Assembly (NCBI RefSeq): GCF_008634025.1 | Contig: NZ_PDCM01000001.1 | Coordinates: 800,501 to 864,500, forward strand | Direction: 5' to 3' | Source: Streptomyces albofaciens JCM 4342 | GTDB taxonomy: Bacteria; Actinomycetota; Actinomycetes; Streptomycetales; Streptomycetaceae | DNA length: 64,000 bases | In this document: positions 1 through 64,000 of the stretch, in pieces | Position numbering within the stretch: position 1 is the first letter of the stretch | Layout of the letters: every line of letters starts with the position of its first letter | The notes under the pieces: generated by a model | Seen by the model: the letters and a program-made list of their open reading frames with translations, nothing else | The model's database searches: none | Told to the model about the DNA's origin: nothing | Position numbers and translations under genes: made by a program

Positions 1-187
1 GGCGGATCTCGGGCGCGGTGAGCGGGCCCTGTGCGGCGGGCGGGTGCCCCGCCGCGGGCGCGGGCGCGCCGGGTGCGGCCGGCGGGCCGGGGTCGTAGCC
101 GATGGTGCGGACGCCGGCGGCGGTGGCGGCCTGGGCGAGGGGGAGACCGATATGGCCTAGTCCGATGACGGCGAGATCTGCGGGCAT
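1..187 (-). CDS. Nucleotide-sugar (UDP-sugar) dehydrogenase, N-terminal part, cut by the window edge
   Basis: The visible 62 codons begin MPADLAVIGLGHIGLPLAQA, the Rossmann NAD-binding start (G-x-G-x-x-G) typical of the UDP-glucose / UDP-ManNAc dehydrogenase family, which oxidises a sugar nucleotide to the uronate in the cytoplasm for surface polysaccharide synthesis. After residue 34 comes a Pro/Ala-rich loop that is less typical. The start is the ATG at 187, preceded by GGAAGGA about 13 bases upstream. The gene is divergent from glpD. The catalytic Cys region lies outside the window, so the sugar substrate cannot be named. Confidence 0.7.
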   Translation of the reverse strand, partial: MPADLAVIGLGHIGLPLAQAATAAGVRTIGYDPGPPAAPGAPAPAAGHPPAAQGPLTAPEIR

Positions 188-387
188 GGCTGGCTGCCGT
201 CCTTCCCGAGCGGTTCCGGATGGGGCGGTGAAGCATAAGAGCATAAGTAGACTAAGCGGACATTTGGCCCAGAATGGGGATTGCGACGGCCGGGTGTTGC
301 CCGGTCGCCGAAGGGTGGATACGGGCCGGTGGCGCGGCCAGAATCGACGGACGGGGAGTGTGACCCCGACCACAGCGGGAGGCAGCG
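188..387. promoter_or_regulatory. Divergent intergenic region before glpD
   Basis: This 200-bp spacer separates the leftward dehydrogenase from glpD. An AT-richer patch around 230-256 carries the octamer agcataag twice in direct tandem (232-239 and 240-247), a likely promoter or regulator site. No clear match to a known operator was recognised. Confidence 0.35.
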
Positions 388-2094
388 GTGAGGACAGCGA
401 CACTCGGACCGGCCCAGCGTGCCGAAGCGCTCGCACGGATGGCGGAACGGGAGCTGGATGTTTTGGTGGTCGGCGGCGGGGTGGTCGGTGCCGGTACGGC
501 ACTGGACGCGGCGACCCGCGGGCTGGACACCGGACTGGTCGAGGCGCGTGACTGGTCCTCGGGCACGTCGAGCCGGTCGAGCAAGCTCATCCACGGCGGG
601 CTGCGCTATCTGGAGATGCTGGACTTCGCCCTCGTACGGGAAGCGCTGAAGGAGCGCGGGCTGCTCCTGGAACGGCTCGCGCCGCACCTGGTCAAGCCGG
701 TCCCGTTCCTCTACCCGCTCACCCACAAGGGCTGGGAGCGCTGGTACGCGGGCTCCGGCGTCGCGCTGTACGACGGCATGTCGGTCTCCTCCGGACACGG
801 CCGCGGCCTGCCCGTGCACCGGCACCTCTCGCACAAGCGCGCCCTCAGAGTGGCGCCCTGCCTGAAGAAGGACGCCCTGGTCGGGGCATTGCAGTACTAC
901 GACGCCCAGGTGGACGACGCCCGCTTCGTGATGAACCTCGTACGGACCGCCGCCCTGTACGGCGCGGAGGCCGCCAACCGGGCCCGGGTGGTCGGCTTCC
1001 TGCGCGAGGGCGAACGCGTCGTCGGCGCCCGGGTCGAGGACGTCGAGGCGGGCGGCGAGTACGAGGTGCGGGCGCGCCAGGTGGTGAACGCGACCGGCGT
1101 GTGGACCGACGACACGCAGGCCCTGATCGGGGAGCGCGGCCAGTTCCACGTGCGGGCGTCGAAGGGCATCCACCTGGTCGTGCCCAAGGACCGCATCCAC
1201 TCGACCACCGGGCTGATCCTGCGCACGGAGAAGAGCGTCCTGTTCGTCATCCCCTGGGGGCGGCACTGGATCGTCGGCACGACCGACACGGACTGGGACC
1301 TGGACAAGGCGCACCCGGCCGCGTCCAGCGCCGACATCGACTACCTGCTGGAGCACGTGAACTCGGTGCTCGCGACGCCGCTGACGCGCGACGACGTGGA
1401 GGGCGTCTACGCGGGCCTGCGCCCGCTGCTGGCCGGCGAGTCGGACGCGACCAGCAAACTGTCGCGCGAGCACACCGTCGCGCACCCGGTGCCGGGGGTC
1501 GTGGTGGTCGCGGGCGGCAAGTACACGACGTACCGCGTCATGGCCAAGGACGCGGTGGACGAGGCGGTCCACGCGCTCGACCGGCGGGTGGCCGAGTGCG
1601 TCACGGAGGACACGCCGCTCGTCGGGGCCGAGGGCTACAAGGCGATGTGGAACGCCCGCGCCCAGACCGCCGCACGTACCGGCCTGCACGTGGTGCGCGT
1701 CGAGCACCTGCTGAATCGTTACGGCGCACTGGCCGAGGAACTCCTCGACCTCATCGTGGCCGACCCGGCGCTCGGCGAACCGCTCGCCGCCGCCGACGAC
1801 TACCTGCGCGCCGAGGTGGTCTACGCCTGCACCCACGAAGGGGCGCGGCACCTCGACGACGTCCTCACCCGGCGCACCCGCATCTCCATCGAGACCTTCG
1901 ACCGGGGCACCCGCAGCGCGCGGGAGTGCGCCGAGCTGATGGCGCCGGTGCTGGGCTGGGACGCGGACCAGATCGACCGCGAAGTGGAGCACTACGAGAA
2001 GCGGGTCGAGGCGGAGCGTGAGTCGCAGCGGCAGCCGGACGATCTGACGGCCGACGCGGCGCGGCTGGGGGCGCCGGACATCGTGCCGCTCTGA
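388..2094 (+). CDS. glpD: Aerobic glycerol-3-phosphate dehydrogenase (FAD)
   Basis: The 568-residue protein oxidises sn-glycerol 3-phosphate to dihydroxyacetone phosphate at the inner face of the membrane and passes electrons to quinone. The FAD-binding fold lies at residues 24-45 (VVGGGVVGAG), followed by the family signature around residues 57-75 (SSRSSKLIHGGLRYLE). The DAO oxidase domain extends to about 380, and the GlpD C-terminal helical domain covers roughly 410-540. Length matches the family. The start is the GTG at 388, with GGGAGG six bases upstream. No glpF or glpK is next to it, so it stands alone here, beside a divergent sugar-nucleotide dehydrogenase. Confidence 0.93.
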   Translation: MRTATLGPAQRAEALARMAERELDVLVVGGGVVGAGTALDAATRGLDTGLVEARDWSSGTSSRSSKLIHGGLRYLEMLDFALVREALKERGLLLERLAPHLVKPVPFLYPLTHKGWERWYAGSGVALYDGMSVSSGHGRGLPVHRHLSHKRALRVAPCLKKDALVGALQYYDAQVDDARFVMNLVRTAALYGAEAANRARVVGFLREGERVVGARVEDVEAGGEYEVRARQVVNATGVWTDDTQALIGERGQFHVRASKGIHLVVPKDRIHSTTGLILRTEKSVLFVIPWGRHWIVGTTDTDWDLDKAHPAASSADIDYLLEHVNSVLATPLTRDDVEGVYAGLRPLLAGESDATSKLSREHTVAHPVPGVVVVAGGKYTTYRVMAKDAVDEAVHALDRRVAECVTEDTPLVGAEGYKAMWNARAQTAARTGLHVVRVEHLLNRYGALAEELLDLIVADPALGEPLAAADDYLRAEVVYACTHEGARHLDDVLTRRTRISIETFDRGTRSARECAELMAPVLGWDADQIDREVEHYEKRVEAERESQRQPDDLTADAARLGAPDIVPL

Positions 2095-2429
2095 CGCGGA
2101 ACCCACGCCTGTCCGGCGGCGCCCCTGCCCGCCGGACGGTGGCGCTGAGGGGGCGCCACATCGTCGTCTCCACCCCTCTTCCGGCCCTCGTGTCCGGCTC
2201 CCGGAGCCCGGCCGCACCGCGCCGACGGCGCCCTCGTCGGCGACAGCGCCGCCCGTACAGGCCATCATGGCGGGTGCACAACAGGCGCCGAGTCGTGGAC
2301 CCTGGCCTTCCCCACGGGCGCGGATGAGAGAGAATGAGGGCTCCGCCAGGGTGGGTTGTCCGAGTTGGGCCAGTTTGGTGATCGACGTGTGTTCGAGTGC
2401 CAACTCGGCTGGATTGCAGAGGGGATTCA

Positions 2430-4550
2430 GTGGGCGACGAGGTCGAGATGGACGGCAAGGAGGGCAGGCTGCTCGCCGGCCGGTACCGGCTCGCCGAAGT
2501 CCTCGGCCGGGGCGGAATGGGTACGGTCTGGCGCGCAACGGACGAAGTGCTCGGCCGTACGGTCGCGGTCAAGGAACTGCGCTTCCCTGGCGGGGTCGAG
2601 GAGGACGAGAAGCGCCGGCTGATCACCCGCACCCTGCGGGAGGCCAAGGCGATCGCCCGGATCCGCAACAACGGCGCGGTGACGGTCTACGACGTGGTCG
2701 ACGAGGACGACCGCCCGTGGATCGTCATGGAGCTGGTCGAGGGCCGCTCGCTGGCCGAGGTGGTGCGCGACGACGGCCCCCTGACGCCGCGCCGGGCGGC
2801 GGAGGTCGGCCTCGCCATCCTCGACGTGCTGCGCGCCGCGCACCGCGAGGGCATCCTGCACCGCGACGTGAAGCCCTCCAACGTCCTGATGTCCGACGAC
2901 GGCCGGGTCGTGCTCACCGACTTCGGCATCGCCCAGGTGGAGGGCGACCCCTCGCTGACCTCCACCGGCATGCTGGTCGGCGCGCCGTCCTACATATCGC
3001 CCGAGCGGGCGCGCGGCCAGAAGCCCGGCCCGCCGGCCGACCTGTGGTCGCTGGGCGGCCTGCTGTACGCCTGTGTCGAGGGCGTGCCCCCGTACGACAA
3101 GGGCTCGGCGATCGCCACGCTGACCGCGGTGATGACCGAGCCGCTGGAGCCGCCGAAGAGCGCCGGTGCGCTGGAAGAGGTCATCTACGGGCTGCTCGTG
3201 AAGGACCCGGCGGCCCGGCTCGACGACCGGGGCGCGCGGGCGCTGCTGCTGGACGCGGCCAACGCGCCGGAGGACACCGGACCGGAACCGCCCGCTCCGG
3301 ATGCCACCCGCGCGATGGCGCTGCCGGTCGTCCCGGAGGAGCCCGCGGTCGGGTCCAAGGACCGTGCCCGCGACCAGGACCGGGACCGGGCGCGCTCGAA
3401 GCCGTCGGCGCCGCGCCCGCAGTGGAAGCCGAAGCCGCGCCCGAAGGGGGACGGGAGACACGCGCCGGAGACGGACCGCGGCAGCGTGTCCGGGGTCCCG
3501 GGCGCCCGCGCGGCCTCCGCGTCCGCTCCGCTCACGGACACCTCGCGTACGGGCACGGGCTCGGCCGCCAAGGCATCCACCGCCTCGACGACCCGCGGCA
3601 CGGCCACCACCGGGCAGTCGCGGACCGACTCGACGAACGGGCCGAAGAACTGGCCGACCGCGGTCGGTTCCGCCGGGCGCACGGGCTTCGAGTCGGAGAG
3701 CGCCAAGGAGAAGGTCCGCAACGCGCTCCAGGCGGTGCGCAAGGCGGCGGCCGCCGCTGCCGCCGCGGCCCGGCCGGAGGCCAAGCCGTCCGACGGAACG
3801 CGCCCGTCCGGCCCGCCGAAGGCGTCCGTCACCGATGTCGTGCCGCGCCGCACGCTCGTCATCGCCGCGGTGGTCGTGGTGCTCGCCGTCCTGGGCACCG
3901 TGCTGGCCTTCGCGCTGAGCGGTGACGACGAGAAGGGCGGCGGCAAGGCCGCGGGCACGGCCGCCACCGGCCAGGCCGACCCCTCCGAGGACGGCTCAGG
4001 AAAGGGCGCGGACGGCAACGCGTCACAGCCGACGGACGGCAAGCCGGGCGGCCAGAGCGGCAAGCCGGGCGGCGGCAAGGACAAGTCGGGCCTGCCGCAG
4101 GGGTACGGAACCGTGTCGAACGCCGGGTTCCACTTCTCCGTCGGGCTGCCGTCCGGCTGGAAGCAGACCGACACGGCCGGCCAGAACTCCGGCGCCATCT
4201 ACAGCGCCGGAGGCGGCTTCCCGCGCGTCCAGATCGACTACAACGCCAAGCCCGGCAGCGACGCGGCGGCCGCCTGGCGCGGCCTGGAGCCCGCCGTCAG
4301 CCGCAGCAGCGAGAACTACCGCCGCATCGACATCAAGGCGGTCGGCTGGCGGGGCTACCCGACGGTCGCCGACTGGTCGTTCACCCGCAAGCAGGGCGGC
4401 CAGGACGTCCGCGTGCTCAACCGCGGCTTCCGCGCCGACGACCAGCACGGCTACGCGATCATGATCACCTGCAAGGCGGACGCCTGGGACGCGGCGGAGT
4501 GCCGCCAACTGAGGGACACCGCTTTCGCGACATTCCAGGTGAAGGACTGA
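2430..4550 (+). CDS. Membrane Ser/Thr protein kinase with extracellular C-terminal domain
   Basis: This is an active-looking Hanks-type kinase of about 706 residues. The glycine loop GRGGMGTVW is near residues 26-34, the ATP lysine in VAVKE near 47, the catalytic HRD at 144-146 (HRDVKPSN) and the metal-binding DFG at 164-166. After the kinase domain (to about 275) comes a Pro/Lys/Ser-rich linker, one transmembrane helix near 475-497 and an extracytoplasmic domain (about 565-705) that may sense a ligand. PASTA repeats are absent. GTG at 2430 is preferred because GAGGGG lies six bases upstream; ATG at 2448 is an alternative. The next gene encodes a pseudokinase with a similar outer domain, so the two may work as a pair. 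Confidence 0.85.
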   Translation: MGDEVEMDGKEGRLLAGRYRLAEVLGRGGMGTVWRATDEVLGRTVAVKELRFPGGVEEDEKRRLITRTLREAKAIARIRNNGAVTVYDVVDEDDRPWIVMELVEGRSLAEVVRDDGPLTPRRAAEVGLAILDVLRAAHREGILHRDVKPSNVLMSDDGRVVLTDFGIAQVEGDPSLTSTGMLVGAPSYISPERARGQKPGPPADLWSLGGLLYACVEGVPPYDKGSAIATLTAVMTEPLEPPKSAGALEEVIYGLLVKDPAARLDDRGARALLLDAANAPEDTGPEPPAPDATRAMALPVVPEEPAVGSKDRARDQDRDRARSKPSAPRPQWKPKPRPKGDGRHAPETDRGSVSGVPGARAASASAPLTDTSRTGTGSAAKASTASTTRGTATTGQSRTDSTNGPKNWPTAVGSAGRTGFESESAKEKVRNALQAVRKAAAAAAAAARPEAKPSDGTRPSGPPKASVTDVVPRRTLVIAAVVVVLAVLGTVLAFALSGDDEKGGGKAAGTAATGQADPSEDGSGKGADGNASQPTDGKPGGQSGKPGGGKDKSGLPQGYGTVSNAGFHFSVGLPSGWKQTDTAGQNSGAIYSAGGGFPRVQIDYNAKPGSDAAAAWRGLEPAVSRSSENYRRIDIKAVGWRGYPTVADWSFTRKQGGQDVRVLNRGFRADDQHGYAIMITCKADAWDAAECRQLRDTAFATFQVKD

Positions 4551-4819
4551 CCTTCCGCGGCGCCCGTACCGCAGAGGTGCGCAGGCCGACGCGGTGTGCG
4601 CGGTGCCGGCCGCCGGGCGGTGGCGAAGTCGTGGGGGAGCTGTTGGCCGGAGCGCTCCTCAACCCGCGCCCTCGGCACGTATCGTGAGACCCCGAAGACC
4701 GTACGCAGCCGCAATCGGAGGGAATGCGACCGGTTTTGACCACCGCGGGTGACCGGTGGGGCCGGGCGCTCCCGGACAAAGACGGTCAGGCGGCGTGAAT
4801 CGCGCGCTGGGGAGGCGTC

Positions 4820-7666
4820 GTGGACGAGTACGCGGGAAGAGTGCTCGCCGAGCGTTACCGCCTGCCGGTGCCGCCGTCGGACGAGTACGAGTTCGCCGAG
4901 ACCCGTGCCTTCGACACCTACAGCGGCCAGGAGGTCCTGGTGCGCCAGGTGCCGCTGCCCGAGGTCGTGGACGCGGAGCTGCTGGACGCCGGGGGACCGG
5001 CCGGGCGGCCCGCGCCGGGCGCCCGCGGACCCCACACGGCCGGCGCCGACCGTACGCCGCACGACCCCGCCGTACGCCGTGCCCTGGAAGCCGCGACGGC
5101 CGCGGCCCGGCTGCCCGACCACCCGCAACTGGACCAGGTCTTCGACGTCTTCGCGCAGGACGGCAGCCTGTGGATCGTCAGCGAGCGTATCGCCGCCCGG
5201 CCGCTCGCCGCGCTGCTCGCCGAACGCACCCTCACCCCGCACCGCGCCGCCGAGGTCGCCGCCGACCTCCTCACCGCCCTCCGCGCCCTGCACGCGCACG
5301 GCTGGACCCACCGCAACATCACCACCCGAACGGTCCTGATCTGCGACGACGGCAGAGCCATCCTGACCGGCCTGGCCGCGGGCGCGGCGGAGGAGGCGCT
5401 GTGCGGGTACGACCCGGTGCCCGGGGAGGAGACGGCGCGGCCGTCGGTTCCGGCTCCGGCCGAGGCGCCGGAGCGGGCTACCGGGGCGGGCGCCGCGCCC
5501 CCGGGCGGGGCGGCCGGAGCGCCTGCCCCCGGGGTGGCTGCCGCGTCTGCGTCCGGGGCGGACGCCCGGCGGGTGCGTGCGGGAGCTATCGCCGCGTATC
5601 AGGCGGGAGCGCGGGCGGCGGCGGCCCGTACGGCTCCGGAGGGGCCTCGTCCGCCTGAGTCTTTCCGTACGTCTGCCGGGGAACCGCGTACGCCGACCGG
5701 GGATCCGCGCGCAAAGTCCGGGGATCCGGGCACGCCCACCGGGGACGCGCGTACGCCCACCGAGCCACCCCGTACACCCGCCGGAGGCGGCGGGTCCGGT
5801 CCTGGTTCCGGCCCCGGTAACGGCCCCGGCCCTGGTCCCGGTCCCGGCCCCGGTCCCGGTTCCAGCCCTGGTTCCGCCGCAGGCCACCCCGCCGACACCC
5901 ACTTCAGCCCGTACCGCGATCACATCGGCGCGCCGTCGGTGCCGGAGCAGCCGGGCAGCGCCGCGTACGGCGGCAGCCTGCCGGGTCCGGGGCCGCGAGC
6001 CGGAGGCGGTGTGGTCCCTCACCTGCCCGCGCAGCCGTCCGCGCCGGCACCGGAAACCCGGCCGTCCCTCTCCAAGGAGCCGGCCCCCGACACCTCCACC
6101 GGTTCCGGTTCCGGCGGGACCGGTTCCGGTTCCTACGGGCGGCCCGGCGCGGCCCTGGCCGCCGAGCGCGCCCGCCAGGTACGCATCAATGTCGTCGGCC
6201 CGGTGACCGAGCGCTGGGCGCCGGAGCAGGCCGGTCCGGTGCACGCGAACTGGCAGCTCGCGCCGCCGGTCGGCCCCGCCACCGACCTCTGGGCGGTCGG
6301 CGCGCTGCTGTTCCGCATCGTGCAGGGCCACTCCGCGTATCCGGAGGACAGCGCCGCCGAACTGGTGCAGCTGGTGTGCTCGGAGCCGCCCTCGTACGCC
6401 GAGGAGTGCGGGGCGCTGCGGCCGGTCGTCGAGTCGCTGATGCGGCAGGACCCGGCCGACCGCCCGGACTTCGAGGAGCTGCGCGGGTGGCTGCGGTCGC
6501 TGATCCGTACGGCGCCCGAACCGGAGGTGGGCAGCCGGGTCGTGACCGTACCGTCGCTGGAGGGGCCCGCCGACTCCCGGCGGCTGCCGATCCTGCGGCG
6601 CCGGGGCGAACTGGTCCGCAAGGGGCGGCACAAGAAGGCGCGCCAGTCCCGGCCGCCGCGCCCCGCCAAGCCACCGCGGCAGGCGAAGGGCAAACGCCGG
6701 ACCGTGGCGTACCGGGAGACCGCCCAGCACGCCCAGCCGGGCCTCCCCGAAGCCCCCGCCCAGCAGCCGGAGGCCCCCGCAGCCCACCTGGCGGCGGCTT
6801 TCCCGCCGCAGCAAGCCGCCCGTCCCCACCCCGCCGAGACCCACCACTGCGAACAGCCCCTCCCGCCACCCGCACGCCCCCCGCGCCGGCCCGGACCGGG
6901 CCGCGCGCCCAAGCCGCCGCGCCCCGCCAAGCAGCTCCGGCGCATCCAGGGCGCGACGCCGCCGGACGGCGGCCGCGGCCCGCGTCATCTGGGGCGGCTG
7001 CTGGTGGGGCTGGTGTTCCTGCTGCTGACGGGGGCGGTGCTGTACGCGGTGCTGTTCATGCCGAAGGCCGGGTCGGACGAGCGCGGCGCGGACAGCGTCC
7101 GGGAGCGCAGGGCCTCGGTGGGCGCGCCGGGCCCGTCGGACGACGGCCCCGGCAGCCGCCCCGACGACCAGGGCTCCCGCGCGCGGCAGCCGCAGACCAC
7201 CGAACCGGCCGACCTCGCCGAGGGCTTCGAGGTGCGCAAGGACCCGAAGGGATTCCAGGTCGCCGTCCACAAGGGCTGGCAGCGCCGGGGGGAGAACGAA
7301 CGCGGCCAGACCCGCTACCTGGGCAACGGTTTCGAGCTGCTGATCGTGCCCGGCCGCGACACCACGTCCCGCTACGGCACCGACCCGATGGCCTACCAGC
7401 AGGACAAGGAGGCCGAGCTGGCCCCGTACCGCGAGTCCAGCTGGTCCGGTTCCTCGGGCCTGCGCCGGATCGACGTCGGTAAGGCCGCGATGGCGGAGGG
7501 CACCTTCACCTGGCAGGACAGCAGCGGCCGACAGGTCTATGTACGCAACCTGGCCATGATCCACAACGGCCGCTACCACATCATCCAGGTCATCGGCCCG
7601 GACAACGAACGGCGCGAGGTGGACCGGCTGTACGAGCAGGCCACGGGGTCGTACCGGCCGAACTGA
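4820..7666 (+). CDS. Receptor-like pseudokinase with a long disordered insert
   Basis: The 948-residue protein has a kinase-like N-terminal lobe, but the catalytic motif reads THRNI at residues 163-167 (HRD changed to HRN). The DFG position reads TGLAAG and no GxGxxG loop is evident, so phosphotransfer is unlikely. A Pro/Gly/Thr-rich stretch of about 270 residues, with many TPTG- and PGPG-like repeats, splits the fold before the C-lobe resumes at WAPEQ (466) and ATDLWAVGALLF. A transmembrane helix sits near 726-748. The outer C-terminal domain (about 790-948) resembles that of the preceding kinase (GFEV...GW...RRIDV). The GTG start follows GGGGAGG. A scaffold or sensor partner for the upstream kinase is an inference. 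Confidence 0.75.
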   Translation: MDEYAGRVLAERYRLPVPPSDEYEFAETRAFDTYSGQEVLVRQVPLPEVVDAELLDAGGPAGRPAPGARGPHTAGADRTPHDPAVRRALEAATAAARLPDHPQLDQVFDVFAQDGSLWIVSERIAARPLAALLAERTLTPHRAAEVAADLLTALRALHAHGWTHRNITTRTVLICDDGRAILTGLAAGAAEEALCGYDPVPGEETARPSVPAPAEAPERATGAGAAPPGGAAGAPAPGVAAASASGADARRVRAGAIAAYQAGARAAAARTAPEGPRPPESFRTSAGEPRTPTGDPRAKSGDPGTPTGDARTPTEPPRTPAGGGGSGPGSGPGNGPGPGPGPGPGPGSSPGSAAGHPADTHFSPYRDHIGAPSVPEQPGSAAYGGSLPGPGPRAGGGVVPHLPAQPSAPAPETRPSLSKEPAPDTSTGSGSGGTGSGSYGRPGAALAAERARQVRINVVGPVTERWAPEQAGPVHANWQLAPPVGPATDLWAVGALLFRIVQGHSAYPEDSAAELVQLVCSEPPSYAEECGALRPVVESLMRQDPADRPDFEELRGWLRSLIRTAPEPEVGSRVVTVPSLEGPADSRRLPILRRRGELVRKGRHKKARQSRPPRPAKPPRQAKGKRRTVAYRETAQHAQPGLPEAPAQQPEAPAAHLAAAFPPQQAARPHPAETHHCEQPLPPPARPPRRPGPGRAPKPPRPAKQLRRIQGATPPDGGRGPRHLGRLLVGLVFLLLTGAVLYAVLFMPKAGSDERGADSVRERRASVGAPGPSDDGPGSRPDDQGSRARQPQTTEPADLAEGFEVRKDPKGFQVAVHKGWQRRGENERGQTRYLGNGFELLIVPGRDTTSRYGTDPMAYQQDKEAELAPYRESSWSGSSGLRRIDVGKAAMAEGTFTWQDSSGRQVYVRNLAMIHNGRYHIIQVIGPDNERREVDRLYEQATGSYRPN

Positions 7667-7800
7667 GCGCAGTAACGCGCTGGTTGGCGTAGGGCGTGGT
7701 GGTATCCCTGCGCGCGTCGATGCGGTCGATGCGGAGGATGCCTGGCATGGCGGGCCCGTGCGGCAGCCCGTGCGCTCCCTGCGCGGCAGCCCGCACGCTC

Positions 7801-7872
7801 CCCGTGCGGCAGCCCTTGCGCTCCTCGTGCGCTCCCCCGTGCGGCAGCCCTTGCGCTCCTCGTGCGCTCCCC
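7801..7872. repeat. 35-bp tandem repeat, two perfect copies
   Basis: The unit beginning cccgtgcggcagcccttgcg at 7801 recurs unchanged at 7836, a period of 35 bp. Degenerate copies with the same gcggcagccc core lie just upstream from about 7755. It lies between two genes, upstream of the promoter of the amidohydrolase operon, and shows no coding sign. Confidence 0.8.
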
Positions 7873-7882
7873 GTACGGCGCC

Positions 7883-7911
7883 TTGTCGGCCCTTGTGCGC
7901 GCGGCTACCGT
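7883..7911 (+). promoter_or_regulatory. Likely promoter of the amidohydrolase/acyl-CoA dehydrogenase operon
   Basis: TTGTCG (7883-7888) and TACCGT (7906-7911) are separated by 17 bp, a good fit to the housekeeping sigma factor. The predicted start of transcription near 7918 places the operator 7925-7939 just downstream, a position where a repressor would block RNA polymerase. Confidence 0.5.
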
Positions 7912-7924
7912 CGTAACCGACGAA

Positions 7925-7939
7925 CTGACGGGTCGTCAG
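7925..7939. promoter_or_regulatory. Regulon operator site 1 (CTGACGGGTCGTCAG)
   Basis: This is a 15-bp palindrome matching CTGACGGNCCGTCAG at 13 of 14 fixed positions. It lies 58 bp before the amidohydrolase start codon and just downstream of the predicted promoter. Confidence 0.8.
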
Positions 7940-7996
7940 GTCCAGCGTTCGGCGGCCCGTCGGCCACCGGCCGGGGAACCGCGTGAGGGGAACCAG

Positions 7997-9184
7997 ATGG
8001 AGCTACCGCGCATCGTCAGCGTCGACGACCACGTCATCGAGCCCGCGCACCTCTTCGAGACCTGGCTGCCGGCGAAGTACCGCGAACTCGGACCGAAGCC
8101 GTTCACCGCCGGGATCGGCGAGCTGGCGTACATCGGCGGGAAGTACAGGTTCACGACGGATCCGGAAGGCCCGCCGACGGACTGGTGGCGGTACGAGGGG
8201 GACCTCTTCCCGTACAAGCGGATCATCGCGGCTGTCGGCTTCTCCAGGGACGAGATGACCCTCGACGGCATCACCCGGGAGCAGATGCGGCGTGGCTGCT
8301 GGGACCCGAAGGCGCGCCTGGCGGACATGGACCTCAACCACGTCGAGGCGTCGCTGTGCTTCCCCACCTTCCCCCGCTTCTGCGGCCAGACCTTCGCCGA
8401 GGCCCAGGACAAGGACGTCGCCCTGGCGTGCGTGCGCGCGTACAACGACTGGATGGTGGAGGAGTGGTGCGGGGACAGCGGCGGGCGGCTGATCCCGCTG
8501 TGCCTCATCCCCCTGTGGGACGTCGGCCTGGCGGTCGCCGAGATACGGCGGAACGCGGCGCGCGGGGTTCGGGCCGTGACGTTCAGCGAGATACCGACGT
8601 ACCTCGGCCTGCCGTCGATCCACTCGGGCTACTGGGACCCGTTCTTCGCGGCCTGCGAGGAGACCGGGACGGTGGTCAACATGCACATCGGGTCCAGCTC
8701 GCAGATGCCCGCCGCCTCCCCCGACGCGCCGCCCGCCGTGCAGGCGTCGCTGAGCTTCAACAACGCCATGGCCTCGATGACGGACTTCCTCTTCAGCGGG
8801 GTGCTGGTGAAGTTCCCGCGCCTCAAACTCGCGTACAGCGAGGGGCAGATGGGATGGATCCCGTACGCCCTGGAGCGCGCCGACGACGTGTGGGAGGAGC
8901 ACCGCGCCTGGGGCGGCGTACGCGACCTGATCCCCGAGCCGCCGTCCACGTACTACTACCGGCAGATCTTCTGCTGCTTCTTCCGCGACAAGCACGGTGT
9001 CGAATCGATCGACGTGGTCGGCCGGGACAACGCGACCTTCGAGACCGACTACCCGCACGTCGACTCCACCTGGCCGCACACCAAGGAAGTCGCCCTCGAC
9101 CACGTACAGGGGCTGGACGAGGAGACCGTCCACAAGCTGATGCGCGGCAACGCGATCCGCATGCTGGAGCTGGATCTCGACTGA
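7997..9184 (+). CDS. Amidohydrolase-2 family metal-dependent hydrolase/decarboxylase
   Basis: The 395-residue protein belongs to the amidohydrolase-2 (ACMSD-like) TIM-barrel family. Metal-binding features are the N-terminal VDDHVIEP (residues 11-18), an inner MHIGSS His motif near 233, and a C-terminal ETDYPHVDSTWP that supplies the conserved Asp. Family members hydrolyse or decarboxylate cyclic and aromatic acids; the substrate here is unknown. The ATG start has GAGGGG six bases upstream. Its stop overlaps the start of the next gene (TGATG), so it is translationally coupled to the acyl-CoA dehydrogenase pair. A close paralogue lies at 58654-59877 behind the same operator. Confidence 0.82.
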   Translation: MELPRIVSVDDHVIEPAHLFETWLPAKYRELGPKPFTAGIGELAYIGGKYRFTTDPEGPPTDWWRYEGDLFPYKRIIAAVGFSRDEMTLDGITREQMRRGCWDPKARLADMDLNHVEASLCFPTFPRFCGQTFAEAQDKDVALACVRAYNDWMVEEWCGDSGGRLIPLCLIPLWDVGLAVAEIRRNAARGVRAVTFSEIPTYLGLPSIHSGYWDPFFAACEETGTVVNMHIGSSSQMPAASPDAPPAVQASLSFNNAMASMTDFLFSGVLVKFPRLKLAYSEGQMGWIPYALERADDVWEEHRAWGGVRDLIPEPPSTYYYRQIFCCFFRDKHGVESIDVVGRDNATFETDYPHVDSTWPHTKEVALDHVQGLDEETVHKLMRGNAIRMLELDLD

Positions 9185-10320
9185 TGGACCTCACGTACAC
9201 GCCCGAAGAGGAGGAGTTCCGGGTGCGGCTGCGTGAGTGGCTGGCCAAAGCCCTCCCGGAGCTGCCCGCGCGGCCCGACCCACTGGACTGGCCCGCCCGC
9301 CGCGCGTACGACCTCGGCTGGCAGCGGCGGCTGTACGACGCCGGATACGGCAGCCTGCACTGGGACGCCTCGCCCACCCAAAGGCTGATCTTCCTGGAGG
9401 AGACGGAGCTCGCCGGAGCCCCCTACGTCGGCGCCAACTTCGTCGGACTGCTGCACGCCGGGCCGACCATCGCCGCCGAGGGCACGGACGAGCAGCGCGC
9501 CCGCTGGCTGCCGCCGATCCTGCGCGGCGAGGCGGTCTGGTGCCAGGGCTTCAGCGAACCGGACGCGGGCTCCGACCTCGCCGCCCTGCGCACCCGCGCC
9601 GTACGGGACGGCGACGACTATGTGATCACCGGGCAGAAGACCTGGACCTCGCACGCGGAGATCGCCGACTGGTGCGAACTGCTGGTCCGCACGGACCCGG
9701 AGGCACCCCGGCACCGGGGCATCTCCTGGCTGGCGATGCCGATGGACGCGCCCGGGATCACCGTACGGCCGCTGCGCACGCTCGCCGGACCGGCCGAGTT
9801 CGCCGAGGTCTTCCTCGACGAGGTGCGGGTGCCGGTGGCCAACCGGGTCGGCGCGGAGCACGACGGCTGGCGCGTCACCATGGTCACGCTGTCCTTCGAG
9901 CGGGGCACCGCCTTCGTGGGCGAGGTCGTCGCCTGCCGCCGTACGCTCGGCGGGCTGGCCCGTACGGCCCGGGTGAACGGCCGCTGGGACGACCCGGTGC
10001 TGCGCCGCCGGCTGGGCCGGCTGAACGCCGAGTTCACGGCGCTGTGGCGGCTCATCCAGTGGAACGTCGGGGCGGCCGGTGCGGCGGGCGGGACGCCGGG
10101 GGCGGGCGGCTCCGTGTTCAAGCTGCGCTACTCGCAGGCCCGGCAGGAGCTGTACGACGCGGCCGCCGAGGTGCTGGGGACGGCCGGCGCGCTGGACGCG
10201 GACCAGGAGTGGACGGCGGCCCGGCTGTCGTCCCTCTCGTACACGATCGCCGCCGGTACGTCGCAGATCCAGCGCGACATCATCGCCGAGCGCCTGCTCG
10301 ACCTGCCGAAGGGACGGTGA
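9184..10320 (+). CDS. Acyl-CoA dehydrogenase, FadE29-like subunit
   Basis: This 378-residue flavoprotein introduces an alpha-beta double bond into an acyl-CoA. The N-terminal helical domain covers about 1-110. The middle FAD/substrate domain has WCQGFSEPDAGSDLA and VITGQKTWTS, and the C-terminal domain ends AAGTSQIQRDIIAERLL, where the usual Glu before GT is Ala. The start overlaps the upstream stop, and its own stop overlaps the next start (GTGA). In actinobacterial sterol catabolism, two adjacent unequal acyl-CoA dehydrogenases form an alpha2-beta2 enzyme with one active site per pair. The tight coupling here suggests the same arrangement. Confidence 0.85.
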   Translation: MDLTYTPEEEEFRVRLREWLAKALPELPARPDPLDWPARRAYDLGWQRRLYDAGYGSLHWDASPTQRLIFLEETELAGAPYVGANFVGLLHAGPTIAAEGTDEQRARWLPPILRGEAVWCQGFSEPDAGSDLAALRTRAVRDGDDYVITGQKTWTSHAEIADWCELLVRTDPEAPRHRGISWLAMPMDAPGITVRPLRTLAGPAEFAEVFLDEVRVPVANRVGAEHDGWRVTMVTLSFERGTAFVGEVVACRRTLGGLARTARVNGRWDDPVLRRRLGRLNAEFTALWRLIQWNVGAAGAAGGTPGAGGSVFKLRYSQARQELYDAAAEVLGTAGALDADQEWTAARLSSLSYTIAAGTSQIQRDIIAERLLDLPKGR

Positions 10321-11450
10321 GCGGGCCCGTGGACCTGCGACCCACTGCCGATCAACGGGCCTTGCAGGCGTCGGCGCGCGACCTGCTGGCGTGCCGCTTC
10401 GGGCGGGAGCGGCTGCGGGCGGCGGTGGACAGCCCGGCGCTCGACCGCGCGCTGTGGCGCGAGCTGGGCGCGGCCGGGTTCTTCGCGCTGCGGCTCCCGG
10501 AGGCGGACGGCGGGGTGGGGCTCGGGCTGCCGGAGGCGGTGCTGGTCTTCGAGGAGGCGGGGCGCGCCCTGCTGCCGGGGCCGCTGGTGGCGGGGCACCT
10601 CCTCGCGGGGGTGGTGCCGGGCGCGGCGACCGGGGAGCGGGTGGTGGGGCTGTGCGACGTGGGGGCGGACGGGGCGCGGCTGTGGGAACACCCTGCGGAC
10701 TGCGATGAGTTGATCTTGGTCGAGGGGACGGGGCCGGACGCTTCGGCCGAAATCGGGGGGTCGGACGCTCCACCCGTGGGTGCGGGGACGGACGCTCCGC
10801 CGAAAACCGCGGGATTGGACGCTCCGCCCGAGGACGCGGGGTCGGACGCTCCGCCCGAGAGCGCGGGGCCGGGCGCTCCGCCCGAGGATGCGGCGCACGC
10901 GTACTGGAACGCTTCCGACTGGCCCACCCTCGCCCCCCTCCGTTCCGTCGACCCGCTCACCCCGCTCGCGCGCGTGGTGTCCTACCCGCGCCGTGCGCCG
11001 CGCGCGCTCGACGTACCGCGGCTGCGCCGCGAAGCCGCCCTGCTGACCGCCGCGCTCCAGCTGGGCAGCGCTGCCCGTACGGTCGAGATGGCGGTGGAAC
11101 ACGCCCGACGGCGTGAGCAGTTCGGTGTACGGATCGGGGCCTTCCAGGCGGTGAAACACCTGTGCGCCGAGATGCTGATACGAGTGGAAATCGCGCGAAG
11201 TGCCGTCTATGCGGCCTCGCTCACCGGACAGTCACTCCCAGTAATCGGAGCGAAGGTGCTCGCCGATGAGGCGGCGGTGCGCAACGCCCGGGACTGTCTT
11301 CAGGTGCACGGCGGTATCGGCTTCACATGGGAGGCCGATGTGCACCTGCATCTCAAGCGTGCGTGGCTGCGCCTCGAACAATGGCAGAGCGGGGCAAAGG
11401 CGGAAGAAGCCCTCGCCGAAGCCCTTCTTGCCGGTGAGGTGGCCGTGTAG
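10317..11450 (+). CDS. Acyl-CoA dehydrogenase, FadE28-like subunit with internal decapeptide repeats
   Basis: The 377-residue partner of the preceding enzyme has a typical helical N-terminus and a C-terminus with VEHARRREQFGVRIGAFQAV and GGIGFTWEADVHLHLKRA. The middle beta domain is shortened and carries an insertion (about residues 145-195) of five to six imperfect copies of a ten-residue unit like GSDAPPEDAG, encoded by a 30-bp DNA repeat. The GTG at 10317 overlaps the previous stop by four bases. Pairing with the FadE29-like subunit is inferred from the coupling and from known steroid-type heterotetramers. The repeat probably forms a surface loop, but it could weaken the enzyme. Confidence 0.82.
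   Translation: MSGPVDLRPTADQRALQASARDLLACRFGRERLRAAVDSPALDRALWRELGAAGFFALRLPEADGGVGLGLPEAVLVFEEAGRALLPGPLVAGHLLAGVVPGAATGERVVGLCDVGADGARLWEHPADCDELILVEGTGPDASAEIGGSDAPPVGAGTDAPPKTAGLDAPPEDAGSDAPPESAGPGAPPEDAAHAYWNASDWPTLAPLRSVDPLTPLARVVSYPRRAPRALDVPRLRREAALLTAALQLGSAARTVEMAVEHARRREQFGVRIGAFQAVKHLCAEMLIRVEIARSAVYAASLTGQSLPVIGAKVLADEAAVRNARDCLQVHGGIGFTWEADVHLHLKRAWLRLEQWQSGAKAEEALAEALLAGEVAV
10755..10890 (+). repeat. 30-bp in-frame tandem repeat inside an acyl-CoA dehydrogenase gene
   Basis: About five imperfect 30-bp units built around ggacgctccgccc encode ten-residue repeats of the type (G)SDAPPEDAG. The reading frame is kept throughout. Such a minisatellite is unusual in a conserved metabolic enzyme. 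Confidence 0.75.
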
Positions 11451-11456
11451 TGCGTT

Positions 11457-11483
11457 GTGTGCGAAATGTCGGATTCCGCACAC
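11457..11483 (+). terminator. Hairpin after the acyl-CoA dehydrogenase operon
   Basis: gtgtgcg (11457-11463) pairs with cgcacac (11477-11483), and the stem can be extended by two A-T pairs with a bulge. It begins seven bases after the stop codon, the usual position for a Streptomyces terminator without a U-tract. Confidence 0.5.
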
Positions 11484-11865
11484 GCGAGCGGTCACCGAGG
11501 GTCGATATTCGGGCCGTGTCCCAGGTGTAACCCGTCACAGGGGGGAGTCGGCGCCGTGCTCGGGTACGCTCCCTTGGGTGCGAGTGGTTCTGAGGCGCAA
11601 CTGTTCCCGTGGGGTCGTGGAGGCCGACCCGGGATACCGGATGCGCTCCGCTCGCCCTCGAAGGAGGGGCGGAAGGCCCTCTTGTTCGACTCCCGGCAAA
11701 GCGCGTCGCACAGTATGCAGCATGCATACTCCCTTGCGCTGGAATATGCCCGAAGCGCTTGTTGGGGTGACTGAACGTCAACCATGCTGTGCTTCACCGG
11801 GGTCACGGAGTGTGACCTCGATGAGGCGCGAGGCGATGTGTCCGCCGGTTCGGATGGTGTGAGCG
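11484..11865. other. Long intergenic leader before the ATP-binding regulator
   Basis: About 380 bases without a credible gene. The notable element is a perfect 19-bp palindrome at 11712-11730, listed separately. No rho-independent terminator or riboswitch fold was recognised in the rest. Confidence 0.5.
11712..11730. promoter_or_regulatory. Perfect palindrome AGTATGCA-gca-TGCATACT
   Basis: Two perfect 8-bp arms are separated by three bases in an otherwise GC-rich region, 136 bp before the start of the ATP-binding protein. It looks like the binding site of a dimeric regulator. No matching regulator gene is adjacent. Confidence 0.55.
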
Positions 11866-12339
11866 GTGCAGGTGCTTCAGGTGCAGTTGGAAGTCCGGCC
11901 CGACCCCTCGGAGGTGGGGCGGGCCCGGAGGTGGGCCAGGTCGCGGCTGGTCGGCTCGGGCATAGGAGCCGACGAGCCGCTGGCGGAGACGCTGATCCTG
12001 TTGATCTCCGAGTTGGTCACCAACGCCGTCGTCCATACCGGGAACCCCGCCGAGCTGCGGATGTGCTTCTCGGGCTCCGGCGCCGCGGTCGGCACCGTAC
12101 GGGTCGAGGTCGCGGACCGCAGTACCCGCGCGCCGCGCCCCCGGCGCGCGGACGGCGACGACACCAACGGCCGTGGCCTGGAGCTGGTCGACGGGCTCGC
12201 GGACCGCTGGGGCTGGCGGCCCGAAGGGACCGGCAAGAGCATCTGGTGCGAGGTGGACCGCGGCCGGTCGATGCTGATGGCGGCCGGGTCGGACCTGGGG
12301 GCGTACGACACGCACTGCGCACTGCCGCACCACGCGTAA
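11866..12339 (+). CDS. RsbW-like ATP-binding (GHKL) regulatory protein
   Basis: A 157-residue protein consisting of one histidine-kinase-like ATPase domain. The N box ISELVTNAVVHTG is near residues 46-58, and the G boxes are DDTNGRGLELVDGLADRWGW (about 101-120) and EGTGKSIWCEV. Streptomyces encodes many such stand-alone proteins, related to anti-sigma factors of the RsbW/SpoIIAB type, and most have unknown targets. No sigma factor or anti-anti-sigma gene is adjacent. The GTG at 11866 gives the full domain; GTG at 11872 is a near alternative. The long upstream region with a palindrome suggests specific regulation. Confidence 0.8.
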   Translation: MQVLQVQLEVRPDPSEVGRARRWARSRLVGSGIGADEPLAETLILLISELVTNAVVHTGNPAELRMCFSGSGAAVGTVRVEVADRSTRAPRPRRADGDDTNGRGLELVDGLADRWGWRPEGTGKSIWCEVDRGRSMLMAAGSDLGAYDTHCALPHHA

Positions 12340-12747
12340 CCGGAGGAAAGTCCAGACCAGGTGTTGACGTGGCGTGTTCGCCTGATCACGCTTGGGTGGA
12401 GCGATTCGCCGCGAGGGGACGTCGAGGCCATGGGGGCCGGTGCCTCGGCGAGTGCGGGTCGTGTCCCGTAGCCGGGTGGTGGTCCGCGGTGCGACGCTCG
12501 GGGTGCGCATGGGCGTGCCGCCGCCCGGCTGGGGCAGAGGGTTGTTGTCTTCGTACGGCTCCTGGCTTCGGACGGTTCTCGTCTTCGTGCGGGTCCTGCC
12601 TTCGTACGGCTCCTGGCTTCGGACGGCTCCTGGCTTCGTGCGGGCCCTGCCTTCGTACGGCCCTTGTCTCCGTACGGCCCTTGTCTTCATATCGCTCTTG
12701 TCTTCGTGGGACCGGACCGTCGCGAAGCGCCGTACGGCCGGCCCGCC
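12340..12747. other. Intergenic region with tandem repeats, no gene seen
   Basis: About 400 bases between the ATP-binding protein and the leftward cyclase gene. Its right half is a 17-bp tandem repeat array (12549-12710). No promoter or operator for either neighbour was identified. Confidence 0.5.
12549..12710. repeat. 17-bp tandem repeat array, about nine copies
   Basis: Units of the type cttcgtacggctcctgg follow one another with a strict 17-bp period and a few substitutions per copy. Because 17 is not a multiple of three, the array is not selected as coding sequence. It ends near the stop codon of the cyclase gene. Confidence 0.8.
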
Positions 12748-13719
12748 TCAGAACACCGCGACCGGAGCCACCGGGCTCCCGCTGCCGCCGACGAACGGCT
12801 CGGCCATCGCCGACAGGAAGAACGCGTAGCGGCCCGCTTCGGCGCAGACCGCCGCCAGCTCCTCCAGGTTCCAGTTCTGGCCCTGGATCATGCCCATCTC
12901 CACCAGGTGCAGCGCGTGCACGGGCATCCAGAGGCCGTCGATCTCCGGCGGGAAGATCTCGAACGTGAGGGTGTCGTTGGCGACGGCCGCGACATCGCGC
13001 GCGTGGAACCACTCGGGCGTACGGAGGGACAGCCCCGGGGACGGGAAGGCGTACGCGTCCCGGTCGCCCGCCAGGTAGTGGCGCATCTGCCCCGTACGTA
13101 CGAGAACGATGTCGCCGGACCGTACCGTCGTCCCCGCCAACTCCTCCGCCGCATCGAGATCTTCCGGACCGATCGCGTACTCGGCGGGCAGCCGTCCGGG
13201 CGGCCCGGCGGCGTCGGCGTGCACACGGGCCACATCGAGCAGAACGCCGCGCGAGACGATCGGGGGCGCCTTCTCGACGCCGAGGGCGGTGGCGCCGCCG
13301 TGTGCCGTGACGGAGGCGGCGGGGCGGCCGTTGTAGAGCCGCCCCGAGTGCGAGACGTGGGCGAGGCCGTCCCAGTGGGTGCCCGCCTGGAGGCCCATGG
13401 TGACGGCGTCGTCCGAGGTGGCGACCGTACCGGGCCCGAACGGCTGCTGGTTGATCGCGATCATGGTGTGCAGCGGGTTGATCCGGCCGGGGATCAGCCC
13501 GGTCTGCACGCCGTCCTGCCGCAGCGGCAGCGCGAGCGGCACCCGGTGGCCGGTGCGGACGGTGGCGGCGGCCTCCCGTACGACCTCGGGCGTCAGCAGG
13601 TTCAACGTGCCGATCTCGTCGTCCGTGCCCCAGCGGCCCCAGTTGTTGACGCGCTTGGCGAGGTCGTGGAACTCGGCGGGCAGTGGTGCGGAGCCGGGGG
13701 CGGCTGCGGGCGTCGGCAT
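12748..13719 (-). CDS. Cyclase-family (kynurenine-formamidase-like) hydrolase
   Basis: The 323-residue protein has the PF04199 metal-binding signature QAGTHWDGLAHV (H-x-G-T-H-x-D-x-x-x-H type) near residues 112-123 and a C-terminal EMGMIQGQNWNLEEL. Family members hydrolyse amides or lactones with Zn or Mn. The start is set at the ATG at 13719 because GAGGAGGG lies immediately upstream; an in-frame start at 13770 would lie next to the operator. It is divergent from the SDR gene across operator 13775-13789, which places it in the catabolic regulon. Confidence 0.82.
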   Translation of the reverse strand: MPTPAAAPGSAPLPAEFHDLAKRVNNWGRWGTDDEIGTLNLLTPEVVREAAATVRTGHRVPLALPLRQDGVQTGLIPGRINPLHTMIAINQQPFGPGTVATSDDAVTMGLQAGTHWDGLAHVSHSGRLYNGRPAASVTAHGGATALGVEKAPPIVSRGVLLDVARVHADAAGPPGRLPAEYAIGPEDLDAAEELAGTTVRSGDIVLVRTGQMRHYLAGDRDAYAFPSPGLSLRTPEWFHARDVAAVANDTLTFEIFPPEIDGLWMPVHALHLVEMGMIQGQNWNLEELAAVCAEAGRYAFFLSAMAEPFVGGSGSPVAPVAVF

Positions 13720-13774
13720 GGGCCCTCCTCGGGGTGCGCCGGGTCTTGTGCTCGCTACCGGTCTGCTCAAAAAT

Positions 13775-13789
13775 CTAACGGGCCGTCAG
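13775..13789. promoter_or_regulatory. Regulon operator site 2 (CTAACGGGCCGTCAG)
   Basis: This matches the palindrome at 13 of 14 positions. It lies in the 92-bp divergent spacer between the cyclase and SDR genes. For the SDR, TTGTGC (13746-13751) and AAAAAT (13769-13774), 17 bp apart, would place the transcription start inside the site. Confidence 0.78.
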
Positions 13790-13811
13790 AAACTCCGGGA
13801 AGGGGCGCGGC

Positions 13812-14723
13812 ATGGGGAACTTCTTGACCGGCAAGGTGGTCGCCGTCACCGGCGCGGGCCGCGGCATCGGCCGCGCGGTGGCCCTCGCCTGCGCCGGGCA
13901 GGGCGCCCGGGTGATCGTCAACGACTACGGGGTGTCGGTCGCGGGCGCCGAGCCGAGCAGCGAGGTCGCCGAGGCGGTGGCCAAGGAGATCGAGCAGGCC
14001 GGCGGCGAGGCGGTCGCGGTGGCGGACGACGTGTCGACCATGGCGGGCGGGCAGCGCGTCGTGGACACCGCGCTCACCCGGTACGGGCGCCTCGACGGCG
14101 CGGTCTGCGTGGCCGGCATCCTGCGCGAACGGATGCTCTTCAACATGACCGAGGAGGAGTGGGACCCGGTCGTCGCCACCCACCTGAAGGGCACGTTCAC
14201 CGTCTTCCGGGCCGCCTCGGCGGTCATGCGCCGGCAGAAGTCCGGCACCCTCATCGGCTTCACCAGCGGCAACCACCAGGGCAGCGTCTCCCAGGCCAAC
14301 TACGCGTCGGCCAAGGGCGGCGTCATCTCCCTGGTGCGCAGCGCCGCGCTCGGCCTGAGCCGGTACGGCGTCACCGCCAACGCGGTGGCGCCCGTCGCCC
14401 GTACGCGGATGTCCGCCAACGTGCCGACGGAGCTGACGGAGATCGGCGAGCCGGAGGACGTCGCGGCCCTCGTCGTGTACCTGCTCAGCGACCGCGCCGC
14501 GGCGGAACGGATCACCGGGCAGGTCTATACCGTCGCCGGGCCGAAGATCGCCGTCTGGGCCCAGCCGAGGGAGCTGCGCTCGGCGTACGTGGACGGCGGG
14601 TGGACGCCGGAGAAGGTCGCGGAGGTGCTGCCGGGGGCGGTGGGGGTGGATCCAATGCCGTTGCTGGAGCAGGTGGAGGCGATGGCCGCTGACGCGGCCG
14701 CGGGGCGGCGGCCCAACGCGTAG
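13812..14723 (+). CDS. SDR-family 3-hydroxyacyl-CoA dehydrogenase-like oxidoreductase
   Basis: The 303-residue classical short-chain dehydrogenase has the NAD motif VTGAGRGIGRA (residues 12-22), an acidic region after beta-2 (NDYGV), and catalytic Tyr/Lys in QANYASAKGG near residues 160-169. Its size and insertion pattern resemble the hydroxyacyl-CoA dehydrogenase domain of MFE-2/Hsd4-type proteins used in sterol side-chain beta-oxidation. The cofactor, most likely NAD, and the substrate are inferred. It lies immediately downstream of operator 13775-13789 and in the same direction as an acyl-CoA dehydrogenase and an alcohol dehydrogenase. Confidence 0.85.
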   Translation: MGNFLTGKVVAVTGAGRGIGRAVALACAGQGARVIVNDYGVSVAGAEPSSEVAEAVAKEIEQAGGEAVAVADDVSTMAGGQRVVDTALTRYGRLDGAVCVAGILRERMLFNMTEEEWDPVVATHLKGTFTVFRAASAVMRRQKSGTLIGFTSGNHQGSVSQANYASAKGGVISLVRSAALGLSRYGVTANAVAPVARTRMSANVPTELTEIGEPEDVAALVVYLLSDRAAAERITGQVYTVAGPKIAVWAQPRELRSAYVDGGWTPEKVAEVLPGAVGVDPMPLLEQVEAMAADAAAGRRPNA

Positions 14724-14778
14724 GGCCCGCCGGGGCCGGCTGGGCCGTGGTGCGGTTCGCCTGCGGCGGGCCGGGGCG

Positions 14779-14810
14779 TTCGGCTGGATCCGTTTTCGGC
14801 TGGATCCGTT
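14779..14810. repeat. 16-bp perfect tandem duplication
   Basis: ttcggctggatccgtt occurs twice head to tail (14779-14794 and 14795-14810), with a third partial ttcggct shortly after. It lies in the 250-bp spacer between the SDR and acyl-CoA dehydrogenase genes. Confidence 0.8.
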
Positions 14811-14974
14811 TGTTTTCGGCTGCGGCTCCGGTTGCGCCTGCGGCGGGCTGTGGTCGCTGCGCGGGGCGGTCAGGTTCGGGGACGGGCCTGCGCGGCAGGC
14901 CGCTCCGGCCGCCCCCTTCCGTGGGTGGGAGGGGGAGAGGTTGGTCGGGGGCTGATGTCAGGGGGTGGCTTTCG

Positions 14975-16141
14975 GTGGACTTTTCGTTCGGTGCGGATGA
15001 CGTGGCCTTTCGGGAGGAGGCTCGTCGTTGGCTCGCGGAGCATGTGGGACTCGGCTCGGGGGACCGGGGCGCCCGGCGCGCCTGGGAACGTGAATTGGGA
15101 CGCGCCGGGTGGATCGGGATCGGGTGGGACCGGGCGTACGGCTCTTACGGGAACCGGGCGGCCACGCTCACGCAGCAGGTGGTGTGGGCGGAGGAGTACG
15201 CGGCGGCGCGTGCGCCGGAGCGGGTGGGGCACATCGGCGAGAACCTGCTGGCTCCGACCTTGATCGCTTACGGGGACGCCGCGCAGCGGGATCGTTTCCT
15301 CCCGCCTGTGGCCCGGGGCGAGGAACTGTGGTGCCAGGGGTACAGCGAGCCCGGCGCCGGTTCGGACCTGGCGGCGGTCCGTACGGCGGCCGTCCGGGAC
15401 GGGGCCGTCTACCGGATCACCGGGCAGAAGATCTGGACCTCATTGGCCCGCGAGGCCGACTGGATCTTCGTGCTCGCCCGGACCGGTCCGGGCGAGCGTG
15501 GGCACCGGGGGCTGTCCTTCCTGCTGGTGCCGATGGACCAGCCGGGGCGGATCGAGGTGCGGCCGATCCGGCAGCTGACGGGCACGGCCGAGTTCAACGA
15601 GGTGTTCTTCGACGGCGCGGTGGCGCGGGCGGAGCACGTGGTCGGCGGGCCCGGAGCCGGGTGGCGGGTGGCGACGGGGCTGCTGGCGCTGGAGCGCGGG
15701 GTCTCCACGCTCGCGCAACAGGTGGGCTTCGCCCGCGAGTTGAACGACGTGGTCGCCGAGGCCGTCCGGACCGGCGCGGCGGATGACCCCGTACTGCGGG
15801 ACCGGCTCGTACGGCAGTGGGCCGAGCTGCGCGTCATGCGCTGGAACGCGCTGCGCACCCTCGGGCCCGCCGCCGGTGACGCGGGCGCGCCCAGCGTGGC
15901 GAAGCTGCTGTGGGCCGGGTGGCACCAGCGGATGGGGGAGCTGGCGGTGCGCGTACGGGGAGCGGGCGCGGCGGCCGGGCCGGGGGACTGGTCGGCGGAC
16001 GCACCGTACGAACTCGACGCGGCGCAGCGGCGGTTCCTGTTCAGCCGGGCCGACACGATCTACGGCGGGTCGGACGAGATCCAGCGCGGCATCATCGCCG
16101 GGCGCGTGCTCGGCCTCGACGGAGGGCGGAAGCGCGGATGA
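14975..16141 (+). CDS. Acyl-CoA dehydrogenase (FadE29-like)
   Basis: The 388-residue flavoprotein has the classical motifs WCQGYSEPGAGSDLAAV and ITGQKIWTSL, and ends YGGSDEIQRGIIAGRVLGL. The GTG at 14975 is chosen because GGGGG lies eight bases upstream and the family N-terminus (DFSFGADDVAFREEARRWL) begins there. It overlaps the next gene by ATGA. No second subunit is adjacent. The FadE28-like enzyme at 37194-38429, under the same operator, is a possible partner. It acts on an unknown acyl-CoA in the cytoplasm. Confidence 0.83.
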   Translation: MDFSFGADDVAFREEARRWLAEHVGLGSGDRGARRAWERELGRAGWIGIGWDRAYGSYGNRAATLTQQVVWAEEYAAARAPERVGHIGENLLAPTLIAYGDAAQRDRFLPPVARGEELWCQGYSEPGAGSDLAAVRTAAVRDGAVYRITGQKIWTSLAREADWIFVLARTGPGERGHRGLSFLLVPMDQPGRIEVRPIRQLTGTAEFNEVFFDGAVARAEHVVGGPGAGWRVATGLLALERGVSTLAQQVGFARELNDVVAEAVRTGAADDPVLRDRLVRQWAELRVMRWNALRTLGPAAGDAGAPSVAKLLWAGWHQRMGELAVRVRGAGAAAGPGDWSADAPYELDAAQRRFLFSRADTIYGGSDEIQRGIIAGRVLGLDGGRKRG

Positions 16142-17208
16142 GGGGCGTCATCTTCGAGGGCGGGCAGCCGCCGCGGGTCGTGGACGACCTGGAGGTGCGG
16201 GGTCCGGGACCGGGCGAGGTGCTGGTCGGGATCCGGGCGGCGGGGCTGTGCCACAGCGATGTGTCAGTGGTCGATGGGACGATTCCCTATCCGGTGCCCG
16301 TGGTGCTGGGGCACGAGGGCGCCGGCGTGGTCGAGGAGGTGGGGGACGGAGTCACACACGTAGCGGCAGGAGACCATGTCGCGCTGTCCACGCTGGCCAA
16401 CTGCGGGACGTGCGCGGAGTGCGACCGCGGCCGGCCCACGATGTGCCGCGCGTCGATCGGCAGGCCCGGGCAGCCGTTCCGGCACGGCGGCCGGGCGGTG
16501 TACGGCTTCGCGTCCAACTCGGCCTTCGCGGAGCGCACGGTCGTCAAGGCCGTGCAGGCGGTGCGGATTCCCCGGGAGATCCCGCTGACCTCGGCGGCGC
16601 TGATCGGGTGCGGTGTGCTGACCGGGGTCGGCGCCGTGCTGAACCGCGCGCGGGTGGCGCTGGGTGACACGGTGGTCGTGATCGGCGCGGGCGGCATCGG
16701 GCTGAACGTGCTCCAGGGCGCCCGGCTGGCCGGAGCGTCGGTGATCGTCGCGGTGGACGCCAATCCGGCGAAGGAGGCGGTGGCGCGGCGCTTCGGGGCG
16801 ACGCACTTCGTCGACGCGTCGGCGGTCCCCGACACCGTCGAGGCCGTCCACGCCGTGCTGCCGGCCGGCGCCGACCACACCTTCGAGTGCGTGGGCAGCA
16901 CACGGCTGATCCGGCAGGCGGTGGACCTTCTCGACCGGCACGGTCAGGCGGTCCTGCTCGGTGTGCCGCCGGCCGACGCGGAGGCGTCGTTCCCGGTCGC
17001 GTCGATGTACCTGGACAAGTCCATCCTGGGCTGCCGCTACGGCTCCGCCCGCCCGCAACGCGACATCGCCCGCTGCGCCCGCCTCTACGCGGAGGGCCGC
17101 CTCCTCCTGGACGAGCTGGTGACCAGGACGTACGCGATCGAGGACTTCGCCAAGGCGGTGGAGGACATGCGGCGGGGGCGGCTGGCGCGGGGAGTGCTGA
17201 CGTTCTGA
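16138..17208 (+). CDS. Zinc-dependent alcohol dehydrogenase (MDR family)
   Basis: The 356-residue medium-chain dehydrogenase has catalytic-zinc ligands in GLCHSD (Cys38) and GHEGAGVV (His60). The structural zinc site is the four-Cys cluster CGTCAECDRGRPTMC (about 89-103). The NAD fold VIGAGGIGLNVL starts near 181. It probably oxidises a secondary or primary alcohol to the carbonyl compound. The ATG overlaps the stop of the acyl-CoA dehydrogenase, so the two are co-translated, and the SDR upstream probably belongs to the same unit. Confidence 0.88.
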   Translation: MRGVIFEGGQPPRVVDDLEVRGPGPGEVLVGIRAAGLCHSDVSVVDGTIPYPVPVVLGHEGAGVVEEVGDGVTHVAAGDHVALSTLANCGTCAECDRGRPTMCRASIGRPGQPFRHGGRAVYGFASNSAFAERTVVKAVQAVRIPREIPLTSAALIGCGVLTGVGAVLNRARVALGDTVVVIGAGGIGLNVLQGARLAGASVIVAVDANPAKEAVARRFGATHFVDASAVPDTVEAVHAVLPAGADHTFECVGSTRLIRQAVDLLDRHGQAVLLGVPPADAEASFPVASMYLDKSILGCRYGSARPQRDIARCARLYAEGRLLLDELVTRTYAIEDFAKAVEDMRRGRLARGVLTF

Positions 17209-17248
17209 TCGCCTGCCGGCGCCCCGCCGCCCGGGTCCGCCCCTCTCG

Positions 17249-17911
17249 TCAGGCGCTGAAGCGGCCGAAGGCGCCCCGGTGGAACAGCAGCGGTCCGGCC
17301 TGCGCGGCCTCCGGGTCCGTACCGAGCGCGGCCACCCGTCCCACGACGATGAGGTGGTCGCCGCCGGTGTGCACGGCCTGGACCGCGCAGTCGATCCAGG
17401 CGGGCACGCCCGCGAGGCGCGGCGAGCCGGTGACGGGGGCGGGCGCGTGGGCGACCCCCGCGAACTTGTCGGCGCCGCTGACGGCGAAGCCCCGGCACAG
17501 CGCCTCCTGGCCCGCCCCCAGGATGTTGACGCAGAAGACCCCGGCGCGGGCGATCCGCGGCCAGGTTGTGGACGTACGGGCCACCATGAACGTGACCAGC
17601 GGCGGGTCCAGGGACAGCGACGCGAAGGACTGGCAGGCGAAGCCGGCCGGGCCGGGCGCCGCGGCGGCGCCGGTCCCGGCCGTAGGGGGCGCGGGCGCGG
17701 TGATGACCGTGACGCCGCTGGCGAAGTGGCCGAGTACGGCGCGGAAGTCGGCCGGGTCGAGCGGGGCGCGCTCGCCCTCCCGTACGGCTCTGAGGGCGGG
17801 GCGCGGCTCCGCGACGGCGCGGGCGGCCGGGTCCGGCGCCGTCGCGGAGGTCGGCGCGCCCACCGACCGCAGATAGCGCACCGCGGTGGCTGCCATACCG
17901 GCGTGTCCCAT
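17249..17911 (-). CDS. Flavin reductase-like protein (oxygenase reductase component)
   Basis: About 220 residues. After a 50-residue Ala-rich lead, the flavin-reductase domain starts at PADFRAVLGHFASGVTVIT and includes FACQSFASLSLDPPLVTFMV and VNILGAGQEALCRGFA. Such proteins deliver reduced FMN/FAD to two-component monooxygenases (HsaB-type) and could serve the luciferase-like enzymes of this regulon. ATG at 17914 and ATG at 17911 are adjacent; the second is better spaced from the GGGGG. Operator 17928-17942 sits only 17 bp upstream, so the leader must be very short. Confidence 0.8.
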   Translation of the reverse strand: MGHAGMAATAVRYLRSVGAPTSATAPDPAARAVAEPRPALRAVREGERAPLDPADFRAVLGHFASGVTVITAPAPPTAGTGAAAAPGPAGFACQSFASLSLDPPLVTFMVARTSTTWPRIARAGVFCVNILGAGQEALCRGFAVSGADKFAGVAHAPAPVTGSPRLAGVPAWIDCAVQAVHTGGDHLIVVGRVAALGTDPEAAQAGPLLFHRGAFGRFSA

Positions 17912-17927
17912 CATGCCCCCATTGAAC

Positions 17928-17942
17928 CTGATGGGCCGTCAG
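17928..17942. promoter_or_regulatory. Regulon operator site 3 (CTGATGGGCCGTCAG)
   Basis: This matches the palindrome at 13 of 14 positions. It lies 17 bp upstream of the flavin reductase start, which is transcribed leftward. Confidence 0.78.
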
Positions 17943-17998
17943 ATTTGAAGGCGCGGGCAGTGCCGTCCCGGGCTCGTCCTGGCTCGCCCTTCCAGGGC

Positions 17999-18907
17999 TC
18001 ACCGCCCCCGGTACGTGGGCCGGCGGCGCTCCACGAAGGCCGTGACCCCCTCCCGCGCGTCCGCCGTCGTCATGTTGATCTCCTGGGCCGCCGCCTCGGC
18101 CGCGAACGCCGTGCCCCGGTCCGCCTCCAGCGAGGCGTTGACCAGATGTTTCGTGAGGGCGAGGGCCCGGGTCGGGCCGGCGGCGAGCCGTTCCGCCCAG
18201 TCCCGCGCGGCCTTCTCCAGGCCCGCGTCCGGCACGACCCGGTTGACCAGCCCCATCCGCTCGGCGTCGGCCGCCGTGACGGCGTCGCCGAAGAACAGCA
18301 GTTCCTTCGCGCGCTGCGGTCCGACGAGCCGGGGCAGCAGGTACGCGCCGCCGCCGTCCGGTACGAGGCCGCGCCGCGCGAACACCTCGATGAACGTCGC
18401 GGACTCGGCCGCCACCACCAGGTCGCAGGCGAAGGCGAGGTGGGCGCCGAGACCGGCGGCGGTGCCGTTGACGGCGGCGAGGACCGGTTTCTCGCAGTCC
18501 AGCACGGCGGATACGAGGCGCTGGGCGCCGCGCCGGATCAGACGGGCCACGTCGCCCGCGACGCGCTCGGTCGGCTGTGCGGCGGCGGAGCCGGAGACAT
18601 CGGCCGCCGCCCCGCCGCGCAGGTCGGCGCCCGCGCAGAATCCCTTGCCGGTGGCGGTGATGACGACGGCTCGCACGGCCGGGTCGGCGGACGCGTCGGA
18701 AAGTCTTGTGATGATGCGTTCGCGCTGGTCAGGGGTGATGGCGTTGAGGGCGGCGGGGCGGTTGAGGGTGATCCACAGCACGCCGTTGTCAGTGGTGTGG
18801 AGTATCAAGGAATCAGCGGCGCCGGGCCGGTCGGATGCGGTCCGGTCCGATGCCGTTCGGTCGGATGCGAGCCGGTCGGGTTCGGGGGAAACGGGGGCGG
18901 GTGACAT
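17999..18907 (-). CDS. Enoyl-CoA hydratase/isomerase (crotonase family)
   Basis: The 302-residue protein has a 35-residue low-complexity head (DRTASDRTASDR) before the crotonase fold. The oxyanion-hole segments are FCAGADLRGG and NGTAAGLGAHLAFACDLVVA, followed by FARRGLVPDGGGAYLL. The hydratase reaction adds water to a 2-enoyl-CoA, so it would act after an acyl-CoA dehydrogenase. The ATG at 18907 is the first after a 27-bp repeat array; no strong ribosome site is visible. It lies downstream of the CoA ligase gene in the same direction and is probably co-transcribed with it. Confidence 0.83.
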   Translation of the reverse strand: MSPAPVSPEPDRLASDRTASDRTASDRPGAADSLILHTTDNGVLWITLNRPAALNAITPDQRERIITRLSDASADPAVRAVVITATGKGFCAGADLRGGAAADVSGSAAAQPTERVAGDVARLIRRGAQRLVSAVLDCEKPVLAAVNGTAAGLGAHLAFACDLVVAAESATFIEVFARRGLVPDGGGAYLLPRLVGPQRAKELLFFGDAVTAADAERMGLVNRVVPDAGLEKAARDWAERLAAGPTRALALTKHLVNASLEADRGTAFAAEAAAQEINMTTADAREGVTAFVERRRPTYRGR

Positions 18908-18939
18908 GACGAAGCGGCTCCAGGCGGTGGTGGGGGCGG

Positions 18940-19075
18940 TCGTGCGGAAGGCGCGGGCCCAAACGTCCGTACGGAAGGCGCGGGCCCAACCGTCCGTACG
19001 GAAGGCGCGGGCCCGAGCGTCCGTATGGAAGGCGCGGGCGCGCCCGTCCGTACGGGAGGTGCCGGCCCGCCCGTC
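18940..19075. repeat. 27-bp tandem repeat array, five copies
   Basis: Units built on cgtccgtacggaaggcgcgg recur with an exact 27-bp period (conserved core at 18946, 18973, 19000, 19027, 19054). The array fills the space between the stop of the CoA ligase and the start of the crotonase. It stays open in the crotonase frame as nine-residue units like ARAFRTDGW, but is not conserved protein. Confidence 0.8.
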
Positions 19076-21344
19076 AGTGGCAGACGGCCAGCGCGTCGAG
19101 CGCGACCGCGCCCTGCCCGCGCGGCAGCACCATGAGCGGATTGATGTCCAACTCGGCCAGCTCGCCGCTAAGTTCCAGCGCCATGCGCTGCACCCGCAGC
19201 ACGACTTCGACCAGCGCGTCCACGTCCGCGGGCGGCGCGCCGCGCACCCCGTCCAGCAGCGCGCGGCCCCGCAGCTCGCCGAGCATCGCGCGGGCCCGGT
19301 CCTCGCCGAAGGGCGGCACACCGACGGCGGTGTCCCGCAGCACCTCGACCAGCACCCCGCCCAGCCCGACGGTCACGGTCGGCCCGAAGAGCGCGTCCGG
19401 CGTGACGCCCACGACCATCTCCACACCCCGCTCGACCATCTGGCAGACGAGCACGCCGTCCAGTTCGATGCCCTCGTGGCGGGCGGTGTCGGTCAGCTCC
19501 CGGTAGGTGTCCCTGACCTGACTGGCGGAGGTCAGCCCGGTGCGCACGAGCCCGAGTTCCGTCTTGTGGGCCAGGTGCGGCGCGGACGCCTTCAGGACGA
19601 CGGGGTAGCCGACCAGGCCCGCCGCGCGCACGGCCGCCGCCGCGCTGGTCACCAACTGCTCGCGCGGCACCCTGATCCCGTACGCGCGCAGCAGTTGCTT
19701 CGCCGCGTGCTCGCTGAGCTGCTGTCCCGGGCGCATCAGGTCCTGTGCCTTGCGCGCGGCGGGGGACGGGGTGCGCGGGGCGCCGTCGAAGGGGGAGCGG
19801 TAGGCGGCCGTGAAGCGGTGGTGTTCGAGGTGGGCGCGTACGGCCGTGACGCAGTTGGCGAACGTACGGAAGGTCGCCACCCGCCGCGACCCCAGCAGGG
19901 TGCGCCGATAGGCGTCCTCGGTGCCGACCGGCGAGCCCCAGACGACGCACACCAGCTTGTCCGTGGCCTCCGCCGCGTCCACGAGGTCCTGCGCCAGCTT
20001 GTCGCTCAGTGGCGGGAACGGGCCGGTGATCGGGCAGATCAGGACGCCGATCGACGGGTCCGCCAGGATCGCGTCTACGATCTTCCGGCCGCGCCGGTCG
20101 CCCACCGGGTGCCCGCCGCTGTCCACCGGGTTGGCGACGCTGAGGTAGTCCGGGATCCACTGGTGCAGCTCGTCCTGCTTCGCGCGGCCGAGCGTGGGCA
20201 GCCGCAGCCCGGCGGCCGTCGCCAGATCCGCGAAGTGGGCGCCGGTGCCCCCGGATATCGAATAGACGGCGACGCCGTCGGCGGTGGGCGTACGGGCGCG
20301 GGCGAGCAGGGCCGCGGTGTCCTGCAACTCGTCCAGCCCGTCCACCCGGATCACACCGAACTGCCGCATGGCCGCGTCCACCACCGCGTCGGCGCCGGTG
20401 AGCTTGCCGGTGTGCGAGGCGGCGGTCCGCGCCCCGGCCTCGGTGCGGCCGACCTTGACGGCGACCACCGGGACCTTGTTGCGGGCCGCGCGGTCGGCGG
20501 CGAGCAGGAAGCCGCGGCCGTCCTTGAAGCCTTCGACGTAGGCGGCGATGGCCCCGACCTCGGGACGGGAGGCGAAGTAGGAGAGGAAGTCGGCGGTCTC
20601 CAGATCGGCCTCGTTGCCGGTCGGTGCCCAGTGGGAAAGGCGGATGCCCAGCTCCTGGAGGGAGAAGACGGGACGGCCCTGGTGGCCTGACTGGGTGATC
20701 AGGGCGATGGCGGGACCGTCCAGGTCCTCGCGGAACGACTCGAAGGCGTTGAGGTTGGTGTTCGGGCCGAGCAGCCGGATGCCGGTACGGGCCACGGCCT
20801 CGGCGAGCCGGTCCTGGGCGGCCGCGCCGGCCGCCCCGGTCTCGGCGAAGCCGGAGGCGAAGGCCACCGCGAACCTGACCTTGGCCTCGGCCAGTTCCTC
20901 GATGACCGGCACCGGGTCCGCGACCAGCAGCACGGCGAGATCGACCTGTTCCGGCAGGTCGGAGACGGAGGTGTGACAGGGCAGGCCGAAGACGCGGTCC
21001 CGGCCCGGGTTGACCGGGTGGAGGCGGGCACCGACCCGCCCGGCCCACGCGATCAGCTGCCGGGTGATCTCGGCGTTGGGGCGGCCCTCGCTGTCGGAGG
21101 CGCCGACGACCGCCACCGCCCCGGGCCGGAAGAACCGGTCCAGGTCGGGCACGGGGGCGTACAGCGGGCGCCCGCTGACGTCCAGGTCGGGCTCCCTGCC
21201 GTCGGCGTGCGCGCCGTCGGCGGACGGGCGGCCGGTGTGCGGTACGGCCGTACCGTGCACGGTGTGCGGCGGTGTCGCCCCGCACGCCACCACGCGGGCC
21301 GGGCTGGAGTGAGTGGTGAGGCTGCCGTAGGTCGATCCAAGCAT
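19074..21344 (-). CDS. NDP-forming acyl-CoA ligase (acetate-CoA ligase family)
   Basis: The 756-residue single-chain enzyme has a CoA-binding Rossmann domain (about 66-160, VAVVGASDSEGRPN), a succinyl-CoA-ligase-like flavodoxin domain with SGHQGRP and ASHTGKLTGAD phosphohistidine-region motifs, and a C-terminal ATP-grasp domain (about 530-750, VVLKASAPHLAHKTELGLV). It activates a carboxylic acid to its CoA ester using ATP and releasing ADP and phosphate. A 60-residue Gly/Pro/His-rich head precedes the first domain. Two operators lie 39-78 bp upstream of the start. The crotonase follows downstream. Confidence 0.85.
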   Translation of the reverse strand: MLGSTYGSLTTHSSPARVVACGATPPHTVHGTAVPHTGRPSADGAHADGREPDLDVSGRPLYAPVPDLDRFFRPGAVAVVGASDSEGRPNAEITRQLIAWAGRVGARLHPVNPGRDRVFGLPCHTSVSDLPEQVDLAVLLVADPVPVIEELAEAKVRFAVAFASGFAETGAAGAAAQDRLAEAVARTGIRLLGPNTNLNAFESFREDLDGPAIALITQSGHQGRPVFSLQELGIRLSHWAPTGNEADLETADFLSYFASRPEVGAIAAYVEGFKDGRGFLLAADRAARNKVPVVAVKVGRTEAGARTAASHTGKLTGADAVVDAAMRQFGVIRVDGLDELQDTAALLARARTPTADGVAVYSISGGTGAHFADLATAAGLRLPTLGRAKQDELHQWIPDYLSVANPVDSGGHPVGDRRGRKIVDAILADPSIGVLICPITGPFPPLSDKLAQDLVDAAEATDKLVCVVWGSPVGTEDAYRRTLLGSRRVATFRTFANCVTAVRAHLEHHRFTAAYRSPFDGAPRTPSPAARKAQDLMRPGQQLSEHAAKQLLRAYGIRVPREQLVTSAAAAVRAAGLVGYPVVLKASAPHLAHKTELGLVRTGLTSASQVRDTYRELTDTARHEGIELDGVLVCQMVERGVEMVVGVTPDALFGPTVTVGLGGVLVEVLRDTAVGVPPFGEDRARAMLGELRGRALLDGVRGAPPADVDALVEVVLRVQRMALELSGELAELDINPLMVLPRGQGAVALDALAVCH

Positions 21345-21382
21345 CGCTGACGCCCGCTCCCGTGTGACGAGTGCCGATTCGA

Positions 21383-21397
21383 CTGACGTTCAGTCAG
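21383..21397. promoter_or_regulatory. Regulon operator site 4 (CTGACGTTCAGTCAG)
   Basis: The outer halves CTGACG and GTCAG fit the consensus, and the centre is CTGAC-GTTCA-GTCAG. It is the first of two operators upstream of the CoA ligase; the centres lie 25 bp apart. Confidence 0.72.
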
Positions 21398-21407
21398 GTT
21401 AGGTCAA

Positions 21408-21422
21408 CTGACGCCCCGTCAG
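21408..21422. promoter_or_regulatory. Regulon operator site 5 (CTGACGCCCCGTCAG)
   Basis: This matches at 13 of 14 positions. It overlaps the stop codon of the flavoprotein monooxygenase gene (21419), so the ligase promoter lies at the 3' end of its upstream neighbour. Confidence 0.75.
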
Positions 21423-22738
21423 GAATAGGCCGTACCGTCCTCGCCGCCGTGGGCGCCCGCCGCGGCGACGGCGCGGGCGATGCGCCGGGCGTCCAGGGCG
21501 AGTTCGCGGAACATGCCGCTGATCGGGTTCGTGTAGCCCGTGAAGTGCAGGCCGGGGGCGGACGGCAGGGTGCGGGCGCCGTGGACGCGTGGGCGGCCGC
21601 GCTCGTCGAGTAGGCCGAGGTGGCCGACCAGGTCGTCCAGGCCGCGCCGGTAGCCCGTGGCCGCGATGACGACCTCGGGTTCGATCGCGTCGCCGTCCGC
21701 GAGCCGTACGGTGCCGCCGTCGAAGGCCACGACCGCCGCCACCGGCCGTACCACCCCGCTCCGTACGGCGTCGATCAGCCCCACGTCCTGCACGGGGATC
21801 GCCCCCTCCAGCACCCGGCTGTAGAGCCCGGTGTCGGGCACCGGCAGGCCGTGCGCCGACAGGTCCGGTACGGACAGGCGGCGCATCACGCGGGCCGCCC
21901 GGTCCACCGCGCGCGGCGGCAGGCGGCGCACGAGGATGCCCGTCGCCTGGGCGGGCCACCCCGCCGTCGAGCGGCGCACGATGTGCGGTGGCGTGCGGAC
22001 CGCCAGCCGCACCCGCGCCGCGCCGCCCTCCGCCAGGTCGACCGCGATCTCGGCCCCGGTGTTGCCGGTGCCGATCACCAGCACGTCCTTCCCCGCGTAC
22101 GGGCGCGCGTCGCGGTAGTCGCCCGCGTGCAGCAGCTGGCCCGGGTAGCCGTCGCGGCCCGGCCAGTCGGGCAGATGCGGGGTGTGGTTGTAGCCGGTGG
22201 CGATCACGACCGTACGGGCGGCCGGCTCGCGCCCGCCGTTCGCGTGCAGGATCCAGCCACCGCCCGCCGCGCGGTCCACGCGCCGCACCTCGACGCCCGT
22301 GGCGACCTCCAGGCGGTGGTGTTCCGCGTACTGCTCCAGGTAGCGCACCACGTCGTCCCGGGCGACCCACCGCCCGTACCGGCGCGGAATCGGCAGGCCC
22401 GGCAGGCCGGAGAGGCGGCGCGTGGTGTGCAGTCGCAGACGGTCGTAGTGCCCGCGCCAGGAGGCGCCCACCGCGTCCGCCTTTTCGAGGACGACGGCGC
22501 GGATGCCGTGGGCGCCCAGCGCGGCGGCGGTGGCGAGCCCGCCCGGTCCGCCCCCGACGACGTACACGGGCGAAGCGGCGGCGGCCGGCGTGCTGGAGGC
22601 GGCAGAGCTGGGCGCGGGGGAACTGGAGGCGGAAGAACGGGGCGCAGGGGAGCTGGATGCAGAAGAGCTGGAGACGGAAGAGCTGGATGCGGAAGAGCTG
22701 GATGCGGAAGAGCTGGCGTGCGCTGCGGCGTCCGGCAT
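21419..22738 (-). CDS. FAD/NAD(P)-dependent monooxygenase (flavin-containing / Baeyer-Villiger-like)
   Basis: About 439 residues with two dinucleotide folds: the FAD site YVVGGGPGGLATAAAL (near residue 57) and the NADPH site VLVIGTGNTGAEIAV (near 215). Between them are ATGYNHTPHLPDWPG and HAGDYRDARPY. It fits the group of single-component flavoprotein monooxygenases that includes YUCCA-type and Baeyer-Villiger enzymes. The N-terminal 50 residues are an Ala/Ser repeat encoded by a 15-bp DNA repeat. The ATG at 22738 is chosen because the sequence upstream of it is not protein-like, but no good ribosome site is seen. The operator at 22832-22846 lies upstream. Confidence 0.78.
   Translation of the reverse strand: MPDAAAHASSSASSSSASSSSVSSSSASSSPAPRSSASSSPAPSSAASSTPAAAASPVYVVGGGPGGLATAAALGAHGIRAVVLEKADAVGASWRGHYDRLRLHTTRRLSGLPGLPIPRRYGRWVARDDVVRYLEQYAEHHRLEVATGVEVRRVDRAAGGGWILHANGGREPAARTVVIATGYNHTPHLPDWPGRDGYPGQLLHAGDYRDARPYAGKDVLVIGTGNTGAEIAVDLAEGGAARVRLAVRTPPHIVRRSTAGWPAQATGILVRRLPPRAVDRAARVMRRLSVPDLSAHGLPVPDTGLYSRVLEGAIPVQDVGLIDAVRSGVVRPVAAVVAFDGGTVRLADGDAIEPEVVIAATGYRRGLDDLVGHLGLLDERGRPRVHGARTLPSAPGLHFTGYTNPISGMFRELALDARRIARAVAAAGAHGGEDGTAYS
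22585..22725 (-). repeat. 15-bp repeats encoding an Ala/Ser-rich N-terminal tail
   Basis: Imperfect 15-bp units such as gaagagctggatgcg repeat through the 5' end of the monooxygenase gene and encode runs like SASSSSASSSS. The tail precedes the FAD fold and is probably disordered. Confidence 0.7.
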
Positions 22739-22831
22739 GCCGGTGAGGGTAACCGCGGAGCGCCCGGGTGTCGCTGTACGCGGCCGGGTCCGGACCCGCC
22801 CCCTTGCGCTTCCCGGCCAACATTTGCTGGG

Positions 22832-22846
22832 CTGACGGTCAGTCAG
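22832..22846. promoter_or_regulatory. Regulon operator site 6 (CTGACGGTCAGTCAG)
   Basis: This matches at 13 of 14 positions. It lies in the divergent spacer between the monooxygenase (leftward) and the DUF35 protein (rightward), so it can serve both. Confidence 0.78.
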
Positions 22847-22871
22847 GTAACGCGTACCGCAGTCAGGATGG

Positions 22872-23432
22872 ATGCTTGCCGTGCAGCCGAAGACCACCGC
22901 CAGGTTCGACCTGCCCGAGACCGACGCCTTCAGCCGTGCCTACTGGGAGGCGGCGGCCGAAGGGCGCCTGCTGCTGCGCCGGTGCCGTGCCGACGGCTGC
23001 GGGGTGGCGCATCACTACCCGCGCGAGTTCTGCCCGCGTTGCTGGAGCGAAGACGTGACGTGGGAGGAGGCGAGCGGCCGGGCCACGCTCTACACCTGGT
23101 CGGTCGTGCACCGGAACGACCTGCCGCCGTTCGGCGAGCGCGTCCCGTACGTGGCCGCGGTCGTGGACCTGGCCGAAGGCCCCCGGATGATGACGGAGGT
23201 CGTCGGCTGCCCGGAGGGTGAGCTGCGCATAGGGATGGACCTCCGGGTGTGTTTCCGTACGGACGGAGAGACGGGGACGCGCACCGACGGGGCGCCGGAA
23301 GCGGGCGCACCGGCCCTCGCCGTCCCCGTCTTCCGGCCCGGTCCGACCTACTTGGACTCGACCCGGCCCAGCGGCTCGGACCCGGCCGCCAGCGCCTCGC
23401 ACGCCGCCTCCCACGACGGGTCCCCGGGGTAG
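22872..23432 (+). CDS. DUF35 zinc-ribbon/OB-fold acyl-CoA-associated protein
   Basis: The 186-residue protein has a rubredoxin-like zinc ribbon (Cys residues in LLLRRCRADGCG and EFCPRCW, about 33-56), then an OB fold (LYTWSVVHRNDLPPFGERVPYV...). DUF35 proteins of the ChsH2 type bind thiolase-like aldolases and acyl-CoA. No thiolase is adjacent, and the nearest in the regulon is at 35872-37068. The last 25 or so residues are low complexity and overlap the 3' end of the convergent hydrolase gene by 85 bp, so they are probably dispensable. The start may instead be the GTG at 22881. Confidence 0.78.
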   Translation: MLAVQPKTTARFDLPETDAFSRAYWEAAAEGRLLLRRCRADGCGVAHHYPREFCPRCWSEDVTWEEASGRATLYTWSVVHRNDLPPFGERVPYVAAVVDLAEGPRMMTEVVGCPEGELRIGMDLRVCFRTDGETGTRTDGAPEAGAPALAVPVFRPGPTYLDSTRPSGSDPAASASHAASHDGSPG

Positions 23433-24328
23433 AGCTGGGACCGCAGGTACGCCCAGGTCAGCCGCTGGACGGCGGCCACCCGCCCGGGGTTCTCGTCGGT
23501 GGTCTCGGCGACGTCGTACCCGGAGATCCCGCCGAGGCCGTGCTCCGCGCCGAAGAGGGTGAGCAGGGACTTCGGGCCCGGGGCGAGGACGTACGGGTCG
23601 GCGTGCCAGTCCGGGCCGTTGACCGTGAGGTGCGCGGAGTCGTCCTGGTCGCCCGCGACCACGAGAGTGGGCGCGGCCATCTTGGAGAAGTCCGTGGTCG
23701 TGAAGAAGGGCCAGTTCTCGGCCACGGAGGGGGTGAGGGCGTCGCCGCCCCGGCCGGGCCCGGCGAGCAGGACGCCCGCCTTGATCCGGGGTTCGGTCAG
23801 GTCCGCTTCCGTACCGTCGTCCGGATCGGTGAGCCGCGCGCCCAGCAGCAGGCTCGCGGTGTGCCCGCCCATCGAGTGCCCGGCCACGGCGACCCGGCTC
23901 CGGTCCAGGCGTCCGGCCAGTTGCGGTACGGCGGCCTCGACCGCGTCGAGCTGGTCGAGTATGCGCGTCATGTCCTCGGCCCGCGACCGCCAGTACATCG
24001 GCGCCCCGGGTGTGTCGGCGGGCAGGGTCAGGGTGCGGGAGCTGAGGTGGGTGGGCTGGATGACGGCGAAGCCGTGGGCCGCCCAGAAGTTGGCGAGGGG
24101 CGCGTAGCCGTTCAGGGAGGAGAGGTGGTTCGAGTAGCCCTGCCCGTGTGAGAGGAGGAGGACCGGCAGGCTGTCCCCGGTCGCGGGGGCCATGGGCGCG
24201 GAGACCCGTATCTGGAGATCCACGGGCCGCCCGGGAGCGGGCAGCACCACCGGGCCGACCGAGAGGACCGGGGTGGGGGCCGAGGTGGGGACAGGGGCAG
24301 AGGCGGAAGCGGAGGTCGGTTCGCTCAT
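23348..24328 (-). CDS. Alpha/beta hydrolase (chlorophyllase/PAF-acetylhydrolase-like)
   Basis: The 326-residue protein has the nucleophile elbow GHSMGG near residue 149, an oxyanion region LLSHGQGYSNH near 57, and a C-terminal Asp/His pair (GDQDDSAHL; GAEHGLGG). The N-terminal 40 residues are Ser/Ala/Pro-rich without a clear signal peptide, so it is probably cytoplasmic. It is an esterase of unknown substrate. Two perfect CGGAAC-nnn-GTTCCG palindromes (24362-24376, 24392-24408) lie upstream of the start, pointing to control by a TetR- or MarR-type repressor that is not encoded nearby. Confidence 0.8.
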   Translation of the reverse strand: MSEPTSASASAPVPTSAPTPVLSVGPVVLPAPGRPVDLQIRVSAPMAPATGDSLPVLLLSHGQGYSNHLSSLNGYAPLANFWAAHGFAVIQPTHLSSRTLTLPADTPGAPMYWRSRAEDMTRILDQLDAVEAAVPQLAGRLDRSRVAVAGHSMGGHTASLLLGARLTDPDDGTEADLTEPRIKAGVLLAGPGRGGDALTPSVAENWPFFTTTDFSKMAAPTLVVAGDQDDSAHLTVNGPDWHADPYVLAPGPKSLLTLFGAEHGLGGISGYDVAETTDENPGRVAAVQRLTWAYLRSQLYPGDPSWEAACEALAAGSEPLGRVESK

Positions 24329-24361
24329 GGTGCGCGGTTCCCTTCATGGCCGTACGCAAAA

Positions 24362-24376
24362 CGGAACGTAGTTCCG
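24362..24376. promoter_or_regulatory. Palindromic operator CGGAAC-gta-GTTCCG
   Basis: Perfect 6-bp arms with a 3-bp centre lie 34 bp upstream of the hydrolase start codon. It is one of a pair, with centres about 31 bp apart, which is three helical turns. Confidence 0.7.
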
Positions 24377-24391
24377 GATGCAGGGGACGAT

Positions 24392-24408
24392 ACGGAACGG
24401 TGTTCCGT
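24392..24408. promoter_or_regulatory. Palindromic operator ACGGAAC-ggt-GTTCCGT
   Basis: Perfect 7-bp arms; this is the second of the pair. It is unrelated to the CTGACGG motif of the catabolic regulon. Confidence 0.7.
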
Positions 24409-24462
24409 TTCGTCAATGAGTGCCCCGAAGAATTCGCTGGCCCGCCGCACCCGCCGCGCGCC

Positions 24463-24963
24463 ATGCTGGCCCGCGTGCTGATCCGAGAAGCGACCGACGC
24501 CGACTGGCCCGCCATCTGGCCGTTCTTCCGCGCCATCGTGGCGGCGGGCGAGACGTACACCTATCCCCGTGACATGGACGAGCCGACGAGCCGGGAGATG
24601 TGGATGCTCGCCCCGCCGTCCCGCACGGTCGTGGCCGTGGACGACGACGGTACGGTCCTGGGCACGGCCAAGATGAACGCCAACCACATGGGCGCCGCCA
24701 GCCACATCGCGGGCGCCTCCTTCATGGTCGACCCGGCGCACGGCGGCCGCGGCGTGGGCCGCGCGCTCGGCGAGTACGTCGTGGACTGGGCCCGTACGGC
24801 CGGCTTCCGCGCCATGCAGTTCAACGCGGTCGTCGAGACCAACACGCGCGCCGTCGCCCTCTGGCGGTCCCTCGGCTTCGAGATCATGACGACGCTCCCC
24901 GAGGGCTTCCTGCACCCCACCAAGGGGTACGTCGGGCTGCACATCATGTACCGGCGGTTTTGA
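24463..24963 (+). CDS. GNAT-family N-acetyltransferase
   Basis: A 166-residue acetyltransferase. Residues 5-20 (LIREATDADWPAIWPFF) open the fold. The acetyl-CoA loop is PAHGGRGVGRALGEYV near 93-106, and NTRAVALWRSLGFE is the typical C-terminal motif. The sequence style resembles phosphinothricin/methionine-sulfoximine-type acetyltransferases, but the substrate is unknown. ATG at 24463 or GTG at 24475 are both possible starts; neither has a strong ribosome site. Confidence 0.82.
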   Translation: MLARVLIREATDADWPAIWPFFRAIVAAGETYTYPRDMDEPTSREMWMLAPPSRTVVAVDDDGTVLGTAKMNANHMGAASHIAGASFMVDPAHGGRGVGRALGEYVVDWARTAGFRAMQFNAVVETNTRAVALWRSLGFEIMTTLPEGFLHPTKGYVGLHIMYRRF

Positions 24964-25032
24964 GCCGAGCCCGACAGAAGCGGTGCGGAAAATGTGGGGC
25001 GCCCGGGGGCGGTGCCGCCGCACGATGAGGGC

Positions 25033-25869
25033 ATGGATGACACGACCTTGGTATCCCGCTTCCTCCGCGACGGCTTCGTGAAGCTGGAGGGCGCCGTCGC
25101 GCCGCGCGTGGCCGCCGACTGCGCGCGGCTGCTGTGGCGGGAGACGGGCTGCGACCCGGACGATCCGGCGACGTGGACGCAGCCCGTGCACTGGGTGCCG
25201 GGCATGGCGCAAGGACCGTTCGCCGCCGCACCCAACTCCCCGTCCCTGCACCGCGCGTTCGACCTGCTCGTCGGCGCGGGACGCTGGGAACCGCGCTACT
25301 CGCTGGGCACGTTCCCGCTGCGCTTTCCGCACGAGGAGGAGCCGGACGACGCGGGCTGGCACATCGAGGGCAGCTATCTGCCGGAGGGCGAGAGCTGGCC
25401 CTTCACCAATCTGCGCTCCCGGGGCCGGGCGCTGCTGATGCTGTTCCTGTTCAGCGAGGTCGGCGAGCGGGACGCCCCGACCCGTATCCGGGTCGGCTCG
25501 CACCTCGACGTGCCGAAGGTGCTGGAGCCGTACGGGGAGGACGGGGCGAGCGGGCTGGACCTCGCGCCTGATCTGGTGGCGGCGTCCGACCACCGGCCCC
25601 TCGCCCTCGCCACCGGGTCCCCGGGCGACGTCTTCCTGTGCCACCCGTTCCTGGTGCACGCGGCGCAGCCGCACCACGGGACACGGCCGCGCTTCATGGC
25701 CCAGCCGCCGCTGATGCCGGCCGCGCCGTACGAGCTGGAACGGGCCGACGGCGCGTACTCCCCGGTGGAGATCGCGATCCGCCGCGGCCTGGGGCGGGAC
25801 GTGCCCGCCGGCGCTACGGCCAGAGAAGCTCGCGTGTCCAGCCGCCGCCCTGATCCTTCCGGTAGCTGA
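25033..25869 (+). CDS. Phytanoyl-CoA dioxygenase family 2-oxoglutarate/Fe(II) oxygenase
   Basis: The 278-residue protein begins FLRDGFVKLEGAVAP, typical of the PhyH family. The iron site looks like H-x-E in GWHIEGSY (about 111-117), where the commoner motif is H-x-D, with the distal His in CHPFLVHAAQPHHGTRPR near 201-218 and the 2-oxoglutarate Arg following it. It hydroxylates an unknown substrate. Its 3' end overlaps the convergent PdxH-like gene by 56 bp, so the last residues are likely non-essential. It does not carry the regulon operator. Confidence 0.78.
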   Translation: MDDTTLVSRFLRDGFVKLEGAVAPRVAADCARLLWRETGCDPDDPATWTQPVHWVPGMAQGPFAAAPNSPSLHRAFDLLVGAGRWEPRYSLGTFPLRFPHEEEPDDAGWHIEGSYLPEGESWPFTNLRSRGRALLMLFLFSEVGERDAPTRIRVGSHLDVPKVLEPYGEDGASGLDLAPDLVAASDHRPLALATGSPGDVFLCHPFLVHAAQPHHGTRPRFMAQPPLMPAAPYELERADGAYSPVEIAIRRGLGRDVPAGATAREARVSSRRPDPSGS

Positions 25870-26521
25870 TCCGTACGTGCCGTCGCCGCTCGTCGCCCTG
25901 GAAGAACTCGACCTCGTCGGGGTCCAGCACGTACAGCGTCCAGCTGGGCACCGGCGCGTCCGGCTCCCGCCGCGCGCGCTCCCACGCCGCTTCCGAGGCG
26001 CGTTCCAGCTCCGCGTACGTGGTGAGCACCTCGCTCTGATGGCCCACGAGGGCGGCGGCCAGGGCGCCCGTCGAGCGGCGGTGGAGGTCGGCCGCGCTCT
26101 CCTCCAGGCCCGCCTCGCCGACCCGCCCCCGGACGCGTACCTGGCGGCCGACCGCCGGCCAGTAGAAGCCGAGGGCGGCGCGCGGGCGGGCGGCGAGTTC
26201 GCGGCCCTTGCGGCTGTCGCGGTGGGTGGCGAAGTGCCAGCCGCGCGCGTCGGCGTCGTGGAGCATCACGGTACGTACGTTGGGATCACCGGACGCGTCC
26301 GCCGTCGCGAGCGTCATGGTGTGCGGCTCGGGTGCGCCCGCCTCCGCCGCCTCCCGCAGCCACTGCCGGAACAGGGGCAGCGGGTGCGCCGGGGCGTGCG
26401 CGGGGTCCGGGTCGATGGCGGGCAGCCCACAGTCCCAGACGCGCAGCGTGCGCAGGAGCGCGCGGAAGCGGTCGTCGGCGCCGGGGTCCGAAGGTTGGCT
26501 TTCAGCCGGGTGGTCCACCAT
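25814..26521 (-). CDS. Pyridoxamine 5'-phosphate oxidase-like FMN protein (PdxH family)
   Basis: About 235 residues with PdxH-like features: FRQWLREAAEAGAPEPHTMTLATAD, NVRTVMLHDADARGWHFATHRDSRKGRELAARPRAALGFYWP (FMN-binding strand region), RQVRVRGRV, and the C-terminal dimer segment (EVEFFQGDERRRHVRISYR) with the Arg-rich PLP-site end. It could be a true PdxH or a relative. The ATG at 26521 follows the in-frame ATG at 26542; the shorter form fits the family. It is convergent with the dioxygenase. Confidence 0.78.
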   Translation of the reverse strand: MVDHPAESQPSDPGADDRFRALLRTLRVWDCGLPAIDPDPAHAPAHPLPLFRQWLREAAEAGAPEPHTMTLATADASGDPNVRTVMLHDADARGWHFATHRDSRKGRELAARPRAALGFYWPAVGRQVRVRGRVGEAGLEESAADLHRRSTGALAAALVGHQSEVLTTYAELERASEAAWERARREPDAPVPSWTLYVLDPDEVEFFQGDERRRHVRISYRKDQGGGWTRELLWP

Positions 26522-26531
26522 GCCCGGCAGC

Positions 26532-26849
26532 CTAATCCGCACACGGTGCGTGAAGCGTCTGGTTCAGCCGTCGCCCCCGGCTGTCGGCTACGCGGACGGC
26601 GTCGGTCAGTGACTCGGTGAGCCGGTTGGTGATGAACAGCAGCTCTGTGGGGCTGAGCGGTTCGGGGCGGTTCAGACTCGCTCGCGAGTGGTCCAACACC
26701 TGGATCGCGGTGCACAGTTGCATCTCTTCCAGCTCGTCCGCGAAGTCGGACACGAGGCCACGGCCGTCCCCGATCACGTAACAGGGCTTGCCGTCCTGAT
26801 TGGCCCAGGGGAGGAGGCGGGGCTCGTCGGGGTGGTCTTTCGTCGTCAT
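26532..26849 (-). CDS. Small protein of unknown function beside the XRE/DUF397 pair
   Basis: A 105-residue soluble, acidic protein without recognised motifs beyond a predicted alpha/beta pattern (KPCYVIGDGRGLVSDFADELEEMQL). It is divergent from the XRE regulator. Small proteins at this position are common in the Streptomyces whiJ/abaA-type loci that combine an XRE regulator, DUF397 and a small partner, so a role in that regulatory set is a reasonable inference. Confidence 0.6.
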   Translation of the reverse strand: MTTKDHPDEPRLLPWANQDGKPCYVIGDGRGLVSDFADELEEMQLCTAIQVLDHSRASLNRPEPLSPTELLFITNRLTESLTDAVRVADSRGRRLNQTLHAPCAD

Positions 26850-26931
26850 GACAACAAGGGTCGGCTCGTGTGCGTAGCGTCACCAGATGGCAGCGGTCCA
26901 CACCCGGTTTGTAGGGAGGAAGTCGATCATC

Positions 26932-27747
26932 GTGATGGAGCGTATTGAGCCGTCGGCCGCGCGTACACACGTCGGTGGGCTCATCAAGATCTGTCGGCAG
27001 CGGGTCGGTATGACGCAGAAGGTTCTGGCCAAGGAGACGCACGTCTCGGAATCGCTGGAGGGCGCGTACGAAAGGGGTGAGCGGATTCCGAGTGCGGGTT
27101 TCCTGATTGACGCGGATCGGCTCACGGTGGCCGACGGAACCCTGGAATCGTGTGTGGAGCTGATGGAACAGGAGCCGAGCCGGGCGCAATTCCTGGAGTG
27201 GCAATTGCTGGAGGCCGAAGCGCTCAGCATTGGTGGGTACCTGGCGATGGTGATCCCCGGTCTCCTGCAAACACCGGACTACATCCGCGCCCTTCACCGG
27301 TCGCGGGTCCCGGCGCTGCGTAGGGGAGACATCGACGAGCTGGCTCAGGAACGGCTGGAGCGCCAGGCAGTGCTGCTACGGGAGCCCGCGCCGACCGTGA
27401 GTTTTGTGATCGAGGAAGGGGTGCTCCACCGGCCGCTGGGCGGGGACGAGGTGCTGAAGGCGGCCCTGCTGCACGCGGCGGCCACTGCCCGCGAACTACC
27501 GCACGTAACGCTGCAAGTGATGCCTACCGTCACGCCTACGCACGCTGGGCTGACTGGTCCGCTGGAGTTGCTGTTCTCGCCGGATGGACGGGAGAGCATC
27601 TTCTTGGAAGGGCAGGACCGGAGTAGGTTGCTCACCAGGCCAGTTGAAGCCGCCCATCACAGGGAACGGTACGGGGCACTCCGCGCGGAGGCTCTGTCGC
27701 CAGGGAAGTCCCTGGAACTGATCGAAAAGGTAGCAGGTGAGCTATGA
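26932..27747 (+). CDS. XRE-family transcriptional regulator with DUF5753 domain (WhiJ-like)
   Basis: About 271 residues: an N-terminal helix-turn-helix (VGGLIKICRQRVGMTQKVLAKETHVSESLEGAYERGERIPS, about 13-53), then the DUF5753 domain (QLLEAEALSIGGYLAMVIPGLLQTPDYIRAL...PHVTLQVMP). In Streptomyces these proteins act with small DUF397 partners in developmental and antibiotic control. GTG at 26932 is chosen because GGGAGGA lies 11 bases upstream; ATG at 26935 is equally possible. The recognition helix reads TQKVLAKETHVSES, slightly diverged from the usual SQEELA. The stop overlaps the DUF397 start (ATGA). Confidence 0.85.
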   Translation: MMERIEPSAARTHVGGLIKICRQRVGMTQKVLAKETHVSESLEGAYERGERIPSAGFLIDADRLTVADGTLESCVELMEQEPSRAQFLEWQLLEAEALSIGGYLAMVIPGLLQTPDYIRALHRSRVPALRRGDIDELAQERLERQAVLLREPAPTVSFVIEEGVLHRPLGGDEVLKAALLHAAATARELPHVTLQVMPTVTPTHAGLTGPLELLFSPDGRESIFLEGQDRSRLLTRPVEAAHHRERYGALRAEALSPGKSLELIEKVAGEL

Positions 27748-27920
27748 GCGCCGAATTGGCGTGGATCAAGAGCAGTTACAGCCTCAATGAAGGCGGTTCA
27801 TGCGTCGAAGTAGCCCCGACCCCCACCACCATCCACATACGCGACTCCAAGAACAAACCCGGCCCGTCCCTCGCCGTACCCCCCACCGCCTGGGCGGAGT
27901 TCCTCCGCCTCATCGTCTGA
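27744..27920 (+). CDS. DUF397 small regulatory partner
   Basis: A 58-residue protein (MSAELAWIKSSYSLNEGGSC, then VEVAP...IHIRDSKNKPGPSLAVPPTAWAEFLRLI) with the standard DUF397 layout. It is translationally coupled to the XRE gene by an ATGA overlap. Proteins of this family (BldB/WhiJ-associated) modulate the DNA binding of the paired XRE regulator. Confidence 0.88.
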   Translation: MSAELAWIKSSYSLNEGGSCVEVAPTPTTIHIRDSKNKPGPSLAVPPTAWAEFLRLIV

Positions 27921-27938
27921 CGTGCTCGGTGGCGTACG

Positions 27939-28574
27939 TCATTTCCTGGGGCTGGACTCGACGTACTCGGTGACGCGTTCGTTCATGGCCTGTAGGCGCT
28001 CGTCCCACGAGAAGATGCGGCGCATGTCGTAGCCGCCCGCCTCGACCGGCTCCCAGGCGATCACGTCCCGGCCCGCCAGCTCCACCGACCGGACGCGGTT
28101 CGAGACGCCCAGGATCTGGGTGAGTACTCCGTCCTTGACGGTGAAGGCCCACAGGGACACCCAGCTGCCGCCCGTGTCGACGGCCAGCAGCAGGTCGTCC
28201 TTGCCGTCACCGTTCAGGTCCCGGTAGCGGGGGGCCTGTACGGCGCACGGCCGCTGCCCGATGGCGCGGCACTCCTTGATCTTCTTCGCCGTGTCGTCCG
28301 ACGGGTCCATCGGCTCGGCCGCGCCGCGGGCGATGGTGAGCGGCGCGACCTGGTGGATGTCGCCGGACGGTACGCGCGGCAGCGCCCGCAGCGGCATCGG
28401 CCGGCCGGCGGAGTTGGGCGGGCCCAGGGGCTCGGGGGGCTTGCTGCCGGTCCACACCCGTTCGGGAGCGCTGGCCGCCGGGGTGCGTCCGGCGCTCTTC
28501 GGGTCGCCGGTCGCGGCGCAGCCGCCCAGCAGCACGGACGCGCATACGAGGGCGAGCGTCAGGGGCCGGCGCAT
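27939..28574 (-). CDS. Secreted lipoprotein with an FG-GAP-like calcium motif
   Basis: The 211-residue protein has a type II signal peptide with lipobox LLGGC (Cys19), a Pro/Ser-rich linker, and a C-terminal domain containing YRDLNGDGKDDLLLAVD. That DxNxDGxxD loop resembles FG-GAP/EF-type calcium sites. Cys residues in KECRAIGQRPCAV may form a disulfide. It is likely anchored to the outer face of the membrane; the function is unknown. It is convergent with the DUF397 gene, 18 bp away. Confidence 0.72.
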   Translation of the reverse strand: MRRPLTLALVCASVLLGGCAATGDPKSAGRTPAASAPERVWTGSKPPEPLGPPNSAGRPMPLRALPRVPSGDIHQVAPLTIARGAAEPMDPSDDTAKKIKECRAIGQRPCAVQAPRYRDLNGDGKDDLLLAVDTGGSWVSLWAFTVKDGVLTQILGVSNRVRSVELAGRDVIAWEPVEAGGYDMRRIFSWDERLQAMNERVTEYVESSPRK

Positions 28575-28999
28575 CGGTGGGCCATTTCCGGTGGGTACGT
28601 CATTCCGGTCGGTACGTCATTTCCGTCGGGCCCGGCAGGGCGGGGGCGGGCAGGGCGAAGGCGGGCAAGGGCCACACCGCACATGATGTTGGCTGCCCGT
28701 TATCGCGGCAATTCGGTGCGAGGGTGACGTAACGACACGGCTCGGGGACCGGCCGGGCGGCGGGCGGGACGGCTGTGTGCGCTTGATGGTGGCTGCCCTT
28801 TGTTGCAGGGCCTCGGCGAAGACGTAACGGGGTGCCGTAGACGGGCGTGCAGTGGTGTTACGGAGGCTCCCGTAGGTTCCCGTAGACCCTGGCTCGGCCC
28901 CGGGCCCATGTAGGACACATTCCGTCCTGCATGGCGTCTAGCGTCGGAGGTACGGGTCAGCGCGGCCGGTCGGCCGCCCCGTACCGTGAGGAGCAGGTC
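28575..28999. other. Divergent intergenic region between lipoprotein and VOC gene
   Basis: About 425 bases without a gene. Near the VOC start, AGGAC-acattcc-GTCCT (28914-28930) forms a short inverted repeat. No regulon operator is present. Confidence 0.45.
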
Positions 29000-29851
29000 A
29001 TGAGCCGTGTCACCGGCAACCAGCCCGAGGGAACGCCCACCTGGATCGAGCTGACCGTGCCCGACCTGGACCGGGCCATGGACTTCTACGGAGCGCTGTT
29101 CGGCTGGACGTACGAGACGGAGGCGACAGGGACAGCGAAGGCGACAGGGACAGCGGAGACGACAGGAGCGGCGGAGACGACAGGGGCGGCGGAGGCGACA
29201 GGGGCCGCGGAGGGGACGGCGCACGGTCGGTACGCCGTCGGGCTGGTGGACGGGCGGCGCGCTGCGGGGCTCATGGAGCGGCCCGGCGCGACGGGCGGCG
29301 CGTGGCTCATGTACATGGCGACCGACGACTGCGACGGCGCGGCCAAGCGGATCGCGGACGCGGGCGGCCGGGTGCTGTGGGGGCCGGTGGAGATCCGGGA
29401 CCATGGCCGGGCCGCGATCGCCGAGGACGCCGTGGGCGCGCAGTTCGGGCTGTGGCAGGGCCGCGCCCGCCTCGGCTGCGAGGTCGTCAACGAGCCCAAC
29501 TCCCTCGTACGCAACGACCTGATCGCCCCGGACCCCGCCCCCGCCCGCGACTTCTACGCGGCCGTCTTCGGCTACACGCTGGACTCCAACCCCGATCTGC
29601 CGGACGTCGACTTCACCTTCCTGCGCCGGCCGGACGGGCACGAGATCGGCGGCATCATGGGGGATCCGTCCGCGGGGGCGGCGGGCTGGGGGACGCTCTT
29701 CGAGGTCGCGGACACGGACGCGGCGGTGGCGCGGGCGGTCGCGGCCGGTGGTACGGCGGGCGAGCCGGAGGACAACGTCTACGTGCGGCAGGCGCGGATC
29801 ACCGACCCGTTCGGCACCGAGTTCGTGATCGGGGCGCGGCCGAAGGCGTGA
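29000..29851 (+). CDS. VOC-family protein with two glyoxalase-like domains
   Basis: The 283-residue protein contains two beta-alpha-beta-beta-beta modules, each opening with a family signature: TWIELTVPDLDRAMDFYGALFGW and APDPAPARDFYAAVFGY. A six-residue repeat (TGAAET-like, about residues 38-70), encoded by 18-bp DNA units, interrupts the first module. The ATG is preceded by GAGGAG. A paralogue without the repeat lies at 40153-40917. The substrate is unknown; family members include hydroxylases, dioxygenases and resistance proteins. Confidence 0.78.
   Translation: MSRVTGNQPEGTPTWIELTVPDLDRAMDFYGALFGWTYETEATGTAKATGTAETTGAAETTGAAEATGAAEGTAHGRYAVGLVDGRRAAGLMERPGATGGAWLMYMATDDCDGAAKRIADAGGRVLWGPVEIRDHGRAAIAEDAVGAQFGLWQGRARLGCEVVNEPNSLVRNDLIAPDPAPARDFYAAVFGYTLDSNPDLPDVDFTFLRRPDGHEIGGIMGDPSAGAAGWGTLFEVADTDAAVARAVAAGGTAGEPEDNVYVRQARITDPFGTEFVIGARPKA
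29120..29220 (+). repeat. 18-bp in-frame tandem repeats in a VOC gene
   Basis: About five imperfect copies of an 18-bp unit (gacaggggcggcggaggc type) encode six-residue units TGAAET/TGAAEA. The paralogue at 40153 lacks this segment, so it is a local expansion. Confidence 0.72.
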
Positions 29852-29896
29852 GTCCGTGACGCGCGCCCCCACACGCCCCGCGCAGTCCACCTCGCG

Positions 29897-30478
29897 CTAC
29901 GCCAGTATCTCGCGCGTCCACGCTGTCAGGCCCGCGACGAAGCCCTCGCGGTCGCGCGGCGACAGGGTGTCGAGGGCGCGCAGCAGCGGCTCGGAGCGGG
30001 TGGCGATGAAACGCTCGATCGCGGGGCGGTAGTCGGCGGACAGGGAGACGAGGACCCGGCGGCGGTTGGCCGGGTCCTCGTTGCGTTCCACGATGCCGGC
30101 CCGGTTCAGGGCGCCGACCAGCTCGGACGCGGTCGGCAGGGAGACCCGCAGGCGCCGGGCCAGCTCGCCGACGGTCAGCTCGCCCGCGAGGAGCTGCGGC
30201 AGCACCGCTCCGTGGCGCGGGGTGAGGCGGTGCGCCTTCATCGTGCCGAGCAGCGGCTCGGGCATGGCGCCCTCGACGAGCCCCTTGCGGAAGTACGGGG
30301 CGAGCAGCGGAATCAGGCCGACGACCGCTACGTCGGCGGGGGCCGGTACGCGGAGGGAGCTGCCGTCGGGCTGTACGCCGGCCCGCGTATCGGCCTGTAT
30401 GTCGGCCTGCGTACCGGCCTGTTCGGTGGGGTGCCCGGCGGGGTGCCCGGCGTTTTCGGCCCGAGGAGCGTGCGGCAT
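29897..30478 (-). CDS. MarR-family transcriptional regulator
   Basis: A 193-residue protein whose first 45 residues are a disordered, repeat-like tail (QADIQADTRAGVQ), followed by a winged helix: LTVGELARRLRVSLPTASELVGALNRAGIVERNEDPANRRRVLVSLS. The recognition helix and the Asp/Arg wing are intact. It is divergent from the questin-oxidase-family gene, and a 16-bp palindrome (30495-30510) lies between them, so it probably controls that gene and itself. Confidence 0.83.
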   Translation of the reverse strand: MPHAPRAENAGHPAGHPTEQAGTQADIQADTRAGVQPDGSSLRVPAPADVAVVGLIPLLAPYFRKGLVEGAMPEPLLGTMKAHRLTPRHGAVLPQLLAGELTVGELARRLRVSLPTASELVGALNRAGIVERNEDPANRRRVLVSLSADYRPAIERFIATRSEPLLRALDTLSPRDREGFVAGLTAWTREILA

Positions 30479-30494
30479 ACTGCGAGTCTAGATG

Positions 30495-30510
30495 GTTTGG
30501 GTTTCCAAAC
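30495..30510. promoter_or_regulatory. Likely MarR operator GTTTGG-gttt-CCAAAC
   Basis: A perfect 6-bp inverted repeat around four bases, in the 66-bp divergent spacer between the MarR gene and the questin-oxidase-family gene. Size and place fit a MarR binding site. Confidence 0.65.
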
Positions 30511-30544
30511 TGTTGGGATCGCGACCTCCGGAAGGAGCAGGCGC

Positions 30545-31699
30545 ATGCCGTCGATCAGCTATCACGACGCGGTCAACGAAGCCCTGGAGCGTATGGACGA
30601 CCTGGGGTACGAACGGGGCACCGGGGTGGACCTGGCCAATCACGGACCGATGGGCGCCGAGGCCCTGGCGGTGCTCGGATACGAGGGCGAGGTGGCCGGG
30701 TGGGTGGAGCGCTACCGGGTCGCGATGCCCCACCACGAGCCGCCCGCCGCCCGTTTCCCGCTCGACCCCGGCGACGAGAGTTCCTGGCGGCCGGCGCTCG
30801 GCGCGTTCGACCGGGCCGGTGACTGGGAGCGGCTGTTCCTGCGGGAACTGGCCGGTGCCCCGTGGCGCGATGTGCTCGCCCGCTGGTGGCCGCGCCTGCT
30901 GCCGGGGCTCTTCGCGGGGCTGACGCACGGGCTGATCCGTACGGCGCATGCGGTACGCGCCCTGTACGGAGCGGCCGACGGCGAGCCGACACAGTTCCAG
31001 CTCACCGAGCTGGCGCGCGGGTTGGCGTACTGGGCGGCCCGCTACACGGCCCTCCCCGGGCAGGCGCGGCTGCGCGGCTCGTACGACCTGGCGGGGGCGA
31101 TCGCGGCGCTGCCGCGCGTACCGGGTGACGGCGGGCCGATGCATCCGGGCGTCGCGCGCGACCGGCTGGCGCGCCTCGCCGACCTGCCGGGCTACGGCGA
31201 GGCGCTGGACGCGCTGGCCGTCGAGCACGCGCCGTACCTGCTGAGCGAGATGACGGCCCAGTTCTCCGACGTGTACCTGAGCCACGACGAGGTCTTTCCG
31301 GTGCCGCTGATCCACGGCGTCACCGCGCCCGCCGCCGCACGGCTCGTGCTGCCGCACCTGCCCGCCGACCAGTACGAACCGACGCTGGCCGCGCTGTGGC
31401 AGGTCCACACGGCGCTGCTGCTCGCCTTCACGACGAGCCGGCGCGGGGAGGGGACGGGGGCCTGGCGGAGCGAACTGTCCGCCGAAACGTCCGCCGTAAC
31501 GCCCGCCGAAACGTCCGCCGAACTGTCCGACGGACTGCCGTCGTTGGATGAACTGGACGCGCGGGCCGTGGAGCACGGGGACGAGCACGTCCTGAAGTTC
31601 ACCGAGGCGTGCCGCCGGGAGTACGCGCTGCGGCCCGATCCGCGGTTCCGGGCGGCGGTGGCGGTGGCGCAGCGGCGGATCGCGCCGCTGGGGAAGTGA
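30545..31699 (+). CDS. Questin oxidase family protein
   Basis: The 384-residue protein shows the questin-oxidase-family pattern, with NHGPMGAEALAVLG (near residue 33) and FAGLTHGLIRTAHAVRAL (near 126), His-rich helices resembling those of fungal anthraquinone ring-cleaving (Baeyer-Villiger-type) oxidases. Bacterial members are common and functionally uncharacterised. A Thr/Ser/Ala-rich repeat (ETSAxxxA) at about 312-335 is another local expansion. GAAGGAG precedes the ATG. It is divergent from a MarR regulator, so it may be induced by an aromatic compound. Confidence 0.75.
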   Translation: MPSISYHDAVNEALERMDDLGYERGTGVDLANHGPMGAEALAVLGYEGEVAGWVERYRVAMPHHEPPAARFPLDPGDESSWRPALGAFDRAGDWERLFLRELAGAPWRDVLARWWPRLLPGLFAGLTHGLIRTAHAVRALYGAADGEPTQFQLTELARGLAYWAARYTALPGQARLRGSYDLAGAIAALPRVPGDGGPMHPGVARDRLARLADLPGYGEALDALAVEHAPYLLSEMTAQFSDVYLSHDEVFPVPLIHGVTAPAAARLVLPHLPADQYEPTLAALWQVHTALLLAFTTSRRGEGTGAWRSELSAETSAVTPAETSAELSDGLPSLDELDARAVEHGDEHVLKFTEACRREYALRPDPRFRAAVAVAQRRIAPLGK

Positions 31700-31704
31700 G
31701 GCGG

Positions 31705-31736
31705 GGCGGGACGACCGGGCGGCCGGTCGTCCCGCC
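31705..31736. terminator. Bidirectional terminator with a perfect 14-bp stem
   Basis: ggcgggacgaccgg (31705-31718) pairs perfectly with ccggtcgtcccgcc (31723-31736) around a four-base loop. It lies exactly between two convergent genes. Confidence 0.88.
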
Positions 31737-31750
31737 GTAGCCGTAGGGGA

Positions 31751-32767
31751 TCAGCCGCGCTCGGTGGCGGCCGTACGGCGACGGCCGGCGAGCACCAGGC
31801 CCGCACCGGCGGCGACCGCGACGGCGGCGCCGCCGACGGCCCACGGGGTGGCGGGGCTGACACCGGTGGCGGCCAGGGAGGCGCCGCCGGACGTGGACTT
31901 CACGGCGTTGCCGGACACGGTGACCGAGGAGGTGGTGCCGTGCTCGCCGCCGGTACGGACGTCAGCGGCGGGCGTGACGTCCTTGCCGTCCGTGCCCGAG
32001 CCGCCCTTGCCGTCCGTGCCCGAGCCGCCCTTGCCGCCGTCCTCGGCGGCCTTCTCCTCGGTGGCCTCGTCCTTGGCCGCCTTGTCCTTCTCCGCCTTCT
32101 TCGCCTTCTCGGCCTTGTCCTTGGCGGCCTTCTCCTCTTCGGCCTTCTTCTTGTCGGCCTCGTCCTTGGCGCGGGCCTCGTACTGGCCCGCGTCGAGGAA
32201 GCGCTGGATGGCGTCGTCGCCTTCCTGGATCGCCTTGTGGGCGGCCTCCTGCACCGCGGGGCCGCCGATGCTGGAGATCTGCACCGCGAGGGTCCGATTG
32301 TCCCCCATCTGAGCCAGGCGGTACCCCGTTTCCAGGTAGTACACGCGGTCCTGCGGGGTGCCGTCCATCGCCTTGTCCACGGCCTCGCGGACGTTCCGGC
32401 CGACGTGCTTGCCGGACAGGGTCCGGATGACCGCCACGCGGTTGTCCTCGTCGCGCGCCCGGTACAGCCCCGTCTCCAGGAACCGGCGCACGTCCTCCGC
32501 CGTGCCGTTCAGCGCCTTCTCGGCCTCCCGGCGCACCCCGCGGCCGGAGTTCTTGTCGGAGGCGATCTGCGAGACCTTGATCCGGTCCTCCAGCTCGGAC
32601 CGGGCCTGCTGCTTCGCGGCCTCGTCCGGCTTCGCCTCCGAGCCCTGGTCCGGCGCCGACTTGGCCGCGGGCGGCGCCTCGGCGGCGACCGCGGGGGACG
32701 AGAAAAGGACGGCCGGCGCGACGGCGGCGGCCGCGAGGAAGGCCGTGAAACGGGCCTGCTTCTTCAT
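31751..32767 (-). CDS. Secreted ALF-repeat protein anchored by class E sortase
   Basis: The 338-residue protein has a Sec signal peptide (MKKQARFTAFLAAAAV...AVAA, about 1-29). Three ALF-type repeats follow at about 80-210, each with the pattern AL/AM-GT-x-x-D-x-x-x-FLETG/YLETG. Next is a charged Lys/Glu/Ala coiled stretch (DEADKKKAEEEKAAKD...), Gly/Ser repeats (GKGGSGTD twice), and the sorting signal LAATG followed by a hydrophobic helix and RRR. It is expected to be exported and linked to the cell wall. ATG at 32767 is preferred over 32833 because it starts the signal peptide. Confidence 0.82.
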   Translation of the reverse strand: MKKQARFTAFLAAAAVAPAVLFSSPAVAAEAPPAAKSAPDQGSEAKPDEAAKQQARSELEDRIKVSQIASDKNSGRGVRREAEKALNGTAEDVRRFLETGLYRARDEDNRVAVIRTLSGKHVGRNVREAVDKAMDGTPQDRVYYLETGYRLAQMGDNRTLAVQISSIGGPAVQEAAHKAIQEGDDAIQRFLDAGQYEARAKDEADKKKAEEEKAAKDKAEKAKKAEKDKAAKDEATEEKAAEDGGKGGSGTDGKGGSGTDGKDVTPAADVRTGGEHGTTSSVTVSGNAVKSTSGGASLAATGVSPATPWAVGGAAVAVAAGAGLVLAGRRRTAATERG

Positions 32768-32848
32768 ACGCTCACACTCGATTTTCCATGAATGCCCAAA
32801 AACGGCCTTAAGCGTACGGTGAGACGATCTCACCCGTACTGTCGGGGC

Positions 32849-33643
32849 ATGGAAAGTCCGCGATGCGTACGTGCCGAACTGCCCCTGGGCGGCCGCCGTC
32901 TCTCCTATCTGGACTTCGGCCCCGCCACCGGAAAACCCCTACTCGCCCTGCACGGGCATTTCTCCGAAGGCCGCGAGTTCACCGCGCTGGCCGCCGAACT
33001 CGCCCCGGAATGGCGGGTGATCGCTCCCGACCAGCGTGGCCACGGCGAGTCGGGCCGCGCCCCGGACTACTCCCGTGAGGGCTATGTCGCCGACGCCGTG
33101 GCCCTGCTCGACCACCTCGGCCTGCCGTCCGCCGTCGTGCTCGGCCACTCCATGGGCGGCAAGAACGCGTACCACCTGGCCGCCCGGCACCCCGGCCGGA
33201 TACGCGCCCTCGTCAACGTGGACGACCCGGTCGTCATCACGGACACCGGCCCGAGCGGCATCTCCTTCTGCCTCGACTGGCCGCGGCAGGCGCCGACCAG
33301 GCAGGCGCTGCTCGACGGGCTCGGCGAGGCGGCGCCGATCGCCGGGAAATGGCCGCGGCAACAGCCGGACGGCAGCTGGCGGTTGCCGTTCGTCCCGGAG
33401 GACGTCGTCGCGTCCGATCTCGCCGTACGGGGGAATCACTGGGCGGTCTGGCTGGGCAGCGACTGCCCGGCCCTGCTTGTCCACGGCCGTACGAGTTTCC
33501 TGCTGTCCCCGGAGCTGGCCCGCGAAATGGCCGAACGCCGACCGCATACCCGCCGGGTCGAATTGGACGCCGGGCACTTCATCCCGAGCGAGGATCCGGA
33601 CGGGCTGGCCGCGGCCGTACGGGAATTCCTCGCCACCCTCTGA
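32849..33643 (+). CDS. Alpha/beta hydrolase
   Basis: The 264-residue protein has the full hydrolase triad region: oxyanion LLALHGHFSEG (near 31), nucleophile VLGHSMGGKNAY (Ser near 95), and the C-terminal acid/His pair ending DAGHFIPSEDP. It is close to haloalkane dehalogenase/esterase-type soluble hydrolases; the substrate is unknown. The ATG at 32849 is preceded by GGGG. It is divergent from the wall protein. Confidence 0.82.
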   Translation: MESPRCVRAELPLGGRRLSYLDFGPATGKPLLALHGHFSEGREFTALAAELAPEWRVIAPDQRGHGESGRAPDYSREGYVADAVALLDHLGLPSAVVLGHSMGGKNAYHLAARHPGRIRALVNVDDPVVITDTGPSGISFCLDWPRQAPTRQALLDGLGEAAPIAGKWPRQQPDGSWRLPFVPEDVVASDLAVRGNHWAVWLGSDCPALLVHGRTSFLLSPELAREMAERRPHTRRVELDAGHFIPSEDPDGLAAAVREFLATL

Positions 33644-33715
33644 CAACCGGACCGGAGGGACCCTTCACGTGGCCCATAGTGGACAACCGGGGGCATATCT
33701 CCGTAGGGTAAAGAA

Positions 33716-34411
33716 ATGGCAAACTTCGTTGAATGCATAACCGACCCGTCCCGCGCCGGTGAGCTGTGGTGCGGCGAGCGCACCGTCGCGGTCTTCGCCG
33801 CGCGCCCGCAGGGAGCCGTCGAAGGCTCCGTCGCGTTGCTCGACCTGGGCGCGCCCGATGCCGGGCTGCGCTTCGTCGCCGTACTCGACTGCGCGGAGGA
33901 CGAGCTGCTGGTCCCGCTGCTGCGGGAGGCGGCGGACGCGGTCCGCCGGGCGGGCGGTACGGCGCTGCGGTGGATCACGGAGGAGGCCACCAGTCCCGGC
34001 AAGGCCGCGGTGGAGCTGAACGCCATGGAGAGCGGCGAGGTCTACCGCTGGTGGCGGCGCGACCTGCCGGCCGGCGTCCCCGTGGGAGACGCGGCGGTAC
34101 GGCGGCTCCCCGCCGAGGAAGGGGACGAGGATGTGGCGTTCCGCATCGGCACGGACGAGGCCTGGTACGGCGTCGAGCTGACCGACACCCGCGCCCGCCT
34201 CGTCCACAACCGCGAAGCCGACAGCAACGCCGACGCGCTCACCGCCCTCACCGCCGCGGCGCTGCACACCCTCGACACGGACCACCCCGGCCTGCGCGCG
34301 GCCGAGGTCAACGCGGCCCCCGAGGACGAAGCACTCCACGCCGCCCTCCAGAGGCTGGGCTTCACCCCGACGACCGAACGCGCCGTGGAATACACGCTTC
34401 CGCTCGCGTAG
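33716..34411 (+). CDS. Uncharacterised protein, possibly GNAT-like
   Basis: A 231-residue soluble protein with no certain family. The C-terminal half (DALTALTAAALHTLDTDHPGLRAAEVNAAPEDEALHAALQRLGFTPTTERAVEYTLPL) ends like an acetyltransferase fold, with a residue pattern resembling the NxxAxxLYxxxGF motif. A degenerate GNAT fold is therefore possible, but the acetyl-CoA loop is not seen. It follows the hydrolase gene by 72 bp in the same direction. Confidence 0.6.
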   Translation: MANFVECITDPSRAGELWCGERTVAVFAARPQGAVEGSVALLDLGAPDAGLRFVAVLDCAEDELLVPLLREAADAVRRAGGTALRWITEEATSPGKAAVELNAMESGEVYRWWRRDLPAGVPVGDAAVRRLPAEEGDEDVAFRIGTDEAWYGVELTDTRARLVHNREADSNADALTALTAAALHTLDTDHPGLRAAEVNAAPEDEALHAALQRLGFTPTTERAVEYTLPLA

Positions 34412-34441
34412 CCGGGCCGGTACGAGCCCCTTCGGTCCGCT

Positions 34442-35017
34442 TCACGACACGGTGCGGCCCTGCGTACCGAGGTGCCCGTAGAGGTGCGGTTCGACGACGG
34501 TGGACAGGCCGTTGAGCAGCAGTTGCGCACTGCCGCGGAGGTGGGCGATGTCCTGTCCGCCGCCCGCGGTCGTGACGAGGAAGGCGTACTGCTCGGTCCA
34601 CTCCAGGCGGCACCCGCCGGGCCGCTCGGCGAGCTCGACCGTGGTCAGGGAGACCCAGCGGCGGACGTGGTTCACGTACGTCTCGTAGACGTGCACGATG
34701 CGTGTGCCGGGGACGATGTCGAGGAAGCGGGACCGGTACTCCAGGTGCTCCTCGACGCCCGAGACCCCGGTCGTGGCGCGCGCCAGTTCGCTGCCGCCGA
34801 CACGGAAGTCCAGCTCATGGTGCACGTCCTCGCGCCTGGCCGGCATGCGGAACCACCGGGTGCGCAGGGCCGGTTCGGCGAAGGCCGCGAAGACCCGGGC
34901 GGGCGGCACCGAGAAGTCCCGCGACAGGGAGAACGAGCCGTGCACGGCGCGTTGCCGCGCCGTGCCGGCGGAGGAAGGGTGCACATCGCTGCCTTGATCC
35001 ACATACCCGGAGTCCAT
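34442..35017 (-). CDS. SRPBCC/AHSA1-family protein
   Basis: The 191-residue protein contains the activator-of-Hsp90/polyketide-cyclase-like fold: FSLSRDFSVPPARVFAAFAEPALRTRWF (about 29-57), then HELDFRVGGSE, and a C-terminal helix HLRGSAQLLLNGLSTVVEPHLYG. Such domains bind hydrophobic ligands. There is no signal peptide. The first 25 residues are variable, so a later start cannot be excluded. The function is unknown. Confidence 0.75.
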   Translation of the reverse strand: MDSGYVDQGSDVHPSSAGTARQRAVHGSFSLSRDFSVPPARVFAAFAEPALRTRWFRMPARREDVHHELDFRVGGSELARATTGVSGVEEHLEYRSRFLDIVPGTRIVHVYETYVNHVRRWVSLTTVELAERPGGCRLEWTEQYAFLVTTAGGGQDIAHLRGSAQLLLNGLSTVVEPHLYGHLGTQGRTVS

Positions 35018-35082
35018 GCGCCGAGCCTACGGCCACGCGCCTGCGGCCTCCGGCGCGCCGGCCGGCCCCGGACGTGCCGGAT

Positions 35083-35104
35083 GTTAGCGAGACGTTAGCC
35101 GCAC
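35083..35104 (+). promoter_or_regulatory. 11-bp direct repeat (GTTAGCgagac-GTTAGCcgcac) upstream of a lipoprotein gene
   Basis: GTTAGC is repeated with an 11-bp period, one helical turn, 129 bp before the lipoprotein start. The same arrangement occurs before the lipoprotein gene at 50855. Period-11 direct repeats are typical of SARP and OmpR-type regulators. Confidence 0.5.
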
Positions 35105-35211
35105 GGCGGTGGTTCATCAGCGGGACCCGACAGCCTTGTTCCCACGAGCCGGAAACACCACTCGGTGACCCGGAAAGGCCAGGAAGCACCACTCGCAGAA
35201 CGGGGAAGAAC

Positions 35212-35697
35212 ATGTCGCAGCGCACCACCCTCCACCACGTCCGCAAGGCCGCCGCCGCCCTGGTGATCGCCGCCGCCGCGTTCGGCCTCACCGCCTGCCA
35301 GGACGGTGCCGGAGTGAAGTCCGCGCCGTCCACCTCGGCCGCCGCGAGTGGTCAGCAGTCACCCGAGGCCACGGTCCAGCAGCCGCAGGGCTCGGGGAAG
35401 AGCGCCCCGTCGGGCACCCCGAAGAAGACCGGCGAGAAGTGCACGGACCGGATCGACTACGCGGGCGACCCGCGCTCCAACGCCGAGATCAACTCCATCG
35501 GCGCGGACACCGGCCGCTGCCCGGCGCCGAAGAAGGCGGCACCGGACTCGAAGGACCGGGCCACGCCGTCCGGCACCCCGAAGGAAGCGGGCAAGAGCTG
35601 CACGAACCAGATCGACTACGCGGGCGACCCGCGCTCCAACGCAGTGATCAACTCCATCGGCGAGAAGACCGGCTACTGCCCGCCGGTGCAGAAGTAG
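35212..35697 (+). CDS. Secreted lipoprotein with a duplicated Cys-containing module
   Basis: The 161-residue protein has a signal peptide with lipobox GLTAC (Cys28), a Ser/Gln-rich linker, and two copies of a 45-residue module with the pattern SGTPK-x-x-G-x-x-C-T-x-x-IDYAGDPRSNA-x-INSIG-x-x-TG-x-CP. Each module has one Cys near each end, probably a disulfide. It is exported and membrane-anchored; the function is unknown. The promoter region shares the GTTAGC direct repeat with the lipoprotein gene at 50855. Confidence 0.78.
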   Translation: MSQRTTLHHVRKAAAALVIAAAAFGLTACQDGAGVKSAPSTSAAASGQQSPEATVQQPQGSGKSAPSGTPKKTGEKCTDRIDYAGDPRSNAEINSIGADTGRCPAPKKAAPDSKDRATPSGTPKEAGKSCTNQIDYAGDPRSNAVINSIGEKTGYCPPVQK

Positions 35698-35850
35698 CGG
35701 AAGCAGCAGAAGCACCACAAGTAGCGGAAGCCGCAGAAGCAGGAGAGGCAGCAGAAGCGGCGGAGGCAGCGGAAGCAGTGGAAGCAGCAGACGTAGCGAA
35801 AGCAGCAGACGTAGCGAAAGCAGCAGAAGCAGCAGAAGCAGTCGGCACCC
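35698..35850. repeat. GCAGAA-rich simple repeat after the lipoprotein stop
   Basis: A 150-bp stretch of degenerate 9-bp units (agcagcaga/gcggaagca) fills the gap between the lipoprotein and the convergent thiolase gene. It is strongly purine-biased on the plus strand and has no coding support. Confidence 0.8.
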
Positions 35851-35871
35851 GCTGAGTCCTCGGGGGCACCC

Positions 35872-37068
35872 TTACCCCCGCCCCAGCACCAGCGTCCCCG
35901 ACGAGCAGAACCACCCGCCCGTCCCCGAAGCCACGGCGAGTTCGGGCAGGCGGCCGTGCGCGCGGCGCACCTGGCGGCCGGGGCCCGCTTCGCCGCGTAG
36001 CTGGCGCGTCGCCTCGACCAGCAGGAACAGGCCGCGCATGCCGGGGTGGCAGGCGGACAGGCCGCCGCCGTCCGTGTTGACGGGCAGATCGCCGTCCCGT
36101 AGGAGGCGTCCCTTGGTGACGAACGGGCCGCCTTCGCCCTTCGCGCAGAAGCCGAGGTCTTCCAGGGTCACGAGGGTCATGTAGGTGAAGGCGTCGTAGA
36201 TCTCGGCCACGTCGATCTCTTCGGGGCGGACCCCGGCCCGCCCGAAGGCGAGGCGGCCGGAGACGGCGGCGGGGGAGACGGTGAAGTCGTCCCACTCGGA
36301 CATCGTGGCGTGCGATACGGCGGTGCCCGTGCCCAGTACCCAGACCGGCGGTCCGGCCAGGTCGCGTACGTATTCCCCGGCGACGAGCAGGACCGCGCAG
36401 CCGCCGTCGGAGCGGACGCAGCAGTGCAGCTTGGTGAAGGGGTCGGCGATCACCGGTCCGGACAGGACCTCGTCGGCCGTGATGGGCGTGCGGTACATGG
36501 CGTCCGGGTTGGCGGCCGCGTTCGCCCGCGCCTGGACGGCGATCTCTGCCAGCTGGCCCAGTGTGGTGCCGTACTGGTGCATGTGGCGGCGGGCGGCCAT
36601 CGCGTACTTGGAGATGAGCGTGTGGCCGTACGGCACTTCGTACTGGAGCGGGCCCCGGGCGCCGAAGGAGAGGTTGGCCGTACGGCGGCGGGCCTTGAGG
36701 TCCGCGCGCGCTGTCGACCCGTACACCAGGAGGACCGCGCGCGCCTGCCCGGCCGCGATCGCGTCGGCAGCGTGCGCGGCCATCACCTCCCACGTGGCGC
36801 CGCCCACCGAGGTGGAGTCCACCCAGGTGGGGCGCAGCCCCAGGTACTCGGCCACCTCCACGGGCGCGAGCGTGCCGAGCCCGGCCGAGGCGAAACCGTC
36901 GACCAGCGAGCGGTCCAGTCCCGCGTCGGCCAGCGCGCGGCGGGCGGCCTGGGCGTGCAGGGCGTACGGGGTGGCGTCGTCCACGCGTCCGCAGTCGGAG
37001 AGGGCGACACCGGCTATGGCGACCTTGCGGGGGGAGGTGCTGCTGGGTCCTGGGATTCCTGACAGCAT
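35872..37068 (-). CDS. Thiolase-fold lipid-transfer/aldolase-like protein (Ltp type)
   Basis: The 398-residue protein has a SCP-x thiolase fold: KVAIAGVALSDCGR start, YGTTLGQLAEIAVQARANAAANP, VAEIYDAFTYMTLVTLEDLGFC and the GGGLSACHPGMRG loop. The nucleophilic Cys of true thiolases is replaced (STSVGGATWEV), as in steroid retro-aldolases such as Ltp2, so cleavage of a hydroxyacyl-CoA is more likely than thiolysis. Aldolases of this type need a DUF35 partner; a separate DUF35 gene at 22872 is in the same regulon. Two operators lie upstream of the start. Confidence 0.8.
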   Translation of the reverse strand: MLSGIPGPSSTSPRKVAIAGVALSDCGRVDDATPYALHAQAARRALADAGLDRSLVDGFASAGLGTLAPVEVAEYLGLRPTWVDSTSVGGATWEVMAAHAADAIAAGQARAVLLVYGSTARADLKARRRTANLSFGARGPLQYEVPYGHTLISKYAMAARRHMHQYGTTLGQLAEIAVQARANAAANPDAMYRTPITADEVLSGPVIADPFTKLHCCVRSDGGCAVLLVAGEYVRDLAGPPVWVLGTGTAVSHATMSEWDDFTVSPAAVSGRLAFGRAGVRPEEIDVAEIYDAFTYMTLVTLEDLGFCAKGEGGPFVTKGRLLRDGDLPVNTDGGGLSACHPGMRGLFLLVEATRQLRGEAGPGRQVRRAHGRLPELAVASGTGGWFCSSGTLVLGRG

Positions 37069-37072
37069 GAAG

Positions 37073-37087
37073 CTGACGGTATATCAG
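37073..37087. promoter_or_regulatory. Weak regulon operator site 7 (CTGACGGTATATCAG)
   Basis: The left half is perfect and the right half matches 4 of 7, but the outer CTGA...TCAG symmetry and length are preserved. It lies five bases upstream of the thiolase start codon. Confidence 0.5.
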
Positions 37088-37145
37088 TTTCGGCTGTCGG
37101 CAACAGGCGTGTTGGGGGTGGGCTTTCGCCGCGCGGGTACCTAAT

Positions 37146-37160
37146 ATGACGGGTCGTCAG
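37146..37160. promoter_or_regulatory. Regulon operator site 8 (ATGACGGGTCGTCAG)
   Basis: This matches at 12 of 14 positions. It lies in the divergent spacer between the thiolase and the acyl-CoA dehydrogenase genes. Confidence 0.76.
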
Positions 37161-37193
37161 GTAACGGTGGTGACGGCCGGGAGGAGCCCGCCG

Positions 37194-38429
37194 ATGGATG
37201 CCGCGTTCACCGAGGAGCAGCACGAGATCCGCCGTACGCTGCGGGAACTGCTCCAGAAGCGCTGCGGCCCCGACGAGGTCAAGGCCGCCGTCCGCACCCC
37301 CGAGGGATACGACCCGGGCCTGTGGCGGCAGCTCGCGCAGCAGCTCGGACTGCCGGGGCTGGCCCTGCCCACCGCCTACGGCGGAGTCGGCTGCGGGCCC
37401 ACCGAACTCGCTCTGGCCTGCGAGGAGACCGGGCGGGTGCTGCTCCCCTCGCCACTGCTGCCCACCGCCCTCCTCGTCGCGCCGCTCGTGCTGGCGCTGG
37501 GGACGGAGCGGCAGCGTGCGGAGCTGCTGCCCGCGCTCGCGGCGGGCGAGCTGACCGGCGCGCTCGCCGTACCGGGTGACCGGCTGGCCACCGCACTCGC
37601 GCTGACCGGCCGTAATGACGGGGACTGGGCGGGCGGCGGCCGGGCCGGTGGCGTCCAGGCGCGGCGGTGCGGGACGGAGCCGGGCGGGGCGGAGGGGGAG
37701 TGGCGGCTGTACGGGGAGGCCGCGCAGGTGCTGGGCGGGCACGGTGCGGATGTGCTCCTGGTGACCGCGCACGCGGGAGGCTACGCGCGCAGTCGCACGC
37801 TGCTCTTCGTGGTGCCCGGTGACGCGCCCGGCCTCGTACGGACCCGGCAGACCGCGATGGACGAGACCCGGCCGTCGGCGCGTGTCCAACTGCGCGATGT
37901 GAGCGCCGCGTTGCTTGGGGCGGAGGAGGAGCCGGGAGCGGTCGTGTCCGCTCTGGCGCGGGTGGGGGCCGGTGCGGCGGCGGCTCTGGCGGCCGAGGCG
38001 GTGGGGGCGGCGGACGCGGCGCTCGGGCGGACCGTCGAGTACGTACGGGAGCGGGAGCAGTTCGGGCGGCCCATCGGGTCGTTCCAGGCCGTTCAGCACC
38101 GGCTGGCGGACCTGTATGTACGGGTACAGGCCGCCCGGTCCGCCGCCTACTACGCGGCGTGGTCGGTGGGCGCACCGGCACAGGCCGCCGATCCCGGCGC
38201 TCCGGGCCTCGCGCTCGCGCACGCGCTGGAGACGCTGCGCGCGGTGGCCGGGGACGCCATCCAGCTGCACGGCGGCATCGGCTTCACCTGGGAACACGAC
38301 GCCCACCTCACCTTCAAGCGCGCCGCCTGCGACGAACTGCTGCTGGGGCCCGTGCACCGGCTGCGGGCACACGCCGCCGAGGCGGCGGGCCTCTTCGGGG
38401 CCGGCGGGCGGGCGGCGGTTCCGGCGTGA
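37194..38429 (+). CDS. Acyl-CoA dehydrogenase, FadE28-like
   Basis: The 411-residue flavoprotein starts MDAAFTEEQHEIRRTLRELL, has GLPGLALPTAYGGVG and YVREREQFGRPIGSFQAVQHRLADLYV, and ends with GGIGFTWEHDAHLTFKRA. The middle domain is divergent, with a Gly/Arg insert at about 160-182. Its layout matches the FadE28-like subunit at 10317, so it should need a second subunit; the FadE29-like enzyme at 14975 is a candidate. GGAGG lies nine bases before the ATG. It is divergent from the Ltp-type protein across an operator. Confidence 0.82.
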   Translation: MDAAFTEEQHEIRRTLRELLQKRCGPDEVKAAVRTPEGYDPGLWRQLAQQLGLPGLALPTAYGGVGCGPTELALACEETGRVLLPSPLLPTALLVAPLVLALGTERQRAELLPALAAGELTGALAVPGDRLATALALTGRNDGDWAGGGRAGGVQARRCGTEPGGAEGEWRLYGEAAQVLGGHGADVLLVTAHAGGYARSRTLLFVVPGDAPGLVRTRQTAMDETRPSARVQLRDVSAALLGAEEEPGAVVSALARVGAGAAAALAAEAVGAADAALGRTVEYVREREQFGRPIGSFQAVQHRLADLYVRVQAARSAAYYAAWSVGAPAQAADPGAPGLALAHALETLRAVAGDAIQLHGGIGFTWEHDAHLTFKRAACDELLLGPVHRLRAHAAEAAGLFGAGGRAAVPA

Positions 38430-38479
38430 GGGCGGCCGGGCGGGGAAGGGTGTCCGTACGGGCGAGGGAGGCCGGTGAC

Positions 38480-38956
38480 GTGCGAGGACTCGGCAGGCGG
38501 CTGGTGCAGAAGGCATCGGCGACGCGGGCGTTCGCGCGGGTGGCGCCGTACGTCGTGCCCGCGCTGGACCGTACGGTGCACCGGCTCACCGGCGGCAAGG
38601 TGCTGCCGAGCGCGCGGATGCTGCCCGGGGCGGTCCTGACGGTGACGGGCGCCCGGACCGGGCTGCCACGGCGTACGCCACTGGCGTGCCTGCCGGAGGA
38701 GTCCGGCACCTGGCTGCTGGTCGGCAGCAACTTCGGCCGTACCGGACACCCGGCCTGGACGGCCAATCTGCTGAAGCACCCGGCGGCCGAGATCAGTTGG
38801 CGGGGCCGGGACATTCCCGTACGGGCGCGGCTGCTGAGCGGGGACGAGCGGGCGCGGGCGTGGGCGGCGGTGCGGGAGATCTGGCCGCCGTACGCCGCGT
38901 ACCAGGCGCGGGTCACGCGGGAGATCCGGATCTTCCGGCTGGAGGCACGGCCGTGA
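38480..38956 (+). CDS. Deazaflavin (F420)-dependent nitroreductase-family protein
   Basis: The 158-residue protein resembles the Ddn/DUF385 split-barrel family: LPSARMLPGAVLTVTGARTGLPRRTPLACLPEESGTWLLVGSNFGRTGHPAWTANLLKHPAAEISWRGRDIPVRARLL. The segments GS-NFGR-x-x-HPAW and NLLKHP are family hallmarks for F420 binding. The GTG at 38480 has GGGAGG upstream. It follows the acyl-CoA dehydrogenase by 50 bp and is probably in the same transcript, so it may reduce a pathway intermediate. Confidence 0.85.
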   Translation: MRGLGRRLVQKASATRAFARVAPYVVPALDRTVHRLTGGKVLPSARMLPGAVLTVTGARTGLPRRTPLACLPEESGTWLLVGSNFGRTGHPAWTANLLKHPAAEISWRGRDIPVRARLLSGDERARAWAAVREIWPPYAAYQARVTREIRIFRLEARP

Positions 38957-39086
38957 ACGCGTACAGCGGGTGCCGGCCGCCCCGGAAGGCGGTCAACACC
39001 CGCTGCACCGGACAGCCATGGCAGGACGAGCGCGAACGCAGAAGAGTGTTCCGTGAGCCGGGTTCCGTGAATTCCCCGAGTTGGCC

Positions 39087-39112
39087 GGGATTCCCGGAAT
39101 TCCGCGAATCCC
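39087..39112. terminator. Hairpin between convergent nitroreductase-family and TetR genes
   Basis: gggattc (39087-39093) pairs with gaatccc (39106-39112) around ccggaattccgc, which is itself self-complementary at its centre. It lies in the 200-bp gap where both transcripts end. Confidence 0.45.
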
Positions 39113-39158
39113 CGTAATGTCGCCCGGGGCGGATCGAACGGGACCGGGCCGGGCAGGC

Positions 39159-39806
39159 CTATTTCGCGGGCTTCTTCCCGGTGACACCGAGATGGACCAG
39201 CAGGGCCAGGTTCGGCTTCAGTTCCTGCTGCTTGACACCCCAGCTCGTGAATCCCTTCTGATGGGCGGCGACCGCCGCCAGCATGGCGACGATCGAACCG
39301 GCCATCGCGGCCGCGCTGACGTCCTTGTCGACCTTGTTCTTGGACTGGAGTTCCTTGATGGAATCCGTAAGGGAGTTGGTGACGGCATTGAGGATCTTCA
39401 TGCGGATCTTGTAGAACCGCTTGTCGCCCTCGGCGGCACCGAGGTCGACGACGCGCAGGATCGCGTCGTTCTGCCGCCAGAAGGAGAGGAATCCCTCGAC
39501 GAGTTCCTCGGCCGCCTGCCGGCCGGACCTGCCCGCCCAGGAGCGTCCGGCCACCAGATCGGTCAGGCTCGCGCCCTCCTTGGCCATCTCCTCGGCGATT
39601 TCCAGTACCGCGCCCTCGACATCGGGGAAGTACTGGTAGAACGTCGCGGGCGAAGTGCCCGCTTTGCGGGCCACATCGATGACCTTGACGTCTCTGTACG
39701 GGGACGAACTGAGCATGTCGCTGAGGCAGTCGAGCAGCTTCTGCCGGGTCGCCTGTCCGCGGCGCCCGGCGACTCTGCCGTCGACGGTTCGTACTTGTCC
39801 TGTCAT
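39159..39806 (-). CDS. TetR-family transcriptional regulator, candidate master of the catabolic regulon
   Basis: The 215-residue protein has an N-terminal TetR DNA-binding domain (RRGQATRQKLLDCLSDMLSSSPYRDVKVIDVARKAGTSPATFYQYFPDVEGAVLEIAEEM, about 14-73, recognition helix TSPATFYQYF) and a helical ligand domain. The sequence before the ATG reads CTGACGG-C-ATGACAG (39800-39814), a partial regulon operator across the start codon, consistent with autorepression of a leaderless transcript. This is the only TetR gene in the window, but its place beside the VOC gene and afsK allows another role. The ligand is presumably an acyl-CoA. Confidence 0.85.
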   Translation of the reverse strand: MTGQVRTVDGRVAGRRGQATRQKLLDCLSDMLSSSPYRDVKVIDVARKAGTSPATFYQYFPDVEGAVLEIAEEMAKEGASLTDLVAGRSWAGRSGRQAAEELVEGFLSFWRQNDAILRVVDLGAAEGDKRFYKIRMKILNAVTNSLTDSIKELQSKNKVDKDVSAAAMAGSIVAMLAAVAAHQKGFTSWGVKQQELKPNLALLVHLGVTGKKPAK

Positions 39807-39814
39807 GCCGTCAG
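39800..39814. promoter_or_regulatory. Weak regulon operator site 9 across the TetR start codon
   Basis: Read on the minus strand it is CTGACGGCATGACAG: a perfect half-site, then a half matching 4 of 7. It covers the TetR start codon and suggests self-control. Confidence 0.45.
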
Positions 39815-40152
39815 CTTACCGAGGGGTGATCGGAGCGCGATTTGGCTGCCTGCAAATGGGGATGCGGGAGTTCGGCCGTATCGGTACCGGCCGTTCCCCG
39901 GCCCACGGCGTCACCGGAGGCCCGCGACGGCGCCGGGGGCGGCTTGGCCCGAACAAGTGAATCGTCTTATCAACAGGCTGTGGACAACTTATCCGAACCG
40001 GTGGACGAGGTTCCGGCTGCCGTACGACGGCCGGTGGACGGCTGATTGTCGGACGCCGAGAAGTGTCCGGTAATGAGCGTGATCGCAGAGAATTGGCAAA
40101 ATGTTCGATTGCTGTCCGGGCGCAATGCTTGATCCAGGGCTACTTTGTTCCC
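39815..40152. other. Intergenic region before the VOC gene, with two DnaA-box-like nonamers
   Basis: About 340 bases without a gene. TTATCAACA (39967-39975) and TGTGGACAA (39979-39987, reverse complement TTGTCCACA, the Streptomyces DnaA box) lie close together. No further boxes were seen. Confidence 0.45.
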
Positions 40153-40917
40153 ATGACTGCATTCGCGGCGGGCGCGCCCTGCTGGGCGGACGTCATGCTG
40201 CCCGACCTGGAAGCGGGCAAGCGATTCTACGGCGAGCTGTTCGGCTGGACGTTCTCCGAGGGCTCCGCCGAGCACGGCGGCTACACCGACGCGTACCGGG
40301 ACGGCCGGGCCGCCGCCGGCCTGATGCCCAAGCGGGACGGCCGGATGCCCACCGCGTGGAACATCTACTTCGCGACCCCGGACGCCGCCAGGACCAGCGC
40401 GAAGATCCTGGAAGCGGGCGGCCGGATCGTCTCGGAGGCCGTGCCCGTCGGCGACTTGGGCACCATGCTGGTCGCCGCCGACCCCACGGGCGCGGTCTTC
40501 AGCGTCTGGCAGGCGGGCAGCCACCCCGGCTTCGAGGTCACGGGCGAGCCCGGCGCGTACGTATGGACGGGCCTGAGCACCCGCGACCCGCAGGGCGCCG
40601 ACGCCTTCTACGGCGCGGTCTTCGGCTTCGAGAGCGTGGCCGGCAGCCCCGCGTCGGACGAGCGGTTCCGGCCCTGGCGGCTCGCCGGGCAGCAGGCGGA
40701 GATCGGCGGCCGGACCCTCATGGACGACCGGTTCCCGGCCGAGATGCCGCCGCACTTCACCGTGTGCTTCCTCGTCGCCGGGATGGACGACGCCGTACGG
40801 ACCGCCGGCCGGCTCGGCGGCCGGGCCGTGGCGGAGCCGGTCACTACTCCAGGCGGGCTCTTCGCGGTGCTCGCGGACAACCAGGGAGCCGCGTTCGGCG
40901 TCCTGTCCCCTGAATAG
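40153..40917 (+). CDS. VOC-family protein with two glyoxalase-like domains
   Basis: The 254-residue protein contains two modules: CWADVMLPDLEAGKRFYGELFGWTFSEGS and TGLSTRDPQGADAFYGAVFGFESV. It is a paralogue of the protein at 29000-29851 but lacks the repeat insertion. The ATG at 40153 starts the domain directly; an upstream in-frame start would add 30 residues of non-conserved sequence. A hairpin terminator follows the stop. The substrate is unknown. Confidence 0.8.
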   Translation: MTAFAAGAPCWADVMLPDLEAGKRFYGELFGWTFSEGSAEHGGYTDAYRDGRAAAGLMPKRDGRMPTAWNIYFATPDAARTSAKILEAGGRIVSEAVPVGDLGTMLVAADPTGAVFSVWQAGSHPGFEVTGEPGAYVWTGLSTRDPQGADAFYGAVFGFESVAGSPASDERFRPWRLAGQQAEIGGRTLMDDRFPAEMPPHFTVCFLVAGMDDAVRTAGRLGGRAVAEPVTTPGGLFAVLADNQGAAFGVLSPE

Positions 40918-40920
40918 ACA

Positions 40921-40966
40921 ACCGGCCCGTGCTGCACGGGCATCCCGCACAGCACCCCGGGCCGGT
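40921..40966 (+). terminator. Terminator hairpin after the VOC gene
   Basis: accggcccgtgctg (40921-40934) pairs with cagcaccccgggccggt (40950-40966) with a three-base bulge. It starts four bases after the stop codon. Confidence 0.75.
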
Positions 40967-41487
40967 ACCGGCTCCCGCTGTCGGGCCGCGGACGGCGCGG
41001 CCCGGCAGCGGGCCCGTCCGGGCCGCCGTGGCCCGCGCGGGCGGCGCTGCGCACACACGGGGACGGACACGGGGACGGGACGGCATGACCGGTACGGATA
41101 CGGACAGCGGGCTCGGCGGACGGCTCCCCACGGGACGCCGGGCGGCCTCGCCGGACATATCCGTCGCCGCGCGGCCGTGGTGACGGCGCCGGGGCGGATG
41201 CCCCTTCGGGCCGTGTTCGAGGGACGCGCGGACACCGGGCCCGGCGCTCCGGGGCGGCCGTACGCGGTACCTCGTCACGAGATGTGACGGCGGCGCCGCG
41301 CGGCGCGGGAGCCCGCCGGGACACGACGGGAGCGGCCCCGGGTTCGCAACCGTGGGCCCGGCCAGGAAGAATCAGCACGCGTACGGCCGAATCGGCCAGG
41401 CGGTGAGACGCTGCACGGGGCAGTGGCTCTCGGCGGCCACTGGCTTTTGAGAGTCTCATTTACGCCCCACGGGGAGGTGGCAGGCAA
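40967..41487. other. Intergenic region upstream of afsK, no gene seen
   Basis: About 520 bases of very GC-rich sequence. Short open frames exist on both strands but have no ribosome sites or protein-like composition. The last 50 bases (ggcttttgagagtctcattt) are AT-richer and may hold the afsK promoter. Confidence 0.45.
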
Positions 41488-44121
41488 GTGGTGGAGCAGC
41501 TGACACAGCTGACGCAGCACGATCCCCGGCGGATCGGCCCGTTCGAGGTGCTCGGGCGTCTCGGGGCCGGCGGCATGGGGCTGGTCTACCTCGCGCGCTC
41601 GGCGTCCGGTCGGCGCGTCGCGATCAAGACGGTGCGTACGGAACTCGCCGAGGACCAGCTGTTCCGGGTCCGCTTCACGCGCGAGGTCGAGGCGGCCCGC
41701 GCGGTCAGCGGCTTCTACACCGCGGCGGTGGTGGACGCGGACCCGCGGGCCGCGGTGCCGTGGCTGGCGACCGCGTACGTGCCCGCGCCCTCCCTGGAGG
41801 AAATAGTCAATGAGTGCGGGCCGCTGCCGGCCCAGGCGGTGCGCTGGCTCGCGGCCGGCATCGCCGAGGCGCTGCAGTCCATCCACGGCGCGGGCCTGGT
41901 CCACCGGGACCTGAAGCCGTCCAACGTGCTGGTCGTCGAGGACGGCCCGCGCGTCATCGACTTCGGCATCGCCAGCGGCGTCTCCAACACCCGCCTGACC
42001 ATGACGAACGTCGCCGTCGGCACACCGGCGTACATGTCGCCCGAGCAGGCCCGTGACTCCCGCAGCGTCACGGGCGCCAGCGACGTCTTCTCGCTGGGCT
42101 CCACCCTGGTCTTCGCCGCCACCGGACACGCCCCCTTCCACGGCGCCAACCCGGTCGAGACGGTCTTCATGCTGCTGCGCGAGGGACCGGACCTGGCCGG
42201 GCTGCCGGACGAGCTGCGGCCGCTGATCGAGTCCTGCATGCAGATGGAGGCGTCCGCGCGGCCCACCCCCGCCGACCTCCAGTCCCAGCTCGCGCCGCAC
42301 CTGTTCGGCTCCGGCAGCGACGACAGCGGCACCGCCTCCGCCTGGCTGCCGGCCGGCGCGGTCGCGCTCATCGAAGGGCGGCGCGGCGGGCGGCAGGCCG
42401 CACCGGCGGCCGCGGGCCGCGGCGGTTCCGGCCAGGGCCGCGTCGCACGGCAGCCCGTACCGCAGTCGCCGCCGCCCGCCCAGCCGCCACCGCCGCGCCC
42501 GCGCAACGCCCCGGCGGCCGCCGCGGCGCAGGCGGGCGGCGCGATGGCCGCGGCCGAGCCGGGCTGGGCCGGTGGCGCGGGCGTCGGCCCCGGCGCGCGC
42601 CGGGGCGCCGATCCGCGCGGGGCGGCGCAGCTGCCGCAGTCCGCGCCGGCCGGCCCGGTGGCCGCCGCACCGCCCGTCTCCCCGGCCCCGCAGGTCTCCG
42701 CCGCACCGCCCGCACCGTCGCGGCTGCCGGACGCCGACGTGCCGGACGGCTCCGTACGCCTCGCCGGCACCTCGGCGCCGATAGGCCCCGGCCCCCGCGC
42801 GGGGGACGGCCGGGAGCCGCAGCCGCACGCCCAGGCACCCGCCACGGACTGGGTCCGGCCGCCCGCGGGCGCACCGGCCCCCGCCGCCGGCGGCCACGAA
42901 GCCGACCCGGCCGCGGCCGGGCCGCAGCAGGGCGGCGCGGCGCCGCACGTCCCCGGGCAGGCCCCCGCCCCTTCCGGCGGCGCGGCCCCGGCCCGCTGGC
43001 GCCCCTGGCGTTTTCGCATGTCCAACGACGTGTGGGGCACCCCCACGGTCGCGGGCGACCTGCTGTACGTGACCTCCTTCGAGGTGCACGCCCTCGACGT
43101 GGCCAGCGGGCGGCGGCAGTTCAAGACCCGCGACGTCGCCTGGACCATGTCCGTCGCGGACGGCCGTATCCACGCCTCGGACGGCCCCAGCCTGTACGCG
43201 CTGGACGCGGCCGACGGCGCCGAACGCTGGCGGCTGGGCAGCGAGGGCTGGATCTACGCGCTCAAGGCCGACCGGGGCACCGTCGTCACCGGCACCCGCG
43301 GCGGCGGCGTGCAGGCGTGGGAGGCGGCCACCGGCGAGCGGCTGTGGGAGACCGGCGGCGTACAGACCGACTTCGAGACCGCCGACCTGGGCCCGGTCGT
43401 GCACGAGGGCACGGTCTTCGTCTGGGCCGACGGCCGGCTGAAGGCCCTGGAGGCCCGTAGCGGCGCCGAGCGCTGGTCGTACCCGGTGGGCGACGCGGTC
43501 GCCTGCGGCGGCGTCCCGGTGCGGCTGCTGCCCGCCCCGGACGGCGCGGTGTACGTCACCGCCGGGACACGGGTCCTGGCCATCGACATCGCGCGCGGCG
43601 AGGTGCGCTGGCACTTCGAGGCGCCCGCCGCGTTCCTCAGCCCGCCCGCGTACGCGCCGGGCCCCGCGGTCACCGGCGGCGGCATCTACCTGGCCGACTA
43701 CCTCGGCACGGTCTACGCCCTGGACGCGGCCGACGGCCGGGACCGCTGGCGCATCGCCACCGAGGCGCGGCAGTCCACCGAACCGGTGCTGGTCGCGGAC
43801 GGCGCCGTACACCTCGGCAGCGGGAAGGCGCTCTACACGCTCGACGCCGTCACGGGCACGCCGCGCTGGCGCTTCCAGGCGGGCGGCGAGGTGATCGGCG
43901 CGCCCGTCGTGGCGGACGGCCGGGTGCACTTCGGCTCCGCCGACCACTGCCTGTACACGCTCGACGCGATGGGCGGCCAGCTGCGCTGGAAGCTCGCCAC
44001 CGGCGGCGAGATCACCGGCACGCCGGTGGCCGCCGGGGGCGTCGTCTACGCGTGCAGCAAGGACCGCTGTGTGTACGCGCTGGACGCGGCGAAGGGGACG
44101 GGGCTGGCGCGGCGGTCCTGA
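41488..44121 (+). CDS. afsK: AfsK-type Ser/Thr kinase with PQQ-like beta-propeller sensor
   Basis: The 877-residue protein has an N-terminal Hanks kinase: G loop [16 protein letters not shown] at 23-38, ATP lysine in VAIKT (47), HRDLKPSN at 139-146, DFGIASG, and [12 protein letters not shown] 230-residue Ala/Pro/Gly-rich linker follows, then from about residue 510 at least six PQQ-like propeller blades ([27 protein letters not shown]). The start [18 protein letters not shown] and this layout match AfsK of S. coelicolor, which phosphorylates AfsR. No transmembrane helix is obvious. The linker is longer than in that protein. GGGGAGG precedes the GTG. The afsR relative lies 11 kb away. Confidence 0.8.
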
Positions 44122-44134
44122 CCGTCCGCCGCTC

Positions 44135-44932
44135 TCAGGTGTCGTCCCGTTCGACGGGCTTGACGGGCCGCGTCTCGTCGTCCGGCCGTGCCTCGTGGGA
44201 GCGGGGCGGGGCGTCGGGCCGGGGCGGCGGCCGGCCCGGATCGTCCGAGGCAGGCGGCATCCGTACCGCCCGGGTGGGCTGGTCGTCCGTGGCCCGCTGA
44301 CCGGCCTCCGGTGGCGGGTGGCCCGCACCCGGCCACCGCACGGGCGGCTGGTGGTGGGGCGTCGAGGGCGGCGGCGCACCGTACGCGGGCACGCCCTGCG
44401 GAGGGGTGTCACCCGCCCGGACCGGGCCGGGCTCCCACTCGGGCCCGGGGGCCGGATACGGCTGCTGATCGCCGTACCGGTCGTCGAACCCCGCCTCGCG
44501 GCGCCGGGCGCGCGCACCGCGGCGCCCGCTCATCACCAGCGCCGCCAGCCACAGCACCGCGCCGCCGCCGAGCGCGCTCGCCACGCCGATGCCCAGGCCC
44601 TGGTTCGCGTTCTCGCCGACCGTCAGGCTGCCCGCGGCCTGCCCCTGGCGCACCATCCACAGGATCGTGAAGCCGAGCACCACCGCGCCCGCGACGAAGA
44701 CGAGCGCGCGGGAGCGCAGCAGGATGCCGAACAGGGTCACCACGGCGGCGAAGAGTATCGGCAGCAGGACCGAGCCGAACAGCTCGGCCTTCTCGCCGCC
44801 GATGCCCCGGAACAGGTCCTCGATGCGGATCTCGCGTCCGGGGCGGCCGTCGTACCAGGCACGGAAGGGGCTCCAGACGGCGGCCGCCGCTCCGATGAGG
44901 GCCAGCACGGATCCGAGTACGTTGCGCACCAC
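44135..44932 (-). CDS. Integral membrane protein with a proline-rich cytoplasmic tail
   Basis: The 265-residue protein has four predicted membrane helices (NVLGSVLALIGAAAAVWSPF; LLPILFAAVVTLFGILL; LVFVAGAVVLGFTILW; GVASALGGGAVLWLAALV) within the first 135 residues. A charged, Pro-rich tail follows, with Asp/Arg runs. A loop between helices 1 and 2 holds WYDGRPGREI. No enzymatic motif is seen. It is convergent with afsK, 13 bp apart. The tail could interact with signalling proteins, but that is speculation. Confidence 0.72.
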   Translation of the reverse strand: MVRNVLGSVLALIGAAAAVWSPFRAWYDGRPGREIRIEDLFRGIGGEKAELFGSVLLPILFAAVVTLFGILLRSRALVFVAGAVVLGFTILWMVRQGQAAGSLTVGENANQGLGIGVASALGGGAVLWLAALVMSGRRGARARRREAGFDDRYGDQQPYPAPGPEWEPGPVRAGDTPPQGVPAYGAPPPSTPHHQPPVRWPGAGHPPPEAGQRATDDQPTRAVRMPPASDDPGRPPPRPDAPPRSHEARPDDETRPVKPVERDDT

Positions 44933-45160
44933 AGGCGTCGCCTCTCCGGTCGCTGATTCGTCCCGTTTCCCTCTGTAAACGACGCTACGCCCGACTGCAC
45001 GCGTGCGCCAGGGGTGCGCGTTTTACCAGGTCAGGAAGAGATTTTGGGTAATGCGAGGAGGTTGCTAGTCTGCCGTGCACTCGTCAAGAACACATAAGGA
45101 CGAGGGTGCGCCGCGTGTGCGGCGCGGTACTTGCAACGGGGTCAACGGGGGCACAACATC

Positions 45161-45742
45161 ATGAAGTTCCGTCATGTCCGCATGGTCGCAGCGGCCGGGG
45201 TGGTGGTCGTCGCGCTGACCGGTGCCCGGCACTCGCACGGCGGCGGCTGCGGCAGCAGCCACAGCAGCTCCAGCGGCGGCAGCAGCACGAGCGGCAGCAC
45301 CAGCGGCGGTTACGAGGCCAGTACCGGCAGCAGCGGCAGCACGAGTGGCGGCTACGACGGCGGTACGAGCACCAGCGGCAGCTCCACGAGCGGCAGCACG
45401 TCCAGCGGCAGCACCACCGGCTACACCTCCGGCGGCGGCAGCAGCCGCAGCGCCATGGGCGACATCAAGATCAACGGGTGCCAGTACAACGGCGCCGGGA
45501 GCGTCAAGACCACGGTCAGCGCCACCAACAGCTCGTCCACCACCAAGTACACCTACATGCTCACGGTGAAGTTCACCGCGCCGGGCGGCAAGGACCTCGG
45601 CACCCGCCACCCGAGCATCCCGTACGTGATGCCGGGCCGCACCGACTCGACCGACGTGATCCAGTACGTGCCCCGTGACGCCGCCACCAGCGGCACGTAC
45701 CGCTGCTCGGTCACCGACGTCCAGCGCACCCCGCTCTCCTGA
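45161..45742 (+). CDS. Secreted Ser/Gly-rich protein with a C-terminal beta domain
   Basis: The 193-residue protein has a signal peptide (MKFRHVRMVAAAGVVVVALTGA), then a 75-residue Ser/Gly/Thr-rich repeat region (GSTSGGY, STSGS). The C-terminal domain (DIKINGCQYNGAGSVKTTVSATNSSSTTKYTYMLTVKFTAP...TYRCSVTDVQRTPLS) has two Cys that probably form a disulfide and looks like an immunoglobulin-like beta sandwich. Its stop overlaps the next start (TGATG). The two proteins share this C-terminal design and are likely made together and exported. Confidence 0.75.
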   Translation: MKFRHVRMVAAAGVVVVALTGARHSHGGGCGSSHSSSSGGSSTSGSTSGGYEASTGSSGSTSGGYDGGTSTSGSSTSGSTSSGSTTGYTSGGGSSRSAMGDIKINGCQYNGAGSVKTTVSATNSSSTTKYTYMLTVKFTAPGGKDLGTRHPSIPYVMPGRTDSTDVIQYVPRDAATSGTYRCSVTDVQRTPLS

Positions 45743-46269
45743 TGACGGCCCAGGGACGACGCATCGGCCGGGCCGCCGTCGCGGCCGGGATGGTGGCCGC
45801 CACCGGGCTCGGGGTGGCCGGCTGCGGCGCGCTGCTGCCCGGCGGCCACCGCAGGCTGCCCCCGCCGCCGATGCCCAGCGGCTACAGCTACTCCCCGACG
45901 CCGTACGGCTCCTCCACGCCGTCGTACTCGTACTCCCCGTCGCCCACGCCGGAGGAGACCTACGACCCGGACGGCCGCTCGGACGCGCGCGGCAACAACT
46001 GCCGCTACGACACGTCGGCCCGCCGCCTCGAATACTCGGTCTCGGTGACCAACCCGTCGCTGACCAAGACCTTCAAGTACGAGATGGCGGTCAACTGGAT
46101 GAGGGACCGGCCCGCCGACGGCACGGCACTCGGGCTGCACCAGCGCAGCATCATCGTCCGCCCGGGGCAGACCGAGACGTACACGGCCACCTACTACTAC
46201 ACCAACACCTCGACACGGCAGATGTGGTACACCTGCGAGATCCGCAGGGCGCGCAAGTCGGAGCTGTAG
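45742..46269 (+). CDS. Lipoprotein with the same C-terminal domain as its upstream neighbour
   Basis: The 175-residue protein has a lipobox GVAGC (Cys28), a Pro/Tyr/Ser-rich linker (YSYSPTPYGSSTPSYSYS), and a C-terminal domain (NNCRYDTSARRLEYSVSVTNPSLTKTFKYEMAVNW...YYYTNTSTRQMWYTCEIRRARKSEL) parallel to that of the preceding gene: one Cys at each end and a central NP/NSS turn. It is translationally coupled to that gene. The pair may bind each other or a common ligand at the cell surface. Confidence 0.75.
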   Translation: MTAQGRRIGRAAVAAGMVAATGLGVAGCGALLPGGHRRLPPPPMPSGYSYSPTPYGSSTPSYSYSPSPTPEETYDPDGRSDARGNNCRYDTSARRLEYSVSVTNPSLTKTFKYEMAVNWMRDRPADGTALGLHQRSIIVRPGQTETYTATYYYTNTSTRQMWYTCEIRRARKSEL

Positions 46270-46303
46270 AGGCCGCGGCGGCGCCGGGCGGCGGCCGTCC
46301 GGG

Positions 46304-47080
46304 TCAGCGGACCTTGAAGTCCCGGGAGCGGGACGTGAAGAGGCCGGCCTGCCGCTCCGGTGGCAGGCTGCCCAGCGCGATCAGCTGCGGGGCGTGCGCC
46401 AGCGCCTGCGCCCGCGCGGCCTCCCGCGACGCCCACAGGGCCCGCACGGTGCCCTGCACCGCCCCGGTCGGCTGCGCGGCGAGCACCGCGGCGGCGCGCC
46501 GGGCCGCGGCCACCGCGCCGCCCGGCGGCGTCAGCTCCGAGACCAGGCCCGTCTCGTAGGCGCGGCGGGCGCCGAGCCGTTCCGCCGTGCCCATCAGGGC
46601 CAGCCGCGCGGCCTCGCCGTACGGCATGCGCTGCGCCATGAACACCGACTCGTACGCGCTGACCATCCCGTACGACGTGTGCGGGTCGAAGAACGTCGCC
46701 TCCTCGGAGGCGACCAGGAATTCGCACTCGCCCAGCAGGTAGAACGCTCCGCCGCAGGCCATCCCCTCGACGGCCGCGACGACCGGCTTCCACAGGTCGT
46801 TCGCCTTCGGCCCGACGGTGAGCAGCGGATCGTCCAGCGAGTACGGGGAGGACGGCTGCGGGACCTGCGCGGAGCGGTCGATCCCCGTGGAGAAGGCTCT
46901 GCCCCCGGCGCCGGTCAGCACGATGGCGCGCACGTCGTCGTCGCAGCGGAACCCGCGCCATACGGACGCGAGCCGTTCGGCCGCCTCCAGATCGAGGGCG
47001 TTGAGGCGCCCGGGCCGGTCGATCGTGACCAGCGCGACGCCGTCCGCCCCCGTCTCCACGCGTACGGAAGGCGGCGTCAC
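46304..47080 (-). CDS. Enoyl-CoA hydratase/isomerase family protein
   Basis: The 258-residue crotonase has AFSTGIDRSAQ (oxyanion loop 1, normally CAGxDL) and VEGMACGGAFYLLGECEFLVAS (loop 2), then FFDPHTSYGMVSAYESVF. The departures around the catalytic Glu positions suggest a specialised hydratase, isomerase or hydrolase. The GTG at 47080 overlaps the DUF35 stop by four bases, so the thiolase, DUF35 and crotonase genes form one operon behind operator 48889-48903. Confidence 0.82.
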   Translation of the reverse strand: MTPPSVRVETGADGVALVTIDRPGRLNALDLEAAERLASVWRGFRCDDDVRAIVLTGAGGRAFSTGIDRSAQVPQPSSPYSLDDPLLTVGPKANDLWKPVVAAVEGMACGGAFYLLGECEFLVASEEATFFDPHTSYGMVSAYESVFMAQRMPYGEAARLALMGTAERLGARRAYETGLVSELTPPGGAVAAARRAAAVLAAQPTGAVQGTVRALWASREAARAQALAHAPQLIALGSLPPERQAGLFTSRSRDFKVR

Positions 47081-47643
47081 GGCCGCTCCAGCAGCCAGCG
47101 CGGCACGGTCACGCCCGGCGCCTGCTCGTGGAAGGCGGCCTTCACCGCGGCGCCGATGCGGATGCGCGCCGGATCGACCGAGTCCAGGGGCGCGTCCGGG
47201 GCCGCGACCAGGTTGCCGACCAGCCGGATGCGCGGGGCGTCGGCCAGCTCCACCACGATGACGTTGTACGGCGCCTGCGCGGCGTAGGCGGGCAGCAGCG
47301 GCGGGTGCGGCAGGACGTAGGACCAGATGCGGCCGCGCCCGGACATCCGCTGCCAGCGGTCGTCGAAGGACCGGCAGTGCGGGCAGCAGGGGCGGGGCGG
47401 GAAGCGGAGTTCGCCGCAGGCGGCGCAGGCCTGGACGCGGAGTTCGCCGCGGGCGGCGTACTGCCAGAAGGGGGCGCCGTCGTCGTCGGGGACGGGGAGG
47501 AGCAGGGCGGTGCCGTCGGGCGGCTGCGGGCCGGGGGACGGGGGTGGTTCGGGTGACTGGGACGGTTCGGGGGACTGGGACGGTTCGGGGGACGGGCGCG
47601 GTTCGGGGGCGTTGTCAGTGGTCCCCCTCATGCTGGTGGACAT
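47077..47643 (-). CDS. DUF35 zinc-ribbon/OB-fold protein, partner of the adjacent thiolase
   Basis: The 188-residue protein starts with a 45-residue Pro/Ser repeat (PEPSQS type). The zinc ribbon has four Cys (CAACGELRFPPRPCCPHC, about 72-89), followed by an OB fold with the acyl-CoA-binding style YNVIVVELADAPRIRLVGNLV. It is encoded six bases after the thiolase stop with GAGGAG upstream, matching the Ltp2-ChsH2 arrangement in which the DUF35 protein stabilises a steroid aldolase. Confidence 0.82.
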   Translation of the reverse strand: MSTSMRGTTDNAPEPRPSPEPSQSPEPSQSPEPPPSPGPQPPDGTALLLPVPDDDGAPFWQYAARGELRVQACAACGELRFPPRPCCPHCRSFDDRWQRMSGRGRIWSYVLPHPPLLPAYAAQAPYNVIVVELADAPRIRLVGNLVAAPDAPLDSVDPARIRIGAAVKAAFHEQAPGVTVPRWLLERP

Positions 47644-47649
47644 GGAAAC

Positions 47650-48801
47650 TCAACTCCTCAGCAGCAGAGCCGATGTGGGAACCCCTTCCCCGGCCGTGAC
47701 CAGGCAGGTGGTGGCGCCCGGGACCTGTGCGGTGCCGGTGCCGCGCAGTTGCCGCACGCCTTCGGTGATGAGGTTGAAGCCGTGGACGTATGCCTCGCTC
47801 AGCCCGCCGCCCGAGGTGTTCAGCGGCAGCCGGCCGCCGATCTCCAGGGCGCCGCCCTCGGTGAAGGCCGCGCCCTCGCCGCGCCCGCAGAAGCCGTAGC
47901 CCTCCAGGGAGAGCGGGATCAGCGGGGTGAACGCGTCGTAGATCTGCGCGACATCGACGTCCTCGGGGCCGAAGTCGGCCTGCTTCCACAGCTGCCGGGC
48001 CGCGGTCCAGGCCGGTCCGGTGAGCGGGTCGTCGGTCCAGTAGTTGACCATGCCGTGGTGCTGGGCGGGCAGGCCCTGCGCGGCGGAGTGCACATACACC
48101 GGGCGCTGCCGCAGATCACGGGCGCGTTCGGCGGCGACGACCACGCACGCGAGCGCCCCGTCGGTCTCCAGGCAGTTGTCGAAGAGGCACAGCGGCTCGC
48201 TGATCCAGCGGGCGGTCATGTACATCTCGCGGGTCAGCGGGCGCTCGTACATGATCGCGGCGGGGTTCTGGTTGGCGCGGTTGCGGCAGGCGAGGGCGAC
48301 GTTGAAGAAGTGGTCGCGGGTGGCGCCGTATTCGTGCATGTAGCGCCGGGCGAGGATGCCGATCTCGTCGGCGGGACGCAGCAGGCCGAAGGGGCGGGTC
48401 CATTGGGCGGGAGTGGGCAGTTGGACAGTGGTGTTCCGCCACGGGCGGGGCCCGGAGCCGCGCTTGCGCGAGCGCCAGGCGACACCGACGCTCGCCTGCC
48501 CGGTGGCGATGGCCGCCGCCAGGTGGGCCACGGTCGCGCACGAACCGCCGCCGCCGTAACCGGCCTTGGCGAAGAAGGTGACGTCACCGGCGCCGATGGC
48601 CTTGGCGACCTCGACCTCGTCGGTCTCCTCCATGGTGTAGGAGGCGAAGGCGTCCACCTCGGACGGGGCGATCCCGGCGTCGTCCAGGGCGGCGACGATC
48701 GCCCGGCAGGCCAGCGTGCGCTCCGACTCGGGCAGCCGCTTGGCGAACGCCGTCCGGCCGATCCCGGCTATCACCGCCGCGTCCTTCAGGGTCGCCCCCA
48801 T
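47650..48801 (-). CDS. Thiolase-fold protein (Ltp type), first gene of the aldolase operon
   Basis: The 383-residue protein has AAVIAGIGRTAFAKRLPESERTLA, YGATRDHFFNVALACRNRANQNPAA, VAQIYDAFTPLIPLSLEGYGFC and the SGGGLSEAYVHGFNLI loop. The thiolase Cys motif is altered (GYGGGGSCATVAH), so retro-aldol chemistry or acyl binding is likely. ATG at 48801 is chosen because GGAGG lies five bases upstream; a GTG at 48807 overlaps that ribosome site. It is divergent from a CoA ligase across an operator. Confidence 0.82.
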   Translation of the reverse strand: MGATLKDAAVIAGIGRTAFAKRLPESERTLACRAIVAALDDAGIAPSEVDAFASYTMEETDEVEVAKAIGAGDVTFFAKAGYGGGGSCATVAHLAAAIATGQASVGVAWRSRKRGSGPRPWRNTTVQLPTPAQWTRPFGLLRPADEIGILARRYMHEYGATRDHFFNVALACRNRANQNPAAIMYERPLTREMYMTARWISEPLCLFDNCLETDGALACVVVAAERARDLRQRPVYVHSAAQGLPAQHHGMVNYWTDDPLTGPAWTAARQLWKQADFGPEDVDVAQIYDAFTPLIPLSLEGYGFCGRGEGAAFTEGGALEIGGRLPLNTSGGGLSEAYVHGFNLITEGVRQLRGTGTAQVPGATTCLVTAGEGVPTSALLLRS

Positions 48802-48888
48802 CGTCACCTCCGTGGTCGGCCGTCCGTACGGGTCCCCGTACGGACGGCGCGGACATCCGTGCTGACAGCCGAGGAGGCTACCGCTAAC

Positions 48889-48903
48889 CTGACGGGTAGT
48901 CAG
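48889..48903. promoter_or_regulatory. Regulon operator site 10 (CTGACGGGTAGTCAG)
   Basis: This matches at 12 of 14 positions. It lies in the divergent spacer between the thiolase-DUF35-crotonase operon and the AMP-forming CoA ligase. Confidence 0.77.
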
Positions 48904-48942
48904 CTCCCTGGTCCAGCCAGCGCTTCCGCGGGAGGTTGTGCG

Positions 48943-50730
48943 ATGCGGTGTGCCGATCCGTCAGAGCACGACCCGCGCGCCGGTGTCCGCTCGACCGACG
49001 TCACCGGCCCACGCGTCGATGACTGCGCGGCCGACGTCCCCGGCCCGCATACCGGTGTCCGCTCGACCGACGCCCCCGACCCGCGCACCGGCGCCCGAGA
49101 GCCCGACGCCGCCGACCCCCGCGCCGATCTGGAGTACGGCACCGTCCCGCGCCTGGTGCGCGCCGCCGCCGAGCGGTACGGACCGGCCGAGGCGGTCGCC
49201 GAGGGGCGCACCCGCCTGACGTACACGCAGCTGGGGGAGCGGGTCGAGCGGGCCGCGGCGGCGTGCCTCGCCGCCGGTGTCGAGCCCGGCGACCGGGTGG
49301 CCGTCTGGGCGCCCAACACCGCCGACTGGATCACCGCCGCGCTCGGCGCCGTCACCGCGGGCGCCGTCCTGGTCCCGGTCAACACCCGCTTCAAGGGCGC
49401 CGAAGCGGCCTACGTCCTGCGCCGCACCCGCGCCCGGCTGCTGTTCGTCACCGGCACGTTCCTCGGCACGTCGTACGTCGCCTCGCTGCGCCGCGCGGCC
49501 CGCGAGGGCACCGGCGACGGCCCGCTCCCCGGCCTGCCGCACCTCGAACGGGCCGTCGTCCTCTCCGGCGACGCCCCCGCCGGCTTCCTCGCATGGCAGG
49601 ACTTCCTCGCGGCGGGCGAGCCGGTGCCCACGGACGCCGTACGGTCCCGGGCCGACGCGATACGCCCCGACGACCCCTCGGACATCATCTTCACCTCGGG
49701 CACCACGGGCCGCCCCAAAGGCGCGGTGATCACGCACGCCCAGACCCTGCGCGCCTACGGGGTCTGGAGCGCCCTCGCCGGACTGGCGCCCGGCGACCGC
49801 TATCTGATCGTCAACCCGTTCTTCCACACCTTCGGCTACAAGGCCGGAATCCTCGCCTGCCTGCTGCGCGGGGCGACGATGATCCCGCAGCCGGTGTTCG
49901 GCGCCGCCACGGCGCTGGCCAACATCGCCGCCGAACGCGTCACCGTCCTCCCCGGCCCGCCCGCCCTCCACCAGCAGCTCCTGGACGACCCCGGGCGCGG
50001 GCGGTACGACCTCGGCTCGCTGCGCCTGGTCGTCACCGGCGCGGCCGTCGTCCCGCTCACCCTGGTCGAACGGCTCCGCGCCGAGCTGGGCGTGACCACC
50101 GTGCTGACCGCCTACGGCCTCTCGGAAAGCTCCGGTATCGCCACGATGTGCCGCCGCAGCGACCCGCCCGAGGTCGTCGCGGCCACCTCCGGACGCGCCG
50201 TACCGGACACGGAGATACGGGTCGTGGACAGCGACGGGCGGGCCGTGCCGCCCGGCACGGCGGGGGAGGTGCTGGTCCGCGGCTACCACGTGATGACCGG
50301 CTATTTCGAGGACCCGCGGGCCACCGCCGAGGTGCTCACGCAGGACGGCTGGCTGCGCACGGGCGACATCGGCGTCCTGGACGCGGACGGCAACCTGCGC
50401 ATCACCGACCGCCTCAAGGACATGTTCATCGTCGGCGGCTTCAACGCCTATCCCGCCGAGATCGAGCAGCTGCTCGCCCGCCACCCGGACGTGGCGGAGG
50501 TCGCCGTCGTCGGCGTCCCCGACGCGCGGCTGGGCGAGGTCGGCAAGGCGTACGCGGTGCGCCGCCCGCGGTCCGCGCTGACGGCGGACGAGCTGATCGC
50601 GTGGGCCCGGCGGGAGATGGCCAACTACAAGGTGCCGAGAGAGGTCGCGTTCGTCCCGGCACTGCCGCGCAACGCGAGCGGGAAGGTCGTGAAGGGGGAG
50701 TTGCGGGGCGGCGCCCCGGCCGTGTCATGA
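48943..50730 (+). CDS. AMP-forming acyl-CoA synthetase (FadD3-like)
   Basis: The 595-residue adenylate-forming enzyme has a 60-residue Asp/Pro/Arg repeat head (GVRSTDVTGP type), then the family motifs: IIFTSGTTGRPKGAV, AYGLSES, GWLRTGDIG, ITDRLKDMFIVGGFN and the catalytic Lys in PRNASGKVVK near the C terminus. It activates a carboxylate to acyl-AMP and then acyl-CoA. The general pattern resembles FadD3/FadD17-type ligases of steroid catabolism; the substrate is not deducible. GGGAGG lies eight bases before the ATG. It is divergent from the thiolase operon. Confidence 0.87.
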   Translation: MRCADPSEHDPRAGVRSTDVTGPRVDDCAADVPGPHTGVRSTDAPDPRTGAREPDAADPRADLEYGTVPRLVRAAAERYGPAEAVAEGRTRLTYTQLGERVERAAAACLAAGVEPGDRVAVWAPNTADWITAALGAVTAGAVLVPVNTRFKGAEAAYVLRRTRARLLFVTGTFLGTSYVASLRRAAREGTGDGPLPGLPHLERAVVLSGDAPAGFLAWQDFLAAGEPVPTDAVRSRADAIRPDDPSDIIFTSGTTGRPKGAVITHAQTLRAYGVWSALAGLAPGDRYLIVNPFFHTFGYKAGILACLLRGATMIPQPVFGAATALANIAAERVTVLPGPPALHQQLLDDPGRGRYDLGSLRLVVTGAAVVPLTLVERLRAELGVTTVLTAYGLSESSGIATMCRRSDPPEVVAATSGRAVPDTEIRVVDSDGRAVPPGTAGEVLVRGYHVMTGYFEDPRATAEVLTQDGWLRTGDIGVLDADGNLRITDRLKDMFIVGGFNAYPAEIEQLLARHPDVAEVAVVGVPDARLGEVGKAYAVRRPRSALTADELIAWARREMANYKVPREVAFVPALPRNASGKVVKGELRGGAPAVS

Positions 50731-50775
50731 CGGGGAAACCCCAGCTCAGGGCGGTTGGCGGCGGATTACCGACGT

Positions 50776-50797
50776 GTTAGCCGCCCGTTAGCGGCGC
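50776..50797 (+). promoter_or_regulatory. 11-bp direct repeat (GTTAGCcgccc-GTTAGCggcgc) upstream of a lipoprotein gene
   Basis: GTTAGC repeats with an 11-bp period 79 bp before the lipoprotein start. It is the same element as 35083-35104, which also precedes a lipoprotein gene. Confidence 0.5.
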
Positions 50798-50854
50798 CCG
50801 GCACCTTGGTGTACGCACCAACGAACACCGTCGCACCGCCCTTGGGGGATCCGC

Positions 50855-51565
50855 ATGCCCAGCATCACCACCGCCGCCTTCCGCCGCGGCCGCCGTATCG
50901 CCGCCGCCTCGGTCGTCGCCGTCGCGGCGTTCTCGCTCACCGCGTGCAACGCCCCGGGCGGCGACGACCCGAAGCCGGCCAAGAGCCCCGCGAGCGAAGC
51001 CCCCGGGAACGCCTCGTCCGGCGGCGCGGGGGCCGCCGGAGGCGACACCGGGTCCACGGGCGCGGGTTCCTCGGGTGCGGGTTCTTCGGGTTCGCGGGGC
51101 TCGGGCACTTCGGGTTCGGGTTCCTCGGGTTCGCAGGGCTCGGCCGCGTCCACCGGGGGCAGCGGCTCCGGGCACCACGGTTCCGGCACGTCGGGTGGCT
51201 CGGGCTCCGCCGGTTCCACCGGTTCCACCGGCTCCGGCGGCGGTACGGGCACGGGCACCGGCCACCAGGGCGGCACCACCACCCTGAACGGCACGCTCAA
51301 GTACCTGGCCCCGGGCAAGTACACCGTGGCCCCCGAGTCCGGCATGGAGCAGGCGTTCTTCGTCGCCACCGACACCAGGATCCTCGGCGCGACCACCATC
51401 TGCGGCGGGCCCGACGGCCGGGTCACCATCGACAAGGGCAGCTACGGCACCACCACCTGCACCACGGACGACCTCGAAAAGGCCGCCAAGAAGAACACGG
51501 TCAAGGTCCGCGTCACGGTGCGGAAGGGCGTCGCGGCCAAGGTCGTCGAGCACTACCACCCGTAA
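50855..51565 (+). CDS. Secreted lipoprotein with a Gly/Ser-rich spacer
   Basis: The 236-residue protein has a signal peptide with lipobox SLTAC (Cys31), about 105 residues of Gly/Ser/Thr repeats (GSSGSGSSGS, TGSTGSGG), and a C-terminal domain (TLNGTLKYLAPGKYTVAPESGMEQAFFVATDTRILGATTICGGPDGRVTIDKGSYGTTTCTTDDLEKAAKK...VVEHYHP) with two Cys. The spacer would hold the domain away from the membrane. The function is unknown. It follows the CoA ligase by 124 bp but has its own promoter element. Confidence 0.75.
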   Translation: MPSITTAAFRRGRRIAAASVVAVAAFSLTACNAPGGDDPKPAKSPASEAPGNASSGGAGAAGGDTGSTGAGSSGAGSSGSRGSGTSGSGSSGSQGSAASTGGSGSGHHGSGTSGGSGSAGSTGSTGSGGGTGTGTGHQGGTTTLNGTLKYLAPGKYTVAPESGMEQAFFVATDTRILGATTICGGPDGRVTIDKGSYGTTTCTTDDLEKAAKKNTVKVRVTVRKGVAAKVVEHYHP

Positions 51566-51692
51566 GCGCGGGCACTCGGCCCACGGAGGCGGCGGGCGTC
51601 CCGGGCCCACCTGAATGGCCCCGTCCGCCTCGTGCCCGCCCGGCCCCGCGTGATTGCCTGGCAAGCACCCTGTAGTGGGAGGTGTGGGTGGC

Positions 51693-51929
51693 ATGACCAG
51701 TCCGTACCCCGACGGGCCCGAGCCCGGCGGCCCCGTGCCCGAGCCGCCGGACCCGCCCGGCCCGGACCCCCGCCCGGGACCCGAACCGGGACCGCCCTAC
51801 CCGCCCGGACCCGACCCCGGCCCGCCGCCTCCCGGCCCCAGCGACCCGATGGCCCCGGACCCGATTCCCCGGCCGTCCGACCCGGACGCGGCCCCCGAGC
51901 CCTGCCCGCAGCCGGGCCCGCTCGCCTGA
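51693..51929 (+). CDS. Short proline-rich protein
   Basis: A 78-residue protein, MTSPYPDGPEPGGPVPEPPD and onward, almost wholly composed of Pro, Asp, Gly and Glu. GGGAGG lies about nine bases upstream of the ATG, which supports translation. No signal peptide or domain is visible. It is convergent with the CoA ligase gene at 51945. It could be a real disordered protein or a fortuitous frame. Confidence 0.42.
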   Translation: MTSPYPDGPEPGGPVPEPPDPPGPDPRPGPEPGPPYPPGPDPGPPPPGPSDPMAPDPIPRPSDPDAAPEPCPQPGPLA

Positions 51930-51944
51930 CCACCGGGCCCCGGC

Positions 51945-53540
51945 TCAGGCCCCGGCCGCCCCGCCCCCGTACCGCTCCCGCAGCGCCGCCTTGAGCACCT
52001 TGTTCAGCGGCCCGCCGCGGGGGAGCTCGGGCAGGATCTCCAGCTGCTCCGGCAGCTTCTGGGGCATCAGGCCGGAGCGGCGCAGGTGAGCGGTCAGCGC
52101 CGGGAGCGTCAGCGGCCCGTCGGACGCGCCGGCCGTCCTGTCGAGCGTCACCACCGCACAGACCCGCTCGCCGCGCTCGCGGTCCGGCAGCCCGATCACG
52201 GCGGCCTCGGCCACCGCCGGGTGGGCGCGGACCAGCTCCTCCACCTCCGGCGCGGAGATGTTCTCGCCCTTCCGGATGATGATGTCCTTCAGCCGCCCGG
52301 TCAGGACGAGGTGCCCGTCCGGGCGCAGCAGGCCCAGGTCGCCGGTACGGAAGCAGCCGTCCGCGTCGAAGGCCGCGGCCGTCAGCGCGGGGTCGGTGTA
52401 GCCGCGGCAGACCATCGGGCCGCGCACCGTGACCTCGCCCGCCTCGCCGGTCGCCGCCGCTGACCCGTCCGCGCGGACGATCCGTACGCGGGCGCCGGTC
52501 ACCGGCTTCCCCACGGTGTGGGCGAGCTGTTCGTCGGTGTCGTACGGCGTACCCATCGCGATCATCGGGCACTCCGTCATCCCGTACCCGTGCACCACCG
52601 CGCACCCCAGCTCGCGTACCGCCGCGTGGTACAGATCGGGCGGCAGCGGCGCCCCGCCCCCGGACAGCAGCCGCAGGGAGGGGATCAGCCGGCCCGTCGG
52701 CGCCGCCCCGCCGGACCCGGCGCGCCGCCGCGCCTCGTCGAGGAACGCCTGGTAGAAGGCTGTGCTCCCGCCGGCCATCGTCACCCCGTGCCGCCGGTAC
52801 GCCTCGGTCGCCGCGGCGGGGTCGAAGGTGTCCAGCACCACCGCGGGGAAGCCGCTGAGCAGCATGGCGATTACATAGTCCGGGCCCGCGATGTGCGCGT
52901 ACGGGAACGCCATCGAGCCGATGTCCGCGTCCGTCATGCCCAGCGCGGTGGCCAGTCCGATGCCGCCCGCGATCAGGGAGGCGTCGGTGTGCAGGACGCC
53001 TTTGGGCTCGGCCGTCGTGCCCGAGGTGTAGTAGATCCACGTCGGGGTGGCACGGTCCGGCCGTACGCACTCCGGGAGTACGCCGTCGGGCGCCGCCTCC
53101 GGCAGCCCGTCCGCGACGGAGAGCACGCGCACGCCGCCGTCGGCCGCCTTGCGTACCGTGCCCGCGTAGTCGTGGCCGCGCCACTCGCCCGGCACGATCG
53201 CGTACTCCGCCGCCGACTGCCGCAGCGCGAAGCCGACTTCGCGCTCCCGGTGCAGATGCAGCACCGGTATCTGTACGGCGCCGAGCCGGGCCAGCGCGAG
53301 CGACACCGCGACCGTCAGGGGCCAGGTGGGCAGCTGCCACAGCACGCGCGTCCCGGCGCCGATCCCCAGCCCCCGGAAGCCGGCCGCCAGCCGCAGGGCC
53401 CGGTCGCGCACCCGGCCGAAGGTGAGGGCCCGGCCGGATCCCCGGGTGCTCTCGTCGAAGAACATCGGCGCCCGCGGGGACACCTCGGCCCGGTACTCCA
53501 TCAGTTCCCAGAGCGAGCGCACACGATCGGGTTCGAACAC
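51945..53540 (-). CDS. AMP-forming acyl-CoA synthetase (cyclohexanecarboxylate-CoA ligase-like)
   Basis: The 531-residue enzyme has the adenylation motifs WIYYTSGTTAEPKGVLHT (Arg/Lys region slightly altered), VVHGYGMTECPM, CFRTGDLGLLRPDGH, GRLKDIIIRKGENISAPEVEEL and a C-terminal PLNKVLK with the catalytic Lys. KGENISAPEVE is typical of the cyclohexanecarboxylate/short aromatic acid ligase group. GTG at 53540 is preferred because GGAGG lies six bases upstream; the longer frame would run into operator 53584-53598. Confidence 0.85.
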   Translation of the reverse strand: MFEPDRVRSLWELMEYRAEVSPRAPMFFDESTRGSGRALTFGRVRDRALRLAAGFRGLGIGAGTRVLWQLPTWPLTVAVSLALARLGAVQIPVLHLHREREVGFALRQSAAEYAIVPGEWRGHDYAGTVRKAADGGVRVLSVADGLPEAAPDGVLPECVRPDRATPTWIYYTSGTTAEPKGVLHTDASLIAGGIGLATALGMTDADIGSMAFPYAHIAGPDYVIAMLLSGFPAVVLDTFDPAAATEAYRRHGVTMAGGSTAFYQAFLDEARRRAGSGGAAPTGRLIPSLRLLSGGGAPLPPDLYHAAVRELGCAVVHGYGMTECPMIAMGTPYDTDEQLAHTVGKPVTGARVRIVRADGSAAATGEAGEVTVRGPMVCRGYTDPALTAAAFDADGCFRTGDLGLLRPDGHLVLTGRLKDIIIRKGENISAPEVEELVRAHPAVAEAAVIGLPDRERGERVCAVVTLDRTAGASDGPLTLPALTAHLRRSGLMPQKLPEQLEILPELPRGGPLNKVLKAALRERYGGGAAGA

Positions 53541-53583
53541 GTCGCGCCTCCTAGGGTGCGGGGGCGCGACGTTAGCAGAGAAC

Positions 53584-53598
53584 ATGACGACCCGTCAG
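53584..53598. promoter_or_regulatory. Regulon operator site 11 (ATGACGACCCGTCAG)
   Basis: This matches at 12 of 14 positions. It lies between the CoA ligase (leftward, 44 bp) and the PPOX-family gene (rightward, 83 bp). Confidence 0.76.
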
Positions 53599-53681
53599 GA
53601 GGCGGGCGGCGTGGAACAACCGGGCCTCGGGACGCGTTGGGTACGGTCGTCCACAACCCGCCGCACACACGAGGAGACGCC

Positions 53682-54113
53682 ATGCCGTTGACCAAGGAAG
53701 AACGCGAGGCATTCCTGGCCGAGCCGCACATCGGAGCCCTGTCGGTGGACTCGGGCGAGCCGGGCCGCGCCCCGCTGACCGTACCCATCTGGTACGCGTA
53801 CGAGCCGGGCGGGGAGCTGTGGATCACCACCGAGCGGGACTCGCGCAAGGCGCGGCTGATCGCGGCGGCGGGGCGGTTCTCGCTGATGGTGGACCGGCTC
53901 GCCCCGACGGTCCGCTATGTGTCGGTGGAGGGCGAGGTGGTCTCGACCGAGCCGACGACGGACGAGGAGGCGCGCGCGATGGTCGAGCGCTATCTCCCGC
54001 CCGAGGCGGCGGCCGCGTATCTCAAGGACGTGCAGCCGACGTTCGGCCCCGGGGTGACCATCCGGATGCGGCCGCGGCACTGGCTGTCGTCGGACATGGG
54101 GCAGGTCGGGTAG
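53682..54113 (+). CDS. PPOX-class F420/flavin-dependent oxidoreductase family protein
   Basis: The 143-residue split-barrel protein starts LTKEEREAFLAEPHIGALSVDSGEPGRAPLTVPIWYAYEPGGELWITTERDSRKARLI, the standard pyridoxamine-phosphate-oxidase-like fold binding FMN or F420. Its C-terminus VTIRMRPRHWLSSDMG is also family-like. The ATG follows GAGGAG. The operator upstream may place it in the regulon, as a possible reductase of an enone or enoyl intermediate. A bidirectional hairpin follows the stop. Confidence 0.82.
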   Translation: MPLTKEEREAFLAEPHIGALSVDSGEPGRAPLTVPIWYAYEPGGELWITTERDSRKARLIAAAGRFSLMVDRLAPTVRYVSVEGEVVSTEPTTDEEARAMVERYLPPEAAAAYLKDVQPTFGPGVTIRMRPRHWLSSDMGQVG

Positions 54114-54132
54114 CCGGCCGCGCGGTGCCGAA

Positions 54133-54161
54133 GGGGGCCGGCCTCGCCTGGTCCGGCCCCC
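54133..54161. terminator. Bidirectional terminator between PPOX and D-N-N-R-P genes
   Basis: gggggccgg (54133-54141) pairs with ccggccccc (54153-54161) around an 11-base loop. It is shared by two convergent genes. Confidence 0.8.
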
Positions 54162-54174
54162 TGCGCCGGAGTGA

Positions 54175-54441
54175 TTACGGGCGGTTGTTGTCCAGGAGCA
54201 CGGCACGGTCGCCGGTGTCCGGACGGTTGTTGTCCGGAAGCACCGTGTTCTGGCCGTGAGTCGGGCGGTTGTTGTCAGGGGCGATGGAGCGGCCGGGCGC
54301 TATCGGGCGGTTGTTGTCCCCGGCGATGACGCCGGACGGGCCGCCGGGGGTGTGCTGGCCGGCCATGGCGGTGCCCGCGGTGGCGCCGGCGACGACGGCC
54401 GTGAGGGCGAGCGTGACGACGGTGCGCTTGATACGGCTCAT
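54175..54441 (-). CDS. Secreted peptide with four D-N-N-R-P repeats
   Basis: The 88-residue protein has a Sec signal peptide (MSRIKRTVVTLALTAVVAGA...AMA, cleavage after about residue 27). The mature part carries DNNRP four times with an exact 14-residue period (DNNRPIAPGRSIAP, DNNRPTHGQNTVLP, DNNRPDTGDRAVLL), the last copy forming the C terminus. There is no Cys and no lipobox. GAGGAG lies six bases before the ATG at 54441. The D-x-N-R-P core recurs nine times in the AfsS-like protein encoded next to it, so the two share an origin or partner. No maturation enzyme gene is adjacent. The function is unknown. Confidence 0.8.
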   Translation of the reverse strand: MSRIKRTVVTLALTAVVAGATAGTAMAGQHTPGGPSGVIAGDNNRPIAPGRSIAPDNNRPTHGQNTVLPDNNRPDTGDRAVLLDNNRP

Positions 54442-54564
54442 TCCAACTCCTCGGTGGGGGAATCGCTTGTGGGTGACGCTAGTGGCAGGTGAGGCGCGTG
54501 TTCGATCCCCCTGGCTGGAAAAAGCCATAAAAATTAGGGGATTGCGTATATCTGTGGGTATGCC

Positions 54565-54618
54565 GCGGGGACCGGCTTCGATGGCTCCCCCCTAGATGCC
54601 ATCGAAACCGGCCCCCGC
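54565..54618. terminator. Long inverted repeat, 21-bp arms
   Basis: The arm 54565-54585 (gcggggaccggcttcgatgg...) pairs with 54598-54618 with two mismatches around a 12-base loop. It probably ends transcription of the AfsS-like gene or protects its mRNA. Confidence 0.75.
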
Positions 54619-54652
54619 GATCCCCCGGATCCCCCCGGATCCCCCGGTCCCC

Positions 54653-54702
54653 GGGCCCGGCAATCCCCCCTGGATCCCCCGATCCCCCGGATTGCCGGCC
54701 CC
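54653..54702. terminator. Inverted repeat, 14-bp arms
   Basis: gggcccggcaatcc (54653-54666) pairs with ggattgccggcccc (54689-54702) with one mismatch. The loop is made of ccccc-rich repeats. Confidence 0.65.
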
Positions 54703-54725
54703 GCAGTGGGTCTTGTGTTGTCCCA

Positions 54726-54762
54726 TAGGGCGGGCCGGTGCTTCCCCCCGTGGCCCGCCCTA
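54726..54762. terminator. Perfect 11-bp hairpin just after the AfsS-like gene
   Basis: tagggcgggcc (54726-54736) pairs perfectly with ggcccgcccta (54752-54762). It lies 12 bases beyond the stop codon of the leftward AfsS-like gene and is the likely primary terminator. Confidence 0.8.
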
Positions 54763-54773
54763 CGGGCCGCTCA

Positions 54774-55145
54774 TTACGTCGGGTCGGCGATGGGGCGGTT
54801 GCTGTCCCCCATCACGACCACGTTGCCGTCCTTGCCCGGCGCGGGCCGGGTGCCGTCCTCGGTGATCAGCTGGCCGTCGGTGATCGGACGGTTGCTGTCC
54901 TGAGGCGCGATGGGACGGTTGCTGTCCATGGGCTGGATCGGCCGGTTGCTGTCCATCGGCAGGATCGGCCGGTTGCTGTCCATGGGCTGGATGGGACGGT
55001 TGCTGTCCATCGGCTGGATCGGGCGATTGCTGTCCATCGGCTGAATCGGACGGTTGCTGTCCATCGGCTGAATGGGACGGTTGCTGTCCAGCGGCTTGAC
55101 GATGTCCTTGTCGTCGTCCTTTCGAGCCTGATTCTGAGTGCTCAC
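54774..55145 (-). CDS. afsS: AfsS-like protein with nine D-S-N-R-P repeats
   Basis: The 123-residue protein starts MSTQNQARKDDDKDIVKPL. Seven tandem nonapeptides DSNRPIQPM (two with ILPM or IAPQ endings) follow, then an eighth DSNRP, a spacer (EDGTRPAPGKDGNVVV) and a ninth near the end. There is no signal peptide, Cys or globular domain. It lies directly downstream of afsR. In S. coelicolor that position holds afsS, a 63-residue activator of antibiotic production with D-N-H-M-P repeats, so D-x-x-x-P repeats are shared but the motif and copy number differ. GTG at 55145 is chosen: GGAG lies nine bases upstream, whereas the TTG at 55154 touches it. Confidence 0.78.
   Translation of the reverse strand: MSTQNQARKDDDKDIVKPLDSNRPIQPMDSNRPIQPMDSNRPIQPMDSNRPIQPMDSNRPILPMDSNRPIQPMDSNRPIAPQDSNRPITDGQLITEDGTRPAPGKDGNVVVMGDSNRPIADPT
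54893..55095 (-). repeat. 27-bp tandem repeats encoding DSNRPIQPM
   Basis: Seven to eight units of 27 bp encode the nonapeptide. Third positions vary between copies (cggatt, gggatc, cgggcg) while the protein repeat is nearly invariant, which indicates selection on the peptide and argues against recent slippage. Confidence 0.85.
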
Positions 55146-55176
55146 GGTGATCAACTCCGTTGTGTGGGCGCAATCC

Positions 55177-55224
55177 GGTCCGCCCGGCCGGCAACTCCCC
55201 CGTGGGTCGCCGGACGGGCGGACC
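55177..55224 (-). promoter_or_regulatory. Leader hairpin upstream of the AfsS-like gene
   Basis: ggtccgcccggccggc (55177-55192) pairs with gccggacgggcggacc (55209-55224) with one mismatch, forming a 16-bp stem and a 16-base loop. It lies between the predicted transcription start and the ribosome site, where it could act as the afsR terminator, an attenuator or a stabiliser. Confidence 0.65.
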
Positions 55225-55291
55225 AGGGCCGGACACCTTACGGTGGGGCCTGGTCACCGAGCCGCTTGCCCCCCGAGGCGGCGGATCGGTA

Positions 55292-55331
55292 ATTAGAAGA
55301 GTGGCCCCTCGCGATGAACGATCGATAAACG
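55292..55331 (-). promoter_or_regulatory. Predicted AfsR-type promoter of the AfsS-like gene
   Basis: On the minus strand an 11-bp direct repeat, CGTTTATCGAT (55331-55321) and CGTTCATCGCG (55320-55310), overlaps the -35 region. TCTAAT (55297-55292), 5 of 6 to the -10 consensus, follows with 17 bp spacing from CGTTCA. This is the geometry known for AfsR activating afsS. The site starts 27 bp after the afsR stop codon. Confidence 0.6.
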
Positions 55332-55357
55332 CCTGAAGCCCGAGGTCCGGGGCGGTT

Positions 55358-58300
55358 TTATGCCACCGCGACAGGGGCGATGAGATTGTGTACCTCACCG
55401 TCCACGGGCAGGCCCATCTGTTCGTGGATGGACATGACCTCCTGCCAGCAGACCTTTGCCCGGCCGGTGTGCCCGATCTGGTTGAGGGCGTGGCCCAGCG
55501 TCGTCAGCGCGTGGGCGCGCCAGCGGCCTCCGCCGATCCCCCGCAGCGCGGAGAGCGCCTGTTCGGCGTAGTTGGCCGCGCTGGCGGGACGGCGGGCCGC
55601 GAGGTCCGCCTCGGCGAGCCGGAGGTAGGTCATGCCTTCCCAGAACCGCTGCCGGCTGTCCCGGAAGATGGCCAGCGCCTCGGTCAGCTGGGCGGTGGCC
55701 TCCTCCAGTCTGCCGGCGCGCGTCAGGGCCATGCCCAGCGCGTACATGCCGTTGCCGAGCCGGCGGGAGGCACCGGCCTCCCGGTAGCAGGCGGTGCCCT
55801 GCTCGGCGAGCCGGATGGCGCTCTCGACGCGTCCGGTGTCCAGGTGCAGGCGCGAGAGGTTGTTCAGCGCGCTGGCCTCGGACTGCTTGTTGTTGTTCTC
55901 GCGGAAGGCGATGAGGGCCTGGTTCAGGTAGCCCTCCGCCTCCTCGTAGCGGTGCAGGATGCTGGCGATGATGCCGCGGTCGTTGAGGCCCTGCGAGGCG
56001 GCGAAGGAGTCCCCGGCGGCGAGCCCCAGCAAGGTGGCCAGCTTCGCGTGCTCGTCGGCCTCGTCGAGCCGGCCGGACTGGATGTAGATGGGGGCCAGCG
56101 GCCAGTGCGCCCGGCCCTCCGCGTGCTGGTCGCCCGCCCGGCGCGCGGCGGCCAGCAGGGTGAGGCTGGCCTGCTCGTACTGCCGGTTGTTGGCGCCGGA
56201 CTCGGCCATGTCCCGGGTCATCAGCAACAGGTCGACGGCGCGCCGCAGCCCCTTCTCGCCGGTGTGCTGCAATGCGCAGGCGATCAGGCACCGGGTCTCG
56301 CTGAACAGCCAGCTCAGCGCCTCGGAGCGGTTGTCGAAGACCAGGCCGGGGTAGTGCGGCGTCTCGGTGTGGTCGGCCAGCCGGTCGCCGGGGCGCTCCA
56401 GCGCGTACATGTGGGCGGCGGTGGCCAGGTAGAAGTCCAGCAGCCGGGACAGCGCCGCCTCGCGCTCCTCCGGAGGCTGCTCGTCGCGCTCCGCGCAGGA
56501 GCGCGCGTACAGGCGCACCAGGTCGTGGAAGCGGTAGCGGCCGGGGGCCGCGGACTCCAGGAGGGAGGTGTCCACGAGCGATTCGAGGAGTTCCTCGGCG
56601 GAGTCGGTGTCCATGTCGAGCAGGGCGGCCGCGGCGGCGAGCGAGATGTCCGGGCCGTCGGCCAGCCCGAGCAGCCGGAAGGCCCGCGCCTGGCGCGGCT
56701 CCAGCTGCTTGTAGCCCAGCTCGAAGCTGGAGTTCACGGCGAGGTCGCCGGCGCGCAGCTCGTCCAGCCTGCGGCGCTCGTCGGCGAGCTTGCGGGCCAG
56801 TACGGAGACGGTCCACGTACGGCGGGCGGCGAGCCGGGAGGCGGCGATACGGATGGCCAGCGGCAGGAAGCCGCAGGCGCCGACCACGTCCATGGACGCC
56901 TCGCGCTCGGCGTTCACCCGCTCCTCGCCCACGATGAGGGTGAAGAGGGTGAACGCTTCCTCGGGGCTCATCACGTCCAGGTCGACCAGGTGCGCGCCGG
57001 CCAGGTCTATCATCCGGACCCGGCTGGTGATCAGTGCCGCGCAGCCGTCCGTACCGGGCAGCAGCGGGCGGACCTGGGCGGCGTCGCGGGCGTTGTCGAG
57101 GAGGGCGAGCACCCGGCGCCCGGCGAGGGCGGAGCGGTAGAGGGCGGCCCGCTCCTCGACGCCGTTCGGGATGGCGGCGTCCGGGGTCCCGAGTGCGCGC
57201 AGGAACGCGCCCAGCACCGCTTCGGGGTCGGACGGGGAGTGCCCGGCGCCCTGGAGGTCCACGTACAGCTGGCCGTCCGGGAAGTGCGCGTGGGCGGCGT
57301 GCGCGACGTGGACGGCGAGGGTGGTCTTGCCGACGCCGCCGATACCGGTGAGCGCCGAGACGGCCATCACCCTGCCCTCGGCGGTGGCCAGCTGCTCGCT
57401 CAGCTCGGTGACGAAGGCGGCGCGCCCGGTGAAGTCGGCGACCGTGGCCGGAAGTTGCTGTGGCCGCACGAAGACCGGCTCGGCCGGGTCGCGCGCCTCG
57501 GGCGGCATGGTGGGCGCGTCCAGCTCGGTGTCCGCGCGCAGGATGCGCTGCTGGAGGTCGGACAGCGACGCGCAGGGGTCCACTCCCAGCTCGTCGGCGA
57601 GCAGACGCCGCGTGTCGGCGTATACGGCGAGTGCCTCGGCCTGGCGGCCGCTGCGGTACAGCGCCAGCATGAGGAGTTCTCGCAGCCGCTCGCGCAGCGG
57701 GTGCGAGGCGGTCAGCGCGGTCAGCTCCGAGACGGCCTCGGCGTGGCAGCCCAGCTCCAGATCGAGCTCCAGGCGCGTCTCCATGAGGGACAGGCGCCAC
57801 TCCACCAGGCGGGTGCGCTGGTTCTCCACGTACGGCCCGGGGAGGTTGGCCAGCGGCTCGCCGTCCCACAGCGCCAGCGCGGAGTCCAGGAGGTCGCGGG
57901 CCCGGCAGCGGTCGCCGGCCGCCCTGGCCTTCTCGGCGTCGGCCGCATACTGCTCGGCGTGATCCATGTCCAGGTCCAGCGGCTGGTGGTCCACCGGGCG
58001 GATGGCATAGCCGCCGGACTCGCTGACCAGGGTGTCCGCGTCGGCGCCCAGCGCCTTGCGGATGCGTGAGGCGTACGTGCGGAGCGCCGCGAGGGCGGCG
58101 TGCGGCGGTTCGTCGCCCCACAGGGCGTCGACGAGTTCGGATGCGGTGGCGGTGCGCCCGCCCCGCAGCAGAAGGGCGGCCAGCAGCGCGCGCTGCTGCG
58201 GGGAGCCGGCCGCCAGTGGGGTCGCGCCGCGCCAGGCCCGTACGGGACCGAGCACGGTGAAGCGGAGCCGCTCCTGGCCCTGCCCCGGACCGTCGTCCAT
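55358..58300 (-). CDS. afsR: AfsR-type SARP transcriptional activator with NB-ARC and TPR domains
   Basis: The 980-residue protein has an OmpR-like DNA-binding domain (LRFTVLGPVRAWRGATPLAAGSPQQRALLAALLLRGGRTATASELVDALWG, about 10-100), a bacterial transcriptional activator domain (about 105-250), an NB-ARC ATPase with P-loop GIGGVGKTTLA near 317-327, and C-terminal TPR repeats (about 690-960). Length and sequence style match AfsR of S. coelicolor (about 990 residues), a target of AfsK and activator of afsS. ATG at 58300 follows GGGGGA. The AfsS-like gene follows 212 bp downstream. An afsK relative lies at 41488. Confidence 0.85.
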   Translation of the reverse strand: MDDGPGQGQERLRFTVLGPVRAWRGATPLAAGSPQQRALLAALLLRGGRTATASELVDALWGDEPPHAALAALRTYASRIRKALGADADTLVSESGGYAIRPVDHQPLDLDMDHAEQYAADAEKARAAGDRCRARDLLDSALALWDGEPLANLPGPYVENQRTRLVEWRLSLMETRLELDLELGCHAEAVSELTALTASHPLRERLRELLMLALYRSGRQAEALAVYADTRRLLADELGVDPCASLSDLQQRILRADTELDAPTMPPEARDPAEPVFVRPQQLPATVADFTGRAAFVTELSEQLATAEGRVMAVSALTGIGGVGKTTLAVHVAHAAHAHFPDGQLYVDLQGAGHSPSDPEAVLGAFLRALGTPDAAIPNGVEERAALYRSALAGRRVLALLDNARDAAQVRPLLPGTDGCAALITSRVRMIDLAGAHLVDLDVMSPEEAFTLFTLIVGEERVNAEREASMDVVGACGFLPLAIRIAASRLAARRTWTVSVLARKLADERRRLDELRAGDLAVNSSFELGYKQLEPRQARAFRLLGLADGPDISLAAAAALLDMDTDSAEELLESLVDTSLLESAAPGRYRFHDLVRLYARSCAERDEQPPEEREAALSRLLDFYLATAAHMYALERPGDRLADHTETPHYPGLVFDNRSEALSWLFSETRCLIACALQHTGEKGLRRAVDLLLMTRDMAESGANNRQYEQASLTLLAAARRAGDQHAEGRAHWPLAPIYIQSGRLDEADEHAKLATLLGLAAGDSFAASQGLNDRGIIASILHRYEEAEGYLNQALIAFRENNNKQSEASALNNLSRLHLDTGRVESAIRLAEQGTACYREAGASRRLGNGMYALGMALTRAGRLEEATAQLTEALAIFRDSRQRFWEGMTYLRLAEADLAARRPASAANYAEQALSALRGIGGGRWRAHALTTLGHALNQIGHTGRAKVCWQEVMSIHEQMGLPVDGEVHNLIAPVAVA

Positions 58301-58618
58301 GGTGTCCCCCTGCCCTGTGCACTTCGTTCGCATCGGCCAGTCTGCCTTGTCGTAGCCCCTTACGTCAGTAGGGGTCCGGTCTCGGCACCGTGTCTCCACG
58401 CCCGCTGTTCGGGCTGGTGTTCGGCTGTGCGGCGGGTGGGGCGGCGGGCCGTGGGCGGGCGCGGAATCCCGTGCGGATGCGCGTGCAGCTGCCCGTGCGC
58501 GCTCCATGCGGGGGTGCGCGGAGGAGCGTCGCTGCTCAGCCGCCTGTACGGCCGCCCGGCGTACGCGCCGGGCATCGGCCCGTGTCGTGTGCATCCATTC
58601 CCTGCCGTCACAGCATTG

Positions 58619-58633
58619 CTGACGGTCCGTCAG
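58619..58633. promoter_or_regulatory. Regulon operator site 12, perfect (CTGACGGTCCGTCAG)
   Basis: All 14 fixed positions match. The left half doubles as the -35 element of the amidohydrolase promoter. Confidence 0.88.
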
Positions 58634-58647
58634 TTCAGCGCTACGGT
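58619..58647 (+). promoter_or_regulatory. Promoter of the second amidohydrolase, probably leaderless
   Basis: CTGACG (58619-58624) and TACGGT (58642-58647) are exactly 17 bp apart, and the ATG follows six bases after the -10 element. The mRNA would therefore begin at or next to the start codon. The operator covers the -35 and part of the spacer, a classic repression layout. Confidence 0.62.
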
Positions 58648-58653
58648 AAAAAC

Positions 58654-59877
58654 ATGGAGAGTTTTCCGAAGATAATCTCGGTGGACGATCACACGGTGGA
58701 GCCGCCCGATGTCTGGCGGGACCGCCTCCCCTCGAAATATCACGACATCGGCCCCCGAATCGTCCGGGCGCCGGTGGCGGAAATGACCTTCGCCGGCGGA
58801 AGATTCGCGCCGAAAATGGGCCGGCCGGGCGACCCCGGCCCGCTCGCCGACTGGTGGGTCTACGAGGACCTGCACCGCCCCCTGACCCGCCTCGACACGG
58901 CCGTCGGGTACCCCCGGGACGACATCAGACTCGAAGGCATCACCTACGAGCAGATGCGCCCCGGTTCCTTCAGCGTGCCGGAGCGGCTGGCGGACATGGA
59001 CGCCAACCATGTGCAGTCCGCCCTCTGTTTCCCCACATTCCCGCGCTTTTGCGGACAGACCTTCACGGAGGCCAAGGACCGCGAACTGGCGCTGCTCGGT
59101 GTGCGCGCGTACAACGACTGGATGGTCGAGGACTGGTGCGGCCCGGCCGCGCGCGGACGCCTCGTACCGCTCACGCTCGTCCCGTTGTGGGACCCGGAGC
59201 TGGCCGCCGAGGAGGTGCGCCGGAACGCGGAACGGGGCGTACGGGCGGTCTGCTTCAGCGAGATTCCGCCACATCTGGGACTGCCCAGCATCCACACCGG
59301 TCACTGGGACCCCTTCCTGCGGGCCTGCGACGAGACCGGGACGGTCATCGCCATGCACATCGGGTCCTCCAGCCGGATGCCGTCCACCTCCGCCGACGCG
59401 CCGCCCGCCGTCGGCTCCACGATCACCTTCGCCAACTGCTGCTTCTCGATGGTCGACTGGCTGATGAGCGGAGCGTTCGACCGCTTCCCCGGCCTGAAGG
59501 TCATGTACGCGGAGGGACAGATCGGGTGGATCCCGTACATCCTGGAGCGCGCCGACGTGGTCTGGGAGGAGAACCGCGGCTGGGGCGGGGTCGCCGACAA
59601 GGTGCTGCGCCCGCCGTCCGAGCTCTTCGCCGGCCATGTGTACGGCTGCTTCTTCGACGACGCCTTCGGCCTGCGCAACCTGGACGCGATCGGCGTGGGC
59701 AACGTCCTGTACGAGACCGACTACCCGCACTCCGACTCCACCTGGCCGCGCTCCCGCGAGGTCGGCGAGGCCCAGATGGGCCACCTGGCGCCCGACGTGG
59801 TCGAGCGGATCGTCCGCGGCAACGCCATCGAGTTGCTGGGGCTGACGCCGGAAGGGCTGTGGGCGCACGCGGCGTGA
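58654..59877 (+). CDS. Amidohydrolase-2 family metal-dependent hydrolase/decarboxylase
   Basis: The 407-residue paralogue of the 7997 gene shares IISVDDHTVEPPDVW, CFPTFPRFCGQTFTEAKDRELALLGVRAYNDWMVEDWCG, CFSEIPPHLGLPSIHTGHWDPF, MHIGSSSRMPSTSADAPPA and YETDYPHSDSTWPRSREV. Metal ligands are the N-terminal DDH region, the His of MHIGSS and the Asp of TDYPH. No ribosome site is present before the ATG, in keeping with the predicted leaderless transcript. Two copies of the same enzyme family under one operator suggest two successive or alternative substrates. Confidence 0.84.
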   Translation: MESFPKIISVDDHTVEPPDVWRDRLPSKYHDIGPRIVRAPVAEMTFAGGRFAPKMGRPGDPGPLADWWVYEDLHRPLTRLDTAVGYPRDDIRLEGITYEQMRPGSFSVPERLADMDANHVQSALCFPTFPRFCGQTFTEAKDRELALLGVRAYNDWMVEDWCGPAARGRLVPLTLVPLWDPELAAEEVRRNAERGVRAVCFSEIPPHLGLPSIHTGHWDPFLRACDETGTVIAMHIGSSSRMPSTSADAPPAVGSTITFANCCFSMVDWLMSGAFDRFPGLKVMYAEGQIGWIPYILERADVVWEENRGWGGVADKVLRPPSELFAGHVYGCFFDDAFGLRNLDAIGVGNVLYETDYPHSDSTWPRSREVGEAQMGHLAPDVVERIVRGNAIELLGLTPEGLWAHAA

Positions 59878-59972
59878 GCCACCATGGGAGGGGCGGCCGG
59901 GACCGGACCGCCCGCGCGGACCGCGTCCGCCGGACGCGGTCCGCGGCCGACGGGGGACAGGAGGTGACGCGG

Positions 59973-60779
59973 ATGACGACGTTCGTGCTGGTGTCGGGCG
60001 GCTACACCGGAGGGTGGATCTGGCGGGAGGTGGCGGAGCACCTGCGGGCGGTGGGGCACCGGGCGGAACCGGTGACACTGACCGGCATGGGGGACCGCCG
60101 CCACCTCTCGGGACCCGGCACCGACCTGAACACCCACATCGAGGACGTGGCGCAGGTCCTGGACCACGTCGGCGCGGGCGAGGAGGGCGAGGCGGGGGAG
60201 ACGGTGCTCGTCGCCCACTGTTACGGCGCCTACCCGGCGCTGGGCGCCGCGGACCGCGACCCGGGCCGCCTGGCGCGCCTCGTACACGTGGACGCGGGCC
60301 TGCCCACCGACGGCGCGTCCGTCCTGGACGCGCTGCCCGACCCGGCCGTACGGGAACGCCTGCACCGCCGCGCCCAGGAACACGGCGACGGCTGGCGTCT
60401 GCCGCCCCCGGCCTTCGAGGAGACCGACATCTGGGGCAGCCTGGACGGCATCTCGCAGGAGGGCCGGGAGCGGCTGGCCCGCTTCGCGGCGCCGCAGCCC
60501 CTGGCCACCCTCACCCAGCCGATCCGGCTGACCGGCGCCACGGCCGCACTGCCGGCCACGGGCATCTTCTGCACGAAGAACGTCACCAGCACCGCCGCCC
60601 TCCGCGACCTGGTGGCGTCCGGCGACCCGCGCTTCGCCGCGCTCGCCGACCCCCGGTACGGCTTCTTCGACCTCGACACCGGGCACTGGCCCATGCTGTC
60701 CTGCCCCGGCGAGCTGGCCGACCTGCTGCTGCGGGCCGCGGCGGACGAGGGGGAGCGGCTCGGCGCACCCGGCCGATGA
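59973..60779 (+). CDS. Alpha/beta hydrolase with a cysteine nucleophile
   Basis: The 268-residue protein starts FVLVSGGYTGGWIWREVAEHLRAVGHRAEPVTLTGMGDR, like plant hydroxynitrile-lyase/methylesterase-type hydrolases. The nucleophile elbow reads VAHCYGAYPAL (Cys near residue 79, where Ser is usual). The Asp/His partners are in the C-terminal half, with His in DTGHWPML. A Cys nucleophile is known in dienelactone hydrolase. GGAGG precedes the ATG by eight bases. It follows the amidohydrolase by 95 bp and is likely co-transcribed. Confidence 0.78.
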   Translation: MTTFVLVSGGYTGGWIWREVAEHLRAVGHRAEPVTLTGMGDRRHLSGPGTDLNTHIEDVAQVLDHVGAGEEGEAGETVLVAHCYGAYPALGAADRDPGRLARLVHVDAGLPTDGASVLDALPDPAVRERLHRRAQEHGDGWRLPPPAFEETDIWGSLDGISQEGRERLARFAAPQPLATLTQPIRLTGATAALPATGIFCTKNVTSTAALRDLVASGDPRFAALADPRYGFFDLDTGHWPMLSCPGELADLLLRAAADEGERLGAPGR

Positions 60780-60831
60780 GCCCGGCCGGGCCGCCTCCGG
60801 CCCGCCCCCGGCGCCCCGGCATGATGGGATC

Positions 60832-61215
60832 ATGAGCAACCGACCCGTACTCGTCTACGACGGGGACTGCGGCTTCTGCACCACCTCCGTGCGGTTCGCC
60901 GAGCGCCGTATCCGCCCCCGCTGCACCGTCACCGCCTGGCAGTTCGCCGATCTCGAAGCGCTCGGCGTCACCCGGGAGCGGGCCGAGCACGAGGTCCTGT
61001 GGATCACCCCGGCCGGGACGGTGTACGGCGGGGCGCAGGCGGTCGCCAAGCTGCTGATGAGCGCGCGGGGCGGCTGGGCCGTGCCCGGGGCGCTGCTGAC
61101 CCTGCCCCCGTTCCGGCAGCTCGCCCACGTCGTCTACCGGCTGGTGGCCGACAACCGGCACCGGATGCCCGGCGGCACCGCCGCCTGCTCACTGCCCTCC
61201 CACCTCAGGCCCTGA
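60832..61215 (+). CDS. DCC-family (DUF393) thiol-disulfide oxidoreductase-like protein
   Basis: The 127-residue protein carries the family motif VYDGDCGFCTTSVRFA (residues 8-23) with the D-x-x-C-x-x-C core, and a second conserved segment WITPAGTVYGGAQAVAKLL. DCC proteins adopt a thioredoxin-like fold; their roles are mostly unknown. It lies 52 bp after the hydrolase in the same direction. Inclusion in the catabolic unit is possible but not required. Confidence 0.84.
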   Translation: MSNRPVLVYDGDCGFCTTSVRFAERRIRPRCTVTAWQFADLEALGVTRERAEHEVLWITPAGTVYGGAQAVAKLLMSARGGWAVPGALLTLPPFRQLAHVVYRLVADNRHRMPGGTAACSLPSHLRP

Positions 61216-61240
61216 CCCGCGTCCCCGCCCGCCCCCTTGC

Positions 61241-61255
61241 CTGACGGCCCGTCGG
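61241..61255. promoter_or_regulatory. Regulon operator site 13 (CTGACGGCCCGTCGG)
   Basis: This matches at 13 of 14 positions. It is the first of two sites before the first luciferase-like gene; the centres lie 40 bp apart. Confidence 0.75.
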
Positions 61256-61280
61256 CCCACACGATGGCCGACAGCCGTCG

Positions 61281-61295
61281 AGGACGGGTCGTCAG
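61281..61295. promoter_or_regulatory. Regulon operator site 14 (AGGACGGGTCGTCAG)
   Basis: This matches at 11 of 14 positions. It lies 14 bp upstream of the GTG start of the luciferase-like gene. Confidence 0.65.
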
Positions 61296-61309
61296 CCGGG
61301 GCTGCGGGG

Positions 61310-62296
61310 GTGGACGTGGACAGCGGTACGCAAAGCAACGGACCCGGCGTGCGGGTGCTGCCCGAAGGGCGGCTGTCGTACGGCATGCAGCTCCCGGTGC
61401 AGTCGCAGAGCACCCTGTACGCGGAGCCCTGGGAGGCCGGGGCCGGGCCGGCCGACCTCGTCGAGATCGCCCGCGCGGCCGACCGCCACGGCTTCGCCTA
61501 CATCGCCTGCTGCGAGCACATCGGTGTCCCGCGCCGGCTGGCCGCGGCCATGAGCACGGTCTGGTACGACCCGGTCGCCACCCTCGCGTACCTGGCGGCG
61601 GCCACCACCCGCGTCCGCCTGCTCAGCCACATCGCCCTGGTCGGCCTCAAGCACCCGCTGATCACGGCGAAGCAGTACGCGACGCTGGACCGCCTCTCGG
61701 GCGGTCGGCTGATCCTCGGCGTCGGCGCCGGGCACGTACGGGAGGAGTTCGACGCCCTCGGCGTGGACTTCACGCGGCGCGGGGCCCTGCTGGACGAGGC
61801 GGTCGACGCGCTGAAGGCGGCCCTGGGGCCCGAGGAGTTCCCCGCCTTTCAAGGGAAACGATTCGCCTTCGCGGGGCTGGGCCAGTCACCGCGCCCCGCG
61901 CAGGTGCCGCGCCCGCCCGTCTGGGTGGGCGGCTCCTCACCCGCCGCCGTGCGCAGGGCGGCGGTCCGGGGTGACGGCTGGCTGCCGCAGGGCGACCGCC
62001 GGGACCGGCTGCCGGGACAGCTGGCGAAGCTGCGGCGGCTGCGCGAGGAGGCGGGCATCCGTACGCCCGCCGAGGCCGGTGCCATCACCGAGCCGCTGTA
62101 CGTCGGCGCGCCCGCGTGGGAGGTCGGGCGGTGCACGCTCGCCGGGGCGCCCGAGCGGCTGGCCGACTCGCTCCGGGAGTACGGGGCCATGGGCGTACAG
62201 CAGATCCAGGTGCGGTTCCGCAGCCGGAGCCGCGCCGAACTCACCGACCAGATGGCGGCGTTCGCGGAGGAGGTGGCGCCGTACCTCGACAGCTGA
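61310..62296 (+). CDS. LLM-class (luciferase-like) F420/flavin-dependent oxidoreductase
   Basis: The 328-residue TIM-barrel protein has ADRHGFAYIACCEHIGVPR, TTRVRLLSHIALVGLKHPLITAKQYATLDRLSGGRLILGVGAGHVREEFDALGVDF and PPVWVGGSSPAAVRRA, all typical of the F420-dependent branch (TIGR03619-like). It may oxidise or oxygenate a pathway intermediate. The GTG at 61310 or 61316 starts it. Operators 61241-61255 and 61281-61295 lie immediately upstream, so it has its own promoter within the last cluster. Confidence 0.84.
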   Translation: MDVDSGTQSNGPGVRVLPEGRLSYGMQLPVQSQSTLYAEPWEAGAGPADLVEIARAADRHGFAYIACCEHIGVPRRLAAAMSTVWYDPVATLAYLAAATTRVRLLSHIALVGLKHPLITAKQYATLDRLSGGRLILGVGAGHVREEFDALGVDFTRRGALLDEAVDALKAALGPEEFPAFQGKRFAFAGLGQSPRPAQVPRPPVWVGGSSPAAVRRAAVRGDGWLPQGDRRDRLPGQLAKLRRLREEAGIRTPAEAGAITEPLYVGAPAWEVGRCTLAGAPERLADSLREYGAMGVQQIQVRFRSRSRAELTDQMAAFAEEVAPYLDS

Positions 62297-62317
62297 CGCG
62301 CGGCACGGGAGCGGTGC

Positions 62318-62332
62318 CTGACGGGCCGTCAG
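62318..62332. promoter_or_regulatory. Regulon operator site 15, perfect (CTGACGGGCCGTCAG)
   Basis: All 14 fixed positions match. It abuts the -35 element of the second luciferase-like gene on its upstream side. Confidence 0.88.
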
Positions 62333-62335
62333 GTA

Positions 62336-62364
62336 TTGACGCTCCGCCCGCCCGGTGCCACAGT
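62336..62364 (+). promoter_or_regulatory. Promoter of the second luciferase-like gene, flanked by two operators
   Basis: TTGACG (62336-62341) and CACAGT (62359-62364) are 17 bp apart. Operator 15 ends four bases before the -35 element, and operator 16 covers the expected transcription start, so repressor dimers would clamp both ends. Confidence 0.6.
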
Positions 62365-62375
62365 CGGGCCCGTAA

Positions 62376-62390
62376 CTGACGTGCCGTCAG
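62376..62390. promoter_or_regulatory. Regulon operator site 16 (CTGACGTGCCGTCAG)
   Basis: This matches at 13 of 14 positions. It sits at about +5 to +20 of the predicted transcript of the luciferase-like gene. Confidence 0.8.
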
Positions 62391-62428
62391 TTAGTCGCGG
62401 CAGGGCGGACGAGGGACGGTGAACCTCC

Positions 62429-63553
62429 GTGGAATTCGGGCTGTTCGTACAGGGATACGTACCCGCCGCGCGGGCCAGGGTGGACCCCGAGGCGGAGCAC
62501 CACGCACTGCTGGAGGAGACCGAGTACGTCATCCAGGCCGACCGGTCCGGGTTCAAGTACGCCTGGGCCTCCGAGCACCACTTCCTGGAGGAGTACTCCC
62601 ACCTGTCGGCCAACGACGTGTACCTGGGCTACCTCGCGCACGCCACCGAGCGCATCCACCTCGGCTCCGGGATCTTCAACCCGCTCGCGCCGGTCAACCA
62701 CCCGGTCAAGGTCGCCGAGAAGGCGGCCATGCTCGACCACCTCTCCGGGGGCCGCTTCGAGTTCGGCACCGGGCGGGGCGCGGGCAGCCACGAGATCCTG
62801 GGGTTCATGCCGGGCGTCACCGACATGAACCACACCAAGGAGCTGTGGGAGGAGACCATCGCCGAGTTCCCCAGGATGTGGCTCCAGGACGAGTACCAGG
62901 GCTTCCAGGGGAAGCACTGGCAACTGCCGCCCCGCAAGGTCCTGCCCAAGCCGTACGGGCCCGCCCACCCGCCGATGTGGTACGCGGCCGGCTCGCCGTC
63001 CTCGTACGCCATGGCCGGGAAGAAGGGGCTGGGCGTGCTGGGCTTCAGCGTGCAGAAGGTCGCCGACATGGAGTGGGTCGTCGAGTCGTACAAGACGGCC
63101 GTCGAACAGGCCGAGCCGGTCGGCGCGTACGTCAACGACAACGTCATGGTGACCTCCACCGCGATCTGTGCCGAGACGCACCGCGAGGCGGTCGAGATCG
63201 CCGTCGGGGGCGGGCTCAACTACCTCCAGTCGCTGCTGTTCCGCTACCACGACACCTTCCCGCGCCCCGAGGGCATCCCCGAGTGGCCCGAGCTGCTGCC
63301 CGAGTACACCGAGGAGATCATCGAGCTGCTGATCGCCGAGGAGCTGATGATCTGCGGCGACCCCGACGAGGTCTTCCGGCAGTGCAAGCGCTGGGAGCAG
63401 GCGGGCGCCGACCAGCTCTCCTTCGGCCTGCCGATCGGCGTCTCGCGCGAGGACACCCTCACCACCATCCGGCTGATCGGCGAGCACGTGATCCCGAAGA
63501 TCGACACGGACCCGGTCCACCGGACCGCCCGCTTCCGGCAGGCCGCCGCCTGA
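62429..63553 (+). CDS. LLM-class flavin-dependent monooxygenase (luciferase alpha-like)
   Basis: The 374-residue protein starts MEFGLFVQGYVP and has SGFKYAWASEHHFLEEYSHLS (the E-H-H active-site segment of luciferase-type monooxygenases), RIHLGSGIFNPLAPVNHPVKVAEKAAMLDHLSGGRFEFGTGRGAGSHEILGF and WYAAGSPSSYAMAGKKGLGVLGF. It probably uses FMNH2 from a reductase such as the one at 17249. GTG at 62429 starts the conserved N-terminus directly. The deacylase gene follows after 77 bp. Confidence 0.86.
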   Translation: MEFGLFVQGYVPAARARVDPEAEHHALLEETEYVIQADRSGFKYAWASEHHFLEEYSHLSANDVYLGYLAHATERIHLGSGIFNPLAPVNHPVKVAEKAAMLDHLSGGRFEFGTGRGAGSHEILGFMPGVTDMNHTKELWEETIAEFPRMWLQDEYQGFQGKHWQLPPRKVLPKPYGPAHPPMWYAAGSPSSYAMAGKKGLGVLGFSVQKVADMEWVVESYKTAVEQAEPVGAYVNDNVMVTSTAICAETHREAVEIAVGGGLNYLQSLLFRYHDTFPRPEGIPEWPELLPEYTEEIIELLIAEELMICGDPDEVFRQCKRWEQAGADQLSFGLPIGVSREDTLTTIRLIGEHVIPKIDTDPVHRTARFRQAAA

Positions 63554-63630
63554 GCGGGCCGCCGCCCGACCGGGCCGTCACCTGAGCAGGCCGCCGCCCG
63601 GCCAGGCCGCTCCGAGCGAAAGGGACCCGG

Positions 63631-64000
63631 ATGCTCGACCACCTGATCAAGGGCGCCACGATCGTCGACGGCACCGGCGCCCCCGCGTACCAGGCCGACC
63701 TCGCCGTCCACCAGGGCCGTATCGCCGCCGTCGGCCGGATCACCGACCCCGCCCGCACGACCGAGGACGCCCACGGCCTCGTCCTGACGCCCGGCTTCGT
63801 GGACCCGCACACCCACTACGACGCCCAGCTGTTCTGGGACCCCTGTGCGACCCCCTCCATGCACCACGGCGTCACCACCGTCGCGGGCGGCAACTGCGGC
63901 TTCACCCTCGCCCCGCTCAACCCGGACCGCCCCGGCGACGCCGACTACACCCGCCGCATGATGAGCCGGGTCGAGGGGATGTCGCTGGCCGCGCTGGAAC
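63631..64000 (+). CDS. N-acyl-D-amino-acid deacylase-like amidohydrolase, cut by the window edge
   Basis: The visible 123 residues ([20 protein letters not shown], then [42 protein letters not shown]) match the amidohydrolase-3/D-aminoacylase family, with the HTH-x-D metal motif near residue 60 and GNCGF after it. Members hydrolyse N-acyl-D-amino acids or related amides with zinc. AAGGGA lies nine bases before the ATG. It is probably co-transcribed with the luciferase-like gene and therefore part of the regulon. The C-terminal part is outside the window. Confidence 0.82.

Follow-up and report, generated by a model that had tools for sequence, protein, structure and literature searches.

The window, by which we mean the whole analysed stretch of 64,000 nucleotides of Streptomyces albofaciens JCM 4342, carries genes that together look like a pathway for degrading a ring-shaped acid, and among them recurs a palindrome for which we propose a TetR-family protein encoded at 39806-39159 as the regulator (Table 1). 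Steroid-type CoA ligases, acyl-CoA dehydrogenases, thiolase/DUF35 proteins and flavin/F420 oxidoreductases are found among the targets, in agreement with an earlier note on this DNA, which had described a regulon of catabolic genes. The Ltp2-like lipid-transfer protein matches PRK07855 over its cut-off, and the true start of the FadD3-family ligase probably lies about 60 codons downstream of the called one. From the canonical 9,10-seco steroid set (kstD, kshA, hsaACD, ipdAB) the window shows only relatives of single steps, and the Pfam scan, which covered 51 of the 55 called genes, gave no match to a CoA-transferase family. Genes were called by a codon-usage script; start codons, and with them the distances measured from them, are uncertain.

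Table 1. Predicted operators, their target genes and the proposed regulator in the window
Feature	Position	Strand	Score (bits)	Remarks
Predicted operator	7925..7939		24.7	Precedes amidohydrolase A operon
Target operon: Amidohydro_2 protein, two acyl-CoA dehydrogenases	7997..11450	+		Amidohydrolase A operon
Presumed target: PF04199 cyclase	12748-13719	-		Divergent from SDR
Predicted operator	13775..13789		24.7	Between cyclase and SDR
Presumed target: short-chain dehydrogenase (SDR)	13812-14723	+		Divergent from cyclase
Target: flavin reductase	17249..17914	-		Nearest NCBIfam model HsaB, 177 bits, under 230 cut-off
Predicted operator	17928..17942		27.7	Precedes flavin reductase
Target: ATP-grasp (ADP-forming type) acyl-CoA synthetase	19074..21260	-		
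Predicted operator 1, tandem pair	21383..21397		25.5	Precedes ATP-grasp acyl-CoA ligase; TAACCT, sense direction
Predicted operator 2, tandem pair	21408..21422		24.2	25 bp from operator 1
Target: FMO-like flavin monooxygenase	21419..22738	-		Start ~22738 or 22567
Predicted operator	22832..22846		26.1	Precedes flavin monooxygenase
Target: thiolase (Thiolase_C_1)	35872..37068	-		
Predicted operator	37073..37087		24.1	5 bp upstream of thiolase start (37068, -)
Predicted operator	37146..37160		31.0	Embedded TAATAT; precedes acyl-CoA dehydrogenase
Target operon: IpdE2-like acyl-CoA dehydrogenase, Ddn-like F420H2-dependent reductase	37194..38956	+		
Proposed regulator: TetR-family repressor, 215 aa	39159..39806	-		C-terminal domain PF19352 (TetR_C_38)
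Predicted operator	39800..39814		21.0	Over TetR gene's own start
Target operon: Ltp2-like lipid-transfer protein, ChsH2-type DUF35 protein, enoyl-CoA hydratase	46304..48801	-		
Predicted operator	48889..48903		26.8	Embedded TAACCT; between Ltp2-like operon (-) and FadD3-family ligase (+)
Target: FadD3-family acyl-CoA ligase	48943..50730	+		PRK07656, 781.6 bits, cut-off 657
Presumed target: acyl-CoA ligase	51945..53540	-		Nearest model cyclohexanecarboxylate-CoA ligase, below cut-off
Predicted operator	53584..53598		21.6	Between acyl-CoA ligase (-) and PNPOx-like gene (53682-54113, +)
Predicted operator	58619..58633		28.2	Perfect dyad; precedes amidohydrolase B operon
Target operon: Amidohydro_2 protein, alpha/beta hydrolase, DCC1-like protein	58654..61215	+		Amidohydrolase B operon
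Predicted operator	61241..61255		18.9	Weakest accepted (15.5 left out); precedes LLM oxidoreductase
Presumed target: F420-dependent LLM oxidoreductase	61349..62296	+		TIGR03619, over cut-off
Predicted operator 1	62318..62332		27.5	Perfect dyad; precedes second LLM oxidoreductase
Predicted operator 2	62376..62390		29.1	Precedes second LLM oxidoreductase
Presumed targets: LLM oxidoreductase, then Amidohydro_3 gene	62429..64000	+		Amidohydro_3 gene extends past window end

When the window was scored with a matrix, 15 of the 16 copies listed earlier reached 18.9-31.0 bits, falling to 15.5-29.4 bits when the matrix was built without the copy being scored; the best place outside that list had 13.8 bits. 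All 16 sequences stand where the earlier note had placed them, but the copy at 61281 was dropped as a site, with 8.0 bits (2.3 when left out), and the two copies it had ranked as weaker, 37073 and 39800, score 24.1 and 21.0 bits. The motif spans about 19 bases, exceeding the 15 originally read, in the form A-N-CTGACGGNCCGTCAG-N-T. Its frequency had been held to be beyond chance: WNCTGACGNNNCGTCAGNW with at most two mismatches was found 14 times against 0.66 expected and first-order Markov sequence (6.4 Mb) contained nothing of at least 16 bits, therefore chance is excluded. The bare 15-mer with three mismatches was found 25 times against 10.7 expected, which is weaker evidence taken alone, and because chance yields 10.7 it was not made the main test.

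The promoter-type location that had been ascribed to the copies was confirmed, since none of the 15 centres falls within a script-called gene at a coding fraction of 0.838, with the caveat that, should the TetR gene start at 39806, its first codons share bases with the 39800 site. Likewise, no site is present at 23.5-35 kb, where the best place (28606) has 13.6 bits. On the minus strand the regulator's own site reads TAAGCT (-10-like) GACGGC ATG, and a -10-like hexamer and a start codon within one operator suggest that the regulator transcript is likely leaderless. Among 85 one-sided sites, counted apart from the regulator's own and from 226 sites between divergent genes, TANNNT ending at dyad position -6 is directed towards the gene in 29 and in the opposite direction in 0; in the window the embedded hexamer occurs in only 4 of 15 sites. 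At other offsets TANNNT was seen 21 times sense and 10 times antisense (+4) and 18 times sense (+18). The composition profile of oriented sites was discarded as being dominated by those of the regulator itself. It may be argued that binding of the TetR protein to the motif leads to activation, alone or alongside repression, given that the ATP-grasp sites lie 78-189 bp upstream of the aligned start, that 56 of the 85 one-sided sites have no fixed -10-like overlap and that no -35-like hexamer (4/6 to TTGACA, spacers 15-20) accompanies any of the 29 embedded -10-like hexamers. We regard this as very improbable in view of the fixed place of the gene-directed hexamer, 29 against 0, and of the uncertainty of start codons on which such distances depend.

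The conservation of the motif at orthologous promoters, on which the earlier claim depended, was borne out. All 80 Streptomyces orthologues (80/80) have a site overlapping the regulator start, with no score below 20.7 bits, although this site is partly constrained by the conserved first codons. In the 80 regulator loci 397 sites reach at least 18 bits, own sites included, and 395 of them extend no more than 60 bp into any called gene, at a coding fraction of 0.836. Each of three distant targets, i.e., the amidohydrolase A operon, the ATP-grasp ligase with its operator pair and the amidohydrolase B operon, keeps the motif in 30 of 30 loci (own genome counted; 24-29 distinct sequences). An upstream site was found for orthologues of the thiolase (70/70), the acyl-CoA dehydrogenase of the 37146 site (65/65), Ltp2 (53/53), the ATP-grasp ligase (31/32), FMO (20/23) and the flavin reductase (10/12). 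FadD3 initially seemed to be without a site (4/49) because its called start lies too far upstream; with the first aligned residue as zero and limits of -500 to +60, the site is present in 49 of 50. Four genes that follow others within their operons have no upstream site in any orthologue (0/70, 0/57, 0/54 and 0/21), and none was detected in three of three orthologues of the PNPOx-like gene beside 53584. These tests covered 10 of the 15 sites (7925, 17928, 21383, 21408, 22832, 37073, 37146, 39800, 48889 and 58619), and the genomes are related, so that the counts are not independent.

The same collection of sites bears on whether the palindromes could be RNA hairpins (leader, attenuator or terminator) instead of DNA sites, which we consider extremely unlikely. 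The sites are indeed inverted repeats, the same word in family f13 occurs at some convergent gene ends, and flank position 11 pairs at 0.29 against 0.22 in shuffled sites. Yet across 247 distinct sites pairing at the variable positions 1-3 and 7-10 does not exceed the shuffled level (positions 4-6 are invariant and uninformative, and the score threshold may depress the figure), and the distance from site to start codon ranges from inside the codon to about 250 bp. The core halves show no covariation, which favours a DNA operator over an RNA hairpin.

The proposed regulator matches PF19352 (TetR_C_38) with 240.8 bits, and the N-terminal helix-turn-helix PF00440 was detected with 25.7 bits (cut-off 24.0) in a gene call that was 30 residues short at its N terminus; the EthR HTH aligns with residues 14-77 of the full-length protein. 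Judged by its AF2 model (pLDDT 86.7, pTM 0.80, ten helices), the protein is a TetR fold, all-helical with a larger C-terminal ligand domain. In Foldseek the best 24 matches are all entries of Mycobacterium tuberculosis EthR, whose gene neighbours a flavin monooxygenase gene; EthR is thus the closest solved fold (TM 0.77/0.86), but the fold match has 16% identity. Going by their names, none of the 10 solved sequences that match the regulator at E<=0.001 is KstR or KstR2. PF19352 exceeds its cut-off in 24 of 296 genomes of the phylum and in 0 of 14 well-known control genomes. SCO0332, taken up as a lead, came to nothing, and the literature search, whose scope was text outside subscription papers and image logos, revealed no paper on the regulator or operator and no mention of the TetR_C_38 family name.

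Within the own genome the pattern with at most one mismatch occurs at 39 places, against 3 for the reversed pattern, with 11 of these 39 contained in C1:808-893 kb. The 28 elsewhere divide into 15 with at least 13 bits and 13 with less, and 6 of those 15 are located within called genes and score no lower than 16 bits; the scattered places are therefore a mixture. A genome scan of this kind had been suggested earlier as a check that could refute the regulon. A genome-wide sequence-only model recovered 12 of the 15 window sites, missing 13775, 39800 and 61241; with a best E of 0.039 it serves for ranking and not as proof. Outside Streptomyces, the regulator has relatives that are 33-53% identical, and between -330 and +60 of their aligned starts the core was found in 15 of 20 loci at 13 bits or more and in 10 of 20 at 16 bits, three of the 20 being from f13, a family in which the word is frequent in any case. 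In the remaining five no place of 13 bits lies near the start, and L179, L180, L184 and L185 have no 18-bit place anywhere in the locus. The recognition helix of L180 is nearly unchanged, and this locus is on a 6.6-kb contig. At least five exact copies are present in 10 of 20 regulator carriers vs. 2 of 243 non-carriers (Streptomyces and five f13 genomes excluded), and both exceptional non-carriers are relatives of carriers. Exact copies were abandoned as a measure of regulon size in f13 because they are not at promoters there; 7 of 28 Streptomyces with the regulator hold fewer than five.

One may ask if the motif belongs to a different regulator encoded elsewhere, the TetR gene being merely one target. 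The window, to which the survey of regulator genes was confined, does contain others, MarR-like (29897-30478) and SARP-type (55358-58300), but the TetR gene accompanies the motif across families and was found in every one of the 61 Streptomyces genomes searched. Moreover, TetR proteins usually have short palindromes beside their own gene, and in 14 Streptomyces without the catabolic module the regulator's own site is kept in 13, as expected under autoregulation; we therefore find a different regulator improbable. Within the stretches read, the module-less genomes have no further 16-bit place; three module-less Streptomyces have 49-50 places each with at most one mismatch. The ATP-grasp ligase is encoded in 45 of the 61 genomes, and the three tested targets are jointly present or jointly absent in 59 of the 61, which points to a single pathway.

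Regulators of the KstR/KstR2 type are already known as a kind, and from the sequences the present system is strongly predicted to act like them with a different operator. Mycobacterial KstR (Rv3574) is a TetR repressor of cholesterol genes that, as here, has a palindrome partly over the -10 region of its own promoter and many lipid-catabolic targets (PMC1995591), and mycobacterial KstR2, likewise a TetR repressor and with a 15-gene regulon, also adjoins divergent operons of CoA-dependent catabolism (PMC3068626). FadD3 and the ipd genes are described as KstR2 targets (PMC7807495), and the window encodes a FadD3-family ligase and IpdE2-like dehydrogenases. However, the operators given there, TnnAACnnGTTnnA for KstR and AnCAAGnnCTTGnT for KstR2, differ from the CTGACG half-sites of the 247-site matrix, so the earlier view that the palindrome is neither of the two holds. 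The operator of EthR is portrayed as larger and more complex (PMC4482099). SRTF1 of Nocardioides simplex, a TetR regulator of steroid-responsive genes, has a palindrome beside its own gene, but one of 22 bp, compared by description and not by letters (PMC7062782, PMC7807495). Steroid pathways are stated to be absent from 55 of 57 Streptomyces genomes (PMC4810484).

Read from the DNA itself are the motif and where it lies, its conservation alongside the regulator and the tested targets, and the -10-like hexamers in some operators. We consider it highly probable that the palindrome is the operator of the TetR protein, which would repress its own gene together with a CoA-dependent catabolic module. 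We infer that a TetR dimer would physically bind the palindrome at no fewer than 12 promoters spread over 85 kb and at some others farther away, and would repress by overlapping promoter elements. The inducer would be an intermediate of the pathway that docks onto the C-terminal domain and frees the DNA; the likeliest candidate is an acyl-CoA thioester whose acid is alicyclic or polycyclic. Somewhat short of an even bet, in our judgement, is the wider idea that this is the master regulon, beside KstR/KstR2, of an undescribed pathway for a polycyclic or alicyclic (steroid- or terpenoid-like) acid in most Streptomyces, and that the regulator predates the module, has been retained by every Streptomyces and survives as a solitary self-repressing gene in genomes without the pathway. 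The analysis proposes an operator, with a list of targets, for a TetR protein common to all Streptomyces genomes searched, and it points to a single pathway in a genus most members of which have no known steroid catabolism (PMC4810484). A sensor for a cyclic acid could result from the operator and regulator pair.

The candidate operator is a palindrome of ~19 bases (15-base core, CTGACG half-sites), which the earlier note had listed at 16 places of the window, named here by their start coordinates. When the window was scanned with a symmetric matrix of 23 columns, 15 of these places stood apart, with 18.9–31.0 bits (15.5–29.4 bits when each was left out of the matrix in turn), and the next-best places had 13.8 and 13.6 bits. 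The remaining one, 61281, reached only 8.0 bits and was dropped. The motif, as was claimed, is more frequent than chance allows: with A/T flanks and 2 mismatches there are 14 matches in the window vs. 0.66 expected, and 6.4 Mb of first-order Markov sequence stayed below 16 bits throughout. In seven 20-kb stretches picked arbitrarily from this genome, single places had 16.4, 16.0, and 14.3 bits, and nothing further reached 13 bits. The placing of the sites in promoter-type gaps was also upheld, since none of the 15 centres lies inside a called gene, with the caveat that site 39800 overlaps the opening codons of the proposed TetR regulator if that gene starts at 39806.

In the 9.25-Mb genome, where the window takes up C1:800501–864500, 39 places are found at one mismatch or fewer, whereas the reversed pattern gives 3. 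Eleven of the 39 fall in C1:808–893 kb (~5e-14 under uniform placing, for a region picked after the data were seen). A sequence-only model also puts this 85-kb region first, with 11 of its first 13 distinct places there; it recovers all window sites except 13775, 39800, and 61241 (12 of 15). Among the 28 places outside the region, 13 remain below 13 bits and 15 reach it; six of the latter (L033, L035, L039, L040, L041, and L045) score at least 16 bits yet lie within called genes. The scattered places are thus a mixture.

Features beside the motif sites (gene names without a passed model cut-off are resemblances only)
Feature	Location	Remark
TetR-family regulator	window 39806-39159, minus strand	sole TetR protein found in window (Pfam, 51 of 55 called genes)
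Two Amidohydro_2 paralogues	window 7997-9184 and 58654-59877	~55% identical
SARP-type BTAD/NB-ARC/TPR regulator gene, large	window 55358-58300	divergent to amidohydrolase B operon across site 58619
Acyl-CoA dehydrogenases	beside sites	resemble PimC and IpdE2
Cyclase	beside site	PF04199
SDR	beside site	
Flavin reductase	beside site	HsaB-like
Acyl-CoA synthetase	beside sites	ATP-grasp
Monooxygenase	beside site	FMO-like
Two thiolase-fold proteins	beside sites	one Ltp2-type, above cut-off
DUF35 protein	beside site	ChsH2-type
Acyl-CoA ligase	beside site	FadD3-family, above its cut-off
Second ligase	beside site	
Reductase	beside site	Ddn-like
Two LLM oxidoreductases	beside sites	one above TIGR03619 cut-off
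Strong gap sites	L018, C1:891-893 kb, outside window	flank SDR/aminotransferase pair and unknown gene
Strong gap site	L028, outside window	acyl-CoA dehydrogenase
Strong gap site	L029, outside window	zf-ChsH2/thiolase pair
Strong gap site	L025, outside window	P450/thiolase divergence
Strong gap site	L026, outside window	methyltransferase/thiolase divergence
Strong gap site	L027, outside window	MaoC hydratase
Strong gap site	L421, outside window	LLM oxidoreductase
Strong gap site	L425, outside window	acyl-CoA dehydrogenase adjoining ferredoxin-type reductase
24-bit site	L046:3526 (C2:4433825)	gap after SigB/SigF-type sigma factor gene; no catabolic link
Site	L422	before gene without Pfam match; no catabolic link
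Site	L423	convergent gap; no catabolic link
24.3-bit site	L411 (C2:3224405)	inside ThiF/rhodanese-type gene body; apparent exception to promoter rule; no catabolic link

The motif is kept upstream of orthologues of the candidate target genes that were examined. For near targets, read within the 80 regulator loci, an upstream site was found in 70/70 orthologues of the thiolase, 65/65 of the acyl-CoA dehydrogenase, 53/53 of Ltp2, 49/50 of FadD3, 31/32 of the ATP-grasp ligase, 20/23 of the FMO, and 10/12 of the flavin reductase. Genes further down the presumed operons have no such sites (0/70, 0/57, 0/54, and 0/21), nor do bystander genes (0/21, 0/9, 0/8, 0/3, and 0/3); the same was seen for the PNPOx-like gene beside site 53584 (0/3 orthologues), which counts against it as a target. 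The gene at 40195 has an upstream site in 4/10 orthologues. For the distant targets amidohydrolase A, amidohydrolase B, and ATP-grasp ligase, the 30 best-scoring loci from 43, 43, and 45 carriers (the own genome among them) all have the site (30/30 each; 29, 25, and 24 distinct sequences, respectively), and each of the 30 ligase loci has a pair. The 80 loci contain 397 sites, and 395 of these lie no deeper than 60 bp within a called gene.

The AF2 model of the regulator has a TetR fold, the nearest structure being EthR (16% identity), and FadR acyl-CoA regulators rank among the matches that follow. Its ATG lies inside site 39800, and the own strand reads TAAGCT GACGGC ATG, which suggests from sequence that the transcript is leaderless. 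The own site scores at least 20.7 bits in 80/80 regulator orthologues (the 80 top-scoring of at least 504, with 86–94% identity), a conservation that is partly forced by coding sequence, although the dyad's upstream half is outside the gene. A further place of at least 15 bits is present in 72 of the 80 loci within the DNA read; of the other eight, five are contigs below 9 kb and three (L084, L118, and L133) are longer.

All 61 Streptomyces genomes searched carry the regulator. The three module genes (both amidohydrolases and the ATP-grasp ligase) form a complete set in 43, are missing altogether in 16, and are mixed in 2, and the two Amidohydro_2 paralogues occur together in 43/43 genomes with either. 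Places at one mismatch or fewer have a median of 33 per genome with the module vs. 17.5 without, though G592, G607, and G614 have 49–50 in spite of its absence. Up to 20 kb around the regulator was read in 14 of the 16 genomes that lack the module; 13 of these retain the own site (the exception, G600, has a regulator 65% identical), and no second place reaches 16 bits. These 14 genomes have 36 extended matches; 9 of the 19 read lie in gene bodies, as expected of background.

Among 296 genomes of the class, 25 outside Streptomyces carry the regulator. With five motif-rich genomes of one family (f13) omitted, at least five exact copies of CTGACGNNNCGTCAG occur in 10/20 non-Streptomyces carriers vs. 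2/243 non-carriers (G150, 68% complete, and G152, whose families include carriers); because the genomes are related, the association is weaker than the Fisher value of 3e-11 makes it look. In Streptomyces the same count is reached in 21/28. Of the 20 non-Streptomyces carrier loci read (three of them, L181–L183, from f13), 15 have at least 13 bits and 10 at least 16 bits between positions −330 and +60 relative to the aligned start, and 16 have a place of at least 18 bits anywhere, absent in L179, L180, L184, and L185. An identical 24.3-bit site 7–9 kb upstream of the TetR relative is shared by L166, L168, and L169 (three genomes, one genus), which suggests a conserved target in another family.

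The f13 genomes themselves (G012, G035, G053, G069, and G085; loci L382–L401, L183, L217, and L229) contain 109–218 exact copies of CTGACGNNNCGTCAG each, the reversed control 0–1. For G012 a sample of 420 kb was examined, a large share of it selected because it surrounds known copies. There it is the commonest 6-N3-6 dyad, with 36 occurrences (next commonest 9): gene bodies contain 15 of them, tandem gaps 12, convergent gaps 8, and divergent gaps none, with 1 unplaced. In L217 and L229 two convergent genes take their stop codons from a single copy. The f13 copies are not promoter operators.

The core halves are without RNA-type covariation, flank position 11 alone being above shuffled. A −10-like TANNNT ending at dyad position −6 overlaps the motif in the gene direction at 29 of 85 one-sided sites and in the opposite direction at none, and for this reason occlusion of RNA polymerase at promoters would be the likeliest action of the regulator, judged from sequence. 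Window sites 37146, 39800, 48889, and 21383 have the embedded hexamer; none of the 29 has a −35-like partner at the customary distance. Occlusion was also proposed for KstR (PMC1995591). Judging by the target genes, and by analogy with FadR and KstR2-type systems, the inducer would be an acyl-CoA.

The regulator is predicted to work as KstR and KstR2 do, but the motif differs from both operators, and consensus comparison confirmed the earlier note on this point. The literature search found nothing on this TetR protein or its motif. Since steroid pathways are absent from 55/57 Streptomyces genomes, according to PMC4810484, most carriers are unlikely to use the regulator for canonical steroid catabolism, and the interest lies in the candidate pathway.
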